From positions 1-64,000 of the forward strand of contig JAFZWQ010000041.1 in the NCBI GenBank assembly GCA_017617235.1: a DNA stretch of 64,000 nt. Reading direction: 5' to 3'. A model generated the notes under the pieces. The model saw only the letters and a list, made by a program, of their open reading frames with translations, had not been told where the DNA came from and did no database searches. The stretch is from Bacteroidaceae bacterium (GTDB lineage: Bacteria; Bacteroidota; Bacteroidia; Bacteroidales; Bacteroidaceae). The position numbers and the translations under genes are program-made. This document shows, piece after piece, positions 1 through 64,000 of the stretch (positions are counted from its first letter, which is position 1; every line of letters starts with the position of its first letter).

Positions 1-49
1 GCAGGTCTATGAAGACGTTGGTATCATTAACAACAACTACCTTTTTCAT
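1..49 (-). CDS. PIN-domain protein, N-terminal fragment (truncated by window edge)
   Basis: On the minus strand an ATG at 49-47 opens a frame that reads MKKVVVVNDTNVFIDL before running off the window. The string VNDTNVFID is the first acidic motif of PIN-domain nucleases, in which the Asp binds a catalytic metal. The start overlaps the stop of the upstream XRE/ImmA gene (TAATG, one shared base), so the two are translationally coupled. PIN proteins paired with an XRE regulator usually act as RNase toxins or in similar two-gene modules. Only 16 residues are visible, so the rest of the protein and its function are inferred. Confidence 0.6.
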   Translation of the reverse strand, partial: MKKVVVVNDTNVFIDL

Positions 50-1122
50 TAGATTACATTCAGATGTTTACGAACTGTGTTCACTGAACTATGCAGAAGG
101 TTTGCCGCTTTGGTAGTGCTGATTAAATTCTTGGCGGCGGCGGCATATACCATCGTCTCGAATTTCGTAGAGAAGTCTTCCTTATAGCACGATTCCTCTA
201 CATATCGCTTCAGGGCCTCGTTCTTATTCTTACGAATGCAGAATGAGCTGTATTTGCTCTCACTAACGATTTCGAGTTCCTTCAGCTTATGCATGATGGC
301 ATCAAAGGAAATGCCATACACCACTTGCAGCTGACGAACTTCAAACGCGGAAATTCTTTCCCCTTGTTGGAAAGTGTTTTCTAACACAGATGAGGGTAGA
401 AGCATTTCATTGGCAAAAGCGTCGCATAACTTTTCTTTCTCACGTAAGGTCAAAGCCGGAGAAAAGCGCTCATTGTATAGCAAATGCCCCAACTCATGCA
501 GGGCAGTGAAACGACGACGTTCCACATGCTTCTGGTTCTTATTCAGTACTACAATATAGTCTTTCTGATTGACAATACCGCTTACCCCATCAAATCCACT
601 TGGCGCATCGGTGCAGATCACCTTGATGCCATGAGCCTCCAAAACATCCTGCACATTGCCGATGGCATCATTGCCTAAATCCCACTCCTTCCTTAACTGT
701 TTTGCCAAATTGCACATCTGCGATGGGGTAGATAACAGTTCACCTACCATCTGTGGAACAGCTTCATTCTCTTTGCCCAGGATTTCTTCAACTTCAAGAT
801 ATCGTTCCACTTCGTCCTGAATACGAACCTTCAATGCATTGACATCTTTGGCACTGGTGTCAGATTTCTTGCGAAAAGACACTTGAAATTCATTCAGGTC
901 AAAGGTAAATGGGCGGAAGAAATAATCGGCATCAACATCTAATGCAGTAGCCAATGCCACCAACACGGTGCTGTTAGGCATCATCTTGGCGGATTCGTAC
1001 TTTGAAATGGCCTGCTTGGTTATTATGCTACCAATGCTGGACACGAGTTGATCCATAGACATCTTTTTTAATATCCTGGCTTGCTTCAAACGTTGAGCGA
1101 ATACATTTAATAAATCTTTCAT
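49..1122 (-). CDS. XRE-family HTH and ImmA/IrrE-type metallopeptidase protein
   Basis: The 357-residue protein has a helix-turn-helix of the XRE/Cro type at about residues 8-65, then an ImmA/IrrE (COG2856, DUF955) zinc peptidase domain at about 150-260. The zinc motif HELGH is at 209-213 and the downstream acidic ligand region NEMLLP at 238-243. The C-terminus (about 330-356) looks like a second small HTH. Family members bind DNA as repressors and cut a partner when triggered; the target here is not visible. The gene is followed with a one-base overlap by a PIN-domain gene, so the pair is probably a toxin-antitoxin-like or stress-response module. A promoter box TAACTTTG lies 26 bp upstream of the start. 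Confidence 0.85.
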   Translation of the reverse strand: MKDLLNVFAQRLKQARILKKMSMDQLVSSIGSIITKQAISKYESAKMMPNSTVLVALATALDVDADYFFRPFTFDLNEFQVSFRKKSDTSAKDVNALKVRIQDEVERYLEVEEILGKENEAVPQMVGELLSTPSQMCNLAKQLRKEWDLGNDAIGNVQDVLEAHGIKVICTDAPSGFDGVSGIVNQKDYIVVLNKNQKHVERRRFTALHELGHLLYNERFSPALTLREKEKLCDAFANEMLLPSSVLENTFQQGERISAFEVRQLQVVYGISFDAIMHKLKELEIVSESKYSSFCIRKNKNEALKRYVEESCYKEDFSTKFETMVYAAAAKNLISTTKAANLLHSSVNTVRKHLNVI

Positions 1123-1147
1123 AGTTCCATGCTTTTAAGTTCGTTGA

Positions 1148-1155
1148 CAAAGTTA
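1148..1155 (-). promoter_or_regulatory. Promoter -7 box for the XRE/ImmA gene
   Basis: The minus strand reads TAACTTTG, matching the Bacteroidetes TAnnTTTG box, 26 bp before the start codon. Just upstream lie TGTAAAC at 1171-1177 and 1235-1241 and a 9-bp inverted repeat ATATAAAAA/TTTTTATAT (1198-1206, 1221-1229). These could be operators for the autoregulated XRE protein, which is inference. The rest of 1160-1350 is AT-rich with no gene. Confidence 0.6.
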
Positions 1156-1351
1156 CAACTTTTAATTATATGTAAACAACATTAATTCAAAAAATTTATA
1201 TAAAAAGTAGATTTTTAACATTTTTATATCTATTTTGTAAACCCCTCCTAATAGACTACGTCATTCTTATCATTACTTTTTATTTTGATTTATGATTGGC
1301 TACGTCTCTAAAAAAAGTACAATTCGTAACTCGTAATTCATAACTTATTAC

Positions 1352-1359
1352 TATCTTTG
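1352..1359 (+). promoter_or_regulatory. Promoter -7 box for the structured RNA and 1611 gene
   Basis: TATCTTTG exactly matches the Bacteroidetes -7 consensus. Transcription would begin near 1363-1367, at the first base-paired element of the folded RNA described next. No clear TTTG -33 box is seen. Confidence 0.65.
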
Positions 1360-1363
1360 CGAT

Positions 1364-1540
1364 GTATTCAGCGGAATACACGACATATTGGTTAAGATTT
1401 AGCGTTCAGCTATCAATCTTTGTTTCGAGAATGTAGGAGTTTGAGAAACATGTCATAAAGATGGATAGAGTGAATGCTCGCGCAATGGCGTGGGCTTTAC
1501 TTATCTATGACATGGGTATCTCCTACAACCTTCGAACAGA
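1364..1540 (+). ncRNA. Highly structured RNA (leader or independent ncRNA), unnamed
   Basis: Starting just after a TATCTTTG promoter, the RNA folds into three consecutive elements. The first is GTATTC(1364-1369)/GAATAC(1374-1379) with an AGCG loop. The second is AAGATT(1394-1399)/AATCTT(1415-1420) enclosing TAGC/GCTA. The third is a long arm: TGTTTCGA(1421-1428) with TTCGAACA(1531-1538), TGTAGGAG(1432-1439) with CTCCTACA(1520-1527), CATGTCAT(1449-1456) with ATGACATG(1507-1514), then GATA..AGTGAA with TTTACT.TATC, capped by GCTCGCGC/GCGTGGGC around loop AATG. There is no good ORF in it. It ends about 70 nt before the 1611 start codon and no terminator is seen between, so it may be a 5' leader. 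I cannot assign it to a known family. Confidence 0.7.
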
Positions 1541-1610
1541 TAAGTTTTAGTTCACGCTTTTTCTATGCCATAGTAAGCGCACTTAATGTTTAACCTTAAA
1601 TAAAACAATT

Positions 1611-2327
1611 ATGAAGAAAATTTTGATGATTCTATTGCTGCTGTGTTCAATCAACGCATCGGCACAGGACGTGATTGTAAAACGTGATGGTGCTGCTATT
1701 ATCTGCCGTATCATCAATGTCAGTTCGCTGGAGATTGTGTACAAAAAGTGGACGGATTTAGAAGGCCCGAATCTCGTTATGAGCGTCGCTGAAGCAGCCT
1801 CCATTACGTACGAAAATGGAGAAAAGAAAGTCTTCGAGAATGTGACTACCACACAACCACTTCCCATTGTACAAAAAAACAGCGGCCAGCAGACGGTAAG
1901 TGATGATATGCTGCTGAAGATGGTAGAAAAGCAAAAACAGACTCTTTCTGAAAAAGTGAAGTCAAAAACAAAGAGGTTGAAGATTGCAGGATGGGCAACT
2001 GGAGGAGCGATGGTTACAGCTGGAGTTACTCTTTTAGGAATTGGAGCACGACGTATGTCTCATGGGAATGATGACTTCTTTTTAGTCGAAGGGTGCGGTA
2101 TTGGCTTACCATTAATTGTAGCTGGTGCTACAACGACCACCGCTTTTCTAGTTAGAGCCAACAAATTAAAGAAAAATGAATCACAACTTTCCGTTCAGTC
2201 CGCTCCTCTCTATCAGCAAGAGTTCAAACTAAAGAATGGTTCTACATTATCCCCGAGCATCAATATGCTGAAGGATAACACGCGACACAACCGAACACTT
2301 GGCCTTGGACTTGCATATAACTTTTAA
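1611..2327 (+). CDS. Conserved secreted/membrane protein of unknown function
   Basis: The protein has 238 residues. Residues 1-18 form a signal peptide ending ASA-Q. Residues 19-80 form a small beta domain starting DVIVKRDGAAIICRI, a pattern I have seen in Bacteroidales envelope proteins annotated only as hypothetical. A charged, probably coiled segment (about 100-124) precedes two hydrophobic segments at about 125-146 and 160-182, and the tail ends GLGLAYNF. It is probably anchored in the envelope. It follows a structured RNA leader and is followed after 22 bp by a small lipoprotein gene, so the two likely form one transcript. No catalytic motif is visible. Confidence 0.8.
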   Translation: MKKILMILLLLCSINASAQDVIVKRDGAAIICRIINVSSLEIVYKKWTDLEGPNLVMSVAEAASITYENGEKKVFENVTTTQPLPIVQKNSGQQTVSDDMLLKMVEKQKQTLSEKVKSKTKRLKIAGWATGGAMVTAGVTLLGIGARRMSHGNDDFFLVEGCGIGLPLIVAGATTTTAFLVRANKLKKNESQLSVQSAPLYQQEFKLKNGSTLSPSINMLKDNTRHNRTLGLGLAYNF

Positions 2328-2349
2328 ATAACCATATAATTATAATAAG

Positions 2350-2730
2350 ATGAAAAAGACTATTCAACTGATTGCCCTTGCTGCCATTGCACTTGTGGCA
2401 ACGTCTTCTTGCAAAACAAGTTTAACCGCAGGTGGTACCAGTGCAGCAGAGATTATCGATTCTTACACAGGAAGTATCAATGATGTAAATTTGGAGATTG
2501 CCTCTGAACCCATTACCTACAACATCGACATCTCTACCACCGAAGGTCAGCTAAAACTTAAGAATCTTTCGTTAACACAGGCCAAGAGCTTAGCTCTCCG
2601 CGAAGCCGTAATGACAAACCGCTGTGCAAAGATTGTCAACCCACAATACACACATCTAATGAAGGGTAAACAGGTTCTGCGCATTACCGTTTACGGTTTC
2701 CCCGCTGTCTATAAGAACGCTAAAGAATGA
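2350..2730 (+). CDS. Small lipoprotein of unknown function
   Basis: The protein has 126 residues with a lipoprotein signal peptide; the lipobox is ATSSC with the lipidated Cys at 21. The mature part has no recognisable domain. It contains a run of Thr/Ser-rich beta-type sequence and two further Cys-poor segments, and ends with a short basic region. The start at 2350 is supported by the immediate MKK signal sequence and the 22-bp spacing from the upstream gene. A stem-loop with a T-run follows at 2754. Function is unknown; the association with the preceding secreted protein is the only clue. Confidence 0.8.
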   Translation: MKKTIQLIALAAIALVATSSCKTSLTAGGTSAAEIIDSYTGSINDVNLEIASEPITYNIDISTTEGQLKLKNLSLTQAKSLALREAVMTNRCAKIVNPQYTHLMKGKQVLRITVYGFPAVYKNAKE

Positions 2731-2753
2731 AACATATCTCTTTATTCCTCTCC

Positions 2754-2786
2754 CCTCCCCGCTCCGCACGAGTGGGGAGGTTTGTT
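2754..2786 (+). terminator. Stem-loop terminator after the 2350 lipoprotein
   Basis: CCTCCCC (2754-2760) pairs with GGGGAGG (2774-2780) across a 13-nt loop, followed by TTTGTT. The base composition resembles the REP-like repeats found elsewhere in the window, but only a single arm is present here. Confidence 0.6.
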
Positions 2787-2960
2787 ATCAATAAGAACCT
2801 GCCTTGAGGGCGGACATTGCGTAAGTGACCAGCGGTGATGTCCCAAGCGAGGGCGTTGAGGGTTTCGCAGACAGAGCGGGTGATGGGGATGCGTTCGTTG
2901 TGATGAGGTGCGTTTCATGGCAAGGCGATAGGGATTTTCGGCCAAGTAGCGTTTCCACTT

Positions 2961-4103
2961 TTAGCGATGCTCCGTACACCCATGACGGAGGAAGGTGGCG
3001 GGGGTGATGCCGGTGTGCTGTCGGAAGACGGTTTGGAAATAGTTGCGGCTGCTGAAACCGCACTGCTCGGCGATGGTGTCGTTGCTCCATTCGGGGTGTT
3101 CGAGCATCATGCGCTTGGCGGTCTCGATGCGGAGGTGTGTCAACCAGGGATTGAAGAGTTCCTGCTCGGTGGTCTTCAGCCAGATGGTCAGCTGGTAGCG
3201 CGGCACGTTCATCTCGTTGGCCGCAGTTTGTATGGTGATGCCGCTGTGGAGGTGTCCGCCTGCAGCCAGCCATCGTTCTACGGCCTGCTCCACCCGTTGC
3301 ATAGCCTCCGACGACTCGGCATTGGGCACACTACCCTTCTCGCCTTTCACATCGTTCATTTCACACTTCACATCATCCTCGTTCTCCTCGGCCGCATGCA
3401 TCTTGTGGGGGGCATTGCTGACGCTGTAGCACACAAAGCTGATGACCAGATAATAGATGCCGACGAAGAGGAAGATGGCAAATACGGCAAGGGTCCATCC
3501 CGAACCGAAGATGGCAAGCGGCACGAGTGCCGCCATCGTTGCCAGCACCCAAATGCTGCGCTCCATCCACTGCAACAGCACGCCCATCTCGCGGTCGTAG
3601 TAACTGTCGAGGGTTCGACGCATGCGGCGCAACTCGCGCAACTGGAGATAGGTGTAGTAGGCCTGCATCAAGGCGTAGGCCAAGGCACCGACCCACTCGG
3701 TGTATCGCCTTTCGGGAGAATCGCTCAGCAGGAGTTTGCCGTCGGAAATGACTGCACCGGCAAGGAGGACAAACACAAAAGTCCACACAGCGGCACCTGC
3801 CAGCCATTCACGACGAAGGACACGCCCCTGACGCTGCAGATAGAGCACCGCCAGACTCAGCAGCCACGAAGCAGGGGTGAAAAGCAGCAGATTGACCATC
3901 ACCGCCTGCGTAATACCCAGCGAACGCAAGCCCAACGTATATTGCAACAGGAACTGCACACTGAGAAGTGCCGTGCCAGCGACCATCAGCCAACGGGAAC
4001 GACTCAGCACCCCACCGCCATTCCTATGATGGGACGGCAGGCAGATTAGCGTCAGCGTCAGCAACGACAGCAGCAAGATGGCACAAAACTGCATTTTCTC
4101 CAT
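2961..4103 (-). CDS. Membrane-anchored AraC-family transcription regulator
   Basis: The protein has 380 residues. Residues 1-235 contain about six or seven hydrophobic segments, and residues 275-378 form an AraC/XylS double-HTH domain whose end shows the family signature (ERCGFSSRNYFQTVF-like, here EQCGFSSRNYFQTVF, then GITPATF). The membrane part presumably senses an envelope signal; the HTH binds DNA. The linker at about 242-254 (VKCEMNDVKGEKG) is encoded by a low-complexity repeat of the kind seen between genes. It is divergent from a large surface-protein gene, and repeated ACACC half-sites lie between them. Promoter: TAACTTTG at 4134-4141 with TTTG 20 bp upstream. Confidence 0.88.
   Translation of the reverse strand: MEKMQFCAILLLSLLTLTLICLPSHHRNGGGVLSRSRWLMVAGTALLSVQFLLQYTLGLRSLGITQAVMVNLLLFTPASWLLSLAVLYLQRQGRVLRREWLAGAAVWTFVFVLLAGAVISDGKLLLSDSPERRYTEWVGALAYALMQAYYTYLQLRELRRMRRTLDSYYDREMGVLLQWMERSIWVLATMAALVPLAIFGSGWTLAVFAIFLFVGIYYLVISFVCYSVSNAPHKMHAAEENEDDVKCEMNDVKGEKGSVPNAESSEAMQRVEQAVERWLAAGGHLHSGITIQTAANEMNVPRYQLTIWLKTTEQELFNPWLTHLRIETAKRMMLEHPEWSNDTIAEQCGFSSRNYFQTVFRQHTGITPATFLRHGCTEHR
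3343..3378 (-). repeat. Low-complexity repeat inside the AraC regulator linker
   Basis: A run of TTTCACAT / TTCATTTCACACTTCACATC units in the coding strand's complement encodes the linker between membrane and DNA-binding domains (residues about 242-254). It resembles the intergenic AAATGTAAAATG-type repeat at 7215-7240. Confidence 0.5.
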
Positions 4104-4133
4104 AGACAGAAATCAGCATTCCGAAATCGGTCG

Positions 4134-4165
4134 CAAAGTTACTAATTAATTGTGTAAAGGGCAAA
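4134..4165 (-). promoter_or_regulatory. Complete -33/-7 promoter of the AraC regulator
   Basis: On the minus strand TTTG (4165-4162), a 20-bp spacer and TAACTTTG (4141-4134) fit the Bacteroidetes promoter consensus exactly. The start codon is 31 bp downstream. Confidence 0.75.
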
Positions 4166-4168
4166 TAA

Positions 4169-4240
4169 GGTGTATAAATTCTAACAATTTGTACACCCTT
4201 TTGCGTCATTTTTTACACCATTCCGCGATTTCGCACACCC
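4169..4240. promoter_or_regulatory. Candidate AraC-type operator array
   Basis: Between the divergent regulator and surface-protein genes lie GGTGTA (4169-4174) and a set of direct repeats: ACACCCTTTTGCG at 4193-4205, ACACCATTCCGCG at 4215-4227 and ACACCCTATTACC at 4235-4247. The repeats are spaced 22 and 20 bp, about two helical turns, as expected for tandem AraC-family binding sites. Binding by the adjacent regulator is inference. Confidence 0.5.
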
Positions 4241-4259
4241 TATTACCTTATATAAGATG

Positions 4260-4267
4260 TATCTTTG
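4260..4267 (+). promoter_or_regulatory. Promoter -7 box for the 4303 surface protein
   Basis: TATCTTTG sits 35 bp before the ATG and just downstream of the ACACC repeats. No clear TTTG -33 box is present, which fits a promoter that needs an activator. Confidence 0.65.
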
Positions 4268-4302
4268 TATCAGAATTACACAAGTTGAAACAGAATAACT
4301 AA

Positions 4303-7212
4303 ATGATACATCAAACTATGAGACAAACAATTACATGGATTCGCAGAGCGGTTCTCTGCATGGTTCTCACCCTGTCCAGCGTCGCTGCATGGGCTGATCG
4401 ACACTTCAATGATTACAACTCACAGGATAACCCTTACCTGATTCAGAGTATAGACGACTGGAACAATCTGGCCATCGACGTTGAAAACCATTACCATTAT
4501 AATGGTGAATATTTCCGCCTTACAGCCGACATCACCGTAAACGTCTCTAATGGTGATAGGATGATAGGCGACATTAATGACCTAGAAATTTTTAGTGGAT
4601 ATTTCGATGGTGCGGGCCATACCCTGACATTCAAGTACAACGGCGACGGCTCCTATGCTGCACCGTTCCGCCACATCCACAATGCAAAGATTTCACGCCT
4701 TAACGTCACTGGCACCTTGCACACCTCGGGTAAATTCGCCGGTGGTATTGCGGGCAAGGCTTCGGGTGATGACAACCTGATTGAGAGCTGTCATGTGAGC
4801 ACGACCATGATTCTCGACATCAATGGCGATGCCTCCAGTGGTGGTCTCTTAGGTCTCATATCAGATGGTTACTATGCAAAAATCGAAATGAAAAACTGCC
4901 TCTTCGATGGTGTTTTCTGCAGCACAATGGGCATCAACTCATACGCTTGTGGAGGTCTCGTAGGTTGGGCAGGGGACGGCATGGTCTGCAAGGCTTACAA
5001 TTGCTACTACAACGCTTCAGAATCGCTTCCAAATGGGCGCAAGGCCATCGGCAAAGACGGGTCTGCCACGTTCATCCGTTACCGTAACATGAACAACAAC
5101 CTTGGGAATTATGTGGACAACTGCTTCTATAGCCGTACACTCGGCCTGGGACAAGGTACGGACAAGGGTGCCAGGACACCCGGAGATCTTGTTTATGAAC
5201 TTAACAACTTCGGAGGTCATTCCTTCGACCTATGGGAACTGAACAACAATGAACCTGTTCCCGCTATGCGAGTCGGTTCTTTGACTTTCGCCCACATCGA
5301 AGGCCTGAAACACTTGCATTATATTCCCTACGGGCAGTCGAGCGTTACAATCCCATACACCATCTACGACGACACCGGGCACGAACTGAGTTTACAAAAC
5401 GACTGTGATGCAACCCTTGAAAAATACGTGACTGATTCTTGGAAATCAGGAGGCACAATAGACGATAAATCTATTACTATTAGTACCACAGGCCACTACA
5501 GGTTAATAGTGACCCCATATGTGAGCCCAGAGGATGGTACTGTATATACAGGTGAATGTAAAAAAGAATTTTTCGTATATAATCAGAAAGCCGCCCTTGA
5601 TGGCTACGGAACTGAGGACTACCCCTACCTGATTAAGAGCACAGCCGACTGGAACAAATTCGTGGATTATATCAACAACGGTAATTTCAACACTTGTTAT
5701 TATCAGCTGACCGACGATATTGAAGTGACAACTATAGCCGGTGATGAAACTCATAGCTTCAATGGTTCGTTCAACGGCGATAACCACACCATCACCGTCA
5801 GCTACGGCAAGGCGGAGAGTCCTGTCAGCAGTCAATTCGCAGCACCGTTCGCAGTAGTGGATGGCGCTACCATTCATCACCTCAATACAACTGGTACCAT
5901 CTTCAGCTCTGCGAAGTATGCTGCCGGACTTGTAGGTATGGCAAATGGCAATACCAACATCAACGACTGCCACTCCAGCGTCGTCATCACCAGTTCGGTT
6001 TCTGGCGATGCCACGAACGGCGGCTTCATCGGTGTGCAAGGCTCGGGTGAATACACCACAGAAATCCGCAGCTGTGTCTTCGACGGCAAGCTCCTGGGCG
6101 GCAGTGCCAACAGGTGCGGCGGATTCGTAGGATGGCGGAATATGCATCTGCGTATCGACAACAGCATCTATGCACCAGCCGCTATCGATGGTGGTGAGAC
6201 AGAGGTTAATGCCGAGGGCAGCGCTACCTTCTCCCGCAACGGTGTTTCTGGCATCAGCAATAGTTACTACACGCGCCAGTTGGGCGAGAAGCAGGGTGTA
6301 CTCACCCAACCCGTGAACTCAGCGCCAGCCAACATCGGCAGCGAAGTCACGAGCAACAGTTTCCTGACGGTATATGAAAACGGTCTGAAATATGGCGGCA
6401 AATACTACATGGCAAGAGCCATCGAACTGGCTGACGATGCCGACAACAGCGAACTGCTCAGCTTCTGCAACGGCTACATGCTCAGCAGTGTGACGCTGGA
6501 AGGCCGCACCCTCTACCAGGACGGTGACTGGAACACGCTGTGTCTGCCCTTCGACCTCCCAACCCTCACAGGAACACCATTGGCCGGTGCCACGCTGATG
6601 ACCCTTGACAACGAAGGAAAGTACGACAACGAGGGCAACCTCGACAACGAGAATGGCACACACCAAACCAGTTTCGACAGCGAGACAGGCACACTCAACC
6701 TCTACTTCAAGACCGCTACCAGCATCGAGGCTGGCAAGCCCTATATCGTGAAGTGGACAAGTGGAGAAAATATCACGAATCCCGAATTCACCAACGTCGT
6801 CATCAAGTACACCTCGTCGCCTGTAACCGTGGATGACGTGGTTTCCTTCTACGGTACCTACGGACAGTACTCTTTCACCACAGCCGACGAACGCCTTCTC
6901 TTCCTCGGCACAGACAACACCCTGTATTATCCATTGGTCGGAGCCACCATCGGTGCACAGCGCGCCTATTTCCAGTTGCAGGGTAATCTGACGGCAGGAG
7001 AACCTGCTGGCGGTGCAAGCATCAAGTCCTTCAACCTGAACTTCGGCGACGAGACCACGTCAATTGCTCAGATTGAAAATGAGACAATGAGAAGCGAGGC
7101 TGTTTACGACCTGAGTGGACGTCGCATCTCTGCGTCCTCTGTCTCCTCTGAGCGCTCTGTGCTCCCGAAGGGAATATATATCGTGAATGGTAAGAAAGTA
7201 CTCATCAAGTAA
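4303..7212 (+). CDS. Large secreted surface protein with duplicated GLUG-like region
   Basis: The protein has 969 residues. A signal peptide ends near residue 31 (VAAWA-D); the ATG at 4318 (M6) is an alternative start. Residues about 40-300 and 430-680 are related: both begin with PYLI(Q/K)S..DWN, contain a GHT/NHTIT step and Gly-rich GGLLG/GGFVGW turns like GLUG repeats, and end in a NxxYSRxLG/YYTRQLG block. Residues about 690-930 form another beta-rich domain. The C-terminus (YDLSGRRI ... KGIYIVNGKKVLIK) is a T9SS-type sorting tail shared with other proteins here. Within that tail, residues about 942-954 are encoded by a CTCTGTG-type repeat. Role is probably surface adhesion or polysaccharide binding, inferred. 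Confidence 0.8.
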   Translation: MIHQTMRQTITWIRRAVLCMVLTLSSVAAWADRHFNDYNSQDNPYLIQSIDDWNNLAIDVENHYHYNGEYFRLTADITVNVSNGDRMIGDINDLEIFSGYFDGAGHTLTFKYNGDGSYAAPFRHIHNAKISRLNVTGTLHTSGKFAGGIAGKASGDDNLIESCHVSTTMILDINGDASSGGLLGLISDGYYAKIEMKNCLFDGVFCSTMGINSYACGGLVGWAGDGMVCKAYNCYYNASESLPNGRKAIGKDGSATFIRYRNMNNNLGNYVDNCFYSRTLGLGQGTDKGARTPGDLVYELNNFGGHSFDLWELNNNEPVPAMRVGSLTFAHIEGLKHLHYIPYGQSSVTIPYTIYDDTGHELSLQNDCDATLEKYVTDSWKSGGTIDDKSITISTTGHYRLIVTPYVSPEDGTVYTGECKKEFFVYNQKAALDGYGTEDYPYLIKSTADWNKFVDYINNGNFNTCYYQLTDDIEVTTIAGDETHSFNGSFNGDNHTITVSYGKAESPVSSQFAAPFAVVDGATIHHLNTTGTIFSSAKYAAGLVGMANGNTNINDCHSSVVITSSVSGDATNGGFIGVQGSGEYTTEIRSCVFDGKLLGGSANRCGGFVGWRNMHLRIDNSIYAPAAIDGGETEVNAEGSATFSRNGVSGISNSYYTRQLGEKQGVLTQPVNSAPANIGSEVTSNSFLTVYENGLKYGGKYYMARAIELADDADNSELLSFCNGYMLSSVTLEGRTLYQDGDWNTLCLPFDLPTLTGTPLAGATLMTLDNEGKYDNEGNLDNENGTHQTSFDSETGTLNLYFKTATSIEAGKPYIVKWTSGENITNPEFTNVVIKYTSSPVTVDDVVSFYGTYGQYSFTTADERLLFLGTDNTLYYPLVGATIGAQRAYFQLQGNLTAGEPAGGASIKSFNLNFGDETTSIAQIENETMRSEAVYDLSGRRISASSVSSERSVLPKGIYIVNGKKVLIK
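7126..7163 (+). repeat. CTCTG-type repeat inside the sorting tail of the 4303 protein
   Basis: Consecutive units of the form CTCTGYGTCCTCTGTCTCC and CTCTGTGCTCC are translated as SASSVSSERSV between YDLSGRRI and KGIYIVNG. Other proteins in this window have only 2-6 residues at this spot, so the repeat looks inserted. Same family as 14531-14637 and 17577-17619. Confidence 0.6.
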
Positions 7213-7245
7213 TTGATGAATGTAAAATGTAAAATGAATAAGAAG

Positions 7246-7446
7246 ATGAAAAAAACATATATGATTCCCACCGTAAGGGTGATGGAGTTACAACAATCAG
7301 AAATTATTTGCACCAGCACCATCAGCAGGACTTTCGGCAACTCAACGATGAAATACGGTGGCGGCAGCACCACTTCCGCACGTGTAAGAGAGTACGGCGA
7401 TTACGACATCTGGAGCGAAAGCGGGGACGACGACTGGAGCGATTAA
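7246..7446 (+). CDS. Small protein of the MKKTY type, unknown function
   Basis: The likely product is 66 residues starting at MKKTYMIPTVRVMELQQSE. An in-frame TTG at 7213 would add 11 residues, but these come from an AAATGTAAAATG repeat, so I chose the ATG at 7246. There is no signal peptide. Residues 25-45 are Ser/Thr/Gly-rich and the C-terminus is strongly acidic and aromatic (GDYDIWSESGDDDWSD). Short proteins with the same MKKTYxxP..... opening follow surface-protein genes in Prevotella-like genomes, in my recollection. It lies 33 bp after the 4303 gene, so probably the same transcript. A role as an exported or processed peptide would be speculation. Confidence 0.6.
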   Translation: MKKTYMIPTVRVMELQQSEIICTSTISRTFGNSTMKYGGGSTTSARVREYGDYDIWSESGDDDWSD

Positions 7447-7484
7447 TCGTATCTTTAACCTGCGGTTTTAGATACTCACGCTCG

Positions 7485-7511
7485 AAAATCTGCAAGTAAA
7501 CTTGCGATTTT
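7485..7511 (+). terminator. Hairpin between the small protein and the esterase promoter
   Basis: AAAATC-T-GCAAG (7485-7496) pairs with CTTGCGATTTT (7501-7511) around loop TAAA, giving 11 bp with one bulge. It sits directly upstream of a TATCTTTG promoter. The sequence TTAATCGTATCTTT occurs both before (7443-7456) and after (7518-7531) the hairpin, so this may be a repeated promoter-proximal unit rather than only a terminator. Confidence 0.45.
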
Positions 7512-7524
7512 ACTCACTTAATCG

Positions 7525-7532
7525 TATCTTTG
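7525..7532 (+). promoter_or_regulatory. Promoter -7 box for the esterase gene
   Basis: TATCTTTG lies 21 bp upstream of the ATG at 7554. Confidence 0.65.
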
Positions 7533-7553
7533 TGAGGAAATAGGTAATGAACC

Positions 7554-9341
7554 ATGAAAATTACAAGCGATATGAGACAGATTTGTTTGTTGCTCCTCCT
7601 GCTCGTTGTAGGAATGATGCCGGCAAAGGCCGATAACATCAGTGTGAATGGAACCAGCCGCTCGTACAACGTGTATGCACCCAAGAACCTGGGCGAGAAC
7701 CGTCCGCTGCTCATCTTCTGTCACGGCTACAACCAGGATGCCAACTGGATACAGAACAGCGAGTTCAAGAACGACAACGTGAGCATGGAGGCCGTTTGCG
7801 ACACGGCCAAGTTCGTTGTGGTGTTCCCGAACGGCATCGACAAGGCATGGGACACGGGTGGCGACCGCGACATCAACTTCATCAAGGCCATTATCGACAA
7901 GATGGTCACGCAGTACAAGATTGACCGCAACCGCGTGTACCTGGGCGGCTTCTCGATGGGAGGTATGCTGACGTACCACGCCATGAACAAGATTCCCGAC
8001 CTGATTGCCGCCTTCTGTCCCGTCAGCGGTTATCCCATGGGCGGTGCTACGGCGAACGCCAACGTGCGCCCCATTCCCATCCTGCACATTCATGGGACGA
8101 GCGACGAGACGTGTGCCTTCAGCGGAGCACAGCCGGCGCTGGATGTGTGGATTAAGCACAATGGATGCCCCACGACGGCGAAAGTTGTGAACAACTACAA
8201 CGGCTTCAGCGGTGCAAAGATGCACACCTGGGGACCGGGCAACGACGGCGTGGAAGTGAAGCTGCTGGAACTGCCGAATAAAGGACACTGGATATGCAAA
8301 GAGCCGCAAGTGTACACGGGCAAGGAGATATGGAATTTCTGCAAGCGTTTCTCGCTGAACAAGACCAGTCCCAACGTCAAAATCACAGCCCCAACGACGG
8401 GCGGCAAGTACATCTGCTTCGCACCCAAGAGCGAAATCGCATTCCCCGACATCACGATTACAGCCACTGCCGACGACCCCAACGGCACCGTGGAGAAGGT
8501 GGAGTTCTATGACGGCACCACGCTGCTCGCCACCTGCACGGCAAAACCCTACAAGGCCGTACTGTCCACGACAAAGACCGGAGTGCACACCCTGAAAGCG
8601 GTGGCCACGGACAACGATGGCGAGAAGAGCACCGCCACAGTGGAACTGACCATGCAGGCACCTTCCACGCTCACCATTTCGTCGGATTTCAACGAGGCCA
8701 ACGCACTGCCCGCAGGTTGGACCACCTACGACAGCAGCGAGCGACGTACGGGATACAGCAGCGGCTATTCATCGGGCTGCCGCGTATTGCAGTTCACAGG
8801 TACCACAAAAGGTTTCGACTATGGTTTGTATTTCCGCAACATCAGCGGAGCCTCCAAGCAGGGATGGGCCAAATACGGCCTCAGCGATGCCGGAACAACA
8901 CTTATCCTGGCGCCTGGGCACTACAAACTGAAATACAAGATATGCAACTGGAACATGCCCGATTTCGGAACCGTAGAGGTGGACATCGAGAAGCGCACAG
9001 GCAGCAAGAGCATAGCCAGCCAGACCTATACACCGAAGATAAACATCGGCAACGTGGTCTCGAATAACTTCAAGAGCCCCACCCTACAGACCTTCGAGTT
9101 CGACGTAACCGAACAGGGTAACTACGTCATTGCCATCTATTCTGCAGCCTCGGAATGGAGCGACTGCATCGTGGGTCAACTCTCGATGATGGCCAGCAGT
9201 TATGTTGACACAGGCATAGAAGGAGTGAGTCAATCAGCCCCTGCCAACGACCTTTACTACGACATGCAAGGCCGCCGCATAAGCTACCCCGTAAAGGCCG
9301 GAATCTACATCAAGAACGGTAAAAAAATACAGATAAAATAA
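7554..9341 (+). CDS. Secreted PHB-depolymerase/feruloyl-esterase-like hydrolase with Ig and C-terminal domains
   Basis: The 595-residue protein has a signal peptide (cleavage near residue 26, KA-D; M7 is an alternative start). An alpha/beta hydrolase domain of the CE1/LpqC type occupies about 28-265: oxyanion region CHGYNQDANW (56-65), nucleophile motif GFSMG with Ser134, Asp184 in HGTSDE, and His245 in NKGHW. Next is an Ig-like domain with the VEKVEFYDGTTLLAT pattern (about 270-365), a beta-sandwich domain (about 370-560), and a sorting tail YYDMQGRRI...GIYIKNGKK. It probably cleaves ester-linked groups such as ferulate or acetate from plant polysaccharide outside the cell. The exact substrate cannot be read from the sequence. 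Confidence 0.87.
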   Translation: MKITSDMRQICLLLLLLVVGMMPAKADNISVNGTSRSYNVYAPKNLGENRPLLIFCHGYNQDANWIQNSEFKNDNVSMEAVCDTAKFVVVFPNGIDKAWDTGGDRDINFIKAIIDKMVTQYKIDRNRVYLGGFSMGGMLTYHAMNKIPDLIAAFCPVSGYPMGGATANANVRPIPILHIHGTSDETCAFSGAQPALDVWIKHNGCPTTAKVVNNYNGFSGAKMHTWGPGNDGVEVKLLELPNKGHWICKEPQVYTGKEIWNFCKRFSLNKTSPNVKITAPTTGGKYICFAPKSEIAFPDITITATADDPNGTVEKVEFYDGTTLLATCTAKPYKAVLSTTKTGVHTLKAVATDNDGEKSTATVELTMQAPSTLTISSDFNEANALPAGWTTYDSSERRTGYSSGYSSGCRVLQFTGTTKGFDYGLYFRNISGASKQGWAKYGLSDAGTTLILAPGHYKLKYKICNWNMPDFGTVEVDIEKRTGSKSIASQTYTPKINIGNVVSNNFKSPTLQTFEFDVTEQGNYVIAIYSAASEWSDCIVGQLSMMASSYVDTGIEGVSQSAPANDLYYDMQGRRISYPVKAGIYIKNGKKIQIK

Positions 9342-9358
9342 TTTTCGTCCGAACGTGC

Positions 9359-9556
9359 TCAGGTCAGGCGGAAAGTGCCGCCAAGCCACTGGACGAAGGG
9401 TTCCTCGATAAACGAAGCGTCAGTACCATTTGTCCCGGTTTGCAGGGGACGGTGGGAAACATAGCGTCCCTGTTCATCGACTTCTACGACAACCATATCT
9501 TCCCGACGGCCATCGGGAAACACAATGTGGTGATATCCAAACAATTGGGTTTTCAT
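9359..9556 (-). CDS. Small conserved protein downstream of the DUF4296 lipoprotein
   Basis: The 65-residue protein starts with ATG overlapping the stop of the DUF4296 gene by 4 bp (ATGA type), strong support for translation. It contains HHIVFPDG, VVVEVDEQGRYVSHRPL and EEPFVQWLGGTFRL, which reads as a small all-beta fold. There is no signal peptide or membrane segment, so it is probably cytoplasmic. It is the last gene of the ileS-dksA-lspA operon and converges on the esterase gene with 17 bp between. I recall similar short ORFs after DUF4296 in other Bacteroidales, but no function. Confidence 0.65.
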   Translation of the reverse strand: MKTQLFGYHHIVFPDGRREDMVVVEVDEQGRYVSHRPLQTGTNGTDASFIEEPFVQWLGGTFRLT

Positions 9557-10584
9557 CGACGCGGTTTAACAACACGGCGTTGAGGTCCTCCGGCCGGCAT
9601 GACGACTTCGCGCCGCTGGATGACCTCGATTTTCTTTTCGACCTGCTGGTTTTCGCGGAATTCCAAAGGCGATACACGTTCGCCACGGACTTGCACAGGA
9701 TGCTGGGTGGAATCCATAGCCAGAGTGTCCACAACGGCAGTCGCCGTGTCGCCCTCCAGGCGATGATAGCGCAGGAGCACCGGCTTGCGGATGACCCACA
9801 TGCGGAAGGCGTCGTCGCGATTCTCGTCGAAAGCATAATAGAAGGTGCAGGTGATGGACTTTACCCGCTGGTTCCGCAATACGCGGTCGGCAGGAATGTT
9901 CACCGTGGCATCGTAGTCGCCGCTGACCATCATGGCGTTGGCCACTGTAGAGTCGTTGTCGTAACGCACCTGCATGAGCACATAGCCTTCGCGCTGTCCG
10001 TCCTGTACGATGAAACGGTTTCCGCAACGGAACATAAAGTAGTCGCCATCGCGATACGACGTGTCGGCAGGAATAACCAAGGAGTAGAGGTTCTGTTCAC
10101 GGTTGCCATGCAGGAACATAATGTCGTGACCCTGCCAGATGTTGGCGGTGTCGCCCTCAGTAGTGAAACGAGCAAACTTGTCTTCCTCGGGGATGTTCAG
10201 ACCGGCTTCGCGTGACTCGCGTTCCAGACGGGCATCGATACGCCGGTACATATCATCGAGATGGGAAGCATGGCCCGAGTACCACACCATGGAGGTATCG
10301 AACTGTGCCTCGGTGATGTGGTGTTTCTCGAACACTTTCTGCACATAGAGGTAACGATTGGCTTCGACATCGCCACCCTGGGCCTCGGCCATTCCCTGAG
10401 CCAGATGATAGTCGTAGAGGATGCGCTCCATACGGCCTTCGCCAATGACATGGGGAGGAAGTTCTACACTGCAGGAATACAATAAGAGCAAAAGAGCAAC
10501 CCCTACCCCTGTCCCTCCCCGAGGGGAGGGAATGGTTACTTTTTCTAATAACCTGCTTAACTTATTGATAATCCAAGCTATCAT
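9553..10584 (-). CDS. DUF4296 lipoprotein with a repeat-derived signal-peptide segment
   Basis: The protein has 343 residues. The region about 40-130 (PPHVIGEGRMERILYDYHLA, then a helical part with FEKHHIT..QFDTSMVWYSGH) matches the Bacteroidetes family DUF4296. The lipobox is LLYSC with Cys38. The N-terminus is unusual: residues 19-28 (PSPRGGTGVG) come from one half of a REP-like inverted pair, placing Pro, Arg and Gly right before the hydrophobic core. The other half lies upstream of the start codon. It is preceded by lspA, the peptidase that would cleave its signal peptide, and overlaps the next ORF by 4 bp. Function unknown. Confidence 0.82.
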   Translation of the reverse strand: MIAWIINKLSRLLEKVTIPSPRGGTGVGVALLLLLYSCSVELPPHVIGEGRMERILYDYHLAQGMAEAQGGDVEANRYLYVQKVFEKHHITEAQFDTSMVWYSGHASHLDDMYRRIDARLERESREAGLNIPEEDKFARFTTEGDTANIWQGHDIMFLHGNREQNLYSLVIPADTSYRDGDYFMFRCGNRFIVQDGQREGYVLMQVRYDNDSTVANAMMVSGDYDATVNIPADRVLRNQRVKSITCTFYYAFDENRDDAFRMWVIRKPVLLRYHRLEGDTATAVVDTLAMDSTQHPVQVRGERVSPLEFRENQQVEKKIEVIQRREVVMPAGGPQRRVVKPRR

Positions 10585-10634
10585 TCTATATGTCCGTATA
10601 TACGCCCCTCCCGGGAAGGGGATTGGGGATGGGG
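10500..10634. repeat. REPIN-like inverted pair 1 (around the DUF4296 start)
   Basis: The left unit (10500-10530) has a C-rich tail followed by palindrome CCCTCCCCGAGGGGAGGG. The right unit (10605-10634) is the same design on the other strand. The inner spacer is 74 bp and holds the DUF4296 start codon (10584), so the left unit is translated as residues 19-28. Confidence 0.75.
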
Positions 10635-10640
10635 CCTATG

Positions 10641-11291
10641 TCAGATTGTCAGATTCTTGCGGTAGAAAAGGAGCAGGGCGATGATGCCACACGAGATGGC
10701 TGCATCGGCGAAGTTAAAAATGGGGCTGAAGAAAATGAAATGGTTGCCACCACACAGAGGCATCCACGTGGGCCAATCCCATTCGACAAGCGGGAAGTAG
10801 AACATGTCCACTACCCTGCCGTTGAACAACGTGCCATAACCCGAACCAAAGCTGACGAAATCGGCCACCATCGGTGCAGGCGGATTGTTGAAGATGAGTC
10901 CGTAGAAGACACAGTCGACAATGTTTCCTGCCGCACCGGCTATGATAAGGGCCAGACAGGTGAGGTAACCCCACGATATGCCGCGTCGGATGGCACGCAC
11001 CATGTAGATGGCGATGAGCAGGACGAAGATGATGCGGAAAGAAGTGAGCAGGAACTTGTCGAAGAATTCCCAGCCAAAGGCCATGCCGTTGTTCTCCGTA
11101 AAGAGCAGATAGAACCAATCCGTTACACGAATGGACTGGTGGAGATACATACCTGTCTTTACGGCAATCTTTATGGCCTGGTCGATGCCAATGACTGACA
11201 GGATGAGTACAAGGGCCACGACCCCTCTCCTGACCTCCCCCGAGGGGGAGGAAAGGTCACTCTTTTCAATCATTTCTTTCTCTAGTTCCAT
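10641..11291 (-). CDS. lspA: Lipoprotein signal peptidase (signal peptidase II)
   Basis: The 216-residue inner-membrane aspartic protease removes signal peptides from lipoproteins after lipid attachment. Four membrane segments are visible (about 22-41, 83-101, 106-127, 193-211). The two catalytic Asp are D126 in GNIVDCVF and D196 in NFADAAI; the FTENNGMAFG block at 64-73 is also conserved. Length exceeds the usual 160-170 partly because of an insertion between the second half and NFADA (about 133-190), common in Bacteroidetes. Residues 14-23 (SSPSGEVRRG) are encoded by half of a REP-like inverted pair, just before the first membrane segment. It follows a dksA-like gene in the ileS operon. Confidence 0.95.
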   Translation of the reverse strand: MELEKEMIEKSDLSSPSGEVRRGVVALVLILSVIGIDQAIKIAVKTGMYLHQSIRVTDWFYLLFTENNGMAFGWEFFDKFLLTSFRIIFVLLIAIYMVRAIRRGISWGYLTCLALIIAGAAGNIVDCVFYGLIFNNPPAPMVADFVSFGSGYGTLFNGRVVDMFYFPLVEWDWPTWMPLCGGNHFIFFSPIFNFADAAISCGIIALLLFYRKNLTI

Positions 11292-11349
11292 CCTTTATTC
11301 TTTCCTTTTCTATATACTCCCTCCCCCCGGGGAGGGTAAGGGATAGGGG
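11222..11349. repeat. REPIN-like inverted pair 2 (around the lspA start)
   Basis: The left unit 11222-11251 (tail plus palindrome CCTCCCCCGAGGGGGAGG) and right unit 11318-11349 (CCCTCCCCCCGGGGAGGG plus tail) face each other across 66 bp. The lspA start codon at 11291 lies in the spacer, so the left unit encodes LspA residues 14-23. Confidence 0.75.
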
Positions 11350-11352
11350 TAG

Positions 11353-11730
11353 CTACCTTCTGTTCTGTTTTGCCTCAATACTGAGGGTGGCGTGGGGAAC
11401 GGCACGCAGACGTTCCTTGGGAATGAGCTTGCCCGTTTCGCGACAAATACCGTAGGTCTTGTTGTCGATACGAATCAGAGCGGCCTGCAGACCCTGGATA
11501 AACTTCTGGGCACGAGCTGCCAGCTGAATGAGCTGAGCCTTGCTCTGAGCCTCACTACCCTCTTCCAGCGCGTGGAAGGTGGGAGAGGTGTCATCAACAC
11601 CATTTTCGTTGCCCTTCGACAACTCGTCCATCACTTTCTTGTAATCACGTTTTGTCAACTCCAGTTTTTCCAGGATAATCTGACGAAACTCTTCCAGTTC
11701 CTCGTCTGTGTATCGTGTTTTCTCTTCCAT
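11353..11730 (-). CDS. TraR/DksA-family regulator
   Basis: The 125-residue protein matches the TraR/DksA family, which binds the RNA polymerase secondary channel and modulates transcription with ppGpp. The N-terminal coiled-coil part (about 8-90) carries the DDTSPTFHALEEGSEAQ region corresponding to the coiled-coil tip. The C-terminal zinc-finger-like part reads YGICRETGKLIPKERLRAVPHAT. Only one Cys remains (in CRETG); the second CxxC of E. coli DksA is missing, so zinc binding is doubtful. It lies 18 bp after ileS and 61 bp before lspA, in the same direction. Confidence 0.88.
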   Translation of the reverse strand: MEEKTRYTDEELEEFRQIILEKLELTKRDYKKVMDELSKGNENGVDDTSPTFHALEEGSEAQSKAQLIQLAARAQKFIQGLQAALIRIDNKTYGICRETGKLIPKERLRAVPHATLSIEAKQNRR

Positions 11731-11748
11731 GACTTTTAAAAGGAAGTT

Positions 11749-14700
11749 TTAGCGTTTGATATTAATGTTAATTTTATAATCTTCGAAATCGAGTTCCGTG
11801 GGGGACTCTACCTTGTCGACCAACGTCAGGCTGTTCGCCAGCACCTGGGCACTGATGTATTCGCCATACTGGGCAACGGCCTTGTCGGTCTCGGGATTGT
11901 GCTCGAGTTGGATATCGATGCGGTCGGTTATCTCGAATCCGCTTTCCTTGCGCAGGTTCTGGATGCGCTTCACCAATTCGCGGGCTACACCCTCGTACTT
12001 CAGTTCATCGGTAACGGTGATGTCCAAAGCCACAGTCAGTGAACCCTCGTTGGCAACGGTCCAGCCGGGAATATCCTCGCTGAAGATTTCCACATCCTCG
12101 GCCTCGATGAGGGCTACATCGCCGGAGGCAAGCGTGACATTCAGGCTACCCCGTGACTCCAGTTCGGCAATCTGGTCCTGAGACAGGGCCGTTACGGCGG
12201 CATTCACGTCCTTCATGAGCTTGCCAAACTTCTTACCCATGGTGCGGAAGTTGCACTTTACCTTCTTCACCAGGATGCCACTACCCTCGACAAACTCGAG
12301 TTCCTTGACATTCACCTCGTCCAGGATAAGCTGCTTCATGGCTTCGATGCGCTGTTGCTGGTCGTTGTCGAGTGCGGGGATTGCAATCTTCTGCAAGGGC
12401 TGGCGCACGATGATTTGCTCCTTCTTGCGAAGCGAAAGCACCATAGACGTAATCTGCTGGGCCAGTTCCATGCGGCTTTCCTGTTCCTTGTCGATTTTGC
12501 TATCGTCGGCAACAGGGAACTGTGCCAGATGTACGCTCTCCGTATCGCGGCCTGTGGCCTCTGTCAAATCGCGATAGAGGCGGTCGGCATAGTATGGAGC
12601 GATGGGAGCCATCAACTTGGCCACAGTCTCCAGACAGGTATAAAGGGTCTGGTAGGCCGACAACTTGTCGATGCTCATGGCCGAGCCCCAGAAACGCTTA
12701 CGGCTGAGACGGACGAACCAGTTCGATACATTGTCCACAACAAACGATTGGATGAGACGTCCGGCACGTGTGGGTTCGTAGTCCTCGTAACAATTGGTAA
12801 CCTCGAGAATCAAGGAGTTCAGTTCGGAAAGTATCCAACGGTCCATTTCGGGACGCTGTGTCATGGGAACATCGGGTTCCTCGTAGCACCAGTCATCTAC
12901 GTTGGCATACATGGTCAGGAACGAATAGGTCTGGAACAGTTTGCCGAAGAATGAACGGGTAACTTCCTTCACGCCTTCTTCGTCGAACTTCAGGTTGTCC
13001 CAAGGCTGAGAGTTGGTAATCATGTACCAACGAACGGCATCGGAGCCATAGTTTTCGATAGCCTGGAAGGGGTCAACGGCATTACCCAGACGCTTCGACA
13101 TCTTCAGCCCGTTCTTGTCCAAGACGAGACCGTTGGAAATAACGGCCTTATAGGCTACGGAGTCGAAAATCATGGTAGCAATGGCATGCAGCGTGAAGAA
13201 CCAGCCACGTGTCTGGTCCACGCCCTCGGCAATGAAGTCCGCAGGATATGGAAGATTGAAGATTGAAGATTGAAGATTTGGTTTTCCATTTTCAATATTC
13301 AATTTTCCTTTTTCAATTTCAAAAGGATAATGTATCTGGGCATAAGGCATGGCACCCGAATCGAACCACACATCGATGAGGTCGAGTTCGCGCTTCAGCA
13401 CAGCACCGCTTTTGCCCACAAGCCAAATCTGGTCGACATAGGGACGATGCAGGTCGATGCGGTCGTAGTTTTCCTGCGACATATCGCCGGGAATGAAGCC
13501 ACGCTCCTTCAGCGGGTTGCTGGGCATGATGCCGGCAGCAACGGACTTTTCAATCTCCATGTACAGTTCCTCGACAGAACCGATGCAGATTTCCTCCTTC
13601 GTCTCGCGGTTACGCCAGATGGGCAGCGGAGTACCCCAATAGCGGCTGCGGCTGAGGTTCCAGTCGTTCAAGTTCTCCAACCATTTGCCGAAACGACCGG
13701 TTCCCGTGGATTCGGGTTTCCAGTTGATGGTCTTGTTCAGTTCCATCATGCGTTCCTTGGCAGCTGTGCTGCGGATGAACCACGAATCGAGGGGATAGTA
13801 TAGCACGGGCTTATCCGTACGCCAGCAGTGGGGATAGTTGTGGACGTGCTTCTCAATCTTGAAAGCACTGCCCTCCTGCTTCATCTCCATGCAGAGTACG
13901 ATATTCAGGTCTTCGGTCTTGGCAAGGGCTTTCTCGTCCAGACCGGCATACTGAGGATCGTAAGCATTCTTCACGAAGTCGCCGGCATGATGCCAATAAC
14001 TATCGTTGACACAAGTAGCAACGAAAGTCTCGTCCATATCCTCCTTCACAAAGTACTTACCTGTGAAGTCCACCATGGGACGCGTGTCGCCAGCCTTGTC
14101 GATAACGAACAGCGAAGGAATACCAGCATCCTTGGCCACCTTGGCGTCATCCGCACCAAACGTGGGAGCAATGTGTACAATACCCGTACCATCCTCGGTG
14201 GTAACATAGTCGCCAGGGATAACACGGAACGCATCGGCAGTCTTGTCGACGACCTTGCCGTTTTCCAAAGCACAGGGCTTCACCCAAGGGAAGAGTTGTT
14301 CGTACTCCATACCCTCGAGGTCTGTACCCTTACCACGCCAAACGATTTCGAGTTCCGTTCCTTCTGCTGCCTGGAAATAGGCGGAGAGACGTGCCTCAGC
14401 CAGTATGTAGATGGCCTCCTCCTTTGTATAGGGGTTCTGACCCTTCACAGCTACATAGTCGATCTTGGGTCCTACGCACAGAGCGGTATTCGAAGGCAAA
14501 GTCCAAGGCGTCGTTGTCCATGCTAATATATACACAGAGGGCACAGAGGAGGCAGAGTACTCAGAGCATTTTTTGTAGTTCTCCATTATGGTTTTTATCA
14601 TCTCTGTGCTCTCTGTCTTCTCTGTGTACTCTGTGCGCAACCGGAACTGTGCTGTAACGGTTGTGTCCTTCACATCGCGGTAGCAACCGGGCTGGTTCAA

Positions 14701-15285
14701 CTCGTGACTGGACAAACCGGTACCTGCAGCAGGCGAATAGGGCTGGATGGTATAGCCCTTATAGAGCAGGTCTTTCTTGTAAAGTTGCTTCAAAAGCCAC
14801 CAAAGTGTCTCGATGTACTTGTTGTCGTAGGTGATGTAAGGATGTTCCATATCCACCCAATATCCCATACGATGACTGAGGTCGGTCCACTCGTTGGTGT
14901 ACATCATCACGTTCTGTCGGCACTTCAGGTTATAGTCCTCGATGCTGATGGTCTTACCGATATCCTCCTTCGTGATGCCAAGTTCCTTCTCCACGCCCAA
15001 TTCAACGGGCAGTCCATGGGTATCCCAGCCGGCCTTACGATGGACCTGGAAGCCCTTCATGGTCTTGAAGCGGCAGAAAGTATCTTTGATTGAACGGGCC
15101 AGAACATGATGAATGCCCGGATGTCCGTTAGCGGATGGAGGACCCTCGAAAAAGACGAACGAAGGGCAACCCTCGCGCTCTGAAATACTGCGATGAAACA
15201 AATCTTCGCCATCCCACTGGTCGAGCACCTCTTTATTGACTTCTGAGAGGTTGAGACGGCTGCGTTCTGCGAATTTCTTTGCCAT
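11749..15285 (-). CDS. ileS: Isoleucyl-tRNA synthetase with two repeat-encoded inserts
   Basis: The 1178-residue class I enzyme charges tRNA-Ile. The HIGH-type motif is HPGIHH at 55-60 and the KMSKR motif at about 727-731 (GLKMSKRLGNA). The editing domain lies between, and the anticodon-binding region follows (DRWILSELN, then NWFVRLSRKRFWG). Two inserts stand out. Residues about 216-252 (starting EYTEKTESTEMIKTIMENYK) come from an inverted CAGAG-type repeat pair, and residues about 655-678 (GKLNIENGKPNLQSSIFNLP) from an inverted TTGAAGA-type pair. Both keep the frame, so the gene is probably functional. Promoter TATCTTTG lies at 15326-15333. It is the first gene of an operon with dksA-like and lspA. 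Confidence 0.95.
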   Translation of the reverse strand: MAKKFAERSRLNLSEVNKEVLDQWDGEDLFHRSISEREGCPSFVFFEGPPSANGHPGIHHVLARSIKDTFCRFKTMKGFQVHRKAGWDTHGLPVELGVEKELGITKEDIGKTISIEDYNLKCRQNVMMYTNEWTDLSHRMGYWVDMEHPYITYDNKYIETLWWLLKQLYKKDLLYKGYTIQPYSPAAGTGLSSHELNQPGCYRDVKDTTVTAQFRLRTEYTEKTESTEMIKTIMENYKKCSEYSASSVPSVYILAWTTTPWTLPSNTALCVGPKIDYVAVKGQNPYTKEEAIYILAEARLSAYFQAAEGTELEIVWRGKGTDLEGMEYEQLFPWVKPCALENGKVVDKTADAFRVIPGDYVTTEDGTGIVHIAPTFGADDAKVAKDAGIPSLFVIDKAGDTRPMVDFTGKYFVKEDMDETFVATCVNDSYWHHAGDFVKNAYDPQYAGLDEKALAKTEDLNIVLCMEMKQEGSAFKIEKHVHNYPHCWRTDKPVLYYPLDSWFIRSTAAKERMMELNKTINWKPESTGTGRFGKWLENLNDWNLSRSRYWGTPLPIWRNRETKEEICIGSVEELYMEIEKSVAAGIMPSNPLKERGFIPGDMSQENYDRIDLHRPYVDQIWLVGKSGAVLKRELDLIDVWFDSGAMPYAQIHYPFEIEKGKLNIENGKPNLQSSIFNLPYPADFIAEGVDQTRGWFFTLHAIATMIFDSVAYKAVISNGLVLDKNGLKMSKRLGNAVDPFQAIENYGSDAVRWYMITNSQPWDNLKFDEEGVKEVTRSFFGKLFQTYSFLTMYANVDDWCYEEPDVPMTQRPEMDRWILSELNSLILEVTNCYEDYEPTRAGRLIQSFVVDNVSNWFVRLSRKRFWGSAMSIDKLSAYQTLYTCLETVAKLMAPIAPYYADRLYRDLTEATGRDTESVHLAQFPVADDSKIDKEQESRMELAQQITSMVLSLRKKEQIIVRQPLQKIAIPALDNDQQQRIEAMKQLILDEVNVKELEFVEGSGILVKKVKCNFRTMGKKFGKLMKDVNAAVTALSQDQIAELESRGSLNVTLASGDVALIEAEDVEIFSEDIPGWTVANEGSLTVALDITVTDELKYEGVARELVKRIQNLRKESGFEITDRIDIQLEHNPETDKAVAQYGEYISAQVLANSLTLVDKVESPTELDFEDYKININIKR
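13251..13320. repeat. Inverted TTGAAGA/TTTTCAA repeat pair inside ileS
   Basis: Four tandem GAAGATT units (13251-13279) face a run of TTTTCAAT-type units (13287-13320) across a few bases, forming a large hairpin. Total length keeps the ileS frame. The same units occur between genes at 22848, 34180-34255, 44691 and 62640. Confidence 0.65.
14531..14637. repeat. Inverted CAGAG-type repeat pair inside ileS
   Basis: The left arm 14531-14567 reads in CACAGAGG/GCAGAG units and the right arm 14601-14637 in CTCTGTG/CTCTGTC units, so the arms can pair across a 33-bp spacer. It lies within the editing domain region of ileS and keeps the frame. Single copies occur at 7126-7163 and 17577-17619. Confidence 0.65.
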
Positions 15286-15325
15286 ATATTGATATGCTTT
15301 TTGTTATCTTTCTTATTTAGGTGCG

Positions 15326-15356
15326 CAAAGATACAAAAAATCCCCGTGACTATCAA
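15326..15356 (-). promoter_or_regulatory. Promoter of the ileS operon
   Basis: TATCTTTG on the minus strand (15333-15326) has TTG at 15356-15354, 20 bp upstream. It overlaps the terminator of the preceding Sus operon. Confidence 0.65.
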
Positions 15357-15372
15357 CAAGTCGCGGGGATTT
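15339..15372 (-). terminator. Terminator of the FAS1-Sus operon
   Basis: On the minus strand AAATCCCCGCGACTT pairs with GTCACGGGGATTT and is followed by TTTTTGT. It lies 27 bp after the last SusD stop codon. Confidence 0.75.
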
Positions 15373-15398
15373 TTATTTTGACTTCGTAATTAATCTCG

Positions 15399-17654
15399 TT
15401 AATAACCTATCTTGTTATTCCATTTGAGGAACCAATTGGTGCGAGTCAGCAACTTGGTCGCAAGGGAAGCATCGCGATTTCCAACGGCATTGGCCAACTT
15501 GCTGTTGTCGTTATACCAATAGGCACGACGCATAAGGTCGTAGAAACGATTTCCTTCGAATACAAGCTCCAGGGCCTGCTCGTCGAGAATACACTGGTCA
15601 ACATCGTCCTGCTCGGCCTGAATGAAGGATGCATCGCCGTATGCATTTCCGTACCAGGTATTATAGTCTGTAAGGAAGTCCTTCAGACGGGTATTGTAAG
15701 CCTTGAGGTCGGCGCTGTACACGGCATAGATGGCAGTTGTATCGCTCACATAGGCTGGCAGCGTCTCGTTGATGTAAATGTTGTACTTACCCACAGAGTC
15801 GAAGGTGATGTAGGAACGATAGTCATCATACTTCGAATTGGGATTCAAGGTCTGATAAGTAGCCAGACTCACCGTAACATTAGGATACGCATCCCACGTG
15901 CTGGGTTTCTTGACTACCGTAGGAACCTTCGGGTAATTGTACTGGTTCTTGTTGGGTTTCTTGCCCACCAGCATCTGCTTGGCACGAGGATAGGGATTAT
16001 CGACACGGTCGCTGTCCACCACATGGAACGGTGCATACGCCTCGTTGAGGAATGCCAGGCCCGAACCACGGCTGTGGATACCCCACATGTTACAATCGCT
16101 GGAATTACTACGTGCAGTAAAGGTGGCAGGTGCCGTACGGATACCCAATTCGTTCACGCTCTCGGAATAGGAATCAGCATAGGGTCTGAAATCTGCCGCA
16201 TTGAAATCGAAATATTCGATGAAGGCAGAATCGGCAGCTGTGGTGTAATAAGGCTGTACCATATACTGAATAACCGGATTGCTCAGACCCATTGTCAGAA
16301 TCTGCTTGGCGAAACGAGGATAACCAGCATAGTTCAGGGCCTCGGCCATACGCAGGTAAATCTGTGAGGTTCGATAAATACCTACGTGCTGATACCTGTG
16401 TTTCGAGATGGACTGCACATCCACTTCCTCGGAATTATACTTTGTTGTACGCTGGCTATAGGCATAATAGAAACGCAAATCGCCCAATAGACCGTCAGCA
16501 ATCTCTTCGTCGGTGAACTTATCCGCAGTTACAGTTATCACCTTCTTTTCGCTTCCATTCGTACCATAATCAATATAAGTCTGGGCCTGGCTCAGGTCAC
16601 GAATAACCGAAGACGGTTCGATGCTGGCCTCCACAAGAGCGGTCTCATACTGGGTATTGTAGAGGTTGCGGAGTTCGTTGTAATAACCATCGGCTGCTGC
16701 CGAGTCCATAGGAATAGCCGTGATAAATTCCTGTCCTGCACTACCCCATCGTCCAGATGGAGAATACTGCATGGAAATAATAATCGTATTATAACGGTTC
16801 CAATAAATGTCGTCCCCAGACCAGTGAACACCACGACCGGAAGCGGTCATCATCTTCTTTCCGTTCAAGTCCCAAACGATATAGTCGTAGTAGCACTTTG
16901 CGGCTTGCTTGGCGGCTTCCTTATCATGATTCTTAGCTGCTTTCCAGAGATAAAGGTCACCCATTACCACCTGTGTGGGGAAGAAGCACATCTTTGGATC
17001 GATATCTCCACCGATACCCGTATATTCAGGATATTCCTGACCATAATAAGGCTTCAGGTCCTTGATGAAATAATCGCAGATGTCGTCGAGCTCGTACATC
17101 GGATACGTGGCATCGGACTGTAGTTTCGTGATGATAGGGGTGTCAACAAAAGGCACACGGCCATAAAGCAACACCAGCTGCAAATAGGTCCATGCACGGA
17201 TGCTATGCACCTGGGCTATTTCTGCCTGGAAATACTTCTCATTGCGATTGATATTTCCTGCCGTAGAGTCGGCTCGCTCCAAGAAATAGTTGCAGTTGTT
17301 GATGATGGCATAATAGTCACGAGGATTATTGTACTTATTGTCATCGTCGATGTCCAATGATGCAATACCCTTTAAATCTGCCGTAGCATTGTCGCGAACC
17401 TTAACCAAATCGGCACGCAGCTCACCCATCAGATTCGTACGAACAGCGATACCCTGCAATTTGTTCAGAATTCCAAGGACCGAAGTCACCGTATCGGCAG
17501 GATCGGAGAGCACATGGCCATCGGTATAAATGACGTAATCGTTACCTTTGTCAAGCATGTCCTCGCAGGATGTATTCACACAGAGGACACCGAGAAGACA
17601 GAGTCCACAGAGCAGTCCACTTAACTTATTACTCATATATTTAATAGTCTTCAT
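15399..17654 (-). CDS. SusD/RagB-family outer-membrane lipoprotein (second pair)
   Basis: The 751-residue lipoprotein is the surface lid of a SusCD uptake complex. N-terminal TPR-like helices carry the HSIRAWTYLQLVLLYGRVPF block, and the C-terminus has the SusD signature LDEQALELVFEGNRFYDLMRR. It is longer than the usual 500-650, with an extended insert about 480-640 rich in Tyr and Asn. The signal peptide is strange: residues 12-26 of the hydrophobic core (SGLLCGLCLLGVLCV) are encoded by a CTCTGTGGACTCTG-type repeat, then the lipobox NTSC with Cys30. It lies 42 bp after the SusC gene, last in the operon. Confidence 0.92.
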   Translation of the reverse strand: MKTIKYMSNKLSGLLCGLCLLGVLCVNTSCEDMLDKGNDYVIYTDGHVLSDPADTVTSVLGILNKLQGIAVRTNLMGELRADLVKVRDNATADLKGIASLDIDDDNKYNNPRDYYAIINNCNYFLERADSTAGNINRNEKYFQAEIAQVHSIRAWTYLQLVLLYGRVPFVDTPIITKLQSDATYPMYELDDICDYFIKDLKPYYGQEYPEYTGIGGDIDPKMCFFPTQVVMGDLYLWKAAKNHDKEAAKQAAKCYYDYIVWDLNGKKMMTASGRGVHWSGDDIYWNRYNTIIISMQYSPSGRWGSAGQEFITAIPMDSAAADGYYNELRNLYNTQYETALVEASIEPSSVIRDLSQAQTYIDYGTNGSEKKVITVTADKFTDEEIADGLLGDLRFYYAYSQRTTKYNSEEVDVQSISKHRYQHVGIYRTSQIYLRMAEALNYAGYPRFAKQILTMGLSNPVIQYMVQPYYTTAADSAFIEYFDFNAADFRPYADSYSESVNELGIRTAPATFTARSNSSDCNMWGIHSRGSGLAFLNEAYAPFHVVDSDRVDNPYPRAKQMLVGKKPNKNQYNYPKVPTVVKKPSTWDAYPNVTVSLATYQTLNPNSKYDDYRSYITFDSVGKYNIYINETLPAYVSDTTAIYAVYSADLKAYNTRLKDFLTDYNTWYGNAYGDASFIQAEQDDVDQCILDEQALELVFEGNRFYDLMRRAYWYNDNSKLANAVGNRDASLATKLLTRTNWFLKWNNKIGY
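17577..17619 (-). repeat. CAGAG-type repeat forming a SusD signal-peptide core
   Basis: On the plus strand the units CACAGAGGACACCGAG, AAGACAGAG and TCCACAGAG are read on the minus strand as a hydrophobic Leu/Cys/Gly-rich stretch at residues 12-26 of the SusD precursor. Confidence 0.6.
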
Positions 17655-17696
17655 AATTCCTTATTCTTTATTATGAATTATGCATTATGCATTGAA

Positions 17697-20600
17697 TTAC
17701 AGGTTAATCTTCACGCCAATGTGGAAGCTACGTCCCTGTGACAGCAGGCCACGGTCGATACCTTGTGCCAGAACGCTGTTGTTCATCGAGAATTCAGGAT
17801 CGGTTCCCAGATAACGCGTCAAAGTGAGTAAGTTATTACACTGGCCCCATACGGTAATACCCTGGATGTAGGTATTGCTGATGGGCAACTTATAACTCAA
17901 GGTCAAGGTCTTCAGACGCAAGTAACTGCCATCCTCGATCCAGCGATCGCTGAAGCGGCTATTTCCCATGGGGTCACCATAGGTGGCCTTGGGAATATCT
18001 GTTACCTGACCCTCAGTAGTCCAACGGTTCAGCATAGCCGTAGTCTGATTCATAAAGCGACTTCCACTCTCCAGTTGCTGACGCATGTAGTTGTAAACAT
18101 CGCCTCCCAGACTGTAGTTGAAACCAACATCGAGTGTCAACTTCTTCCACGACAGCGTAGTAAAGATGTTGCCATAGATATCGGGCGTAGCATCACCAAT
18201 GATGACACGGTCGTATTTGTCAATCTTTCCATCAGGGACACCTGCAGGACCGCTGATATCCACAAAGCGAACATCACCAGCACCAAATGCCGTAGCGTGG
18301 TTGTATTCATCGACAATCGTCAGACCGGCAGCTGCTGCTTCCTCACTGGTAGCATACACGCCGTTGGTGCGATAGCCGTAGAACGCATTGATGGGACCAC
18401 CCACCTGACTGCGAATGGTTGCACCAAGGATATCAGTATCCAAGTAATCCTTGTTATCGGGCAACGATGTCAGCGTGTTTACGAAATGACCCAAGCTGGC
18501 ACCGACACTCCAGTTCCAATCCTTGCGGGTAATCAGGTGTCCCGTTGCCGTAACATCGAAGCCCTGATTCTTCAGTGAACCACCATTGCTCCAGTTCTGC
18601 TGAAGTCCGCTTAAGAATCCCAGTTCCTGCAAGGTAAGCAGATGATCGGTCCACGAATGGAAATAATTGAAGTTGACACCAAGACGGTTATTCAGGCCCT
18701 TGAATTCTAAGCCTGCGTTGAAACGTTTCGTGGTCTCCCACTGTAATTCCGTATTACCGATGTTCGAAAGTGTAAGTCCAGAAACCTTGTTCAGGAACAT
18801 GCTGCTGACAAAATAACTACGAGAAGCATCGTAGGTAAGATTATCATTACCACTTACACCGAAGCCGGCGGTCAGCTTCAAATAGTCGATGCCCTTTACG
18901 TCGAAGAACTTTTCGTTGGTTGCAACCCATCCGGCCTGGACACTGGGGAATACACCCCATACAACACCACCGCACTTGAAGCCGCTCTTTACATCACGTC
19001 CAAACTGTGAGTTGGTTTCCATTGCAAGGGCTGCATCCAAATAATAACGGTTGGCATAGTTATACTGTGCCTGACCATACCACGTCAAGGTTGCCCACCT
19101 CTCGTTGGCACCATCCGCAGTCTTGTTTACCGTATTATTCAGGAAGGGGGTCTTGTCGTTACCCGTATTATAACCATGCTGCGTATTTAGAGAGTAGCTT
19201 TCGTTAATATAGCGGAAACCACCCTGCAGATGGATGTTATGGGCATTGTAGGCATTGCGCCAATCGAGTTTTGTGTCACTATTCACCGTATTCTGCTTAC
19301 CGAACTGCGACCCGATCTCGTTCTCCATCGTGTTCTGCAGAGACGTTACATAATAACTGGGCACACCATTCAAAGCCACATAATACTTTTCGTTCGTATT
19401 GACCGAAGTATAGCTGAACATAGAACTCAGATAGAGATGCTTGTTGAACTGGTACTTTGGCGTTACAGCAAGATTGACATAACTGTTGTCGAAATAGTTC
19501 TTGTTTTCTGCCGTAGCATATTCGTTGATGGCCACGGGGTTGGCCAGACGCCAGTTGTCGTTACTCAATGCCGATACCTCGTCCAGATAGTCTTCATCGG
19601 CAATGTCGAGATGGGCATTATTGATATAACCGCGTTTGTTTGCCCAATCTCCAACGAAAGAATAAGGACTCAGCATAGGGCTTTTGGCCATTGCCAGGAA
19701 GTTCGTGCTGGTAATAGACTTTTCGTCATAAGAGTCGGGAGCTCCCGTATCCTGCAACTTACGGGTCTGATTCGTATAAGCTGCGTCAAACTTCATGGAC
19801 AATCCCTTGGTAATGGAAATATCTGTGTTGAAACGGATATTCAAACGATTGAAGTTATTCTGTTTCAGCACGCTGTTGTCTTTGGTAAAGCCAACTGACA
19901 ACATATAACCTGCAATCTCTCCACCACCCTGCACGCTGAGTGCATAGTTCTGCGTCAGAGCCTCGGAATAAACTTCATCGCCCCAGTTCGTATTGTTATT
20001 GTACTTATTGTACCAATAGTAATTGGGATCGGAGTTTAGGAATTTAAAATCACTCGTCGTGGTTTTCACCGTCTGTAACAGCGAAGAAGCATAGTTCTTA
20101 TACTGAGAACCATTCATCATCCGGTACATCTTCGGCAACAATTCCACACCGACATTCAAACTGGCTTCGATACGAGTAGCCTGCGAGGTATTGCGTTTGG
20201 TGTTGATAAAGATAACACCATTGGCACCGCGGGCACCATACAAAGCCGTTCCATTACTCATAACCTCGATACTCTCCACATCATTGGGGTTGATATTGGT
20301 GAGCATATCGTTGTAATAGCCCGTGTGTATCATCTGACGGCTATACTGTTGGTCGATGATAACGCCATCCAGAACAATCAGGGGTTGTGTATTACTCTGC
20401 AAGGAGTTAACACCACCGATATTCATATAATTGCCCACACCTATCACACCACTGCGGGCTATGGTACGGACATTGGCGCCCAATTGATTTCCTATTTCAG
20501 TGGAAACATTACGGGCAGAAGTGTATTCGAGAGCGGAAGTCTTTACATTGTTCAAGATATTGTCGTCGGCACCGTACAGGGCACGTGCTGCATCGCTTTG

Positions 20601-20966
20601 CATGATGATGTCACGCAATTCCCCACTCTTGTTCAAGCCGACACGAACCATATTATAACCTGGAATGGTAATCGATACGGCACTACTATAAAGAGGAACT
20701 TGCATTTTGAAGGTTCCATCTTCTTCGGTCAAGGTAGAATACCCATCCCCTGCAACAGACTGCACCAAGACACCAGCCAAAGGTTGACGACCAGCCTCGC
20801 TAAGGACACGTCCCTTTATCGTGCGTGTCGGCTCTGTTTTCTTGGCCTTTGGAATCCGTCTTACGGCAACAGTATCCTCAGAAACTTCATCAGTCTCGGT
20901 CTGAGCGAAAAGGCTCAGGGGCGATGCCACCAAAAGTGAAAGGCAAAATATACTAAGTCTTTTCAT
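17697..20966 (-). CDS. SusC/RagA-family TonB-dependent outer-membrane transporter (second pair)
   Basis: The 1089-residue transporter has a signal peptide at 1-21 (MKRLSIFCLS...LFA-Q). I chose the ATG at 20966 because residues upstream in the long open frame (up to 21110) are not signal-like and overlap the upstream gene; ATG at 20978 is an alternative. A carboxypeptidase-regulatory-like domain (TIKGRVLSEAGRQPLAGVLV) follows, then a plug with the SusC motifs NVSTEIGNQLGANV, LIVLDGVIIDQQ and VMSNGTALYGARGANGVIFI, then a 22-strand barrel ending in LSQGRSFHIGVKINL. It lacks a long TonB-box extension I can point to. Substrate unknown; no glycanase is encoded in the operon. Confidence 0.93.
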   Translation of the reverse strand: MKRLSIFCLSLLVASPLSLFAQTETDEVSEDTVAVRRIPKAKKTEPTRTIKGRVLSEAGRQPLAGVLVQSVAGDGYSTLTEEDGTFKMQVPLYSSAVSITIPGYNMVRVGLNKSGELRDIIMQSDAARALYGADDNILNNVKTSALEYTSARNVSTEIGNQLGANVRTIARSGVIGVGNYMNIGGVNSLQSNTQPLIVLDGVIIDQQYSRQMIHTGYYNDMLTNINPNDVESIEVMSNGTALYGARGANGVIFINTKRNTSQATRIEASLNVGVELLPKMYRMMNGSQYKNYASSLLQTVKTTTSDFKFLNSDPNYYWYNKYNNNTNWGDEVYSEALTQNYALSVQGGGEIAGYMLSVGFTKDNSVLKQNNFNRLNIRFNTDISITKGLSMKFDAAYTNQTRKLQDTGAPDSYDEKSITSTNFLAMAKSPMLSPYSFVGDWANKRGYINNAHLDIADEDYLDEVSALSNDNWRLANPVAINEYATAENKNYFDNSYVNLAVTPKYQFNKHLYLSSMFSYTSVNTNEKYYVALNGVPSYYVTSLQNTMENEIGSQFGKQNTVNSDTKLDWRNAYNAHNIHLQGGFRYINESYSLNTQHGYNTGNDKTPFLNNTVNKTADGANERWATLTWYGQAQYNYANRYYLDAALAMETNSQFGRDVKSGFKCGGVVWGVFPSVQAGWVATNEKFFDVKGIDYLKLTAGFGVSGNDNLTYDASRSYFVSSMFLNKVSGLTLSNIGNTELQWETTKRFNAGLEFKGLNNRLGVNFNYFHSWTDHLLTLQELGFLSGLQQNWSNGGSLKNQGFDVTATGHLITRKDWNWSVGASLGHFVNTLTSLPDNKDYLDTDILGATIRSQVGGPINAFYGYRTNGVYATSEEAAAAGLTIVDEYNHATAFGAGDVRFVDISGPAGVPDGKIDKYDRVIIGDATPDIYGNIFTTLSWKKLTLDVGFNYSLGGDVYNYMRQQLESGSRFMNQTTAMLNRWTTEGQVTDIPKATYGDPMGNSRFSDRWIEDGSYLRLKTLTLSYKLPISNTYIQGITVWGQCNNLLTLTRYLGTDPEFSMNNSVLAQGIDRGLLSQGRSFHIGVKINL

Positions 20967-20967
20967 A

Positions 20968-22836
20968 TTACTCAACATTTTTATTTTTTTCATATTCTTC
21001 CAGGTATTCATCGTCGAACCGATAATGAGGCTGACCATCCAGACCAACAAAACGCCCGGCATTAGCCTTTGCCTCCTCTTCCGTCTCGAAGGGCACAAAG
21101 ATAATCTCATTCAAACGAAGTGTACGGGTATATATCTTTTCACGATATTGATTGCCCGAAGGACCCATCGAAGTAAAGTATACCTTTACTACTCCATCGC
21201 CAGCTCCCATACCCGAATAGGTGTATTTCACAGCGGACTGAACCAATATGGTATCCACCTTATTGGCACTGGAAACAAAGAGGTTCTGTAAATCCGAATT
21301 ATTGAATTTACTCTCTGCGCTGTTGGTTATGATGTCAAGGTTATCTACGTCTGTGGACTCCGAAACAGGATATGGGTTGGCATACGATGCAAGATTCGTG
21401 AATGTGCCATCGGAGCGCAATTCCTGATGTTTCACACCAAACCAACAAGGCAAGGGTTTCGACACAGGAGGAATCGTAACGACATAGATGTTATAGTAGA
21501 CATCTGACATCGTACTGGGCAACTGATAGGTCAATTGGGCATGGCCTGTTTCTTCCTCAGCCGTGATGGTTGCATAGTCGAATGACTTTACAATTTCGTG
21601 ATTCTCGTCATAGATAACATAGCGTGTCGGAACAACCGTTACTGTAGGCTGATTCTTTTCATTCTTGGGAATACCATCCTGGAAATAACGATTTGCCGTT
21701 GCAGGATAGTCGTTACGGGTAAAGAATGTCGAACGAGGACTGACTGCACCATGATTATCAATATAGGTATAACCATTGGAACACTCTACTTTCTCGAGCC
21801 CCTTCAGCAGATTCTGCTCAGGTTTGTAATAGACATCTGTACGAGGATTATGCTGCTGACGCTCATAATACATCGTATTTACCAACGAATCCTCGGGATT
21901 GCGATTGTAACGCGTTGAGCCACTCGTATTGAAGAAGCGTCCCATTAGAATGCATAACTTAGCATGCACATTCAGAAGGGAGTCGGAATTCGTTACAACC
22001 TTACTATTATAATTAAAGTATTTCGAATACTTCTCGAGCTCCGTCTTCCACACATCGTTGGTAGGAGCAACGAATGAATAGGAACTGTCCTCGCGCTGGA
22101 TATATCCATAAGAAGCCAAAAGCCTATTGTAAAGGACAGTAACGGAGTCCAGATAAACGGTCTTTCCATCTACAACACCGCCAGCAACAGATGCCTGCTC
22201 GTCCAACTCATATTCGTCGAAAGACTTTATAAACTGGACTAGGCTATCCAAATCTGAACGCTGTTCCAAATATTCTTTGATATTCGGGAAGAAACGAAAA
22301 ATATTGTCGGTCTTATAAAGTATGCCATTGCAGCTTAGAATAGCACTGTCGAACGCGTTGCCATCAATAGTTCCCGCCGAGGAGGACTTTCCGAGCAAAT
22401 GCATATACTTCTTGCTCATCATCCGAATGGTATCATTGGTCATTGAGGAAACCGTACGTGTAAACTGAGCCAGATGGTTATACAAGAACTGGGTTACAGC
22501 CCTGTTGTCCTCCCATTTCAGGTTCTGAGCCACATCGTCCTGATAAACCTTAATGATACTGTCGGCCTGAATCTTACTGAGGTTACGGGGAGCCCATAAA
22601 GTAAGTTGCTGGGATGAATTCAACAAGTCAGATGCCCCAATGGCCTCGACCACACGATAGAATTGTTTAAGTTCCGTATCGTTTTCGATATTCTTCAAGA
22701 TAGTAGGTTGGTCACTCATTCCACCTTGAGTTACATCGTAATGCTCGTTCCAGGCATCTGTACATGCTGTCCAGAAGACAGCCGTGCTAGCCAGCATCAC
22801 AGCCACTATCGATTTATAGAATCTATTTGTCTTCAT
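20968..22836 (-). CDS. Fasciclin (FAS1)-like lipoprotein C
   Basis: The 622-residue lipoprotein starts at the ATG at 22836; six extra in-frame codons to 22854 derive from an intergenic TTTTCAA repeat. The lipobox is FWTAC with Cys25. Two FAS1-like domains are visible. The first (about 30-175) has ILKNIENDTELKQFYRVVEA and LTLWAPRNLS, the second (about 215-330) has YNRLLASYGYIQ and YSFVAPTNDVW. A beta-rich C-terminal part of about 250 residues has no family I recognise. FAS1 domains mediate adhesion or protein binding. The next gene, SusC, begins one base after the stop, so the two are tightly coupled. Confidence 0.75.
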   Translation of the reverse strand: MKTNRFYKSIVAVMLASTAVFWTACTDAWNEHYDVTQGGMSDQPTILKNIENDTELKQFYRVVEAIGASDLLNSSQQLTLWAPRNLSKIQADSIIKVYQDDVAQNLKWEDNRAVTQFLYNHLAQFTRTVSSMTNDTIRMMSKKYMHLLGKSSSAGTIDGNAFDSAILSCNGILYKTDNIFRFFPNIKEYLEQRSDLDSLVQFIKSFDEYELDEQASVAGGVVDGKTVYLDSVTVLYNRLLASYGYIQREDSSYSFVAPTNDVWKTELEKYSKYFNYNSKVVTNSDSLLNVHAKLCILMGRFFNTSGSTRYNRNPEDSLVNTMYYERQQHNPRTDVYYKPEQNLLKGLEKVECSNGYTYIDNHGAVSPRSTFFTRNDYPATANRYFQDGIPKNEKNQPTVTVVPTRYVIYDENHEIVKSFDYATITAEEETGHAQLTYQLPSTMSDVYYNIYVVTIPPVSKPLPCWFGVKHQELRSDGTFTNLASYANPYPVSESTDVDNLDIITNSAESKFNNSDLQNLFVSSANKVDTILVQSAVKYTYSGMGAGDGVVKVYFTSMGPSGNQYREKIYTRTLRLNEIIFVPFETEEEAKANAGRFVGLDGQPHYRFDDEYLEEYEKNKNVE

Positions 22837-22847
22837 ATAATTGTCAA

Positions 22848-22903
22848 TTTTCAATTATCTAATCGGATTTGCCGCTTGATTCATTCAAGAACTGTCAATT
22901 TCA
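22848..22903. repeat. Intergenic hairpin repeat, copy 1
   Basis: TTTTCAA-type units flank TCTAATCG, a 7-nt variable core and the 19-bp block CGCTTGATTCATTCAAGAA. The block contains the hairpin CTTGA/TCAAG, and the core can pair as CGG-N5-CCG. A second copy with a different but self-complementary core is at 44691-44742. Both lie between genes of an operon. Confidence 0.65.
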
Positions 22904-24994
22904 TTAGTAATCATCCTCGGCCTTGCCTTCTCCTTCCACACCAAAGACGCTCTTAGGAACAATCTCGATGTAGTCAAGCATGGCTACAGTAGGACCAACC
23001 GCCCATACGCTCTTGATACGTATGGTGTGTTGAACATTTTCGTCAAGGTTTTCTGTACAGATTACACAACGAACCGTATATCCGCCACCACCATTGTTAC
23101 AGAAGTAACTTCTCTGTACGGTTTCGTCACCATCCTGATGTCCTTCGCCAACAATATTAAACACACCACGTGGGCCATGATACCAACCCAGATTATGCAT
23201 GTTTTTCTTTGCAGCTTCTGTCTCCTCCGCTGTTCGGTTGTTACCGTCTGTCAACGCGAACCAACCTGTACGATCCACAAAATTGGTATTACGCATATCC
23301 AAAGGAATACCTCTGGGTATATCATCCAGATAGAACTGACAAATACCTCTTGAGGCCATAGCACAGAATCCCAGGCGAATTTGATAGGTTCCCGTAGGAA
23401 CACTGGGCAGATTAAAGGTAATGTCGTAACTTTCGTTTGCACTATACAGGTTAAATTCATCACCTTCGTAGCTCCAATAGGTGTTATGTTGGCTCTGGAA
23501 GAGGAATACTCCATCCTCGTTAATCTTCACATTGTCCAAATAGCCGCTGGGGAACCAGTAGTTAGGACTTGCAACGCTAACATCCGGATTATCAGAATCG
23601 GCAATTCTATTCGCAGTACGTCCGTCACGAATGGTATTGTTCAACATTTCAGGGAAGAACGTGTACAAATCCAAGCGCATACGTGTATTGAAGATATCAT
23701 CTTTTGTTGACTCGTCATAACGTACAAGCCCATCTGTCAGATAATAGACACCATTCAGGGCCTGATTCTCGTAATCACCAGATACTTCAGGGAAGACATG
23801 AACACCCAATGTCGAACTGCCGCGACGCATATCACCTCGGTTAAGGTAGAGCTCATTCTTCTTTCCACCTTTCAGGTACTGTTGAACCGTCAAACGTTCC
23901 ACCTTAATCGTAGTCAGCGAATCCATTGTGCTATACCACTCAGTAGGATTAATGACCTTGGTATCAATAGAACATATCGAGGTCAAGTTATCATAAATTC
24001 CCAAACGATCCAAACAGTTATAGGCAATCAGGCGACGTAAGGGGTTGCGCCACTCCATCATTTTGTCGGGATTGGCCTGTACGGTCTCCCAGGTATCACC
24101 ACCATATATACCACGAGCATATTCGTAGAAGGTCTTCAGGTCCGTAATATTATATGTCGCTGCCAAGACATCGTTGGGGCAGGCGAATGCGGTGAAACCA
24201 TACTTCTTTTGTTTGGGTATATGGCAATAATCCGTTTGAGCACCAGAGTATATGTGTAAATCCTCATACAAGTCGGGATTCCAGCTGGCATCCTTAATCT
24301 TATTGCGCATGATGAATGCAATTCCCGTAGCTTCCATAGCCTCGACAAACAGAGAAACACTCGGATTCTCCAGCATCAGGTCGGGCAAACTCTGGTTTGA
24401 AACGGAAAGCACAGCATTAATCGGCTGAACGATACCATTTTCCACAGAGTCGTTACGCTGGGCATAAATAATTTCACCACTACGATTAAACACATAGTTT
24501 ACATACAAAGTATCTTTTGTATCCTCATCAACCAAGGTATCTGGCTTAACCGTTAGATAACGGTCGTTCATATTCACCATGGGCAGCGAGGTATAGTTGG
24601 CAAAATCAACCGTATTGTAGGCTTTACCATTAATTAAATGCGTACGTGCCAACGTATCACAGATATCCACGGGAATATCGTTTACACTGGCATAACCGTT
24701 TTGTGCCAAATACTTTTGTACAGCAGCATTTGTTGGAGCAAAGCATGTGAACTGACCGCGAACGGACAATAAATCCATGATGTTTACACCACGGGTACTG
24801 TTGGTGGCACGCTTCACGATGGTCGCAAACTCGCTATAATCCTCATGATTCTGCAAATAGTCACTCATCATCTCACCCGTAAAGGTGTAATAACTCTCCG
24901 CAGGAATATCATCACTACACGAAGAAACGAGCATCAGTCCCGTACTCGCCAGAACAGCGGCGAGCCCAATATAGAAATTCTTTATCTTTTTCAT
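22904..24994 (-). CDS. Fasciclin (FAS1)-like lipoprotein B
   Basis: The 696-residue lipoprotein has lipobox VSSC with Cys26. A FAS1 domain (about 45-150) shows FATIVKRATN, FTCFAPTNAAVQKYL and ARTHLINGKAY; a second (about 205-330) shows SVSLFVEAMEATG and FTAFACPNDVLAATY. The C-terminal 200 residues are a beta-sandwich with TGTYQIRLGFCAMASRG and a C-terminal RIKSVWAVGPTVAMLDYIEI strand pair, similar in style to carbohydrate-binding or galactose-binding-like modules. It follows SusD by 15 bp. A role in presenting or binding a ligand for the SusCD pair is inferred. Confidence 0.75.
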   Translation of the reverse strand: MKKIKNFYIGLAAVLASTGLMLVSSCSDDIPAESYYTFTGEMMSDYLQNHEDYSEFATIVKRATNSTRGVNIMDLLSVRGQFTCFAPTNAAVQKYLAQNGYASVNDIPVDICDTLARTHLINGKAYNTVDFANYTSLPMVNMNDRYLTVKPDTLVDEDTKDTLYVNYVFNRSGEIIYAQRNDSVENGIVQPINAVLSVSNQSLPDLMLENPSVSLFVEAMEATGIAFIMRNKIKDASWNPDLYEDLHIYSGAQTDYCHIPKQKKYGFTAFACPNDVLAATYNITDLKTFYEYARGIYGGDTWETVQANPDKMMEWRNPLRRLIAYNCLDRLGIYDNLTSICSIDTKVINPTEWYSTMDSLTTIKVERLTVQQYLKGGKKNELYLNRGDMRRGSSTLGVHVFPEVSGDYENQALNGVYYLTDGLVRYDESTKDDIFNTRMRLDLYTFFPEMLNNTIRDGRTANRIADSDNPDVSVASPNYWFPSGYLDNVKINEDGVFLFQSQHNTYWSYEGDEFNLYSANESYDITFNLPSVPTGTYQIRLGFCAMASRGICQFYLDDIPRGIPLDMRNTNFVDRTGWFALTDGNNRTAEETEAAKKNMHNLGWYHGPRGVFNIVGEGHQDGDETVQRSYFCNNGGGGYTVRCVICTENLDENVQHTIRIKSVWAVGPTVAMLDYIEIVPKSVFGVEGEGKAEDDY

Positions 24995-25009
24995 AATTCG
25001 CGTCTGATA

Positions 25010-26836
25010 TTAATTGGTGCTCTTAAAACTGCCTTCATCGTCGCTGTCGCCATAATAGGCTTTCTGCTCTAACAGGCTGTTACACTTAAGTTCTGTCTTA
25101 TTATAGGGCCAGAAGAAGGCCTCGTAGTTTACGGGAGTTGTACCACCAGATTTCGCGGGTACAGCACTCTTGATATAATCCGGCGTACCTTCACGATGAC
25201 AACGGCGCAACAGGTCGAACCAACGCTTTCCCTCGAACATCAATTCGCGACGACGTTCCTTCATGCAAAGTTCGCGTAACTGGATTCTGGTCGGGGCATC
25301 CGATATCTTCAGTACACCTGTAGGTGTTGTCGTTGCAGAATTTGTCATGTAACTGCGACGGTTAACGGCATAAATCAGGCCGAAAGCCTTACGGAGGTCT
25401 TCGTCATAAATTTTATTTCCGCTGCCGTCAGTCAGTTGGGTTCCATTGTTATCACGAGGGTCTTGACGATCGTACTGAGCCTTCTCAATCAGAGCCTCAG
25501 CCTGCATCAGCATAACATCGGTCAGACGATAGAAAATCCAGTTGTGGTTGTCGTAATCACCACTAACCGAATATACCGTAGCCTCAAAAGGAAGCTCCTT
25601 ACCAGTGACACTTTCTATCGAAACTTCCTCAGCTACGAATTTGTTGGTATAGGCCTTAGTAGAAGTCCCACTACCTGAGACTCCGATATTGGCGTAATAT
25701 CGGCAATCATGGTCGTGATCGAAAACGGTCTGACTTGTTTTCGGGCTCGATGAAACTGACTCATAAACGCCCAAATAACCTTGTCCATCATTTCCTCCAC
25801 TCAAATAATGATTGCCGTACAGGGCAGCACATGCCGTATTGCGCACGTAGCGATTGTCACTACCATCATAGGTAAAGGCCAGTTCAAAGAGGCTTTCAAA
25901 ACTGTTACCTGTAGACGAGAATATGGTATTGAAATCATTACCAAACTCGTTTCCGCTATAGCAGGGATAAAGAGGATAGCCATCACCTGTATCTTCCGAC
26001 CATTTATACAACGTCAGGTTGCCCGTACTGGTGCTAGTAGATTTACCCGCATAGTCCTCTTTATATTCGGCTAACTTGGCATCAATCACCTTCTGTGAGT
26101 AATCTATACACTTCTGGTACTGATTATCCCACAAGCACAAATCAGCGAGCAGAGCATAAATGGCATTCTGAGTAACACGGTTCACCGTACTGTTATAGTA
26201 GCGTCCCGTATCTTTTGGATATGCCTTCAAAGCACTTGTAACAACAGATTCGAGGTCAGCAATCAAGGCCCGCACAATCACGTCGCCATCCGTTGCTGCA
26301 ATGGGGGTTGCATCCTCGTCGCTCTGTACAGGATTGGTATAATAGGGTACATCCTTGAAGGCACGCACCAAATAGAAATAACACAAATCGCGCAGGAATG
26401 ACATCTCTGCTATCGTAGCATTTACATCGCTTTGGGTATAAACAGGATCTATCTTACTTACTTCCGGAGCACGTGCAATGATAATATTACACTGATTGAT
26501 GACTGAATAGAAATCGTACCAGGAAGTAAAGGTATTGGTAGATAGGAGGTATTCCTTAAGGGTGCGATATAAGTCCGTATATTCTGAGGTCTTCAGACCA
26601 TCTCCGATATTATCGCTGCGGACTTCGCCCCATACGATACAACGACGAATGACAGCATCTGACTGCATTTTGACATACACACCCGTAACCATTTGGTCAA
26701 TATCCGTTTTCTCGTTCCAGAAGTTATCCTCCGAAACGAAGGTCTTCGGCTCGATAGCAAGGAAATCGCCACAACTGGACAGTCCCAGACAGGCAACTGC
26801 TGCCAGCATTAATGATTTTATCATATTGTTCTTCAT
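25010..26836 (-). CDS. SusD/RagB-family outer-membrane lipoprotein (first pair)
   Basis: The 608-residue protein has lipobox LSSC with Cys22. SusD features: DFLAIEPKTFVSEDNFW at the mature N-terminus, the helix AEMSFLRDLCYFYLVRAFKDVPYY at about 143-166, and the C-terminal signature RIQLRELCMKERRRELMFEG with KRWFDLLRR. It would sit on the partner SusC barrel as the substrate-binding lid. The length is normal. It is 18 bp after SusC and 15 bp before the next FAS1 lipoprotein. Confidence 0.95.
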   Translation of the reverse strand: MKNNMIKSLMLAAVACLGLSSCGDFLAIEPKTFVSEDNFWNEKTDIDQMVTGVYVKMQSDAVIRRCIVWGEVRSDNIGDGLKTSEYTDLYRTLKEYLLSTNTFTSWYDFYSVINQCNIIIARAPEVSKIDPVYTQSDVNATIAEMSFLRDLCYFYLVRAFKDVPYYTNPVQSDEDATPIAATDGDVIVRALIADLESVVTSALKAYPKDTGRYYNSTVNRVTQNAIYALLADLCLWDNQYQKCIDYSQKVIDAKLAEYKEDYAGKSTSTSTGNLTLYKWSEDTGDGYPLYPCYSGNEFGNDFNTIFSSTGNSFESLFELAFTYDGSDNRYVRNTACAALYGNHYLSGGNDGQGYLGVYESVSSSPKTSQTVFDHDHDCRYYANIGVSGSGTSTKAYTNKFVAEEVSIESVTGKELPFEATVYSVSGDYDNHNWIFYRLTDVMLMQAEALIEKAQYDRQDPRDNNGTQLTDGSGNKIYDEDLRKAFGLIYAVNRRSYMTNSATTTPTGVLKISDAPTRIQLRELCMKERRRELMFEGKRWFDLLRRCHREGTPDYIKSAVPAKSGGTTPVNYEAFFWPYNKTELKCNSLLEQKAYYGDSDDEGSFKSTN

Positions 26837-26854
26837 GTTCTTGATCTCCTTTCT

Positions 26855-29800
26855 TCAGAATTCGATATTTAAACCAAACGTATAAGCTCGTGCATGAGCC
26901 GGTGTATTTGCATTATCCGTAGAAATACTCATACCACCGTATGCGACCTCGGGGTCAACACCGCTATACTTTGTCAGGCAGAAAAGGTTACGTGCACTGG
27001 CATACAGCTTCAATTGGTTAAGATGCCACTTCTTGATGAGTTTGCTGTCGAAAGTATAGCTCAACTGCAAATAGTTAAGACGCAAGAATGAACCATCTTC
27101 AATGAAACGGTCGCTAATCAGCGTGTTGTAGTTCTTGGTATAATAATTCGACAGGGCACGGGGGATATAGCTTCCATAGCCGCCATCTCCTTCTCTACGC
27201 CAACGATAGTTTACAGCCTCACTCTGGTTGTTATTGGAGTTCATGGACTCTACATTCAAACGTGCCAGATTGAAGACATCGTAATCCACACGATAGTTGA
27301 ACTGCGTGGAAAGTCTCCAGTGTCCATAATTCAAGGTGAAACCGAAACCACCCGTCAGTCTGGGCAATGAGTTACCCAGATAAACGATATCCAATTCGTT
27401 AATCTGTCCATCGTGATTGACGTCCTCGTACATGGCATCACCACCATTGAACTTGGCAATAGAATTACCTTCCGTGTAACAGAACAGCATCTGCAGGGGC
27501 TCACCCTTTTCGTTGTAAATAACCTGATTATCAGCATTCAGGGCTATGGGGAACGTCACACCTGCATCGATGAACTGCTGCAACGTGGTAAGTCCAGGAT
27601 AATCCTGTTGCAAACGCTTGGGGATACGGCCCTTCACGATGTTCTGTGCCGAGGAGAAGTTGTAATTATAGGTACCCAGACAACGGAATCCATAAATAGC
27701 GCCGAAGGGATTGTTAATCTGAACACGCTGCAAGGTTTTCGCATTATCCTTGGCAAAATCGGTATTCAGGTTATCCAGCACATTGGCATCCATCTTAGTG
27801 ATGACGTTGTGGTTGTTGGCAAAGTTGACATAGCAATCGAGGGAGAACTTACCCTTCTTCAACAAGCGGTTTCCATCGATATTGAATTCCCAACCATTGT
27901 TCTTCATGTCACCAACATTCATGAGCAAGCTACCGGCAGCGCGGCTTGAAGGTACTGCACCATTCATCATCATATTGGTGGTCAAACGGGAATAGAGGTC
28001 GAGACGGAACTTAAGACGGTCGTCAAAGAATCCCACATTGAATCCAACATTCCAAGATGTCACATGTTCGGGGCCGAGAGCATTCAGTTTGAGACCACTT
28101 GAATTCATGGAGATAGAACCCAGATAAGCAGAACCTGTACTGTATTTATTCATGTACAGATAGTCCTGATTGGGGGCATTACCTACCCTACCCCAACCGG
28201 CACTGACACCCAGCATGCTCATCTTGGCCTTGTTGCGTGCCCATTCCATGAATTTCTCGTCGATAACGTTCCAACGTCCTGAAATAGAATAAGAAGCCAG
28301 CCAACGCTTGCTGGGTCCGAAACGCGACGTACCGTCCATACGCAGGGTACCATCCAACGAGTATTTGCTCTTGTATGAATAGTGACCTGTGTACATGTAC
28401 ATGAGGCCACGTCCCTGACCATATCCGGAGGTCATTCCACTAATCAGACCACCTGCTGCAGGAGAGGATACTCCACTGGGCAGACGATAGGCATCGGTAC
28501 TTTGGTTACTATTGCTACCGCTATACAACTCAAAGCGTGCCAACATGGTCATGTAGTTGTCCTGATTCTTGAAATGAGGAATGAAGTTCAAGGAGTGACG
28601 CGTAGTGAACGAAAGACTCTTTGCACTATAAGAATATGCCGTATGAGTATTGATGAAGTTTGCCGTACTCAATTCACGCGGATAGTCTTTGTCATCGTAT
28701 TCATTAGAGACATTGACAAACAGCAAACCGTTGTACTTCAACTGATGATGCTCGGCGTCCAAGCCCAAAAGCTTATATTCCAATTCCAGTTTCGGAGCTA
28801 GTTCGTAACGGCGTTGGTTGTATTTAGCAAGTTTTGCACTGGCTAAGGGGTTCGCCAGTCCTTTTTGGTCGTCTAGCTTCGAAGTTCCACCAGCCGCATT
28901 CTGCAACATATAATAGTAGTCATCAGACTGCACTCCGTTCTGGTATTCATAATATGGAGAGAGGTTTGGCATCTTCACCATTGCTATACCCCATAGACCA
29001 TCGTAGTTAAGGTCACGGTCGGTATAGGTCAGAGAGAAGTCGGAAAGAATCTTAATTCTATCGTTGACATAGTAGTCGAGTGCCATACGGGTAGAGAAAC
29101 GATCCATCTTCTGTTTGATGATGTTACCCGTCTGATGGTCATAACCACCACTGATACGGAACAGGGTCTTCTCGTCACCACCCGTTACACTGAGGTAATG
29201 ATTCTGCAACGTACCATACTGCGAAACGAGTTCAGGCCAGTTGGTATTGTTGTCGTACATATAGGCCTCGGAGAAACCGGCATAGTCGTAATTGAGTTCA
29301 GGGATATTTCCATCCGTATCCGAAAGTCTCGGATTGAAATATGCCTCCTTCAACATCATGGTGTACTGGTCGCCATTCAGAAGTTTCACGGGACGATTCT
29401 TATCGTTAACCGTTATCTTGCCCGAATAAGAGATGCGAGCAGGACCACGCGAACCACGCTTGGTGGTAATTTCGATAACACCATTTGCACCGTCCTTACC
29501 CCAAATGGCCGTAGCGGAAGCATCCTTCAGTACCTTGACTTCGAGAATATCCTCCGTATTTACCTTCAGCAGTTCTGCAAACTTTTCGTCTGTTGCCGTA
29601 GCCACATCAAAGTCAGAGAGGTCCAAGTCTGTTACCTTGTCACCATTGACAACGATGAGCGGTTCGTTACTAGTTAAAGAAGAGATGGAAGACACACCAC
29701 GCAGACGCATCTGAGAGCCAGAACCCACGTTACCCGATGAAGCGATGATGTCCAAACCGGCGATACGTCCCTGCAGAGCCTCATCGACAGAGGTGATACC

Positions 29801-30232
29801 CAAACCTTCGAATTCCTTGGCATCCAAACCCTGTGCCGAATAGCTGACTTCGCGTTCTGGGATAGCCAGACCCGAGGTCTTTGCCATCTTCTTTCCAGTA
29901 ACCACAGCCTCTTTCATTATCTTAACATCGGCAACCATAGGGATATGATAAACCTGTTTTGTAATGGGCTTGATGACATGCTGCTTCATGCCGACACAGG
30001 TGAACACGAGCTTGTTCTTCTTCGCATCCTTCAGCGTCATCGTGAAGTTACCGTTACCATCCGTCACCGTGGCACTTACTGTACGGTTCGACGGGTCAAT
30101 CTCCTTTACCGACACGCCAGGCAGTTCTCCGAATTCATCGGAAACAGTACCACTGACGCGCGTAATCTGTGCGCTGACAAGCGTAGATGCCAGACACATT
30201 ATTATTAATAAGGTATATTTCAGTGTTTTCAT
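26855..30232 (-). CDS. SusC/RagA-family TonB-dependent outer-membrane transporter (first pair)
   Basis: The 1125-residue protein has a signal peptide at 1-21 (LVSA-Q), a carboxypeptidase-regulatory-like domain (ITRVSGTVSDEFGELPGVSV, 23-42), and a plug with LQGRIAGLDIIASSGNVG, MRLRGVSSIS, EPLIVVNGDKV and DASATAIWGKDGANGVIEI. The rest is the beta-barrel, ending YTFGLNIEF. The plug carries AIWGKDGANG where most SusC proteins have AIYGSRGANG. Its ATG overlaps the stop of the upstream FAS1 gene by 4 bp. With the adjacent SusD it forms a TonB-powered uptake system; the ligand is unknown. Confidence 0.95.
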   Translation of the reverse strand: MKTLKYTLLIIMCLASTLVSAQITRVSGTVSDEFGELPGVSVKEIDPSNRTVSATVTDGNGNFTMTLKDAKKNKLVFTCVGMKQHVIKPITKQVYHIPMVADVKIMKEAVVTGKKMAKTSGLAIPEREVSYSAQGLDAKEFEGLGITSVDEALQGRIAGLDIIASSGNVGSGSQMRLRGVSSISSLTSNEPLIVVNGDKVTDLDLSDFDVATATDEKFAELLKVNTEDILEVKVLKDASATAIWGKDGANGVIEITTKRGSRGPARISYSGKITVNDKNRPVKLLNGDQYTMMLKEAYFNPRLSDTDGNIPELNYDYAGFSEAYMYDNNTNWPELVSQYGTLQNHYLSVTGGDEKTLFRISGGYDHQTGNIIKQKMDRFSTRMALDYYVNDRIKILSDFSLTYTDRDLNYDGLWGIAMVKMPNLSPYYEYQNGVQSDDYYYMLQNAAGGTSKLDDQKGLANPLASAKLAKYNQRRYELAPKLELEYKLLGLDAEHHQLKYNGLLFVNVSNEYDDKDYPRELSTANFINTHTAYSYSAKSLSFTTRHSLNFIPHFKNQDNYMTMLARFELYSGSNSNQSTDAYRLPSGVSSPAAGGLISGMTSGYGQGRGLMYMYTGHYSYKSKYSLDGTLRMDGTSRFGPSKRWLASYSISGRWNVIDEKFMEWARNKAKMSMLGVSAGWGRVGNAPNQDYLYMNKYSTGSAYLGSISMNSSGLKLNALGPEHVTSWNVGFNVGFFDDRLKFRLDLYSRLTTNMMMNGAVPSSRAAGSLLMNVGDMKNNGWEFNIDGNRLLKKGKFSLDCYVNFANNHNVITKMDANVLDNLNTDFAKDNAKTLQRVQINNPFGAIYGFRCLGTYNYNFSSAQNIVKGRIPKRLQQDYPGLTTLQQFIDAGVTFPIALNADNQVIYNEKGEPLQMLFCYTEGNSIAKFNGGDAMYEDVNHDGQINELDIVYLGNSLPRLTGGFGFTLNYGHWRLSTQFNYRVDYDVFNLARLNVESMNSNNNQSEAVNYRWRREGDGGYGSYIPRALSNYYTKNYNTLISDRFIEDGSFLRLNYLQLSYTFDSKLIKKWHLNQLKLYASARNLFCLTKYSGVDPEVAYGGMSISTDNANTPAHARAYTFGLNIEF

Positions 30233-33177
30233 CTCTTACGCTTGATTGGGTTAGGATTTGTCGGATTCAATGGATTGGCATCCACGATAGCCTTGACCTT
30301 GTTGTATTCATTCAGAGAATAGAGACTGCCGCTGGGACGAGTCTTTGCATCGGCCTTGAAGGGCATCAAAGGTGCGTCTATCTGATGGATGACTGCGAAC
30401 GAAGACGAGTAGATACGTGAACAATCCTGCAACGACGCTTCGTTGAAGAAGTACTGACGTGTGAGAATGTTGCAGAGATTATTATCAACTGTACGAACGT
30501 TTCCTGCGGCATCCTTTACGGTCAGGTTTCCACCTTGACTATAAGACACGGTGATTTTCACGAAACGATTGGTAAGGGTGTCGATACATGCACTCTCGAA
30601 TACGTCATCGTTGTGGTTCTCTCCTTCTACATATACCGAGTTGTCCTGGATGTGATAGCTGACAAAATTGGAAATCACATTCTTCATCACCTGTATCTGT
30701 GCCGTCAGATAGTCGTAGTCCTCTTTATCTTCTTCGGGATCCATGACCGTCAGACAAGCAGATGCAGCATCGATTTCCTCCCAGGTGGGAAGCATCAGCG
30801 TATCAGCGGGATTTGTGCTCTGGGATACGTTTTCATAGAAGTATTTGTCTATGGAAGCATTCGTGGGCACATAGATAGAATAATGATAGTTGTTGAGAGC
30901 GGTGATAGCCCTGTCCATTGTTGCGTGTGAAGCACCATCATTTCTCTTTACGAAATCCATGTTGGACAACAGTTTGGCAAATGACCCGAACTCGTTTTCG
31001 CGCAACGTGTCCGTGATAGCAGCATAGGGACTTACGAATGTACTCATCAATGGTTCATCATCGATGATATAACTACGTCCATTACCTTCGGTACTCTTGT
31101 CAAAAATCTCTGTCACGGGGATAAAGTAGCCTCGCTCGTATTGGAATGAGCCTGCTACGCCCGTAACCTGTGTGCCGTTCCACTCAACAATAACAGGTCC
31201 ACCATTCTTTGCGGTATAGAACTTCTGTCCGGGGATAAACAGCGTAGTGCACAGCGAACTATTCAGGATATCGGCAAAATGGTTGAAGACATCACCATTA
31301 CGCGAGAAGTCCTTGGTCAGCGTAATGTTACTACTGCTGCGGTCTGCAATCTTACCACGTCCTTTCTCGTCGAGTGTGGTCCAATCAACCAGGTAGGGGA
31401 ATGCAGAGATGGTCTTTCCATCCAGATAGAACTTATAGGCCACCGCATTAGAGGTTTGATCTGTAGTTACACGCTTGTATGACACTGGGTCGTAATAGGT
31501 CTGCAGGGCACGGTCGGTAGGAATAATGAAACTGTATTTCGAACCGTTGGCATTGTTCTTGCCACCCATATTATTGAGGTAAGCATAGAAACCTTCACCA
31601 CCACTCTTCTTACTGTCCATATCCACAACGCTGTAAACACACTTGATATCGTCGTTAGCGCGGATAACACAAGGATAGTACACGCTGACATATTCGGGTG
31701 CCACAAAGACCTTGTTTGTCTTATAAATGAGACCATTACATGCCCACAACACCTCGTCTACATCAGTTTTCTGAATGCCCATCGATTCGCCAGCGGTATT
31801 ATTTATGTTCGAAAACATGCTGGGAATAGATGCCTTAAGACTGGTGAGCTGTGTATTTCGGAGCAAAGGCAGAACCACCTCGTCCGGAGCATTGTCCCAT
31901 GCTGTTGCACCTGGACCTGCCGTTCCGAAACGTTCCTTCAGGTCAGAGCCGTCAGTCTCCAGATAATCGAGCATTGCCTGGTCGGTGGGAACAAGCATTA
32001 CACCAGCATTGTGCTGGTAGGTAATGGTGTTGTTGGCACTGGGCAACGTGTATCGGTTCCATCCCGGGTCGAAACGCAATGTTGTGGTCACCGTGGGTTG
32101 GTTATTTGCCCAATAACCATCAGTTTTACGAAAATCGTGGCTTTCCTGGTCATTGAAATAACGCTTCACAAAGACACTGTCTTCGCCACCATATTGACGC
32201 TGATACTCTGTACTTACCGTAGCATCATAAGCAGGATAGCTAAAACGATTGAGCAGGCGCTTGTAAATGCTGAACGAAGGCTCAGTATCGATAATACGTG
32301 CCATGTTGTCCAGTGGCAAAGCCACATCCTCGAGGATATGGATATAACCATTCTGGCAAGTGATGTCCTGCATTCTCTGTTCTGGTTTCGTCCCCTCGTC
32401 CTCGCGAATGACCTTGCCATTAATAAAGGCACCTACATTACTCTTAATCTCGCCATTTGTCAGGAATGAGACATCGTCACTCGTAATGCCGTTGTACTGC
32501 ATAAACTTGGGCATGAAATGAATCATGGGTGCAACGCCATCGTCCTGCAAAACAAGAGCCTTAGTCTTGCCACGCAACTTTTTCCAATAGTCCACCTGAT
32601 TACCGGCTGTATCCAGACGTACGGGATTCAGTTCAGGGAAACTGGAAGCAAGGACAACGGGCACCGAATCCATCAGGTCGACAGAACTTGAGCGACGCAT
32701 ACAAGCTCCCTCTTGCGGTTCATCATTAGCACTTGCAGATGGAACGTTTCCAAGCAGTTCCACCAGATAAGCACTGTTAATCATGTTGGCCTTGAAGATG
32801 AGCTTCTTCTGTGCATTTGTCATATCCTCTAAGGATGTAACACCCCAGGGATTGTTTGCATAGAAGCGCTGCCATGCCGCATCATCGGCTGCAAACAGCG
32901 TTTTGCTACCTGTTTTCTTCAGCACCGAAGCATAGTCCTCGTCCTGAGCATTGATTAACTTCAATGTCTCCGTGAAATTACCACGATGTTCCAGTTCTTC
33001 ATAAATGCTCTCTCCCAGATACGAGGGTTGTCCTGTTAACAAATCGTCGCTACAAGACGTGGTTAATCCGCCTAGGAGAAAAGCAGCACAGACAGGAATC
33101 ACGGCATAGGTAATTCTTGCTCCGTCAGCTACGCAAGCGGCAAGCCGTTTACTTCGCTTTAGAATACTGTTTTCCAT
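30229..33177 (-). CDS. Multi-domain fasciclin (FAS1)-like lipoprotein A
   Basis: This 982-residue lipoprotein is the first gene of the operon. The lipobox is TTSC with Cys42. About four FAS1-like repeats are visible: FTETLKLINAQDEDYASVL (from about 70), LLNRFSYPAYDATVS with VMLVPTDQAMLDYL (about 300-420), YSFIIPTDRALQTYY (about 560) and FAKLLSNMDFV with YSIYVPTNASIDKYF (about 745-900), the last ending with ISNFVSYHIQD. Residues 13-22 in the signal-peptide n-region (AACVADGARI) are encoded by a GCTACGCAAGCG-containing repeat also present in the efflux adaptor gene. It overlaps the SusC start by 4 bp. Surface display is inferred from the lipobox and neighbours. Confidence 0.78.
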   Translation of the reverse strand: MENSILKRSKRLAACVADGARITYAVIPVCAAFLLGGLTTSCSDDLLTGQPSYLGESIYEELEHRGNFTETLKLINAQDEDYASVLKKTGSKTLFAADDAAWQRFYANNPWGVTSLEDMTNAQKKLIFKANMINSAYLVELLGNVPSASANDEPQEGACMRRSSSVDLMDSVPVVLASSFPELNPVRLDTAGNQVDYWKKLRGKTKALVLQDDGVAPMIHFMPKFMQYNGITSDDVSFLTNGEIKSNVGAFINGKVIREDEGTKPEQRMQDITCQNGYIHILEDVALPLDNMARIIDTEPSFSIYKRLLNRFSYPAYDATVSTEYQRQYGGEDSVFVKRYFNDQESHDFRKTDGYWANNQPTVTTTLRFDPGWNRYTLPSANNTITYQHNAGVMLVPTDQAMLDYLETDGSDLKERFGTAGPGATAWDNAPDEVVLPLLRNTQLTSLKASIPSMFSNINNTAGESMGIQKTDVDEVLWACNGLIYKTNKVFVAPEYVSVYYPCVIRANDDIKCVYSVVDMDSKKSGGEGFYAYLNNMGGKNNANGSKYSFIIPTDRALQTYYDPVSYKRVTTDQTSNAVAYKFYLDGKTISAFPYLVDWTTLDEKGRGKIADRSSSNITLTKDFSRNGDVFNHFADILNSSLCTTLFIPGQKFYTAKNGGPVIVEWNGTQVTGVAGSFQYERGYFIPVTEIFDKSTEGNGRSYIIDDEPLMSTFVSPYAAITDTLRENEFGSFAKLLSNMDFVKRNDGASHATMDRAITALNNYHYSIYVPTNASIDKYFYENVSQSTNPADTLMLPTWEEIDAASACLTVMDPEEDKEDYDYLTAQIQVMKNVISNFVSYHIQDNSVYVEGENHNDDVFESACIDTLTNRFVKITVSYSQGGNLTVKDAAGNVRTVDNNLCNILTRQYFFNEASLQDCSRIYSSSFAVIHQIDAPLMPFKADAKTRPSGSLYSLNEYNKVKAIVDANPLNPTNPNPIKRKR
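33114..33139. repeat. TTCTTGCTCC-N4-GCTACGCAAGCG repeat, copy 1
   Basis: TTCTTGCTCC (33114-33123), spacer GTCA, GCTACGCAAGCG (33128-33139). The same two blocks with a 5-nt spacer occur at 48021-48047 within another lipoprotein gene. Here it codes part of the FAS1-A signal peptide. Confidence 0.55.
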
Positions 33178-33243
33178 GTTTATTTTTGTTAGTTTTTATT
33201 GTTTTCACACAAAATAAGGGCAAAGAATACCCTTAATTTTCCC

Positions 33244-33274
33244 CAAATTTACTAAATCCGAGCGAAACGGCAAA
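33244..33274 (-). promoter_or_regulatory. Promoter of the FAS1-Sus operon
   Basis: On the minus strand TTTG (33274-33271), 19 bp, TAAATTTG (33251-33244) fits the Bacteroidetes consensus. The 5' leader of about 60 nt contains a small hairpin AAGGG (33234-33230 strand complement) / CCCTT between 33216 and 33234. No sigma/anti-sigma or hybrid two-component regulator gene is adjacent. Confidence 0.7.
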
Positions 33275-33306
33275 AGGTTTCTTAACTTTTTTTGTAAAAA
33301 AGAATT

Positions 33307-33336
33307 AAAGCCAGACGATGAAAATCTGGCTTTTTA
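33307..33336 (-). terminator. Terminator after panB
   Basis: AAAGCCAGA (33307-33315) and TCTGGCTTT (33325-33333) form a 9-bp stem. On the minus strand a T-rich run follows. Confidence 0.75.
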
Positions 33337-33357
33337 TAAGGAAATATTTTAACAGAA

Positions 33358-34176
33358 TCAGTATTTCTCTTCTTCGTTGGGGAAATCGCCCGACTTAACA
33401 TCCGTAACGTACTGTCCTATCGCATCCGTCATTACGGCATTCAAATCGGCATAGCGACGCAGGAATTTGGGCGAAAAGCCTTTGTTCATACCTAACATAT
33501 CGTGCAGCACCAGCACCTGTCCGTCGGCTGGTCCACCGCCAATTCCGATGATGGGGGTATCCACTTCACGACACACGCGCTCTGTCAGCGCAGCAGGAAT
33601 CTTCTCCAGTACAATGGCAAAGCAACCGGCATCAGACAACAGATGAGCATCGTGCACCAGTTTTTCTGCCTCTGCCTCCTCACGGGCACGCACTGCGTAC
33701 GTTCCAAATTTATTGATACTTTGGGGCGTCAGACCCAGATGTCCGCATACAGGAATTCCTGCAGCCAATATGCGCTTGACGGTTTCTATGATTTCTTCGC
33801 CACCCTCCAGTTTCAGCGCATCGCAGTGCGCCTCCTTCATAATGCGGATAGCATTCTGAACGCCTTCGGTAGCATTTACCTGATACGAGCCAAAAGGCAT
33901 GTCGCACACCACTAAAGCACGCTGTACGCCACGCACCACACTCTTTGCATGATAAATCATCTGATCCACCGTAATGGGCAACGTGGTCAAATTACCTGCC
34001 ATTACGTTCGAAGCCGAGTCTCCGACCAGAATCACATCCACACCAGCCCCGTCAACGATACGAGCCATGGTGAAATCATACGCCGTCAGCATGGCAATTT
34101 TCTTTCCCTGCTGCTTCATTTCCATAAGGCGATGGGTCGTCACCTTACGTGTATCTTCTACTAAATATCCTGCCAT
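33358..34176 (-). CDS. panB: 3-methyl-2-oxobutanoate hydroxymethyltransferase
   Basis: The 272-residue cytoplasmic TIM-barrel enzyme transfers a hydroxymethyl group from methylene-tetrahydrofolate to ketoisovalerate, the first step to pantothenate and CoA. Motifs: [10 protein letters not shown] (29-38), [13 protein letters not shown] (49-61, metal-binding Asp), [18 protein letters not shown] and [10 protein letters not shown] with the catalytic Glu, then IIGIGGGP. Length is normal. It stands alone, without panC or panD beside it. The promoter TACCTTTG lies at 34206-34213, divergent from the addA-like gene. Confidence 0.96.
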
Positions 34177-34205
34177 TGATTAAAGTTCCAAGTTCAAAAT
34201 TGTCG

Positions 34206-34213
34206 CAAAGGTA
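34206..34213 (-). promoter_or_regulatory. Promoter -7 box of panB
   Basis: The minus strand reads TACCTTTG, 29 bp before the start codon. The surrounding 34180-34255 consists of TTCCAAGTTCAAAATT and CTTTCAACTTTCAACTTTCA repeat units. Confidence 0.65.
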
Positions 34214-34256
34214 CAAAAAACTTTCAACTTTCAACTTTCATCTATCAACTTTTTTA

Positions 34257-34264
34257 TATCTTTG
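34257..34264 (+). promoter_or_regulatory. Promoter -7 box almost touching the addA-like start codon
   Basis: TATCTTTG ends only 5 bp before the ATG at 34270. With the usual spacing, transcription would start at or within a few bases of the start codon, giving a leaderless or near-leaderless mRNA. Confidence 0.6.
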
Positions 34265-34269
34265 CGTCT

Positions 34270-37200
34270 ATGGAGCCTCGATTCTTACTATTTAAAGCAT
34301 CAGCAGGCAGCGGAAAAACCTATAATCTGGCCATTCAGTACATCGCGCTGCTACTCGCCAAAGGCGAACACGAATTTCGACACACGTTGGCAGTCACCTT
34401 CACCAACAAGGCAACTGCCGAAATGAAAGACCGCATCCTTCAGTTCCTCTACGACATGTGGAAAGGAATGCCCAAAAGCGAGGAGAAGGTTGCGGACACC
34501 CAAAAAGTGCTGGAAAAATTGCATCAGAAGAAGATGACGGACGAGGAAGTTCGTCAGCATTGCCACTATGCTCTCAGCGCCATCTTACACGACTACAGCA
34601 GATTCTACGTTTCCACTATCGATGCTTTCTTCCAAGGGGTGCTTCGCAGCATGGCACACGAGCTGGGACTAACCGCCCGACTGCAAGTCGATATTGACGA
34701 CAAGACCATCATCGAGTTGGCTGTCGAGAACCTGATCGACGACCTACGGAACGACAATCGCGATGTATTGCCCTGGCTCAGCAGTTACATCGAACAGCAA
34801 ATGATGGAGAACAAGCCATGGGATGTGCGGCAAGAATTGAAAAAGATGGCTCGAATGCTCTTCCAAGAGGAATACCTGAAGCGTTCACTTAACGACGAGA
34901 ACCGACCTTTTAACATTGAAAATATCGGACATTTTCGCAAATTGTTACAATCCGAACGAGAGAACCTCATCATCCCCGTTCAGCGCGAAGCCGACAAATT
35001 CGAAGACATCTTGCACAACACGGGAGGCGACTACGAGGAGCTCCTTAATTACAGTTCCGACATTCAACACTATGTTAGCTACATGAAGGCGGGTAATATG
35101 GAGGCGAGTTACGGGAAGCGACTACAAGATTTGACAGCCGATTCTGTTAAGATGCTGAAGGCCCCGTTGCGCAAGGACACATCGCTCCACCCCATTGCCC
35201 AGCAATTGGCAGCACAGCTCAACATCATCCACCAGCAACAAGAACTGGCCGCACGACGCATCGGCAGCATCGACCTGGCTCTGGCCAACCTGACACCCAT
35301 GGGACTGTTTGGAGCCATAGACAACGAGATTAGCCGTTTGTCGAACGAGCGCAACCGTTTCATGCTGGCCCACACCCCTATCATGCTACGTCGGATGATT
35401 CAGGGCGAGGATGCCTCGTTCGTATTCGAGCGAATCGGCACTCAGTACAACAACATCATGATTGACGAATTCCAGGATACCAGCCGCCTGCAATGGGAGA
35501 ATTTCCGCACCCTGCTCATCGACAATCTGGCTTCTGGCGGGTTCAGCATGATTGTGGGCGACATCAAGCAAAGTATCTATCGTTGGCGCAATGGCGACTG
35601 GCACATCCTTCACGAACTGGACTTGCACGGACACAACGGCATACCCGTTATCCACAATCCGCTGGACAAGAACTTCCGGAGTTTGGGAAACATCGTCAAC
35701 TTCAACAACTGGCTGTTCCCCCTAGCCGCGAAGGCGCTGGACAAGCTCGCCGGAGAGGAGAGCCATCACCTATCGGACCTTTATTCCGACAAAGGGCAAA
35801 TCGTCACTAAAGATAAGGACAGCGGGTACGTGCGTATACAAATCTGTCACAGCACGGAAAAAGCCGTTGCAGCGGCCTGGGAGGAAAACATGCTGGCCGA
35901 CCTTTGTCAGCAAGTAGAGCTACTGAAGGCAGGCGGAGTTGCATACAAGGATATGACCATTCTGCTGCGAAAGAACCGCTATATCCAACCCACCATTGCC
36001 TATTTTGCCGAACATCTGCCCCATGTGCGCTTGGTCAGCAATGAGGCCTTCCTGCTGGGTTCTTCCATCGCCGTAAAGATGATTGTATGTGCCCTGCAAG
36101 TTGTTGACGATATCGAACGCGACCCTGTGGCACTATACTATCTGGCCGACCAATATCGCCAACACGTCTGCAAACAAACAGGCATAATCCCTGCCGGCAT
36201 CCAAGAAGACTACCTGAAGCTATTGCCCGACAGCTTTACGGAAAACCTCAACGAACTGCGCTGTCTGCCACTCTACGAGTTATGTGAAAAGATTTACCGC
36301 TTACTCGACCTCGACAAAATTGCCGACAGGCAGGATGCATTCCTGTTCACCTTCTTCGACGAACTGTCTGCCTATCTGCGCGAGAATCCGTCAGACATTC
36401 CTACCTTCATTCAATATTGGAACGAAAAGATGCAGACAACGCCCATCCCCAACGGCGAGGTCGATGGCATACGCATCTACACCATCCACAAGTCGAAAGG
36501 GTTGGCCTTCCACACGGTGCTGATGCCCTATGCCGACTGGGACATCGAAAGGGATATGGCAAGCGACCTGTATTGGTGCAAGCCACATGAAGCGCCCCTC
36601 AACGAGATGGGGTCGTTGCCCATCCGATTCACGTCAAAGAAAATCAAGGGAACGGCCTTCGAGCAAAACTACAAGGACGAACACATCAACAGACGGGCCG
36701 ATGAACTGAACACCCTGTACGTCGCCTTCACCCGTGCCAAGGAAAACCTGCTGGTATGGGGATTGAGCAAGAGCAATATGGATTGCGAGAAGCAAGACGA
36801 GAACATTGCCGACCTGCTCTACAAAATACTGAAAGGTGAGGCCCCCGCCGAGGAAGAACTTTTCACCTACGAACCCTATGGGGCCTATAAGGCCCATGAG
36901 CCACATGAGGCCCATGAAGCCAATGAGCCCTATAAGCAAGTAACCATGTGCTCCTACGAGGGCAACCTGCAATTCCGCCAAAGCGGACAGGCTACGGAGT
37001 TCATCAAACAGGCAGGCGAGGAGGCCATCGACACCCAGACACTTTCCTACATCGAACAGGGCAAACTGCTGCACTATGTTTTCAGTCAGATAGAGACTGC
37101 ACAGGACATAGAACGCATTACCAACCAATTTGCCCAACAAGGGATATTGCAGTCAGCCAAACAACTGCAGCAGGTCCGCGACCTGGCCGCTCGCGGTCTT

Positions 37201-37521
37201 CGCAACACACGGGTTCAGGATTGGTTCTCGGGCCGCTACCAGCTATTCAATGAGTGCAACATCCTCATACCCGACCCCGAAAACCCAGGAAAGCTGCTGA
37301 AGAAACGCCCCGACCGTGTAATGATGTCCGAAGAAAGAATCATCGTGGTGGACTTCAAGTTCGGAAAGCCCAACGAGGATTACCACGAACAAGTGAGAGA
37401 ATACATGCGGATTCTGCAGAGCATGTATCCCACCAAGCAGGTCGAAGGTTGGCTGTGGTATGTCTATAGTAATAAGATAGAGGCGACCCCTCCCCCAACC
37501 CCTCCCGAGGGCGGGGGGTGA
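34270..37521 (+). CDS. addA: AddA/UvrD-type helicase-nuclease
   Basis: The 1083-residue protein is a superfamily 1A helicase with a C-terminal nuclease, as in AddAB double-strand break repair. Motifs: Walker A ASAGSGKT at 10-17, motif Ia VTFTNKAT, Walker B IMIDEFQDTS at about 396-405, GDIKQSIYRWR (motif III), IYTIHKSKGLAF (V) and LYVAFTRAKENL (VI). A RecB-like nuclease core is at about 1010-1045 with VVDFKFGKPNEDYHEQV. The start cannot be further downstream because Walker A begins at residue 10. Residues about 868-889 (AYKAHEPHEAHEANEPYK) come from a CATGAGGC-type repeat, and the last 11 residues (TPPPTPPEGGG region) from half of a REP-like pair that also supplies the stop. It is followed by addB-like after 49 bp. 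Confidence 0.92.
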   Translation: MEPRFLLFKASAGSGKTYNLAIQYIALLLAKGEHEFRHTLAVTFTNKATAEMKDRILQFLYDMWKGMPKSEEKVADTQKVLEKLHQKKMTDEEVRQHCHYALSAILHDYSRFYVSTIDAFFQGVLRSMAHELGLTARLQVDIDDKTIIELAVENLIDDLRNDNRDVLPWLSSYIEQQMMENKPWDVRQELKKMARMLFQEEYLKRSLNDENRPFNIENIGHFRKLLQSERENLIIPVQREADKFEDILHNTGGDYEELLNYSSDIQHYVSYMKAGNMEASYGKRLQDLTADSVKMLKAPLRKDTSLHPIAQQLAAQLNIIHQQQELAARRIGSIDLALANLTPMGLFGAIDNEISRLSNERNRFMLAHTPIMLRRMIQGEDASFVFERIGTQYNNIMIDEFQDTSRLQWENFRTLLIDNLASGGFSMIVGDIKQSIYRWRNGDWHILHELDLHGHNGIPVIHNPLDKNFRSLGNIVNFNNWLFPLAAKALDKLAGEESHHLSDLYSDKGQIVTKDKDSGYVRIQICHSTEKAVAAAWEENMLADLCQQVELLKAGGVAYKDMTILLRKNRYIQPTIAYFAEHLPHVRLVSNEAFLLGSSIAVKMIVCALQVVDDIERDPVALYYLADQYRQHVCKQTGIIPAGIQEDYLKLLPDSFTENLNELRCLPLYELCEKIYRLLDLDKIADRQDAFLFTFFDELSAYLRENPSDIPTFIQYWNEKMQTTPIPNGEVDGIRIYTIHKSKGLAFHTVLMPYADWDIERDMASDLYWCKPHEAPLNEMGSLPIRFTSKKIKGTAFEQNYKDEHINRRADELNTLYVAFTRAKENLLVWGLSKSNMDCEKQDENIADLLYKILKGEAPAEEELFTYEPYGAYKAHEPHEAHEANEPYKQVTMCSYEGNLQFRQSGQATEFIKQAGEEAIDTQTLSYIEQGKLLHYVFSQIETAQDIERITNQFAQQGILQSAKQLQQVRDLAARGLRNTRVQDWFSGRYQLFNECNILIPDPENPGKLLKKRPDRVMMSEERIIVVDFKFGKPNEDYHEQVREYMRILQSMYPTKQVEGWLWYVYSNKIEATPPPTPPEGGG
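36871..36935 (+). repeat. CATGAGGC-type direct repeat inside addA
   Basis: Units such as GGCCCATGAG, CCACATGAGG, CCCATGAAGCC and AATGAGCCC repeat about every 10-12 bp, translated as AHEPHEAHEANEP. They lie between helicase motif VI and the nuclease domain, where a flexible linker is tolerated. Confidence 0.6.
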
Positions 37522-37632
37522 TTAGGTTAATGGCTTAGAGGCTTAGTAGGTTAGTAGATTATAGAGAGATATGAACATAAGAAAAGCGGATAATGATAAC
37601 GCCCTCCCCTCGGGGAGGGATAGGGGTAGGGG
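37487..37632. repeat. REPIN-like inverted pair 3 (between addA and addB)
   Basis: The left unit (37487-37518) encodes the last residues of AddA; the right unit (37602-37632) encodes AddB residues 11-21 (ALPSGRDRGRG). The units face each other across 83 bp that contain the AddB start codon. Confidence 0.75.
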
Positions 37633-40417
37633 TCATCAGTTCCTATATTATGTAGCCCAGGACCTGATTGGGCGATATGGCAACAACCTGTCGGGTGTAA
37701 CGATTGTCTTTCCAGGCAAGCGTGCCCAGTTGTACATGAACTCATTCCTGTCGCACATTGCACAGGGCCCCGTTTGGGCACCACGTTTCAAGACCATCGA
37801 CGAACTGTTCCAGCAATTCTCACCCCTCACGCCCAGCGACAACATCCTGAATGTGTGCCGCCTCTATCGGATATATGCCGAATTGGCCCCCAATCCCGAA
37901 CCGCTGGACACGTTCTACAGTTGGGGCGAAATACTGATGAATGACTTTGGCGACATCGACAAACATCTGGTGGATGCCAACAAACTGTTTGCAAACACAG
38001 CCGACCTGTTGGCAATGGACCGGGTGGACTACCTCAATGACAAACAAATCGAGGCGCTACACGACTTCTTCACCGACTTCGACCCAGAGAAACAGACCAA
38101 ACTGAAACAGCGCTTCATGGAGATGTGGCAGCTGATGCCCGAAATGTATCGCAGACTGAAGGAAGACCTGCGCCGCGACGGCCTGATGTATAAGGGTGCG
38201 CTCTACCGCGAAGTGGCAGAGCACCTCCCCCTACCCCCTCCCAAGGAGGGGACACGTCCTATTGAAGTAGAAAACATGGCGGCTCATGCCCCCTCCCTCG
38301 GAGGGGGACGGGGGAGGTTCTGTTTCGTGGGCTTCAATGTGCTGGACGAGGTCGAGGAATGCCTGTTCCAAGCCCTGAACGAATCGGGACAGGCGCTCTT
38401 CTATTGGGACTACGATGTGTATTATGCAGCCAAGAACAGCACGCACGAGGCCGGACAGTTCCTGCGTCACAACCTGGAACAATTCCCCTGTGCCCTGCCC
38501 GACGATATTTACGACAACCTCATCGACCCCAACAAGCAAATCCATATCTTTTCGGCCAGCACCGACAATGCCCAGGTGCGCTACCTGGCCCAGTGGGTGC
38601 AGGAAAGGCCGGAAACAGGAACAGCCGTTGTGCTGTGCGACGAAGCGCTGATGCGCCCTGCCCTGCACGCCCTGCCCGATGACACGAAGGTGAACATCAC
38701 CATGGGCTACCCACTCACGGACACAGCCATCTACGGCTATTTCTCAAGCCTTATCGACCTGCAGGTGAATGGGTTCAACGCCGACCTCAATCGTTTCCTG
38801 GCGACAGCCCAGGAGCGTGTCGAGAAGAATGCTTTCTTCGCCACCTTCCCACAGGAGCAGCTACCCCTGCAACACCAAACCGATACACTCGCCCTTGTCG
38901 ACTGGCTGCTGGCCGCAACGGAGGCCCTGGGCAAATCGCTCTCCGAAACAGAGGCACCCTCGCCCTACGACCAGTTGTATGCCGAAAGTGCGTTCCAACT
39001 GTACAAGATTCTGGGACAGTTCCGATGGCTCATCACAGAAGGCACCCTCCAGGTCAGCCTCATCACCCTGCGCCGCCTCATCCGCCAGGCGTTGCAGTCG
39101 GCCAGCATCCCCTTCCATGGCGAGATGGACGAAGGCATTCAGGTAATGGGTCTCCTGGAAGCGCGCAATCTGGACTTCACTCACCTGATTATGCTATCTG
39201 TAGGCGAAGGTGTCATCCCCAGACGTTCCACCGACGTTTCCCTCATACCTTATATACTTCGTGCCCATTTCGGACTCGACACCGTCGAGCGTCAGGATTC
39301 CGTATATGCCTATTCCTTCTACCGTCTGTTGCAGCGGGCCCAGGACATCACCTTGGTGTACAACGAGAACAGCAGCGGAGCCACGCAACGCGAACAGAGC
39401 CGTTTCCTGCGCCAGCTCGTCATCGAGACCAACCTCAACATCGAACAGGCAAAACTGGATGCACCTTTCTCCCTGCCACCACAGGAGCCCATCTCCATCG
39501 AGAAGGATGAACACATCATGGACATCCTCTATCAAAAGCGCAGCCTTTCGCCCACGGCCATCAACCAATACATCGACTGCCGGCTGAAATTCTATTTCCA
39601 GTATGTGGCCCAGTTGCGCATGCCCTATCGGCCGCAGGACGGCATCGATGCACCCACCTTCGGCACCCTGTTCCACGACACCTGCGAAAAATTCTATCGC
39701 CAGTTGCGCGAAAAGACGGGACGCAAACAGGTGCTGTGCTCCGACCTCGAGCCCTTTGTGCAGACACCCGCGCTGCTCGCGCCCTACCTCGACGAGGCAT
39801 TTGGCGAAATCCCCAGCGCCACGGGCGTAAACATGATTATCCGCAATGTCATCACCCACATGGTGCTCCAGTTACTGCAATGGGATATGGCACACACGCC
39901 CTTCACCATCTATGACTTGGAAATCGACGCATACACCCCGCTAACCTTCAAATCCGCTGGTCGGGAAATCAGGCTGTCCGTGGGCGGACGCATCGACCGC
40001 ATGGACATCATGCCCATCGACGGGCGCCCCACCCTGCGCGTCGTCGACTATAAGACAGGAAAGTCGAAAGGTAACCTGGCAGGCATCGAGGCCATTTTCG
40101 ACAGTGCTTCGTCCGGCCCCCATGGCTACTACCTGCAAACCTTCCTCTATTCGCTCATCATGAGTCGCAAACAGGAACTGCCCGTCAGCCCGTGCCTCTT
40201 CTATGCCCTCGCGGCTACAGATGCCCAAGGCTACGACCCCACCCTGAAGTTTGGGAAAGACGCCATTACCAACATATCGGAATATGCCGAGGCCTATTGG
40301 GAGGGACTAAGCCGTGTGCTGACGGAAATCTTTAACCCTGCCATTCCGTTTACCCAACAGACAGAAGACCAGAAACGCTGTCAATATTGCGACTTTGCCC
40401 GGCTGTGTGGAAAATAG
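37571..40417 (+). CDS. addB: AddB-like helicase-nuclease subunit
   Basis: The 948-residue protein has an N-terminal inactive-helicase-like part (VTIVFPGKRAQLYMNSFL at about 40-57), a HLIMLSVGEGVIPR block at about 535-550, and a C-terminal PD-(D/E)XK nuclease with LRVVDYKTGKSKG. Cysteines fit the AddB iron-sulphur staple: one in YIDCRLKFYFQ at about 675 and three in KRCQYCDFARLC at the end. Together with AddA it would process DNA ends for recombination. Residues 11-21 and about 218-250 are encoded by two REP-like inverted pairs (SLGGGRGRF and PLPPPKEG segments). The stop is followed by a short stem-loop at 40418. Confidence 0.9.
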   Translation: MNIRKADNDNALPSGRDRGRGHQFLYYVAQDLIGRYGNNLSGVTIVFPGKRAQLYMNSFLSHIAQGPVWAPRFKTIDELFQQFSPLTPSDNILNVCRLYRIYAELAPNPEPLDTFYSWGEILMNDFGDIDKHLVDANKLFANTADLLAMDRVDYLNDKQIEALHDFFTDFDPEKQTKLKQRFMEMWQLMPEMYRRLKEDLRRDGLMYKGALYREVAEHLPLPPPKEGTRPIEVENMAAHAPSLGGGRGRFCFVGFNVLDEVEECLFQALNESGQALFYWDYDVYYAAKNSTHEAGQFLRHNLEQFPCALPDDIYDNLIDPNKQIHIFSASTDNAQVRYLAQWVQERPETGTAVVLCDEALMRPALHALPDDTKVNITMGYPLTDTAIYGYFSSLIDLQVNGFNADLNRFLATAQERVEKNAFFATFPQEQLPLQHQTDTLALVDWLLAATEALGKSLSETEAPSPYDQLYAESAFQLYKILGQFRWLITEGTLQVSLITLRRLIRQALQSASIPFHGEMDEGIQVMGLLEARNLDFTHLIMLSVGEGVIPRRSTDVSLIPYILRAHFGLDTVERQDSVYAYSFYRLLQRAQDITLVYNENSSGATQREQSRFLRQLVIETNLNIEQAKLDAPFSLPPQEPISIEKDEHIMDILYQKRSLSPTAINQYIDCRLKFYFQYVAQLRMPYRPQDGIDAPTFGTLFHDTCEKFYRQLREKTGRKQVLCSDLEPFVQTPALLAPYLDEAFGEIPSATGVNMIIRNVITHMVLQLLQWDMAHTPFTIYDLEIDAYTPLTFKSAGREIRLSVGGRIDRMDIMPIDGRPTLRVVDYKTGKSKGNLAGIEAIFDSASSGPHGYYLQTFLYSLIMSRKQELPVSPCLFYALAATDAQGYDPTLKFGKDAITNISEYAEAYWEGLSRVLTEIFNPAIPFTQQTEDQKRCQYCDFARLCGK
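38223..38318. repeat. REPIN-like inverted pair 4 (inside addB)
   Basis: The left unit is at 38223-38251 and the right unit at 38289-38318, in opposite orientation with a 37-bp spacer. All 96 bp are translated in frame (32 residues), between REVAEHL and CFVGFNVLDEVEE, which are normally adjacent strands. Confidence 0.75.
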
Positions 40418-40440
40418 TACCTTTGACTGCGTCGAAGGTA
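40418..40440 (+). terminator. Stem-loop directly after addB
   Basis: TACCTTTGA (40418-40426) pairs with TCGAAGGTA (40432-40440) with one G-T pair, starting at the base after the stop codon. There is no T-run, so termination is uncertain. The left arm also reads as a TACCTTTG box. Confidence 0.35.
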
Positions 40441-40453
40441 GGAGGCATCTCGG

Positions 40454-40588
40454 CAATATCTAATATATGAAGAGAACAGCTATGCTGTCTGGTCTTATCG
40501 GCCCTGATGCCGCCATGCATAAAATTAATCATGCAAGCACGTTATTTTCATGCATGACGACATTTATCTCTTCATATATTTGGTATTG
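40454..40588. repeat. 135-bp inverted-repeat element upstream of tRNA-Arg
   Basis: Arms at 40454-40475 and 40567-40588 match at 20 of 22 positions, with a perfect 13-bp inner part (ATATATGAAGAGA). Inside are ACAGC/GCTGT (40476-40488), CGGC/GCCG (about 40499-40513) and an imperfect CATGCATAAAAT / ATTTTCATGCATG arm pair (about 40514-40556). It codes for no protein. It could be a miniature inverted-repeat element or a structured RNA; I see no clear target-site duplication. Confidence 0.65.
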
Positions 40589-40610
40589 CGCTCGATTTTC
40601 ACTACCTTTG
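40579..40610 (+). promoter_or_regulatory. Promoter of tRNA-Arg
   Basis: TTTG (40579-40582), 20 bp, TACCTTTG (40603-40610) is a full consensus promoter; the tRNA begins 16 bp downstream. The -33 box lies in the right arm of the inverted-repeat element. Confidence 0.7.
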
Positions 40611-40626
40611 CAGCCGATTTAAGGCT

Positions 40627-40701
40627 GGTTCGGTAGCTCAGTTGGATTAGAGCAGCAGCCTTCTAAGCTGCGGGTCATGGGTTCGAGCCCCATCCGAATC
40701 A
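40627..40701 (+). tRNA. tRNA-Arg (anticodon TCT)
   Basis: A full cloverleaf is visible: acceptor GGTTCGG/CCGAATC with one G-T pair, D-arm GCTC/GAGC, anticodon stem GCAGC/GCTGC with loop CTTCTAA (anticodon TCT, reads AGA), and T-arm ATGGG-TTCGAGC-CCCAT. Discriminator A; the 3' CCA is not encoded, so the nearby cca gene product would be needed. Confidence 0.95.
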
Positions 40702-40703
40702 CA

Positions 40704-40732
40704 AAAACCTCCCCACATCAGGGAGGTTTTTT
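40704..40732 (+). terminator. Terminator after tRNA-Arg, probably bidirectional
   Basis: AAAACCTCCC (40704-40713) pairs with GGGAGGTTTT (40721-40730) and a T-run follows. Because A-runs flank the left side, it could also end the convergent DUF1080 transcript. Confidence 0.85.
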
Positions 40733-40770
40733 CGTGAATATGCGGCTCTCACCCTATGCCCCATCCGTTC

Positions 40771-41412
40771 TTACAAAAGTTTCAGCTGGAAGTTACGCCA
40801 GAGGACTTTGATGTCGTTCCCATCGTGGATTTGCAGCATCAGTTGCCCAGACACCTTGCCAATGAGTTCATCCTCCAGGTCAGCCATGGGAACACCATTC
40901 AACCAGGTCTGAACATGATTGCCCTGAACACGCAGGCGCAACTTGTTCCATTCACCCACCTTCAGCACCACCTCCTTCTCGTCGGGAATCTGCTGCAGCC
41001 AGCCACGTCCGTAGGACTCGTAGATGCCACCTGTATCATTACCCTTTGGGGCAACTTCGCACTGCCATCCATGCACCTTGTTGAACCCCTCGATGTAGGA
41101 ATGGAAAAAGAGTCCGCTGTTGCCGTTTCTCTCCTGCTTGAACTCCACAGTAAGGTCGAAATCCTTGTAGTCCTTAGTCGTACAGAGATAGCCGTACTGC
41201 TTGTTGTCGCCATTCTGGATAACCAGATTACCCTCCTTGTCCACACTCCATTTGCCATCGCCACGAGGTTCCCATCCCGTCAGGTCCTTACCATTGAAAA
41301 GGCTCACCTTTTCCCCACTCTTTCCCAGGGCATTTTCCTTCGTCTTACACGAGACAAGCGTCACTCCCACCAAGGCCATTACAGCCACGAACAGAAATCT
41401 TGTATTCTTCAT
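40771..41412 (-). CDS. DUF1080 (3-keto-disaccharide hydrolase-like) lipoprotein
   Basis: The 213-residue product starts at the ATG at 41412 (MKNTRFLFV); the open frame extends to 41619 but those residues precede a promoter and are not signal-like. The lipobox is LVSC with Cys22. The mature protein matches DUF1080, a concanavalin-like beta-sandwich: SLFNGKDLTGWEPR, FDLTVEFKQERNGNSGLFFHS, WQCEVAPKGNDTGGIYE and LMLQIHDGNDIKVLWRNFQLK. Family members hydrolyse 3-keto-glycosides or bind glycans at the surface. The promoter is at 41459-41466, so it is transcribed on its own. Confidence 0.88.
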   Translation of the reverse strand: MKNTRFLFVAVMALVGVTLVSCKTKENALGKSGEKVSLFNGKDLTGWEPRGDGKWSVDKEGNLVIQNGDNKQYGYLCTTKDYKDFDLTVEFKQERNGNSGLFFHSYIEGFNKVHGWQCEVAPKGNDTGGIYESYGRGWLQQIPDEKEVVLKVGEWNKLRLRVQGNHVQTWLNGVPMADLEDELIGKVSGQLMLQIHDGNDIKVLWRNFQLKLL

Positions 41413-41458
41413 CTTTTCCCAATTATATTGTATACAGTTTCTCCGATTTTCCACACCA

Positions 41459-41466
41459 CAAATATA
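41459..41466 (-). promoter_or_regulatory. Promoter -7 box of the DUF1080 gene
   Basis: The minus strand reads TATATTTG, 46 bp before the start. Confidence 0.55.
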
Positions 41467-41485
41467 GTGAATATTTTCCAAATCA

Positions 41486-41533
41486 CCCAACCCCTCGCCG
41501 CGGAAAACTGTAAACTGTTTTTTTCGCGGGGGG
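41486..41533 (-). terminator. Long stem-loop after the GH43-like gene
   Basis: On the plus strand AACCCC..CCGCGGAAAAC and GTTTTTTTCGCGG..GGGGTT can pair around a short loop. It starts immediately after the stop codon. Confidence 0.5.
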
Positions 41534-43315
41534 TTACTTGGCGATGTGCTTTTGCTTGCCGACGATGTAGAGGCCGCGTGGGTTAGAGATGCGACGGCCA
41601 GAGAGGTCGTAAGATTCATTTTTCACTTTTCCCTTTTCCATTTTCACCTCATCGATGCCGACTAACTCATCTGGCATGCGCAGGAGGGACAGGCTGGTGA
41701 AGCTGAGCCACTGGTGTATGCCAGAGCCAGAGCCAGAAAGCATGATATCGACCGTGCGGGGTTCTGACAGTGTGAAGGGCAGATAGCGCCATTCCCAGCC
41801 GCGTCCGGCTCCATTGTTGGCATACTGACCATCGGGGGAGAAGTTGGCACGGCCTGAAGTGTCGATGCCATAGCCCACATCGCCCTTCGTGGGGAAGCGG
41901 ACGGACTGGTCGTCGACAGACATGGTGGCAATGGTGGACTCGGAGGCGCTGCGTCCTGCGCACTTCAGCACATAGTTGCCAGCAGGCAGGCTGACGCTCG
42001 AGCGCATGTACATGGACCAAGAAGTATCGCCCCAACCCCAACTTTGTTCCCAGTAGGTGGTTTTGGACGTGCCGTCATAGTGCTGACCACTCATCTTATC
42101 GCTCCAGTTATACGTTTCCCACTCGCCCAGCGGGCTGGATTCATCCTCTGTATAGTATTTGGTGACGACCTCATATTCCGCGAGATTCAGCTTCACCAAA
42201 TACTCCTTCATCTCCGCAATAGTCATCTGTTGGCTGCTATCTGAAAGTTTGTGCCTAATCTCGGATACATCAACACCCAGTTGGCTGGCGATTTCTACCT
42301 CGCGAATCAGCTTTTCCAGGACCTCGTTGATGCGGTCGGCATCGATGGCGGCCTGAATGCCAGCCACCTCGGCATCCGTGACGGGGATAACGGTTCCGTG
42401 ACGGGGCGTGAAGACACCGCTGGTATAGGTGTTCTGCTTGAAGGTGAAGGTCGAAAGGTCCGTGCTGGTGCAGAACTGATAGTAGCCGCTGGTGTAACAA
42501 TCGTACATGAGCACCCATGTGCTGCCGTCGATGAGCTGGAAAACACCAGCGCCCTCGACAGCCACATTCGTCTGCTGCAGTTTGCCCGAAGGCGCACTCC
42601 ACTGGGTGCCCTCCTGTCCCACGGGCGCTGTCAGCTGTGTGGCAGTAACCTTGCTGATACCGCCGTCGTCCTCGTTCTTGTAGAAGGCATGATAGGTTCC
42701 GTTGTCGTACACGATGTCCATATCGATGGTGGACTTGCCACGATCGAACAGCACCGTGGGTTCGCCCTCGAGGTCCGTAAAGTCGGCATTGGCATAGTTG
42801 TAATAAACCCTGTCGTAGGGAATGGTGCCGTCGTTGGTCAGCAGGGAGTAGTAAATCATGTACTTACCAGCCACGGGGTCGTAGATGGTCTCTGGAGCCC
42901 ACACACGGGTGACATTGGCAAAATTCGTACCCTGGTACTTATCGGGGAAATGGATGGCAGAATGTTGCCAGTGCACCAAGTCGCGCGACTTCAGCAGCAC
43001 CATGCCGCGATTCGAATCCCACCCTTCAGCACAGCGCATATCGGTAGCCACCATCAGAAACCAACCATCGTCGGTGCGCAGGATATGCGGGTCGCGCAGG
43101 CCCTTCTTCAGAGCCACCGTATCGGCAGCCAGAAAACGCTGTCCGTCGTTTATCGGGGTGTAGTCGAACCCATTGTCGGACAGGGCGTAATAGATGTTCT
43201 CGTCGCTGTTCGAAGGGAAGTAAACGAAGAGATACTTGGTGAAGGCATCGGCAGCCTTCAGGCCCATCGCTGCTGCCAGCAGGAAGAGCGCAAGAGACAG
43301 AAATCTACGTTTCAT
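41534..43315 (-). CDS. GH43-like secreted glycosidase with C-terminal sorting tail
   Basis: The 593-residue protein starts at 43315 (MKRRFLSLALF); the longer frame to 43363 overlaps tolC and is not signal-like. The five-bladed propeller (about 25-330) shows the GH43 triad positions: Asp in LRDPHILRTDDGWFLMVATD, Asp in STIDMDIVYDNGTYH, and Glu in AVEGAGVFQLIDG, plus RVWAPETIYDP. This suggests an arabinofuranosidase or xylosidase type. A beta-sandwich (about 400-545) follows, then YDLSGRRISNPRGLYIVGK, a T9SS-like tail. Residues about 556-567 (VKMEKGKVKNES) before the tail come from a TTTTCAC-type repeat. It starts 16 bp after tolC. Confidence 0.82.
   Translation of the reverse strand: MKRRFLSLALFLLAAAMGLKAADAFTKYLFVYFPSNSDENIYYALSDNGFDYTPINDGQRFLAADTVALKKGLRDPHILRTDDGWFLMVATDMRCAEGWDSNRGMVLLKSRDLVHWQHSAIHFPDKYQGTNFANVTRVWAPETIYDPVAGKYMIYYSLLTNDGTIPYDRVYYNYANADFTDLEGEPTVLFDRGKSTIDMDIVYDNGTYHAFYKNEDDGGISKVTATQLTAPVGQEGTQWSAPSGKLQQTNVAVEGAGVFQLIDGSTWVLMYDCYTSGYYQFCTSTDLSTFTFKQNTYTSGVFTPRHGTVIPVTDAEVAGIQAAIDADRINEVLEKLIREVEIASQLGVDVSEIRHKLSDSSQQMTIAEMKEYLVKLNLAEYEVVTKYYTEDESSPLGEWETYNWSDKMSGQHYDGTSKTTYWEQSWGWGDTSWSMYMRSSVSLPAGNYVLKCAGRSASESTIATMSVDDQSVRFPTKGDVGYGIDTSGRANFSPDGQYANNGAGRGWEWRYLPFTLSEPRTVDIMLSGSGSGIHQWLSFTSLSLLRMPDELVGIDEVKMEKGKVKNESYDLSGRRISNPRGLYIVGKQKHIAK
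41615..41648 (-). repeat. TTTTCAC-type repeat before the sorting tail of the GH43-like protein
   Basis: Units TTTTTCACTTTTCCC and TTTTCCATTTTCAC on the plus strand encode VKMEKGKVKNES, directly before YDLSGRRI. This is the same position relative to the tail as the CTCTG repeat in the 4303 protein. Confidence 0.55.
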
Positions 43316-43331
43316 GGCATTGTATTTTGAA

Positions 43332-44690
43332 TTAGTATTGTGTTTTGCGAATATAGTCGGCACGTTTCACCTGATAGGTGGCCAGCGCATCGGACAGCTG
43401 ACTGTGGGCCTGACGGTTCAGGGTCTCGGCATCCAGCAGGTCGCTGAGCATCTCGGTTCCGGCTTTGTACTGGTCGGTGGACAGGCGCAGGTTCTCCTCG
43501 GCCGAACGGACACTAGCCTGCGCAATCTCTATCTGCTTGTAAGCCTCGATGAGGTTGCTCCAGGCCGATTCCACATCCACTGCCAACTGTTCGCGAACAT
43601 CGTCGGCCTGGTTGCGGGCCTGCTGCAACTTCAGCTGCGTGCGACGGATAGCGTGCCTGCCGCCCCACCACGACATGAGGGGAACAGACAGGGTGCCAAA
43701 GACCAAGCCGTTGGTCATGTTCGTGTCCATGTATTTCTTTGCATTGTCCGAGAGTCCGCCAAAGCCCGTATTGTAGCCCATCAAGCCCACGGCCACGGTG
43801 GGCATATACTTGCCGCGCTCCATTTTCACCTGCCATTCGCCTGCCTCGACCTGTTTCTGCAGAAGGGCCGTTTCCTCGCGACGGCTCACTGCATCGTCCG
43901 TAGGAACAAGCACCGTGGAGGGCTCCTGCGCCTCGAGCGACGTGGCATCGATGTCAATCTGCTGACCCGCCATACCTATTTGCTGGGCCAACAGGAGCAG
44001 CAAGACGTGCTCGGCATTCTCCAACTTCAGGCGGTTCGAGGCCAGTTCCTGCTGTCGCAACTGCACCTTCAGCAGGTCGTTACGCGTGGTGACACCAGCA
44101 TTCACATAGTTTTCCACCAGTTTCTGCACCTCGGCCAACTGTTTCTCAGCTGCTGCGATGGTTTCGAGGTTATACTTGACGCCAGCCACACGCCAATAGC
44201 ATTCCGTGACTTTCTGCAGCACCTCCTTTTCCTGCATCCGCAACTGCAACTGCACAGCCTCCTGCCCTATCTTGGCCAGTTTGTTTCCTGCCACAATGCG
44301 ACCTCCGGCATAGAGCGGCTGCGTGAGGGTGACGGTGGCCGAATAGGCCCGATTGAACTCGCTGTACGAAAAAGGTGTACCCACCAACGGGGCAAAGGAC
44401 GGGCTGATGGCAGCAATCTCGGCAGGATAGACACCACTGCCGTTCACCATCTCGTCGAAAGCGTGGAAAGCCATCACATTGGCCTGGATATCGGGGAAGT
44501 ATTTGGTATAAGCCTCCTTGCGCTGTTCCGTGGACATCTGTATGTCGAGCGCCGCATTCTGCAGCGTGCGGTTGTTCTGTCGCGCCAAATCCAGACAACG
44601 CTCAAGACTCAACGTCTGGGCCGTTGCCAAGAAAATGAAAAAATGAGAAAATGAGATAATCAAAAATATAGTACGCTTCATGTCTTTCAA
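43332..44690 (-). CDS. TolC-family outer-membrane efflux protein
   Basis: The 452-residue protein has two OEP domains with long helices (TLSLERCLDLARQNN at 26-40; DLLDAETLNRQAHSQLSDALATY near the C-terminus). It would form the trimeric outer-membrane duct for the RND pump encoded just upstream. The ATG at 44681 (M4) is an alternative start. The signal-peptide core at residues 10-20 (LIISFSHFFIF) is encoded by a TCATTTTC-type repeat, then ATA-Q. It is third in the adaptor-pump-TolC operon. Confidence 0.92.
   Translation of the reverse strand: MKDMKRTIFLIISFSHFFIFLATAQTLSLERCLDLARQNNRTLQNAALDIQMSTEQRKEAYTKYFPDIQANVMAFHAFDEMVNGSGVYPAEIAAISPSFAPLVGTPFSYSEFNRAYSATVTLTQPLYAGGRIVAGNKLAKIGQEAVQLQLRMQEKEVLQKVTECYWRVAGVKYNLETIAAAEKQLAEVQKLVENYVNAGVTTRNDLLKVQLRQQELASNRLKLENAEHVLLLLLAQQIGMAGQQIDIDATSLEAQEPSTVLVPTDDAVSRREETALLQKQVEAGEWQVKMERGKYMPTVAVGLMGYNTGFGGLSDNAKKYMDTNMTNGLVFGTLSVPLMSWWGGRHAIRRTQLKLQQARNQADDVREQLAVDVESAWSNLIEAYKQIEIAQASVRSAEENLRLSTDQYKAGTEMLSDLLDAETLNRQAHSQLSDALATYQVKRADYIRKTQY
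44631..44661 (-). repeat. TCATTTTC-type repeat forming the TolC signal-peptide core
   Basis: The plus strand reads GAAAATGAAAAAATGAGAAA then ATGAGATAATC, 7-8 bp units. The minus strand encodes hydrophobic LIISFSHFFIF. Confidence 0.55.
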
Positions 44691-44742
44691 TCTTCAATTT
44701 TCTAATCGACGTAGTCGCTTGATTCATTCAAGAATCTTCAAT
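44691..44742. repeat. Intergenic hairpin repeat, copy 2
   Basis: TTTTCAA-type units flank TCTAATCG, the 7-nt core ACGTAGT and CGCTTGATTCATTCAAGAA, which is identical to copy 1 at 22848-22903 outside the core. The core forms CGAC-TAC-GTCG here. Confidence 0.65.
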
Positions 44743-47700
44743 TTCGCTCTCGCTTATCCGTAAGTTTCCAGTATACGACGGGAAGGACGGTAACAACGAG
44801 GATGAGGGTACCGATGCCACCAGCAAAAATGGTGATGCCCACAGGCATCCAGAACGACGAGCCAGCAATAATCATAGGAATGACACCTACAGCCGTAGTG
44901 GCGGTGGTGAGGAAGATGGGTACCATACGGCGGCGACCCGCATCGAAAGCGGCATCCTTCACCGTCCAGCCCTCCTTCACACGGTCGTCGGCATGTTCAA
45001 AGATAAGGATTTCGTTACGCATGATGATACCCATCAGGGTAATGAATCCGAACAGGGAGGTCAGGCCCAGCGTCTTGTTGGCAATTGCCAGGCCTATCAT
45101 AGCACCAGGGATGCTGAGGGCAATGGCCACCATGCAGATAGTGGTGATGCCAAAACGCTTGAAGTTGAACAGGATGAAGAAGAAGATAATGACCAGCGCT
45201 ATGCCAATTCCGGCAGCAATCTGGGGCAGCATCTCGGCATTCTTCTCCACCTCGCCGCCAATCTCGCCACGAACGCCCTGGGGCAGGTCGAGACGCTTCA
45301 TGATATTACCAATCTTCGCCTGAACGGGAGCTGCCAGCACATTGCGCTTGCCCTCGGCTGTGACACTGATGCAACGTTCGCCGTTGCGATGCACAATCTT
45401 GGATTCTGTCCATGTGGGCTTTACGTCTGCGACCTGGCGCAGGGCTACGCTCTGGCCCGTCGGAGTCGTCAGGTATGTGTTACCCACATCGCTCAGTTTC
45501 ATGCTTTGTGTCGACTGATCCTTCACGATAATGGGCACTTCGTAGTTGCCTTCCCAAATACTGCCCACCTGCATCTCGCCCGTCTGCAACATCAATTGCA
45601 ACTCGGCCGTTGTGCGGTTGATACCCAACTGAGCCGAGCTGACGGGATCGAGCTGGACATCGAGAATGGGATGCGGCTGATCGTAGTCGGTATGTACCCA
45701 TTCCAATTCGGGCATACAGCGCATCTCTGCCATCAGCAGGTCTGCAGCAGCACGTATGCTGTCCATATTGTCACCATAGAAGCGGTATTCGTAGGTGGGC
45801 ACCATCAGGAAATCCATCTGTTTGAAACACACATAGGCACCAGGCCAGTGGTTGCTCCACTTGGGAGCATAGTCGTTCAGCACATCGAATGTACTCTGAA
45901 TATCAGGCGTATTCACGATGAGCTGGGCAAAGTTCCTACCACCCAGCTGCGGAGCGTAGGATACTTGGAAACGCGGACTGCTACATCCGTAGAAAGTAGT
46001 TACGCTGGTTACACGTTCGTCGCGTCGGAGCAGATGGGTAATGCTGTCGGCAATCTCGCGGGTATGGTCCAATCCTTCACCCTCGGGCAGATAAACCTCG
46101 ACGGCAAACTGGTTACGATCGGCGTAGGGGAACTGGCGCATCTTCAGGTGAGGGAAGATGAAACTGGTGGCAACAACCAGGGCTACAGCACCGAACATGG
46201 TCACATAGGGGTGTTTGAATGTCCACTTCAGGCACTTATCGTAGAACACCTGTACACGGTCCGTCAACTTCATTTTTCCCTCCTCCGACTTGTCCACTTT
46301 CTTTATCAGGGCAGCATTTAGGACAGGGATGACGGCAACAGCCACAGCCAGCGAAACCATCAGGTTGATGGTAATGGTGATGGGGAAATAGCTAATGACA
46401 TCGTGTGCCTCGGCCCGCATGGTCATTACCAACGGGAAGAAGATGGCACAGATGCACACCGTGGCCAGCAACATGGGGGCAAAATACTGCTGGACGGCCT
46501 TCACTGCCGATTCACGGCGGCTCATACCCTTGCCCAAGTACTCCAGGTAGCCATCGATGACCACGATACTGTTATCGACAATCATACCCAGCACCACAAT
46601 CAGGCAGGCCAGCGTGATGATATTCAACGGAATGTTCAGCGCATACATGATGCCCACACTGGTGAAGGTGCTCAGGGGGATAGTGATGGCTGCAACGATG
46701 GCGGAACGAACAGGGAAAAGCACCATCATGACAAGGATGATGACCACCATCGACTCGATGAGGTCGCGCAGGAAATCGTGGACAGAATCGCCAACAACCT
46801 GCGGAAGGTCGGTAATTCGGCGTATCTCGACATCCTGTGGCAAGTATTCCTGCTTGAATGTCGCTATCACCTCGTCGACCTGTTCGCCATAGTCCACGAT
46901 ATTGTTGCCGCTATTCATTTCCAGCGAGAGTACAACACAGCGGTTACCGTTATTTTCGATGTATTTCTCGCTGGTGTCGTATTCGCGTTTAACGGTTGCC
47001 ACATCTCGTACACGCACTACCTTATTATCTGAAGAGAAGATGATTTGGTTCATCAGTTCCTCCTCGCTGTTCTCAGTAGGCGAAACATGCAGTTGGATAT
47101 TCTGCTCGCCACCCGTTACAGAGCCAGCAATTGTGGTCAGACCCTGACCGTTGATGGCCTGCATCAGAGCGCCCTGACCAATGCCATATGCGGCCAAGCG
47201 TTCACGATCGACATAGAGGGTGATTTGTTCCTTTACCTCGCCATACTGGCGCACATTGCTTACGGACTTTACACGGCGCAAGCGGTCGGCCAGTTCATCA
47301 CTATAACCCTGCAGTTCACGATAACTGCGCTGTTGGCTCTCCAAGGTGATGAGCAGGGCACAGGCATCGCCAAAATCATCGTTGACGATGAGGGCCACCA
47401 CACCTGCGGGCAATTGGCTCTTGAAGGTGTTCAGCCCGTGCTTAAGCTTACTCCATATCTCGTCCTTCTGGTCGGCATCGTCCTGCAACTGTACCATCAC
47501 AAAACACAGACCATTCTGACTGCTGGTGGTGGTTTGCGAACGCTTTACTTCCTTAAAGGTGAACAGATAGCGTTCCAACGGACGCGCTACCTGGGTCTCT
47601 ACTTCCTCACTCGTAGCTCCAGGCATAACGGCAATAACCACACCCTGTCGCACGGTGAACGGAGGAAACTCGTCTTTCGGCATCACACGCAAGCCATAGA

Positions 47701-47788
47701 GACCAAAAGCCAACAGCAACGCCGTTATCAGCAGCGTTATGCGGTAGTTATTGACAGGCCAAGCAGCCCAACTCTTATTCCATTCCAT
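44738..47788 (-). CDS. RND-family efflux pump (AcrB/HAE1 type)
   Basis: The 1016-residue inner-membrane pump uses the proton gradient to export drugs, bile acids or metals through TolC. The N-terminal helix (about 12-35) is followed by a large periplasmic domain (VMPGATSEEVETQVARPLE at 54-72), then six membrane helices with LGMIVDNSIVVIDG (the conserved GxxVDNAIVV-like segment with the proton-relay Asp), and a second repeat. The second half has LTSLFGFITLMGIIMRNEILIFEHA. Its start overlaps the adaptor gene by 14 bp. Heavy-metal-type DDE motifs are not seen, so an organic substrate is more likely (inference). Confidence 0.93.
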   Translation of the reverse strand: MEWNKSWAAWPVNNYRITLLITALLLAFGLYGLRVMPKDEFPPFTVRQGVVIAVMPGATSEEVETQVARPLERYLFTFKEVKRSQTTTSSQNGLCFVMVQLQDDADQKDEIWSKLKHGLNTFKSQLPAGVVALIVNDDFGDACALLITLESQQRSYRELQGYSDELADRLRRVKSVSNVRQYGEVKEQITLYVDRERLAAYGIGQGALMQAINGQGLTTIAGSVTGGEQNIQLHVSPTENSEEELMNQIIFSSDNKVVRVRDVATVKREYDTSEKYIENNGNRCVVLSLEMNSGNNIVDYGEQVDEVIATFKQEYLPQDVEIRRITDLPQVVGDSVHDFLRDLIESMVVIILVMMVLFPVRSAIVAAITIPLSTFTSVGIMYALNIPLNIITLACLIVVLGMIVDNSIVVIDGYLEYLGKGMSRRESAVKAVQQYFAPMLLATVCICAIFFPLVMTMRAEAHDVISYFPITITINLMVSLAVAVAVIPVLNAALIKKVDKSEEGKMKLTDRVQVFYDKCLKWTFKHPYVTMFGAVALVVATSFIFPHLKMRQFPYADRNQFAVEVYLPEGEGLDHTREIADSITHLLRRDERVTSVTTFYGCSSPRFQVSYAPQLGGRNFAQLIVNTPDIQSTFDVLNDYAPKWSNHWPGAYVCFKQMDFLMVPTYEYRFYGDNMDSIRAAADLLMAEMRCMPELEWVHTDYDQPHPILDVQLDPVSSAQLGINRTTAELQLMLQTGEMQVGSIWEGNYEVPIIVKDQSTQSMKLSDVGNTYLTTPTGQSVALRQVADVKPTWTESKIVHRNGERCISVTAEGKRNVLAAPVQAKIGNIMKRLDLPQGVRGEIGGEVEKNAEMLPQIAAGIGIALVIIFFFILFNFKRFGITTICMVAIALSIPGAMIGLAIANKTLGLTSLFGFITLMGIIMRNEILIFEHADDRVKEGWTVKDAAFDAGRRRMVPIFLTTATTAVGVIPMIIAGSSFWMPVGITIFAGGIGTLILVVTVLPVVYWKLTDKRERN

Positions 47789-48857
47789 ATTTCACGGGTG
47801 TTCCCTCTCCTACTTTCTGATAACCCTCAACAATCACTTGGTCGCCTTCCTGGAGGCCAGATTCGATGACCACACGGTTACCCACGGTCTGTCCAATGGT
47901 GACAGGTGTGCGATGAGCCTTTCCATCCTTGGGGACCCACACGAAGAGTGTTTTGTCCGTTGCCTGCTGCACAGCCTTCACGGGCAATGTCACTACCCCC
48001 TCATTTCTCATTTTCTCATTTTCTTGCTCCTCTTCGCTACGCAAGCGCTTCGCGATTACTCCATTTCTCATTTTCACCCTTGCCACCATACCTGGTAACA
48101 ACTTATGACCTGGATTGGGAACCGTGATACGAATATCGTAGGTATGGGTCAGCGGATCGGCACTGACACCCTTCTCGATTTTGCCGCCCTGGAACACTTC
48201 ATCGCCCAAGGCATCCACAGTAATCTGTGTAGCTGTTCCTGCCGTAATGCCGGCAATCTCGCGTTCAGGGATGGCAACACGCACCTTCACACGGTCTATA
48301 GAAAGGATGGTGAGCACGGGTTCCGTGGGCAGCACGGTCTCGCCAACACTCATTATCTTCGTACCTACCACACCACTGACAGGGGCATAGATACGACAAT
48401 CGTCCAGATTCTTCTTCGCCATATCGTAAGCCGACTGAGCCTGCTGCACCTTGCTCTCGACCTCGACCCACTTCATGTCAGCCAACGATTGGTTGTCGTG
48501 CAGGAGTTTCATGCGTTCATAGGCATCCTTGGCCTGATCCAGGGCAGCCTTAGTTGTTGCCAACGTATTGCGGGCCTGTGTCTCGTCGATAACAGCCAGC
48601 AACTGACCTTTTTTCACAGCCTGACCCTCGCTAACTGTCATGGTCTGCAGCACAGCCATTCCCGTAAAGCTGACAGTGGTGGAGCTTTCCTCCTCGACAA
48701 CTCCTACATAGGGAATTTGGGCAACGTCGCTGGAGGGTGTTACACGCTCTACGACAACAGCCAGCGTCTCTTCCTCCGTCTTCTCCTGCTTCGTTCTGCA
48801 AGCACAGAACAGCATTACAGAACAAAGGACGGGAATGATTCCTTTCGTTGTTTTCAT
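47775..48857 (-). CDS. RND efflux periplasmic adaptor (membrane-fusion lipoprotein)
   Basis: The 360-residue protein has a lipobox near FCAC (Cys18 to 20), a lipoyl/biotinyl-like part (VVEEESSTTVSFTGMAVLQT and GQAVKKGQLLAVID), an alpha-helical hairpin (about 95-150), the second lipoyl half (IYAPVSGVVGTKIMSVGE) and a beta-barrel. It bridges the pump and TolC. Residues about 261-286 (around MRNGVIAKRLRSEEEQENEK) are encoded by TCATTTCTC units around a GCTACGCAAGCG block, inserted within the C-terminal beta domain. No TAnnTTTG box is seen upstream, so it may be transcribed with cca. Confidence 0.9.
   Translation of the reverse strand: MKTTKGIIPVLCSVMLFCACRTKQEKTEEETLAVVVERVTPSSDVAQIPYVGVVEEESSTTVSFTGMAVLQTMTVSEGQAVKKGQLLAVIDETQARNTLATTKAALDQAKDAYERMKLLHDNQSLADMKWVEVESKVQQAQSAYDMAKKNLDDCRIYAPVSGVVGTKIMSVGETVLPTEPVLTILSIDRVKVRVAIPEREIAGITAGTATQITVDALGDEVFQGGKIEKGVSADPLTHTYDIRITVPNPGHKLLPGMVARVKMRNGVIAKRLRSEEEQENEKMRNEGVVTLPVKAVQQATDKTLFVWVPKDGKAHRTPVTIGQTVGNRVVIESGLQEGDQVIVEGYQKVGEGTPVKYGME
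48001..48076. repeat. Composite repeat inside the efflux adaptor gene
   Basis: Three TCATTTCTCAT / TTTCTCATTTTC units (48001-48022), the TTCTTGCTCC-N5-GCTACGCAAGCG block (48021-48047) with hairpin CGCT/AGCG, then CCATTTCTCATTTTC (48060-48076). The outer units repeat in the same orientation. All is in frame. Confidence 0.6.
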
Positions 48858-48932
48858 TATTATTTCATATTATATTTTTAATTCAATTATAACATACCAA
48901 CATACTGGATGCCAAGCATCTATGAAATACAA

Positions 48933-50420
48933 TTATTTCACTTTTACAGCCAATCCCATCTCCTGAGCACGTTCCATCATGTAGGCATAGGCAGCCTCGT
49001 GGGTGTTGGGGATGTGGCTCTCCCAAATGGCATCCTTCACGGCCTGTTTGAGCAGACCAATCTCGCGACAAGGCGACAGTCCGAACGTCTCCATAATCTC
49101 CTCACCCGTGATGGGGTTTTGCCAGGTGCGATAGTTATCGCGTGCCTGCAAATCGGCAAGTTTCTCGCGAACAAGTTGGAAGTTCTGGAGGAAACGCTGT
49201 TTGCGTTCGGCATTCTTGCTGGTGACATCGGCTTCGCAGAGGGTCATCAGGTCGTCGATATCCTCGCCCGCCTCAAAAAGCAGACGACGCACAGCGCTGT
49301 CCGTAACCTCGTCGTCGGCAATGGCTATGGGCCGCATGTGGAGCCCCACCAGTTTCTCGACATAGTGCATACGCTCGTCGAGGGGGAGTTTCATACGACG
49401 GAAAATGGAGGAAACCATCTTCTGTCCGATGTAGTTGTGGTTTTTGAAGGTCCATCCGGCCTGTGGTTCCCAACGTTTGGAACGGGGTTTACCGATATCG
49501 TGCAACAGGGCTGCCCATCGCAACCAAAGGTTGTCGGAATGACTCGCCACATTGTCGAGCACCTCGAGAGTATGGTAGAAATTGTCCTTGTGAGCACGTC
49601 CGTTACGGACCTCCACGCCCTCCATCGCTGCCAGTTCAGGGAAGATGATAGGGAGCAATTCGGCACGGGAGAGTTCTACGAAACCAATGCTAGGACGGGG
49701 CGAGAGCATGATTTTGTTCAGCTCATCGATGATGCGTTCCTGCGAGATAATCTTGATTCGATTGGCATTACGCACAAGGGCCTCTTGCGTTTCTTCCTCA
49801 ATTTGGAAGCGCAACTGGGTAGCGAAGCGGACGCAACGCATCATGCGCAGGGGGTCGTCGGAGAACGTGATATCGGGGTCGAGAGGCGTAGCAATTAGGC
49901 GGTCTTCCATATCCAAAAGTCCGTCGAAACGGTCTACGAGTTCGCCAAAATGGGCCTCGTTAAGGCAGACGGCCAAAGCATTGATGGTGAAATCGCGACG
50001 GTCTAAATCGTCCTCCAGTGTACCGTCCTCGACAATGGGTTTACGCGAGTCGTGACTGTAACTCTCACGACGAGCCCCCACAAACTCCACCTCGAGTGGT
50101 TCCTGGGAAGTTTGAACTTTCAATTGTGCCGTACCAAAGTTCTTGAAGACGGAAAGATGGGCCTTGCGACCCAGTTTCTGTTTCAAGGTCTGTGCAAGGG
50201 CTATCCCTGGAGTCACGCTTCCCTTTCCTTTGGGGAGGGCGGAAGGAGGGGCCACTACCACACAGTCGATATCCTTCGAGGGGCGTTCCAGAAAAAGGTC
50301 GCGCACGAAGCCCCCCACCACATAACACTCCATGCCCAGTTCATCGGCCGTCTGACCAATCTGGTGGAAGATGGGGGCAGCCAGCAGTTGCTGCATTTCA
50401 TCGCGACTAATGTCCCTCAT
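48933..50420 (-). CDS. cca: CCA tRNA nucleotidyltransferase / poly(A) polymerase family with HD domain
   Basis: The 495-residue protein adds the 3' CCA to tRNA. Head motif YVVGGFVRDLFL (33-44), catalytic DID at 50-52, RRDFTINALAVCL for the second motif, and PLRMMRCVRFATQLRF for nucleotide selection. An HD domain (WAALLHDIGKPRS at about 305) follows, typical of Bacteroidetes forms. Residues 57-68 (APPSALPKGKGSVTPG region) are encoded by a single REP-like unit, inserted between DIDCVVV and GIALAQ, one beta-strand from the catalytic Asp. It is last in the tsaB-to-cca operon, 4 bp after a small lipoprotein gene. Confidence 0.92.
   Translation of the reverse strand: MRDISRDEMQQLLAAPIFHQIGQTADELGMECYVVGGFVRDLFLERPSKDIDCVVVAPPSALPKGKGSVTPGIALAQTLKQKLGRKAHLSVFKNFGTAQLKVQTSQEPLEVEFVGARRESYSHDSRKPIVEDGTLEDDLDRRDFTINALAVCLNEAHFGELVDRFDGLLDMEDRLIATPLDPDITFSDDPLRMMRCVRFATQLRFQIEEETQEALVRNANRIKIISQERIIDELNKIMLSPRPSIGFVELSRAELLPIIFPELAAMEGVEVRNGRAHKDNFYHTLEVLDNVASHSDNLWLRWAALLHDIGKPRSKRWEPQAGWTFKNHNYIGQKMVSSIFRRMKLPLDERMHYVEKLVGLHMRPIAIADDEVTDSAVRRLLFEAGEDIDDLMTLCEADVTSKNAERKQRFLQNFQLVREKLADLQARDNYRTWQNPITGEEIMETFGLSPCREIGLLKQAVKDAIWESHIPNTHEAAYAYMMERAQEMGLAVKVK
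50217..50251. repeat. Single REP-like unit inside cca
   Basis: GCTTCCCTTTCC, then TTTGGGGAGGG, then CGGAAGGAGGGG: the palindrome and G-rich tail of the REP-like family. No partner is seen within 150 bp. Confidence 0.55.
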
Positions 50421-50424
50421 AGTT

Positions 50425-50736
50425 CTATTCCTTAATTTCTAATTCTTTCTGGTCGTGCTGCAACTTGCGGCGATAGAATTCAGTCTTCAAAGAATCACCC
50501 TCTGCCAATTGCAATTCCACACTATCCATCAGGAGTATGGCCTGACGACGGGCCTCGATGGCTCTGGGGCAGTTCTTACGCAGGCTCAGAATGGAATCGC
50601 GAGCTGCCTCGAAATTCCCTTGGGCATATGCTGCACGCGCCTCGTCGAGTTTCTGCAGGCCCAGTTGTTCGTCCGTGGATTCCTTCGCACACGCACACAC
50701 CACGAAAAGTAGAGGTATAGTCAAAAACCTTTTCAT
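50425..50736 (-). CDS. Small helical lipoprotein, unknown function
   Basis: The 103-residue product starts at the ATG at 50736 (MKRFLTIPLLFVVCACAKE); twelve upstream in-frame codons belong to the 3' end of rseP. The lipid-anchor Cys is at 14 or 16. The mature part is helical and reads like a TPR pair: LDEARAAYAQGNFEAARDSILSL and RKNCPRAIEARRQAILLMDSV. It lies 4 bp from both rseP and cca. A role in the envelope linked to the rseP neighbour is a guess. Confidence 0.75.
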   Translation of the reverse strand: MKRFLTIPLLFVVCACAKESTDEQLGLQKLDEARAAYAQGNFEAARDSILSLRKNCPRAIEARRQAILLMDSVELQLAEGDSLKTEFYRRKLQHDQKELEIKE

Positions 50737-50740
50737 GTGC

Positions 50741-52264
50741 TTACAGAATAAACCTTCGTATGTCGTTACCAAAGGCCAACACCATTAGTGCTAATATGAG
50801 GCCCAAACCAATGTATTCGAGCCAAACCATGACCTTTTCGCTGGGTTGGCGGCCCGTAATGGCCTCGTAGAGCAAGATAACAATGTGACCGCCATCCAAT
50901 CCAGGAATGGGCAGGATATTCATAACTGCCAGAACGATGCTGATGAGCGCTGTCATCATCCAGAAACGGAGCCAATCCCAACTGTCAGGGAACATATTAC
51001 CAATGGCTATGAATGAACCCACTTCCTGGGCGCCGTCCTTTGTGGCAAGATATTTCATGCTATCGATATAGTTGACGAGTGTTTGCCAACCATAGCTGAA
51101 GCCAGCAGGAATACAAGTAAGGAGATTGTAATCGATGTGGGCAACTTCGTAGTCGTTGATGACAAAGTGGCGAACCACGCCCATACGATACTCCTGGTCG
51201 AGTTGCAGTTTGACGGTATCGGGTGTCTCTGCCCCAGCATTCTGGAAGACAAGTGTCATGTTGCGCATACGCAGACTGTCGGCCTTGGTACAGTTCTTCA
51301 GGGAAAGAACATCCTGTTTGCGAACGAAGAGTGAATCGTAGTCACTCCAATATGTAATGGCGGCACCATCCACTGCCAATATGCGGCTACCAGGCTTGAC
51401 ACCAGCCTTTGCAGCAGCACTGCCAGGAGCCACGCTGTCAATGAGTGCAGGCGAAGCCATCATCATGAAAGGCGGCACAGAACGAATCATGGATAGCAGA
51501 TTCAAGCCATCTTCGGGCATAGGCAGCGTTACTTCCTTGCCCTCGCGCAGCACAGTAACCTTCTTGGCATTCGAGATGTCCTGCAGGATAGCAGAGTTCC
51601 AGCCCTCAATGTCCTCGTCGTCGATGCGCACGGGGATATCGCCATCGCGGAAACCTACGGATTCAGCCTCCTGATTATAGGCAAAACCCTGTTTGATGTT
51701 CTGCATCGGCAGCCGGTCCTCGCCTACAAACAGCATGATACCGCAGTAGATAACAAAAGCGGTAATGAGATTCATGAGCACGCCCCCGAACATGATGAGG
51801 AAGCGCTGCCATATCTTTTTGGAACGGAATTCCCAAGGTTGAGGTTCAGCTGAAAGTTGCTGATTGGTCTCGTCTATCATGCCGGCAATGGCCACATAGC
51901 CGCCAATGGGCAGCCAGCCGATGCCGTATTCTGTTCCTGCATTTTCGTCGTATTCCTTATTACCAATATTCTCTGTTACAATCTTTTCCTTCTGACCAGT
52001 CAGACGATAGAAGAGGTTGCGCAGATAGGCAAAGAAATTCTTTCCTTCGTTGCCACGCTTGGTAACGAGGGGTTTACCCAACAAACGACGGAACCAGTTG
52101 TCGTAGGAACTGAACAAATGGAAGCCCCAGTTGGCAAACATATAGAAACGCAGAACACGTGTTTTGAACAATTTGGCAAAGCCGAAATGCCCGCCTTCGT
52201 GCAATACCACGAGCAACGAAAGGCAAAGCATAAGCTGTAATGCTTTAATGACAATGATATTCAT
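50741..52264 (-). CDS. rseP: Site-2 protease (RseP family zinc metallopeptidase)
   Basis: The 507-residue inner-membrane protease has the zinc motif HEGGH at 22-26 in the first membrane helix and the second motif GLDGGHIV near 460. Two PDZ-type domains lie between (GSAAAKAGVKPGSRILAVDG and an earlier one around ENQEAESVGFRDGDIPVRI). It cuts anti-sigma factors and cleaved signal peptides inside the membrane. A long periplasmic insert (about 60-120, KNFFAYLRNLFYRLTGQKEK) is larger than in E. coli, common in Bacteroidetes. It follows dxr by 20 bp. Confidence 0.94.
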   Translation of the reverse strand: MNIIVIKALQLMLCLSLLVVLHEGGHFGFAKLFKTRVLRFYMFANWGFHLFSSYDNWFRRLLGKPLVTKRGNEGKNFFAYLRNLFYRLTGQKEKIVTENIGNKEYDENAGTEYGIGWLPIGGYVAIAGMIDETNQQLSAEPQPWEFRSKKIWQRFLIMFGGVLMNLITAFVIYCGIMLFVGEDRLPMQNIKQGFAYNQEAESVGFRDGDIPVRIDDEDIEGWNSAILQDISNAKKVTVLREGKEVTLPMPEDGLNLLSMIRSVPPFMMMASPALIDSVAPGSAAAKAGVKPGSRILAVDGAAITYWSDYDSLFVRKQDVLSLKNCTKADSLRMRNMTLVFQNAGAETPDTVKLQLDQEYRMGVVRHFVINDYEVAHIDYNLLTCIPAGFSYGWQTLVNYIDSMKYLATKDGAQEVGSFIAIGNMFPDSWDWLRFWMMTALISIVLAVMNILPIPGLDGGHIVILLYEAITGRQPSEKVMVWLEYIGLGLILALMVLAFGNDIRRFIL

Positions 52265-52284
52265 AGAAGTTATGAGTTACAAAT

Positions 52285-53442
52285 TTAGGAGTTACGAGTA
52301 ATTAGTTCACTGGCGATGCGACGCGCTTCGGCATCGATGGCAAAATAGTCGTCGAGTGTGGGTTTGGCAATAAAAGTGGTACGCTGCATGGTTTCCCCAA
52401 TGATGTCTGCCATTTCGAGGAATGAGCATTTTTCCTGTCGGAACGCCAAGTTCACAATCTCGTTGGCCGCATTCACCACACAGGGAATAGTGCCGCCACG
52501 CTGAAGAGCCTCGAAGGCAAGAGCCAGACAACGGAACTTTTCCATATCGGGGGCTTCGAAGGTGAGGTCGGCCATGTGGTACCAGTCCAGTCTGTCGAAA
52601 TCACTTTGCAGGCGCTGGGGATAACTCAGGGCCAACTGGATGGGGACACGCATATCGGGTACACCCAGCTGTGCCTTTACGGCTCCATCGCGGAACTGAA
52701 CGGCACTGTGTACCACACTTTGCGGATGCACCACCACCTGGATTCTGTCTGCCCCAACTCCGAAAAGCCATTTGGCTTCGATGACCTCAAAACCCTTGTT
52801 CATCATCGTAGCCGAATCTATGGTTATCTTAGCGCCCATATCCCAATTGGGATGCTTGAGGGCCATAGCAGGAGTAACGATCTTCAGTTCATCCATCGAG
52901 AATTTGCGGAATGGACCACCACTGGCGGTAAGGATGATTTTCTCGATATCCGAATCCTCGCCCATCAGCGACTGGAAGATAGCCGAATGTTCGCTGTCCA
53001 CAGGAAGAATGGCCGAGCGGTTCTCAACGGCCAACTGTGTCACCAATTCACCTGCCACCACCAAAGTTTCCTTGTTGGCCAGTGCAATCTGTTTGTGACT
53101 ACGAATGGCTGCAACCGTGGGACGCAGGCCAGCAAAGCCCACCAGCGCCGTCAGCACAATGTCCACCTCGTCGTTCTGTACCACCTGTTCCAAAGCATCG
53201 GCTCCCGTATAAACCTGAATAGGCAGATCGGAAAGTGCGTCGTTCACCTGTGGATAAAGGCTCTCGTCGGCAATCACCACGATAGCTGGATGGAAGCGGC
53301 GGGCCTGTTCAACAAGTAGGTCTGCCTGACGGTTTGCCGTCAGCACATAGGCTTCGTACAGGTCGGGATGTGCCTCAATTACTTGCAGTGTCTGTGTGCC
53401 GATACTGCCCGTAGAACCAAGTATTGCTATTTTCTTCTTCAT
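52285..53442 (-). CDS. dxr: 1-deoxy-D-xylulose 5-phosphate reductoisomerase
   Basis: The 385-residue enzyme converts DXP to methylerythritol phosphate in the non-mevalonate isoprenoid pathway. NADPH-binding GSTGSIG at 9-15, metal and substrate motifs PVDSEHSAIFQ, ILTASGGPFR and MNKGFEVIEA. The C-terminal residues ELITRNS come from a GAGTTACGAG-type sequence that continues into the intergenic space, so the exact native end may be altered. It lies 5 bp after rimM and 20 bp before rseP. Confidence 0.97.
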   Translation of the reverse strand: MKKKIAILGSTGSIGTQTLQVIEAHPDLYEAYVLTANRQADLLVEQARRFHPAIVVIADESLYPQVNDALSDLPIQVYTGADALEQVVQNDEVDIVLTALVGFAGLRPTVAAIRSHKQIALANKETLVVAGELVTQLAVENRSAILPVDSEHSAIFQSLMGEDSDIEKIILTASGGPFRKFSMDELKIVTPAMALKHPNWDMGAKITIDSATMMNKGFEVIEAKWLFGVGADRIQVVVHPQSVVHSAVQFRDGAVKAQLGVPDMRVPIQLALSYPQRLQSDFDRLDWYHMADLTFEAPDMEKFRCLALAFEALQRGGTIPCVVNAANEIVNLAFRQEKCSFLEMADIIGETMQRTTFIAKPTLDDYFAIDAEARRIASELITRNS

Positions 53443-53447
53443 TTTCT

Positions 53448-53957
53448 CTAAACTTCTAGCAGCCCATCGGGCAACTGCATCTCCACGACACGCTTCTCGT
53501 GGTCGATATTGCGGATAAAGGTCTCTACGGCTGGTATCAGGGTTCCGTTTTCCAACTCGAACAGTACATTCATCGTTGAATTGTCCACACGAACAATTTT
53601 ACCCAAGTCGCCAACCTTGTCATCTATAATATGGAAGCCCTCGAAATAGCCCCATGTGTAATCGCTATCATCGTCATCCGGAGTCAGGGCATAGGGGAAA
53701 TACACCTCTGCGCCACTGAATTCCTGAACACTTTCTATGCTGTTCAGGTCCACGAACTTTAACAAAGCGGAATGTTCGCCACGAAAACGATATTCTTCGA
53801 GGAAGAAAGGCACCAGTATGCCATCGACCATCAATACCAGATAGTCGGCATCTACCCTATCCCACACATCTGTGGTGAAGGCAAAGGTGATTTCGCCATG
53901 AACACCATGCGGTTTACCTAACTGACCTATCTTATAGACCTCCTCGTCACGTATCAT
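53448..53957 (-). CDS. rimM: Ribosome maturation factor RimM
   Basis: The 169-residue protein acts in 30S ribosome maturation by binding ribosomal protein S19. The N-terminal beta-barrel starts YKIGQLGKPHGVHGEITFAF, and the PRC-like C-terminal domain has DDDSDYTWGYFEGFHIID, IVRVDNSTMNVLFELENGTLIPAVETFI. It overlaps the murA stop by 4 bp. Genes for trmD or ribosomal protein L19, usual partners elsewhere, are absent here. Confidence 0.94.
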   Translation of the reverse strand: MIRDEEVYKIGQLGKPHGVHGEITFAFTTDVWDRVDADYLVLMVDGILVPFFLEEYRFRGEHSALLKFVDLNSIESVQEFSGAEVYFPYALTPDDDDSDYTWGYFEGFHIIDDKVGDLGKIVRVDNSTMNVLFELENGTLIPAVETFIRNIDHEKRVVEMQLPDGLLEV

Positions 53958-55261
53958 TTCACTCTGGTTATATGGGCACCAAGGGCATTCAGACGGCCCT
54001 CGATATTCTGGTAACCGCGGTCTATCTGACCAATATTGTCAATCTGACTGATTCCCTGAGCTGACATTGCGGCAATGAGCAGGGCAATACCAGCACGGAT
54101 ATCGGGACTAGTCATGCGTCCGCCATGCAGAGGCATACGTTTGTCGTGTCCCACAACGACGGCACGATGCGGGTCGCACAGGATAATCTGCGCCCCCATG
54201 TCGATGAGTTTGTCCACAAAGAACAGACGGCTTTCAAACATCTTCTGGTGGATGAGCACAGAGCCTTTAGCCTGTGTGGCCACGACCAACAGAACACTCA
54301 ATAAGTCTGGTGTCAGGCCCGGCCATGGAGCATCGGCTAGTGTCATGAAAGAGCCGTCGATGAAGGAGTCTATCTCGTAGTGTTCCTGTTCGGGGATAAA
54401 GATATTGTCGCCTTCGTGGCGCACCTCGATACCCAGACGACGGAATGTATAGGGAATAATGCCCAACTGATCATAGCCGGTATTCATGATGCGAACTCCC
54501 TTGCCACACATAGCCGCCATGCCAATAAACGAACCCACCTCAATCATATCGGGCAGAATGGTATGCTCGGCTCCGTGCAGCTCCGTAACGCCCTCGATGG
54601 TGAGACGGTTGCTGGCAATACCCGAGATGTGTGCTCCCATCTTGTTCAACAGCGTGCACAACTGCTGGAGGTAGGGTTCGCATGCGGCATTATAGATGGT
54701 TGTCGTTCCCTTGGCAAAGACGGCAGCCATAACGATGTTGGCCGTTCCCGTCACCGAAGCCTCATCCAGCAGCATATAGCTGCCTTGCAGTTCCTTGGCC
54801 TTGATTTCGAACACGCCACGTTCCTTATCATAGATAAAGTCGGCACCCAATTTCTTGAATCCCAAGAAATGGGTATCGAGACGACGACGTCCTATCTGGT
54901 CGCCACCCGGACGAGAAACACAAGCCAAACCATAACGAGCCAACAGCGGGCCCAAGAACATGACACTGCCCCTGAGGTGCGAGCAACGGGTCAAGAACTC
55001 GTCGCTTCGCAAATACTCGAGGTTAATGTTGTCTGCCTGGAACGTATAGTCGCCAGGAGCGTTTTGGGTAATCTTCACCCCTATTTCCGACAACAGATGT
55101 ATCTGGTTGTTGACGTCGGCAATGTTGGGGATATTCTTGATGCGAACCGGCTCGCTGGTCAACAACGTGGCACAAAGCACCTGCAATGCCTCGTTTTTCG
55201 CACCCTGGGGCTGTATCTCGCCCTGCAATGCATAACCGCCTTCTATTATAAATGATGCCAT
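53954..55261 (-). CDS. murA: UDP-N-acetylglucosamine 1-carboxyvinyltransferase, Asp variant
   Basis: The 435-residue enzyme adds enolpyruvate to UDP-GlcNAc, the first committed step of peptidoglycan synthesis. The fold is supported by GAKNEALQVLCATLLT at 20-35, RPGGDQIGRRRLDTHFLGF at 117-135 and GRMTSPDIRAGIALLIAA near the C-terminus. The active-site Cys of E. coli MurA (C115 in PGGCTIG) is replaced by Asp121. This substitution is known to make MurA insensitive to fosfomycin in some bacteria. It lies between DUF4290 and rimM in the operon. Confidence 0.96.
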   Translation of the reverse strand: MASFIIEGGYALQGEIQPQGAKNEALQVLCATLLTSEPVRIKNIPNIADVNNQIHLLSEIGVKITQNAPGDYTFQADNINLEYLRSDEFLTRCSHLRGSVMFLGPLLARYGLACVSRPGGDQIGRRRLDTHFLGFKKLGADFIYDKERGVFEIKAKELQGSYMLLDEASVTGTANIVMAAVFAKGTTTIYNAACEPYLQQLCTLLNKMGAHISGIASNRLTIEGVTELHGAEHTILPDMIEVGSFIGMAAMCGKGVRIMNTGYDQLGIIPYTFRRLGIEVRHEGDNIFIPEQEHYEIDSFIDGSFMTLADAPWPGLTPDLLSVLLVVATQAKGSVLIHQKMFESRLFFVDKLIDMGAQIILCDPHRAVVVGHDKRMPLHGGRMTSPDIRAGIALLIAAMSAQGISQIDNIGQIDRGYQNIEGRLNALGAHITRVK

Positions 55262-55267
55262 AACCGT

Positions 55268-55855
55268 TTACTTCTTCTTTTTCTTCTTGCCGCCATCCTG
55301 ACGAGGCAGGGCTTGTACAGGAGCAAAGTGGAAATTATCGAGATCCAGCTCCACTTGGCCCTTCGTGTAACGATAGATGTCGCTGGCCACCTTTTCCTCG
55401 TCCATTGCATCGCGATTCCACACAAACAGGCTCTGCTTCATCTGGTTGGCCGTCAACGCCAACAATTCGTCGCGTTCCTCTCCCTCTGGCATTTCAACCA
55501 ACTGACGCAAGGATTCTTCAATAAGGAATCCATACTGACGCTGACGGATGTTCTTCATCGGATACTTCACAGGTTCGGGTGCCGGAGCATCATCGCCCAA
55601 ACGATTGATCTCGAATGGATAGTCCACATCGAGTTTGTAACCTGAGATGTAGGCGATGTGATCCCAAATACGATGTTTGTAGTCGGGTTGTTCACGTAAC
55701 TGGGGTTGCATGTTTATCATGATGCTGAAGATGGACTCAGCACAACGCTGGCGCTCTTCTCTGTCTTCAACTGTTACTGCATAGGCTATCATATCCTGGA
55801 TGCCACGACCATATTCGGGCATCTGCAGTTTATCACGTTGGGTATTATATTTCAT
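55268..55855 (-). CDS. DUF4290 protein
   Basis: The 195-residue soluble protein matches Bacteroidetes family DUF4290: YNTQRDKLQMPEYGRGIQDM, AESIFSIMINMQPQLREQPD, HRIWDHIAYISGYKLDVDYP. It ends in a Lys run. Function is unknown. It overlaps tsaB by 4 bp and lies 6 bp before murA, an arrangement I recognise as common in Bacteroidales. Confidence 0.88.
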   Translation of the reverse strand: MKYNTQRDKLQMPEYGRGIQDMIAYAVTVEDREERQRCAESIFSIMINMQPQLREQPDYKHRIWDHIAYISGYKLDVDYPFEINRLGDDAPAPEPVKYPMKNIRQRQYGFLIEESLRQLVEMPEGEERDELLALTANQMKQSLFVWNRDAMDEEKVASDIYRYTKGQVELDLDNFHFAPVQALPRQDGGKKKKKK

Positions 55856-56550
55856 TTCATTAAAACATTTTTCGGTTTCACTGCCACAAACTCTTTCAGA
55901 TAGAAAGGTTCGCTATAGGCTACATCAGTATATTCCGCACGCACATAACGCCGTTCGGCCAAAGGATACATATACTTTGCCAACGGGTTAATATCGTCGA
56001 GGAAGCGGGCATTGGGATGCTGAATCACGGTTCGTAACTTATTACTGCCGTCGCCAAAGAAGTAGACAGGCCCACGGTCCAGGTATTCGCGATAGGTATC
56101 GCCATCCACCACGTCGGCCTGAATGCCACGAACGGGTTTCAAAGCCCTGTCGTAAACAGCACTGTACACTTCCATACGCCGTGCATCGATAGTGGGGACC
56201 AACAAAGCATCGTCTTCCAACTCGCCGCGATACAGCAACACCGGCACACACATAATCTCCAATGTGGGCAGGGCTATCAAGGGGATGTTGTAACCATAAC
56301 AAACGCCCTTGGCCATTGAATATCCAATACGCAAACCCGTGTAACTGCCAGGTCCCTCGCTTATGGCCACAGCATCCACGGGAATGGCGTGGCTGTTGGC
56401 AAACGAAAGGGCGTTCTCGACAAACACGCCACAGCGTGTAGCGTGATTCGGGCCTTCGAAATCTGCCTCCTCAAATAAGCATGCTCCATTCTCACTCAGA
56501 GCCACGGAACAAACCTTTGTACTAGTCTCAATATGTAATATGCAAGACAT
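55852..56550 (-). CDS. tsaB: tRNA threonylcarbamoyladenosine biosynthesis protein TsaB
   Basis: The 232-residue ASKHA-fold protein is the partner of TsaD in making t6A37 in tRNA. I chose the ATG at 56550 (MSCILHIETST), since the seven residues before it lie beyond the promoter-near region. Motifs: ILHIETSTKVCSVAL, VDAVAISEGPGSYTGLRIG. It is the first gene of an eight-gene operon ending at cca, starting 19 bp after a TATCTTTG box. Divergent from yicC. Confidence 0.92.
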   Translation of the reverse strand: MSCILHIETSTKVCSVALSENGACLFEEADFEGPNHATRCGVFVENALSFANSHAIPVDAVAISEGPGSYTGLRIGYSMAKGVCYGYNIPLIALPTLEIMCVPVLLYRGELEDDALLVPTIDARRMEVYSAVYDRALKPVRGIQADVVDGDTYREYLDRGPVYFFGDGSNKLRTVIQHPNARFLDDINPLAKYMYPLAERRYVRAEYTDVAYSEPFYLKEFVAVKPKNVLMK

Positions 56551-56568
56551 TTCTTTCCAAATTGTTGG

Positions 56569-56576
56569 CAAAGATA
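56569..56576 (-). promoter_or_regulatory. Promoter -7 box of the tsaB operon
   Basis: The minus strand reads TATCTTTG, 19 bp upstream of tsaB. The divergent yicC promoter box is 13 bp away, so the two promoters overlap. Confidence 0.7.
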
Positions 56577-56588
56577 CAAAATAATTTG

Positions 56589-56596
56589 TATTTTTG
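56589..56596 (+). promoter_or_regulatory. Promoter -7 box of the yicC operon
   Basis: TATTTTTG with TTG at 56565-56567, 21 bp upstream. The ATG follows after 25 bp. Confidence 0.6.
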
Positions 56597-56621
56597 CACC
56601 ATAAAATGCTGAAATAACATT

Positions 56622-57500
56622 ATGATACTATCAATGACGGGGTACGGCAAGGCTTGTGTCGTATTCAACGGAAAGAAGATAACGGCTGAAATAAAGTCGT
56701 TGAACAGTAAATCGTTAGACCTCTCGACACGCGTAGTTGCGATGTATCGCGAAAAGGAAATGGAGATTCGCAACATGATTTCCACAGCTTTGGAACGTGG
56801 AAAGGTTGAATTCAACCTGTGGACAGAAACGGAAGCCGCCACACAGGCTGCTTCTATCAACGGGGCTGTTGCCGAGAACTATCGCAAACAGATACGCCAC
56901 ATCTGTGGCCAATATGGCATGCCCGAACCCGAAAACTGGTGGGGATTGCTGATGCGCCTGCCCGATGTGGTGTGTCGCGAAGAGGCGGTTGCAGAACTTA
57001 CCGACGAAGAATGGAGTGTGGCTCGCGGTGTCATTGAGCAAGCCATCCAACAGCTTGTGGATTTCCGCAAACAGGAGGGTTTGGCCCTGCAGCATAAGTT
57101 CGAGGAGAAACTCGACAACATAGCCCAACTCATGGCAGCCATCGAACCCTTCGAGAAGGGACGTGTGGAGAAGATTCGCCAGCGGCTTGAAGAGAATCTG
57201 GAGAAAATCAAGACTGTCGAATACGACCGTAACCGTCTGGAACAAGAGATGATATACTACATCGAGAAGCTGGACATCAACGAGGAAAAGCAACGTTTGG
57301 CCAACCACCTCCGCTATTTCCGCGAAACGATGGCCGACGGACACGGTCAGGGAAAGAAACTTGGTTTCATTGCTCAGGAGATGGGACGCGAGATAAACAC
57401 CACCGGTTCGAAGTCGAACGAAGCCGAGATGCAGAACATCGTTGTCCGAATGAAGGACGAATTGGAGCAAATTAAGGAACAAGTATTAAATGTAATGTAG
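56622..57500 (+). CDS. yicC: YicC-family endoribonuclease-like protein
   Basis: The 292-residue protein opens with the family signature MILSMTGYGKACVVFNGKKI, then LNSKSLDLSTRV, and ends with the conserved ANHLRYFRETM and GFIAQEMGREINTTGSKSN blocks. YicC proteins act in RNA decay in E. coli and bind or cut small RNAs. It is the first gene of an operon with gmk, one base before its start. Confidence 0.95.
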   Translation: MILSMTGYGKACVVFNGKKITAEIKSLNSKSLDLSTRVVAMYREKEMEIRNMISTALERGKVEFNLWTETEAATQAASINGAVAENYRKQIRHICGQYGMPEPENWWGLLMRLPDVVCREEAVAELTDEEWSVARGVIEQAIQQLVDFRKQEGLALQHKFEEKLDNIAQLMAAIEPFEKGRVEKIRQRLEENLEKIKTVEYDRNRLEQEMIYYIEKLDINEEKQRLANHLRYFRETMADGHGQGKKLGFIAQEMGREINTTGSKSNEAEMQNIVVRMKDELEQIKEQVLNVM

Positions 57501-57501
57501 G

Positions 57502-58071
57502 ATGCAAGGACGTTTGTTAATTTTCAGCGCGCCCAGCGGTAGCGGAAAGAGTACCATTGTACAGTACCTGATGCAGGAACACCCCGAATTTAACCTAGCT
57601 TTCAGCATCAGCGCCACCAGTCGTCCCCCACGTGGAAAGGAACAGGACGGGGTGGAATACTTCTTCCTGTCGCCCGAAGAATTCAAAAAGAAGATAGGAG
57701 ACAACGAATTCCTGGAATACGAGGAAGTATATCAGAATCGTTTCTACGGCACCCTGAAGAGCCAAGTGGAACGACAGTTGGCAGCTGGACAGAATGTAGT
57801 TTTCGACGTCGATGTCAAAGGAGGTTGTAATATCAAACAGTTCTATGGCAACCGCGCCCTCAGCATTTTCATCCAACCACCATCGGTCGACGAACTGCGT
57901 CGCCGTCTGGTGAGTCGTGCTACAGACGATGCCGAACAAATCGAACGTCGGTTAGCCAAAGCCGAAGAAGAGATGTCCTATGCCCCACGCTTCGACAAAA
58001 TACTGGTCAACGACGATTTGGAGACTGCCAAAGCAGAAGCCGTAACCTTGCTAAACGATTTCTTGAAATGA
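57502..58071 (+). CDS. gmk: Guanylate kinase
   Basis: The 189-residue enzyme phosphorylates GMP to GDP. P-loop PSGSGKST at 11-18, GMP-binding SRPPRGKEQDGVEYFF at 34-49, and VVFDVDVKGGCNIKQ. It pairs with yicC, as in many bacteria. Confidence 0.97.
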   Translation: MQGRLLIFSAPSGSGKSTIVQYLMQEHPEFNLAFSISATSRPPRGKEQDGVEYFFLSPEEFKKKIGDNEFLEYEEVYQNRFYGTLKSQVERQLAAGQNVVFDVDVKGGCNIKQFYGNRALSIFIQPPSVDELRRRLVSRATDDAEQIERRLAKAEEEMSYAPRFDKILVNDDLETAKAEAVTLLNDFLK

Positions 58072-58250
58072 CGAATTTACGACTAACCGGTTTTCTGATT
58101 ATGGGACTTGCCCTCACCATGGGCATCATCCTCTGGTTCATGCACGAAAAGGAATGGGCCGCCATGCTTTTTGTGCTGGCCCTGTTACAGGCTCTCATCA
58201 TTGTGCTCAATTGGAACAAAGAGCGTAAGCGCAAACGATACAGCAAATGA
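58068..58250 (+). CDS. Small two-helix membrane protein
   Basis: The 60-residue protein has hydrophobic segments at about 7-25 and 30-47, then the basic tail NKERKRKRYSK. It overlaps gmk and nadD by 4 bp on each side (ATGA), which strongly supports translation. No known family is recognised. Confidence 0.75.
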   Translation: MTNLRLTGFLIMGLALTMGIILWFMHEKEWAAMLFVLALLQALIIVLNWNKERKRKRYSK

Positions 58251-58822
58251 GAATAGGCATCTTCGGCGGATCTTTCAATCCCATCCACACTGGCCATATC
58301 CGGCTTGGCGAATCGCTGTGCCGCAAGGGTTGGGTGGACGAATTGTGGTTTTTGGTATCCCCACTAAACCCGCTGAAGCAAACATCCACCGACTTGCTGG
58401 CCGACGAGGCTCGTCTCCATTTAGCCGAACTTGCAGTCCAGGGGAAGCCCCATCTGCAAGTTTCCGACTTCGAAATGCATCTGCCGCGTCCCTCGTATAT
58501 GGTGCGTACACTCGAACTGTTGCGTAGTCAGCATCCCACCGACGAATTTCTGCTCGTCATTGGAGCCGACAACTGGCTGCGTTTCCCCCAATGGCGCGAC
58601 AGTCAGGAAATATTACGCCACCATCGCATTCTGGTTTATCCCCGACCCGGCTATATAATCGACATCAACACTCTGCCGACAGGCGTGCAGGCCGTCGATA
58701 CTCCCCTATTCGATATCAGCTCCACCCAAATCCGTCAAGCTATCCACCAAGGCAGTTATCGCGGACGTGGACTGAATCCCAAAGTATGGAAAGAAATTAA
58801 ACAAAAACAATATTATCTATGA
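58247..58822 (+). CDS. nadD: Nicotinate-nucleotide adenylyltransferase
   Basis: The 191-residue enzyme adenylates nicotinate mononucleotide in NAD synthesis. The nucleotidyl-transfer motif is GGSFNPIHTGHIRLGE at 7-22, and the C-terminal DISSTQIR motif (about 163-170) binds ATP. It overlaps both neighbours by 4 bp. Confidence 0.96.
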   Translation: MRIGIFGGSFNPIHTGHIRLGESLCRKGWVDELWFLVSPLNPLKQTSTDLLADEARLHLAELAVQGKPHLQVSDFEMHLPRPSYMVRTLELLRSQHPTDEFLLVIGADNWLRFPQWRDSQEILRHHRILVYPRPGYIIDINTLPTGVQAVDTPLFDISSTQIRQAIHQGSYRGRGLNPKVWKEIKQKQYYL

Positions 58823-59487
58823 AACGCATTGCACTTATCCTTTTTCTTTTGACATTTGCCGTTAGTCGCGAACAGAGTTCGCTCCACGCCCAGCGCACAC
58901 CGTTGGAGAAATACGAACTGGCTCCTGGAGGATTCGAAAACGTGTACATCGACCATGTCAAAGGGTTCGCCAGCCACACCATCGACATTGGCGACAACCA
59001 GTACCTGGGTCAGGTGTCGCGCGACCACCAGTTCTATGGATACGGGATGTTCATCAACGGCGACGGTTCACTCATTATTGGTAAATTCCGCGACAGCCAG
59101 CTTTTGTTCGGCATCACGCTGACACAGACAGGTGCCGTAGTGGGCAATCAGGCCAACCACGCAGCTTACAGCCTCACCAGCGGACGACTGGAATATATCA
59201 TCCGCAACGGAGAAAAACTGCTGCCCGAACAACTATCGACGCTTGATTATGGTTTCGTAACCATGAAATACAGCAACGGCGATCAGTATGTGGGTGAGGT
59301 CTATCAGCGCAAGCGTCACGGCTATGGTATTTACTACTATCGCAACGGCGACTTCTGGTTTGGCGAATACGACGGCGACATCCGCAATGGTTTCGGTGCG
59401 TATTTCACCGTCGATGGCGACATCCAAATCGGCGAATGGCAGGGCGAGGATGAAAAACGCGTCATCCAAGTCAAGAAGCGCCGCTAA
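58819..59487 (+). CDS. Secreted MORN-repeat protein
   Basis: The 222-residue protein has a signal peptide ending near LHA-Q (24-25). MORN-type repeats (YxGxxxxGxxxGxGxxxxxxG) appear at about 72-98 and more clearly at 155-215: NGDQYVGEVYQRKRHGYGIY, NGDFWFGEYDGDIRNGFGAY. MORN repeats often bind lipids or act as scaffolds. It is last in the yicC operon. Confidence 0.85.
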   Translation: MKRIALILFLLTFAVSREQSSLHAQRTPLEKYELAPGGFENVYIDHVKGFASHTIDIGDNQYLGQVSRDHQFYGYGMFINGDGSLIIGKFRDSQLLFGITLTQTGAVVGNQANHAAYSLTSGRLEYIIRNGEKLLPEQLSTLDYGFVTMKYSNGDQYVGEVYQRKRHGYGIYYYRNGDFWFGEYDGDIRNGFGAYFTVDGDIQIGEWQGEDEKRVIQVKKRR

Positions 59488-59499
59488 GCAAAATCCGAT

Positions 59500-60987
59500 T
59501 TATTTTCCTTCGTAAGCTCCTGCATCGGGCTCTCCGTCGGCCAAACGGCTGACGCCACGTCTGTCGATGGGGAAGAGTTTACTATACTCAGAATCTGCCA
59601 GACCACGAATGGCAGAGAGGGAATCTGGTGCAAAGTCGTAAAGGAAATTGTCCGTATCAAAGAGGACGAAATGGTCCTTACCAGTAACCTCCAACGAATC
59701 GGGCAGGTCGTATCGTATGTCCACGAAACGCGAGTCGTCGGACACGACGGTGCGCAACAGTGAGTTCTGGAACAGAAAATCGACATCATCGAAGGTATTT
59801 TCCGCCAGATTTCCCATCACCACATCGTCGGCATAGCCCGTAATGACACAGTTTACGAAGTAGCACCACAGCAGCGGACGATAGATGTCCTCTCCCTCCA
59901 TATCTGCCATATAGAGGGCGTCGTCGCGACTGGCAGAGAGGGGATAGAACTGAGCAATGGTGCAGTGGACAAAGACGTGTGCCCCACCCTCGATGTCGAC
60001 ACAGCGGCCCAGGGTGTTACTGATTTGGGTACCCGTAACCTGTGTGCGGCAATGGGTGAATACCAGACCTGGGCCTCCAATGTTGTGGACGATACAGTCC
60101 TCCATGAGCAGCAACGGGTCGCTATCCTCCGTCAGGGCAGTGCTGTCGCAGATGATGCCATAATCTCCACTATGTATGTCGCATTGTGTCAGTTCGTTGT
60201 TCTTGGAATCAGCAAAGAAATGGACACCTCCCCAACGGTTGGGTGTGTTGTCGTAGGGTAGATAGGGGAACATACGGTCTGTGCGATCACCCCGCAAGGT
60301 TACCGGCTGCGCCAGCGTACCGTTGGCTTTCAACGTACCATGAACCAGTAACGAGGTTTGGTCGTGGAACATGAGGGTGCAGCCCTGGGGCAGCGTGAGC
60401 GTGACGCCTGAAGCCACCACCAACGAGTCGTATATGACGTAAGGACGTTGGGCATCGAGGATACGGTCGGACGTAATGGTTTCGCCACGCAGGACGATGA
60501 CATCCATTCCAGAAGCTGTAAGCACGACCTTTTGCTGGACTCCGCTTTCCAACGTAAAGAGCAACTGATCCTCAAAGTCACGGATGGCATCGCTGTCGGC
60601 ATCGGGTAACAACACCTCAATACGAACGTAGATGCTGTCCTTGCGTCGGACCTCGAAGTCCTCCCCCACTCCAGCAGCTAGATACTGCCCATCGACATTG
60701 ATGCGGAAATGCGAGGCGGCACCCTGAGCCAACTCTACCCGACTGATGCGCAGTCCTTTGTCATTATCGTTGTGGACAATAAGGGTCTTGGTGGCTGAAC
60801 CCTGTTGCGTAATAATAGTGTCGAACGCCACCGTATCTGCAGACAGCGTCAGCTGCGCCGTTGGTGCCGTCGTCCACGAATCGTAGTCATCGCACGAGAT
60901 AAGCAGGAACGCCAAAAGCAACCCCACCCCCAATCCCCTCCCGAGGGAAGGGCGTATATACTTTTGTAGTTTATCTATTAAAAGCAT
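59500..60987 (-). CDS. Right-handed beta-helix lipoprotein
   Basis: The 495-residue lipoprotein has Cys32 in the lipobox LISC. The first domain (about 40-150) is Ig-like (LTLSADTVAFDTIITQQGSA). A right-handed parallel beta-helix (about 175-450) follows with GVTLTLPQGCTLMFHDQTSL and repeating short strands such as GGPGLVFTHCRTQVTGTQIS. Residues 12-22 (RPSLGRGLGVG) are encoded by half of a REP-like inverted pair, so the repeat forms the junction to the hydrophobic core, as in the DUF4296 lipoprotein. Substrate or ligand is unknown. Confidence 0.85.
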   Translation of the reverse strand: MLLIDKLQKYIRPSLGRGLGVGLLLAFLLISCDDYDSWTTAPTAQLTLSADTVAFDTIITQQGSATKTLIVHNDNDKGLRISRVELAQGAASHFRINVDGQYLAAGVGEDFEVRRKDSIYVRIEVLLPDADSDAIRDFEDQLLFTLESGVQQKVVLTASGMDVIVLRGETITSDRILDAQRPYVIYDSLVVASGVTLTLPQGCTLMFHDQTSLLVHGTLKANGTLAQPVTLRGDRTDRMFPYLPYDNTPNRWGGVHFFADSKNNELTQCDIHSGDYGIICDSTALTEDSDPLLLMEDCIVHNIGGPGLVFTHCRTQVTGTQISNTLGRCVDIEGGAHVFVHCTIAQFYPLSASRDDALYMADMEGEDIYRPLLWCYFVNCVITGYADDVVMGNLAENTFDDVDFLFQNSLLRTVVSDDSRFVDIRYDLPDSLEVTGKDHFVLFDTDNFLYDFAPDSLSAIRGLADSEYSKLFPIDRRGVSRLADGEPDAGAYEGK

Positions 60988-61048
60988 ATCCGTAATAGTA
61001 ATGAATATGTAATCACTCCCCTCCCCTCGGGGAGGGTTAGGGAAGGGG
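60922..61048. repeat. REPIN-like inverted pair 5 (around the beta-helix lipoprotein start)
   Basis: The left unit 60922-60952 and right unit 61016-61048 are in opposite orientation, 63 bp apart. The start codon at 60987 lies between. The inner flank GTATATAC next to the left unit is shared with pair 1 (10597-10603 region). Confidence 0.75.
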
Positions 61049-61050
61049 TT

Positions 61051-62499
61051 TTAAATGTTTTCCAGGATGGCAAGAAGGTGATCCCAAACCATCTGGACGG
61101 TGGGGATAAGGAGCTTCTCGTCAGGCGAATGCACACCACGCAAAGTGGGACCGAAGCTCACCATATCCAAAGCAGGATACTTCTCGCTAAAGAGACCGCA
61201 CTCGAGACCCGCATGAATACCGCGAACGATGGGTTCCTTGCCAAACAGACGCTTGTACTGGGCTACAGTAACCTTCAGCAGATGGCTGTCGGGATTGGGT
61301 TTCCAGCCAGGATAGCCCTCACCGGTTTCTGTCTCGGCACCTGCCAATTGGAAGATAGCGGCGAAGGTGTCTGCCACGTTGTGACGGGCACTGAGCAGGG
61401 AACTGCGCTGACTGCTGTTAATCTCTATTGTCTTGCGCTCGGGCACCATGTGGATACTGGCCAGATTGGTGCTGGTTTCCACAAGGGCAATATCTTGCGA
61501 CATCGCGAAGACACCGTTGAACACACCCTGCAGAGCTGTTATCAGGCGCTGACCTGTCTGACTGTCCACAACGGTAGGTGTGGCGTCAGCCGTCTCCAGC
61601 AGGAACTCCATCGTGGGCTCTGTTACACGATACTCCTCCTCGACATCGGCTGCGAACAGGTTCCAATCAACGCGGATGGTCTCCTTCATCGATACGGGAA
61701 TGGCGATGGTGGCACGCGCCTCACGAGGAATGGCGTTGTGCAATCCACCTGCCTGTATGTCTGCAATGAGCACAGGCATCTTCTTCTGTTCCATATAGAG
61801 GAAGCGGGCCAAGAGTTTGTTGGCATTGGCGCGTTTTTTATCGATATCATCGCCCGAATGACCACCTGTCAGACCCTTTATGCAGAGCGATACAAAGAAC
61901 TGGCCGCTGGGTGCAGGCTGATCCTCGTAGTGGAAGGTTGCTGTAGTGCGACATCCACCGGCACAGCTGACGAACATTTCGCCTTCGTCCTCAGAGTCGA
62001 GGTTGATGAGGTACTGGCCCGTCATAAAGTCGGACTGCATGCCCTCGGCACCCGTCAGCCCCGTTTCCTCGTCGCGTGTGAAAACGCATTCCAGCGGACC
62101 GTGCTTCAAGGTGTTGTCAGCCAAAATGGCCATCTCCATAGCCACACCTATGCCGTCGTCGGCTCCCAAAGTAGTACCTTTGGCTTTCATCCACTCACCA
62201 TCGATGTAGGTCTCGATGGCGTCCTTGTCGAAGTCGAACTCGCGGTCGGCATTCTTCTCGCACACCATGTCCATGTGGCTCTGCAGGACAACGGTTGGCT
62301 TCGACTCCATACCTGGCGTAGCAGGTTTGCGGATGATGACGTTGCCCGTCTCGTCGCGACGGGTCTCCAGGCCCAGTCCCTTGCCATATTCCAACAGGAA
62401 CTCTATCATCTTCTCCTCACGCTTCGAGGGGCGAGGGACCTTATTCACCTGTGCAAAGCACTCGAACACACTCTTGGGGGTCAACATTGTTTCATTCAT
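61051..62499 (-). CDS. pepD: Cytosol nonspecific dipeptidase (aminoacyl-histidine dipeptidase)
   Basis: The 482-residue M20-family zinc dipeptidase cleaves a range of dipeptides. Motifs: LQSHMDMVCEK (His-x-Asp metal ligands at about 78-80), GTTLGADDGIGVAMEMA, FTRDEETGLTGAEGM and GGHSGDDIDKKRANA. Length is normal. Its promoter -7 box is TATTTTTG at 62526-62533. Confidence 0.95.
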   Translation of the reverse strand: MNETMLTPKSVFECFAQVNKVPRPSKREEKMIEFLLEYGKGLGLETRRDETGNVIIRKPATPGMESKPTVVLQSHMDMVCEKNADREFDFDKDAIETYIDGEWMKAKGTTLGADDGIGVAMEMAILADNTLKHGPLECVFTRDEETGLTGAEGMQSDFMTGQYLINLDSEDEGEMFVSCAGGCRTTATFHYEDQPAPSGQFFVSLCIKGLTGGHSGDDIDKKRANANKLLARFLYMEQKKMPVLIADIQAGGLHNAIPREARATIAIPVSMKETIRVDWNLFAADVEEEYRVTEPTMEFLLETADATPTVVDSQTGQRLITALQGVFNGVFAMSQDIALVETSTNLASIHMVPERKTIEINSSQRSSLLSARHNVADTFAAIFQLAGAETETGEGYPGWKPNPDSHLLKVTVAQYKRLFGKEPIVRGIHAGLECGLFSEKYPALDMVSFGPTLRGVHSPDEKLLIPTVQMVWDHLLAILENI

Positions 62500-62525
62500 A
62501 TGGGTAAATATTACTTTTATCGGCT

Positions 62526-62533
62526 CAAAAATA
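62526..62533 (-). promoter_or_regulatory. Promoter -7 box of pepD
   Basis: The minus strand reads TATTTTTG, 27 bp before the start. Confidence 0.55.
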
Positions 62534-62670
62534 CAAAATATACCTTATATATTATAACGGATACAAAGTTTTTTTCGTATAAGCACACGCATTTATTTAC
62601 AAGGCCGTTAAAAAAACATAAAACACCTATCTATTTTTAGTTTTTAATTTTCCATTTTTAATTTACTTCG

Positions 62671-62678
62671 TACCTTTG
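62671..62678 (+). promoter_or_regulatory. Promoter -7 box very close to the 62687 start
   Basis: TACCTTTG ends 8 bp before the ATG, so the mRNA leader would be at most a few bases. Upstream 62635-62668 is TTTTTAATTTTCC-type repeat. Confidence 0.55.
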
Positions 62679-62686
62679 CACCCGAT

Positions 62687-62896
62687 ATGATGAAACTGAT
62701 GCTCATAGTCCTGGCCATAGTGGCAATTAGCATGTTGCTGCTGACGGTGAACATATGGCTTCGCGGAGGCGAATTTCGCAGCCAGCACATTGGGCAGAGC
62801 AAAGAGATGCGCCGTCGCGGCATACACTGCGTGCAGTCGATGGATGCGATGGAGAGAAAAGAAAAGAGAAAGCAGCGAGTAAGCGAGAGCAGATGA
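62687..62896 (+). CDS. Small single-helix membrane protein
   Basis: The 69-residue protein has one hydrophobic segment (about 3-25) and a basic cytoplasmic tail with HIGQSKEMRRRGIHCVQSMD. The HIGQS..M..RGIHCVQ block is a pattern I recall from short Bacteroidales proteins of unknown function. ATG-ATG leaves the exact start uncertain by one codon. Confidence 0.7.
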   Translation: MMKLMLIVLAIVAISMLLLTVNIWLRGGEFRSQHIGQSKEMRRRGIHCVQSMDAMERKEKRKQRVSESR

Positions 62897-62978
62897 AAAC
62901 TTGTTTTCAGTATGCCGAGCGAGAGCTGGTTAGAACGAAGTACAAAACTGAGATAAAAGATAATAATTAAATATTAGA

Positions 62979-63611
62979 ATGAAGAAGTTTTATTTAATGG
63001 CCCTCGCTGCAGGGCTGATGGGTTTGACAAGTTGTGGTAACAAGGCAGAAGTTGCCCCTGAAACAGAGGCAGAACCCGAAGAGACCAAGGAACTGAAGAT
63101 TGCCTATGTCGAAATCGACACACTGATGGCCCAGTATCAGTTCTGCAAGGACTATACCGAACTGGCCAACGTGGAAGGCGAGAACATACAGCGCACGCTC
63201 ACTGGCAAACAGCGCACACTGGAACAGCACGCTGCCGCCATGCAGAAGAAATACGAGTCGAACGGCTTTACCAGCCAAGAAGAACTGACCCGCGCACAGC
63301 AGTCGCTGCAGACCGAACAGCAGGCTCTGCAGGAACTGTCGGAACGCCTGCAAGCATCTTTCATGGAGGAGCAGGCCAAGTACAACGAAGAGATGCGCGA
63401 CTCTATCCAGCAGTTCCTGAAGTTGTACAACAAGACCAAGAAATACGACTTCATCATGGCTAAGGCTGGCGACAACATGCTGCTGGCCAACCCCAAGTAC
63501 GACATCACCAACGAAGTGCTGAAGGGTCTGAACAAACGTTACAAGATTAAGCCCGAAGTTGCCGAAAAAATCAAGAAAGACGACAAAAAGTCCGACGAAA
63601 AGAAGAAATAA
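62979..63611 (+). CDS. OmpH/Skp-like lipoprotein
   Basis: The 210-residue lipoprotein has Cys19 in LTSC. LKIAYVEIDTLMAQYQFCKDY (about 40-60) matches the OmpH/Skp N-terminus, followed by a long Gln/Glu-rich coiled coil (about 65-155) and YDFIMAKAGDNMLLANPKYDIT. Skp chaperones outer-membrane proteins; here the lipid anchor would fix it to a membrane. The tail is a Lys-rich run. A strong terminator follows. Confidence 0.9.
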   Translation: MKKFYLMALAAGLMGLTSCGNKAEVAPETEAEPEETKELKIAYVEIDTLMAQYQFCKDYTELANVEGENIQRTLTGKQRTLEQHAAAMQKKYESNGFTSQEELTRAQQSLQTEQQALQELSERLQASFMEEQAKYNEEMRDSIQQFLKLYNKTKKYDFIMAKAGDNMLLANPKYDITNEVLKGLNKRYKIKPEVAEKIKKDDKKSDEKKK

Positions 63612-63627
63612 CGAACCAACACAACAT

Positions 63628-63659
63628 AAAAAGAGGATGCACGGATGCATCCTCTTTTT
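63628..63659. terminator. Bidirectional terminator
   Basis: AAAAAGAGGATGCA (63628-63641) pairs perfectly with TGCATCCTCTTTTT (63646-63659) around CGGA. T-runs on both strands suit the convergent OmpH-like and 63681 genes. Confidence 0.9.
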
Positions 63660-63680
63660 CTTTGCCCTTTCAATCTGCTC

Positions 63681-64000
63681 TTACTTCACCAGCACCTTGC
63701 GGCGATTGCGGATGTATATACCCGTGGTGGGTTTTGCTATCCGGCGACCGCTCAGGTCGTAGTAAGTCTGTGCTTCAGTATCTGAGGCGTGAGCGGAAAG
63801 GATGGCATCGTCCAAATCCTGTGCTTCTTCTACACGGAAGGTGGAGCCATTGTCCGTCAAACTACCATTGGCTGTCCAGAACTGCAGGGGACCGCTATTG
63901 CCACCGAACTGGTTGATACAGGTGTTTTCTGTGCCTGTTACACGCAGCACGAAACCATCGCCATTGGGCAGCAAATCCCAACTATAGTCGCCTGCACGCA
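63681..64000 (-). CDS. C-terminal part of a secreted surface protein (truncated by window edge)
   Basis: The frame is open to the window end; about 106 residues are visible. It has a beta-rich segment (NGDGFVLRVTGTENTCINQFGG) and the tail YYDLSGRRIAKPTTGIYIRN ending RRKVLVK, like the sorting tails of the 4303, 7554 and GH43-like proteins. The start is outside the window. Confidence 0.75.
   Translation of the reverse strand, partial: RAGDYSWDLLPNGDGFVLRVTGTENTCINQFGGNSGPLQFWTANGSLTDNGSTFRVEEAQDLDDAILSAHASDTEAQTYYDLSGRRIAKPTTGIYIRNRRKVLVK

Follow-up and report, generated by a model that had tools for sequence, protein, structure and literature searches.

REPs and MITEs are usually regarded as extragenic passengers, and REPINs typically lie outside genes for the most part, with cognate repeats flanking a RAYT gene. 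Pseudomonas REPINs, in the available part of their description (PMC3116915), are inverted doublets with conserved ends, a less conserved spacer and a predicted hairpin, are present in many copies with compensatory changes, and share the genome with a RAYT-type gene; in SBW25 only 14 of 1,067 core 16-mers overlap genes. GTAG/CGTC REPs, in the excerpted account (PMC3733652), lie near upstream stop codons, their termini may supply the stop codon, and some copies are found in DNA-repair genes and some at N-termini; unidirectional and convergent positions are both common, and the N-terminal copies were judged often non-coding. Rickettsia palindromic elements are described, in the passages available (PMC10969869, PMC3733652), as palindromic, roughly 100–150 bp long and read in frame in unrelated genes, with N-terminal cases reported as expressed. 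The TnpA_REP/RAYT subclass 2.6 of Bacteroidetes carries HuH-type DHIH and YxxNP-type motifs, and Bacteroidetes members with atypical flanking structures have been described (PMC6006769, in the part available).

The elements analyzed here share the listed structural traits of Pseudomonas REPINs, together with a RAYT-like gene that scores below the cut-off; the stop-codon, DNA-repair and N-terminal positions of GTAG/CGTC REPs; the palindromic form, length and in-frame reading of the Rickettsia elements; and, in the RAYT-like protein, the two motifs of subclass 2.6. They differ from the REPINs of PMC3116915, as far as that excerpt goes, in that the start codon of the downstream gene lies within 21 of the 30 junction doublets and seven more doublets lie inside genes (compared with SBW25), and in having a RAYT-like gene unflanked by the repeat and a C-rich tail instead of the GTAG foot. 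Unlike the GTAG/CGTC REPs of the excerpted PMC3733652, the doublets of this genome show a strong in-frame excess, and none of them is convergent. The Rickettsia elements are likened by description, and the available passages (PMC10969869, PMC3733652) do not describe a junction placement that carries a start codon. Compared with subclass 2.6 in the available part of PMC6006769, the RAYT-like protein has an extra conserved C-terminal region and scores under the curated RAYT cut-off. The open-licence literature, supplements aside, contained among the matches listed no description of start-codon-carrying, translated REPINs in Bacteroidetes.

Results

Five inverted pairs and the genes that they adjoin

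The window, the whole 64,000-nucleotide stretch analyzed, contains the following features.

10499..10635, minus strand: pair 1, halves 10499-10540 and 10595-10635, between the lspA stop and the DUF4296 lipoprotein gene
11220..11350, minus strand: pair 2, halves 11220-11261 and 11309-11350, between gene 11353-11730 and lspA
37485..37633, plus strand: pair 3, halves 37485-37526 and 37592-37633, between addA and addB
38221..38319, plus strand: pair 4, a weak and diverged doublet within addB, whose reading frame stays open across it
60921..61050, minus strand: pair 5, halves 60921-60962 and 61008-61050, at the junction of the M20 peptidase and beta-helix lipoprotein genes
9553..10584, minus strand: DUF4296 lipoprotein gene (Pfam DUF4296, E 2.4e-24), predicted N-terminus from pair 1
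10641..11291, minus strand: lspA, signal peptidase II (Pfam Peptidase_A8, E 7.7e-30, domain from residue 30), predicted N-terminus from pair 2
34270..37521, plus strand: addA-like gene, UvrD-type helicase (Pfam and translation), predicted C-terminus from pair 3
37571..40417, plus strand: addB-like gene (PDDEXK_1), predicted N-terminus from pair 3, pair 4 inside
59500..60987, minus strand: beta-helix lipoprotein gene, predicted signal-peptide n-region from pair 5

All five pairs of common design named in the original prediction are present. A 42-position profile, built partly from the window copies themselves, matched both halves of four pairs at 33–57 bits (E 1e-13 to 4e-7). The remaining pair, predicted to lie wholly inside addB, is found there as a 35-nt inverted repeat of 83% complementarity; its halves (38221-38261 and 38281-38319) score weakly, at 15.4 and 13.6 bits (E 0.023 and 0.07), and the addB orthologs compared have no such insert. 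Allowing up to 3 mismatches, the window has 16 occurrences of the core CCCTCCCCGAGGGG; shuffled sequence has 4.2 ± 1.9, and none of 100 shuffles reached 16.

The translations of four genes also bear out the predicted start codons in the spacers and the open frames through the inner halves. The start codon of the DUF4296 lipoprotein gene is at 10584, in the spacer of pair 1, and the inner half is read as TIPSPRGGTGVG. Pair 2, which follows a gene that we take to be dksA-like, holds the lspA start at 11291 (inner half SSPSGEVRRGV), and pair 3 the addB start at 37571 (ALPSGRDRGRG). At pair 5 the M20 peptidase stop abuts at 61051, the start codon is at 60987 in the spacer and the inner half is read as YIRPSLGRGLGVGL. 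The addA frame runs into the outer half of pair 3 and stops there, giving an element-encoded C-terminus, ATPPPTPPEGGG.

A family of outward-tailed doublets

The five pairs are members of a set of 37 inverted doublets assembled across the 2.54-Mb draft genome of this Bacteroidaceae bacterium. Each copy consists of two inverted halves with tails outward and an AT-rich spacer between them, and each half of a C-rich tail followed by a covarying hairpin. Orientation is not random, since the tails point outward in 37 of the 37 adjacent half pairs that span less than 260 nt. The assembly used 95 of 149 profile matches, leaving out weak, partial or overlapping opposite-strand ones; one partial match left out at L125 possibly pairs with a half that was treated as single. 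At E ≤ 0.05 there are at least 96 half matches genome-wide (150 of 662 candidates scored); searching with a related hairpin pattern gave 61 matches, and with its reversed control 4. Both sides of the half stem change in 20 cells versus 6.0 when shuffled (0 of 500 shuffles), and slid registers give at most 3. GTAG is absent as the 5′ stem foot, which is a C-rich tail of the ACCCCTACCCC type; the GTAG word is present only in the reverse complement of this tail. A design with two unlike ends per element (an A half plus B or C) was rejected, with 9 like pairs versus 11.5 expected (p 0.23; 33 of 37 doublets typable). Several spacers resemble one another, as judged by eye.

The proposed REPIN resemblance holds for the inverted doublet, hairpin, stem covariation and copy number, and does not extend to a mainly extragenic position or a repeat-flanked RAYT gene.

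Placement at co-directional junctions

By hand assignment with a simple purpose-made gene finder, 30 of the 37 doublets occupy co-directional gene junctions and the other 7 are within genes; convergent and divergent gaps contain none. Background gene pairs are 110 co-directional, 17 convergent and 16 divergent, and convergent and divergent gaps hold 3678 and 5225 of the 18210 intergenic bases, about half. In 27 of the 30 junction doublets, the upstream stop codon ends between 2 nt inside and 6 nt before the element. One convergent and two divergent doublets occur in relatives. The elements had been predicted to sit in genes and at start codons rather than mainly between genes; the start codons stand, while a mainly genic position gives way to the filling of co-directional junctions. 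The predominantly extragenic position of REPINs is not shared either: 21 of the 37 doublets contain a start codon whose frame includes the inner half, and 7 are inside genes.

Start codons and reading frames

The junction doublets fall into two classes. In class I (21 of 30), an ATG in the spacer begins a frame that runs across the inner half and on into the downstream gene; the control frames give 3 of 30 and 1 of 30 (Fisher p 6e-10, with elements treated as independent, which shared insertions violate). In class II, the remaining 9, an ATG lies 8–19 nt beyond the element. The pattern recurs in six relatives, in which 32 of 48 doublets are class I, the control frames give 0 and 2, and one doublet fits neither class; this non-random sample comprised 60 regions from the best-scoring places among the matches listed, with 161 of 162 profile matches used. 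The predicted open reading from spacer start codons thus extends from the window to the genome and beyond it. One gene has a class II doublet in this genome, and two relatives have a class I doublet at that site; the native start and first codons are gone at the compared element-bearing sites. The doublets often appear to supply the start codon and first amino acids of the next gene, and we infer from the reading frames that spacer starts are used in translation.

The frame used also tends to suit the destination of the protein. The half-coded stretch is free of Asp and Glu in 8 of 11 cases before hydrophobic segments versus 0 of 10 others in this genome, and in 8 of 11 versus 4 of 21 in the relatives; the test was framed after the own-genome peptides had been viewed, and the relatives form an independent set. 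lspA and L202 are exceptions, with acidic residues ahead of clear hydrophobic segments. The genes with element-derived starts presumably include gpsA and coaD, as identified from N-terminal sequence.

Empty and refilled junctions in relatives

Orthologous junctions in relatives either lack the element and have native starts or are filled by other versions, so the elements look like inserted mobile DNA. The pair 1 junction holds a doublet in G133 and G013 and none in G148, G138 and G016. At the pair 2 junction, relatives have native lspA starts, with a degenerate relative of the element in G148; at the pair 3 junction they are without a doublet, with a single degenerate half in G120. The pair 5 junction is filled in G119, G120, G138, G016, G127 and G148 and bare in G092, G136 and G022. 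Different stem families refill the same junction across species. Where orthologs lack the repeat they also lack the residues that it encodes, the opposite of what would have refuted the original prediction. Empty sites are observed at the species level; native DNA has been lost at the compared sites, and target duplications are therefore unreadable there. The idea that the spacer is native start DNA lying between two insertions was set aside because the residues encoded in the spacers are unlike native N-termini, the conserved region of native AddB is preceded by just three or four residues, and several spacers are alike by eye.

A RAYT-like gene elsewhere in the genome

No transposase had been seen in the window; a candidate exists outside it, as a divergent RAYT-like gene on another contig, tied to the elements by correlation only. 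Pfam Y1_Tnp found nothing over its cut-off in this genome, and a weak match pointed to the gene. Its 388-aa frame has HuH (DHIH) and YxxNP motifs and matches NF047646 at 40.7 bits (E 2.1e-10), under the curated cut-off of 80 bits and also below the Pfam cut-off. The C-terminal part of the protein may be SLOG/DprA-like. A profile search of solved structures gave IS200-type transposases as its best rows, at E 0.034 and worse, with about 20 residues of the HuH stretch aligned. A search for a REPtron arrangement found no doublet flanking the gene; the sole element sequence there is a degenerate half of 14.3 bits, which overlaps the 3′ end of the gene. Of 30 RAYT loci in the genus, three have a half at E < 1e-5, and in each of these the distance to the gene is at least some hundreds of nt. 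Presence of the gene correlates with element copy number in the genus, uncorrected for phylogeny and with genomes outside the matches listed entered as zero. Within the best 46 scored candidates per genome, G077, G087 and G072 have 35–46 scored half matches and no RAYT match, and the reverse holds in G109 and G129. The RAYT-like protein may mobilize the doublets.

Discussion

The doublets probably form a family of non-autonomous, REPIN-like mobile elements that has been co-opted to serve as portable operon junctions. Copies would come to rest between co-directional genes, right behind the upstream stop codon. In the class II state the downstream gene would keep its ATG 8–19 nt beyond the element; in the class I state, which putatively follows, the spacer ATG would take over with the inner-half frame open and the native start lost, so that the downstream protein would gain an element-encoded N-terminus, tending to fit its destination. 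It counts against this reading that just 5 of 21 predicted class I folds leave the whole ATG unpaired.

Random insertion with persistence only where tolerated could also be considered, purifying selection in a gene-dense genome leaving the stop-hugging, in-frame starts and frame choice with no benefit to the host. Tolerated insertions must indeed spare both neighbouring genes, the downstream ATG is retained 8–19 nt from class II copies, and 7 copies persist inside genes. However, convergent and divergent gaps should tolerate insertions as well, yet they hold 0 of the 30 intergenic doublets, and the refilling of one junction by different stem families also argues against passive survival, which we regard as unlikely. 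Co-directional placement and covarying stems would also suit an RNA hairpin that follows the stop, encloses the next start region and controls translational coupling or mRNA stability in operons, the peptide being incidental. The outer half is predicted to pair with the inner half around the spacer in 29 of 30 junction elements, but these folds, predicted without a shuffle control, are to be expected of any doublet whose halves can pair. A pure RNA role needs no link of frame choice to protein destination, and such a cassette seems quite improbable.

Many REPs at annotated N-termini have been suggested to be 5′ untranslated (PMC3733652, in the part available), and translation might likewise begin downstream of the elements here, as the ATG shortly after the element in 9 of 30 doublets would allow, and GTG or TTG starts might also serve. 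Misassigned starts would not yield the in-frame excess over other frames, though; in 13 of the 21 class I cases the nearest ATG beyond the element lies over 60 nt away, or none is found within 300 nt, and several lipoproteins would lose their signal-peptide n-region. We consider this explanation very unlikely.

The co-option of mobile doublets as operon junctions may be taken further, in a version that we hold tentatively and put at somewhat under an even chance: a mobile translation-initiation module, whose hairpin doublet would target operon stop/start junctions, end the upstream gene and give the downstream one an initiation region, a start codon and a destination-compatible N-terminal peptide (a signal-peptide n-region or a soluble leader), repeatedly rewriting gene starts across the genus while one stem family supplants another at a given junction. 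In this genome, many genes, among them housekeeping genes such as lspA and addB, appear to have had their initiation region taken over by a REPIN-like family. If this is true, mobile DNA would be a source of protein N-termini and signal peptides, odd N-terminal extensions in the annotations of this group would be explained, and insertion-site choice versus selection would become directly testable.

Element design and copies in the genome

The original prediction of five inverted pairs in the window was confirmed by sequence inspection, an inverted-repeat search and a profile search. Read from the outside inward, each half has a ACCCCTACCCC-type tail rich in [A/G]CCCC, followed after two or three bases by an 18-nt hairpin and then often by AGTATATAC or a relative of it. 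The stem occurs as CCCTCCCC, CCTCCCCC and CCCCTCCC, each with a matching 3′ arm, and therefore shows clear covariation. With a profile built from 29 halves, at least 96 half matches at E ≤ 0.05 were found among the best 150 of 662 candidates, which were scored. The draft genome to which the window belongs spans 2.54 Mb in 50 contigs and is 85.5% complete. From 40 stretches of this genome, 37 doublets (90–214 nt, median 130) were assembled beside 21 unpaired halves. Tails point outward in all 37 adjacent half pairs spanning less than 260 nt, and no other orientation was found. Two inward-facing half pairs, at the extracted loci L113 (2501–2995) and L125 (2501–2983), have a wider spacing of ∼490 nt and enclose other sequence. 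The window also contains an inverted repeat unrelated to the doublets (40453–40589; 23-nt arms, 91% complementary, 91 nt between).

Doublets fill operon junctions and carry putative start codons

Genes were called with a codon-usage gene finder written for this analysis. The doublets lie between co-directional genes (30/37) or inside genes (7/37), and none of the 37 is convergent or divergent. Background gene pairs away from the elements number 110 co-directional, 17 convergent and 16 divergent (9307, 3678 and 5225 intergenic bases, respectively), so that co-directional placement is 30/30 for junction doublets versus 110/143 for background pairs (p = 0.0015). At 27/30 junctions, the last base of the upstream stop codon falls somewhere from 2 nt within the element to 6 nt ahead of it; of the other three upstream genes, two run to base 37 of the element and one terminates 37 nt away. 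A compact 90-nt doublet (L105, 2501–2590; contig C8, 20140–20229) is contained in the open reading frame of a probable radA gene. With the fourth pair, inside addB, intragenic copies recur in repair genes. REPs in repair genes have been reported elsewhere (excerpts of PMC3733652).

Junction doublets were assigned to class I when a spacer ATG is in frame with the downstream gene and the inner half lacks a stop, and to class II when the first ATG lies 8–19 nt past the element. Class I comprises 21/30, compared with 3/30 and 1/30 by the same criterion in the other two frames (p = 6e-10), and the remaining 9/30 are class II. Spacer length is 43–96 nt in class I and 67–78 nt in class II, and mean G+C is 28% and 27% for the two classes. 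Sixty regions from six relatives, taken from the best-scoring listed places, gave 57 doublets. Of these, 48 have co-directional neighbours, 1 is convergent, 2 are divergent, 5 are intragenic and 1 lies at an edge. Class I accounts for 32 of the 48 (control frames, 0 and 2), and in 15 of the other 16 an ATG follows 3–18 nt past the element. Fold prediction for the 30 junction elements gave energies of −41 to −79 kcal/mol; in 29/30, the inner half is predicted to pair with 50% or more of the outer half. These predictions fall short of establishing an open start codon, because the ATG is fully unpaired in 5/21 class I cases.

One half DNA yields different peptides depending on frame. Ahead of strongly hydrophobic segments it mostly encodes PSLGRGxGVG or PSPRGGxGVG; elsewhere it encodes SPSGEVGRG, PLPREGQGGG and similar. 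The half-coded stretch lacks D/E in 8/11 cases before hydrophobic segments versus 0/10 others in this genome (p = 0.001), and in 8/11 versus 4/21 in relatives (p = 0.006). LspA and the protein at locus L202 are true exceptions before hydrophobic segments. We read some members of the hydrophobic group as Rossmann-type strands that belong to soluble enzymes.

The same junctions in relatives

In element-free relatives, the native start follows shortly after the upstream stop at three of the junctions.

Relatives (genome handles) with a native start
lspA junction: G138, G145, G016, G133, G013, G020, G046, among others
DUF4296 lipoprotein junction: G148, G138, G016, among others
addB junction: G145, G016, G133, G085, among others

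At all three, the native start and first codons are missing from our genome; the AddB N-terminus changes from M-R/K-P-FLYY to MNIRKADNDNALPSGRDRGRGHQFLYY. At these junctions, G148 has a degenerate relative (lspA), G120 a single half (addB), and G133 and G013 doublets (DUF4296). The junction of the fifth pair (M20 peptidase/beta-helix lipoprotein) is occupied in G119 and G120, and also in G138, G016, G127 and G148, where the stem sequences differ; G092, G136 and G022 have short native signal peptides there. The gene for the protein ...KYFPHTADD belongs to class II in our genome, and in G127 and G148 this site is of class I; we infer the direction of this class change. Short tandem repeats also stand in place of doublets at the same junctions or signal peptides (L145, L144, L174, L276, L272): GGATTAGGGATTAGG at lspA in G145, GAGAATGAGAAA at DUF4296 in G055, TTTAGAG at addB in G120, and TTCTCATTCTCTCAT, which codes a signal peptide in G046 and G087.

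Distribution and a candidate mobiliser

The half profile matched 114/139 genus genomes at E ≤ 0.001, and 1/16 same-order genomes outside the genus had matches. A second hairpin pattern, CCTCCCTNNNAGGGAGG, was found in 89/139 genus genomes (reversed control, 1/139) and nowhere in our own; it peaks in G154 at up to 170 sites, is exemplified by loci L295–L302 and occupies the fifth-pair junction in several relatives.

A Pfam Y1_Tnp search of our genome returned no match over cut-off. The weak match is a 388-aa frame (contig C29, 42968–44134) with PDHIH and YMAENP, which resembles the REP-associated tyrosine transposase of NCBIfam (E = 2e-10; 40.7 bits, below the 80-bit cut-off). Contigs C33 and C32 hold a second, partial copy of this RAYT-like gene plus a fragment, its protein is 69% identical to a homolog in a Bacteroidaceae MAG from goat omasum, and homologs, some with stop codons, occur in 95/139 genus genomes. 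In the protein (L016, 1264–2430) and its homologs (alignment A4), the region C-terminal to the YxxNP motif is strongly conserved and has no Pfam match over cut-off. First-family elements have a median of 19 in genomes with a homolog versus 3.5 in those without (p = 1e-7), from the best ≤46 scored candidates per genome and with genomes lacking listed matches entered as zero; the second family has medians of 9 versus 0 (p = 2e-6; Spearman 0.52), and 15 hand-picked close relatives give p = 0.007, all three statistics ignoring phylogeny. Exceptions occur in both directions, and no doublet was found flanking the RAYT-like gene. We regard the RAYT-like protein as a likely candidate for the mobiliser.

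Comparison with known elements

The doublet design is shared with REPINs, which are mainly extragenic, unlike our elements (excerpts of PMC3116915). REPs adjoining stop codons and at N-termini have been reported in other phyla, the N-terminal ones often judged non-coding (excerpts of PMC3733652), and Rickettsia palindromic elements occur inside genes and are read in frame there (excerpts of PMC10969869). Among the open-licence papers listed, none was found to describe an element family that occupies operon junctions and bears the start codon of the following gene. We keep the doublet family apart from REPINs because it lacks two tested features, a mainly extragenic position and a RAYT gene flanked by cognate repeats. 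In how it works, the doublet family resembles a REPIN that has been co-opted to form an operon junction.
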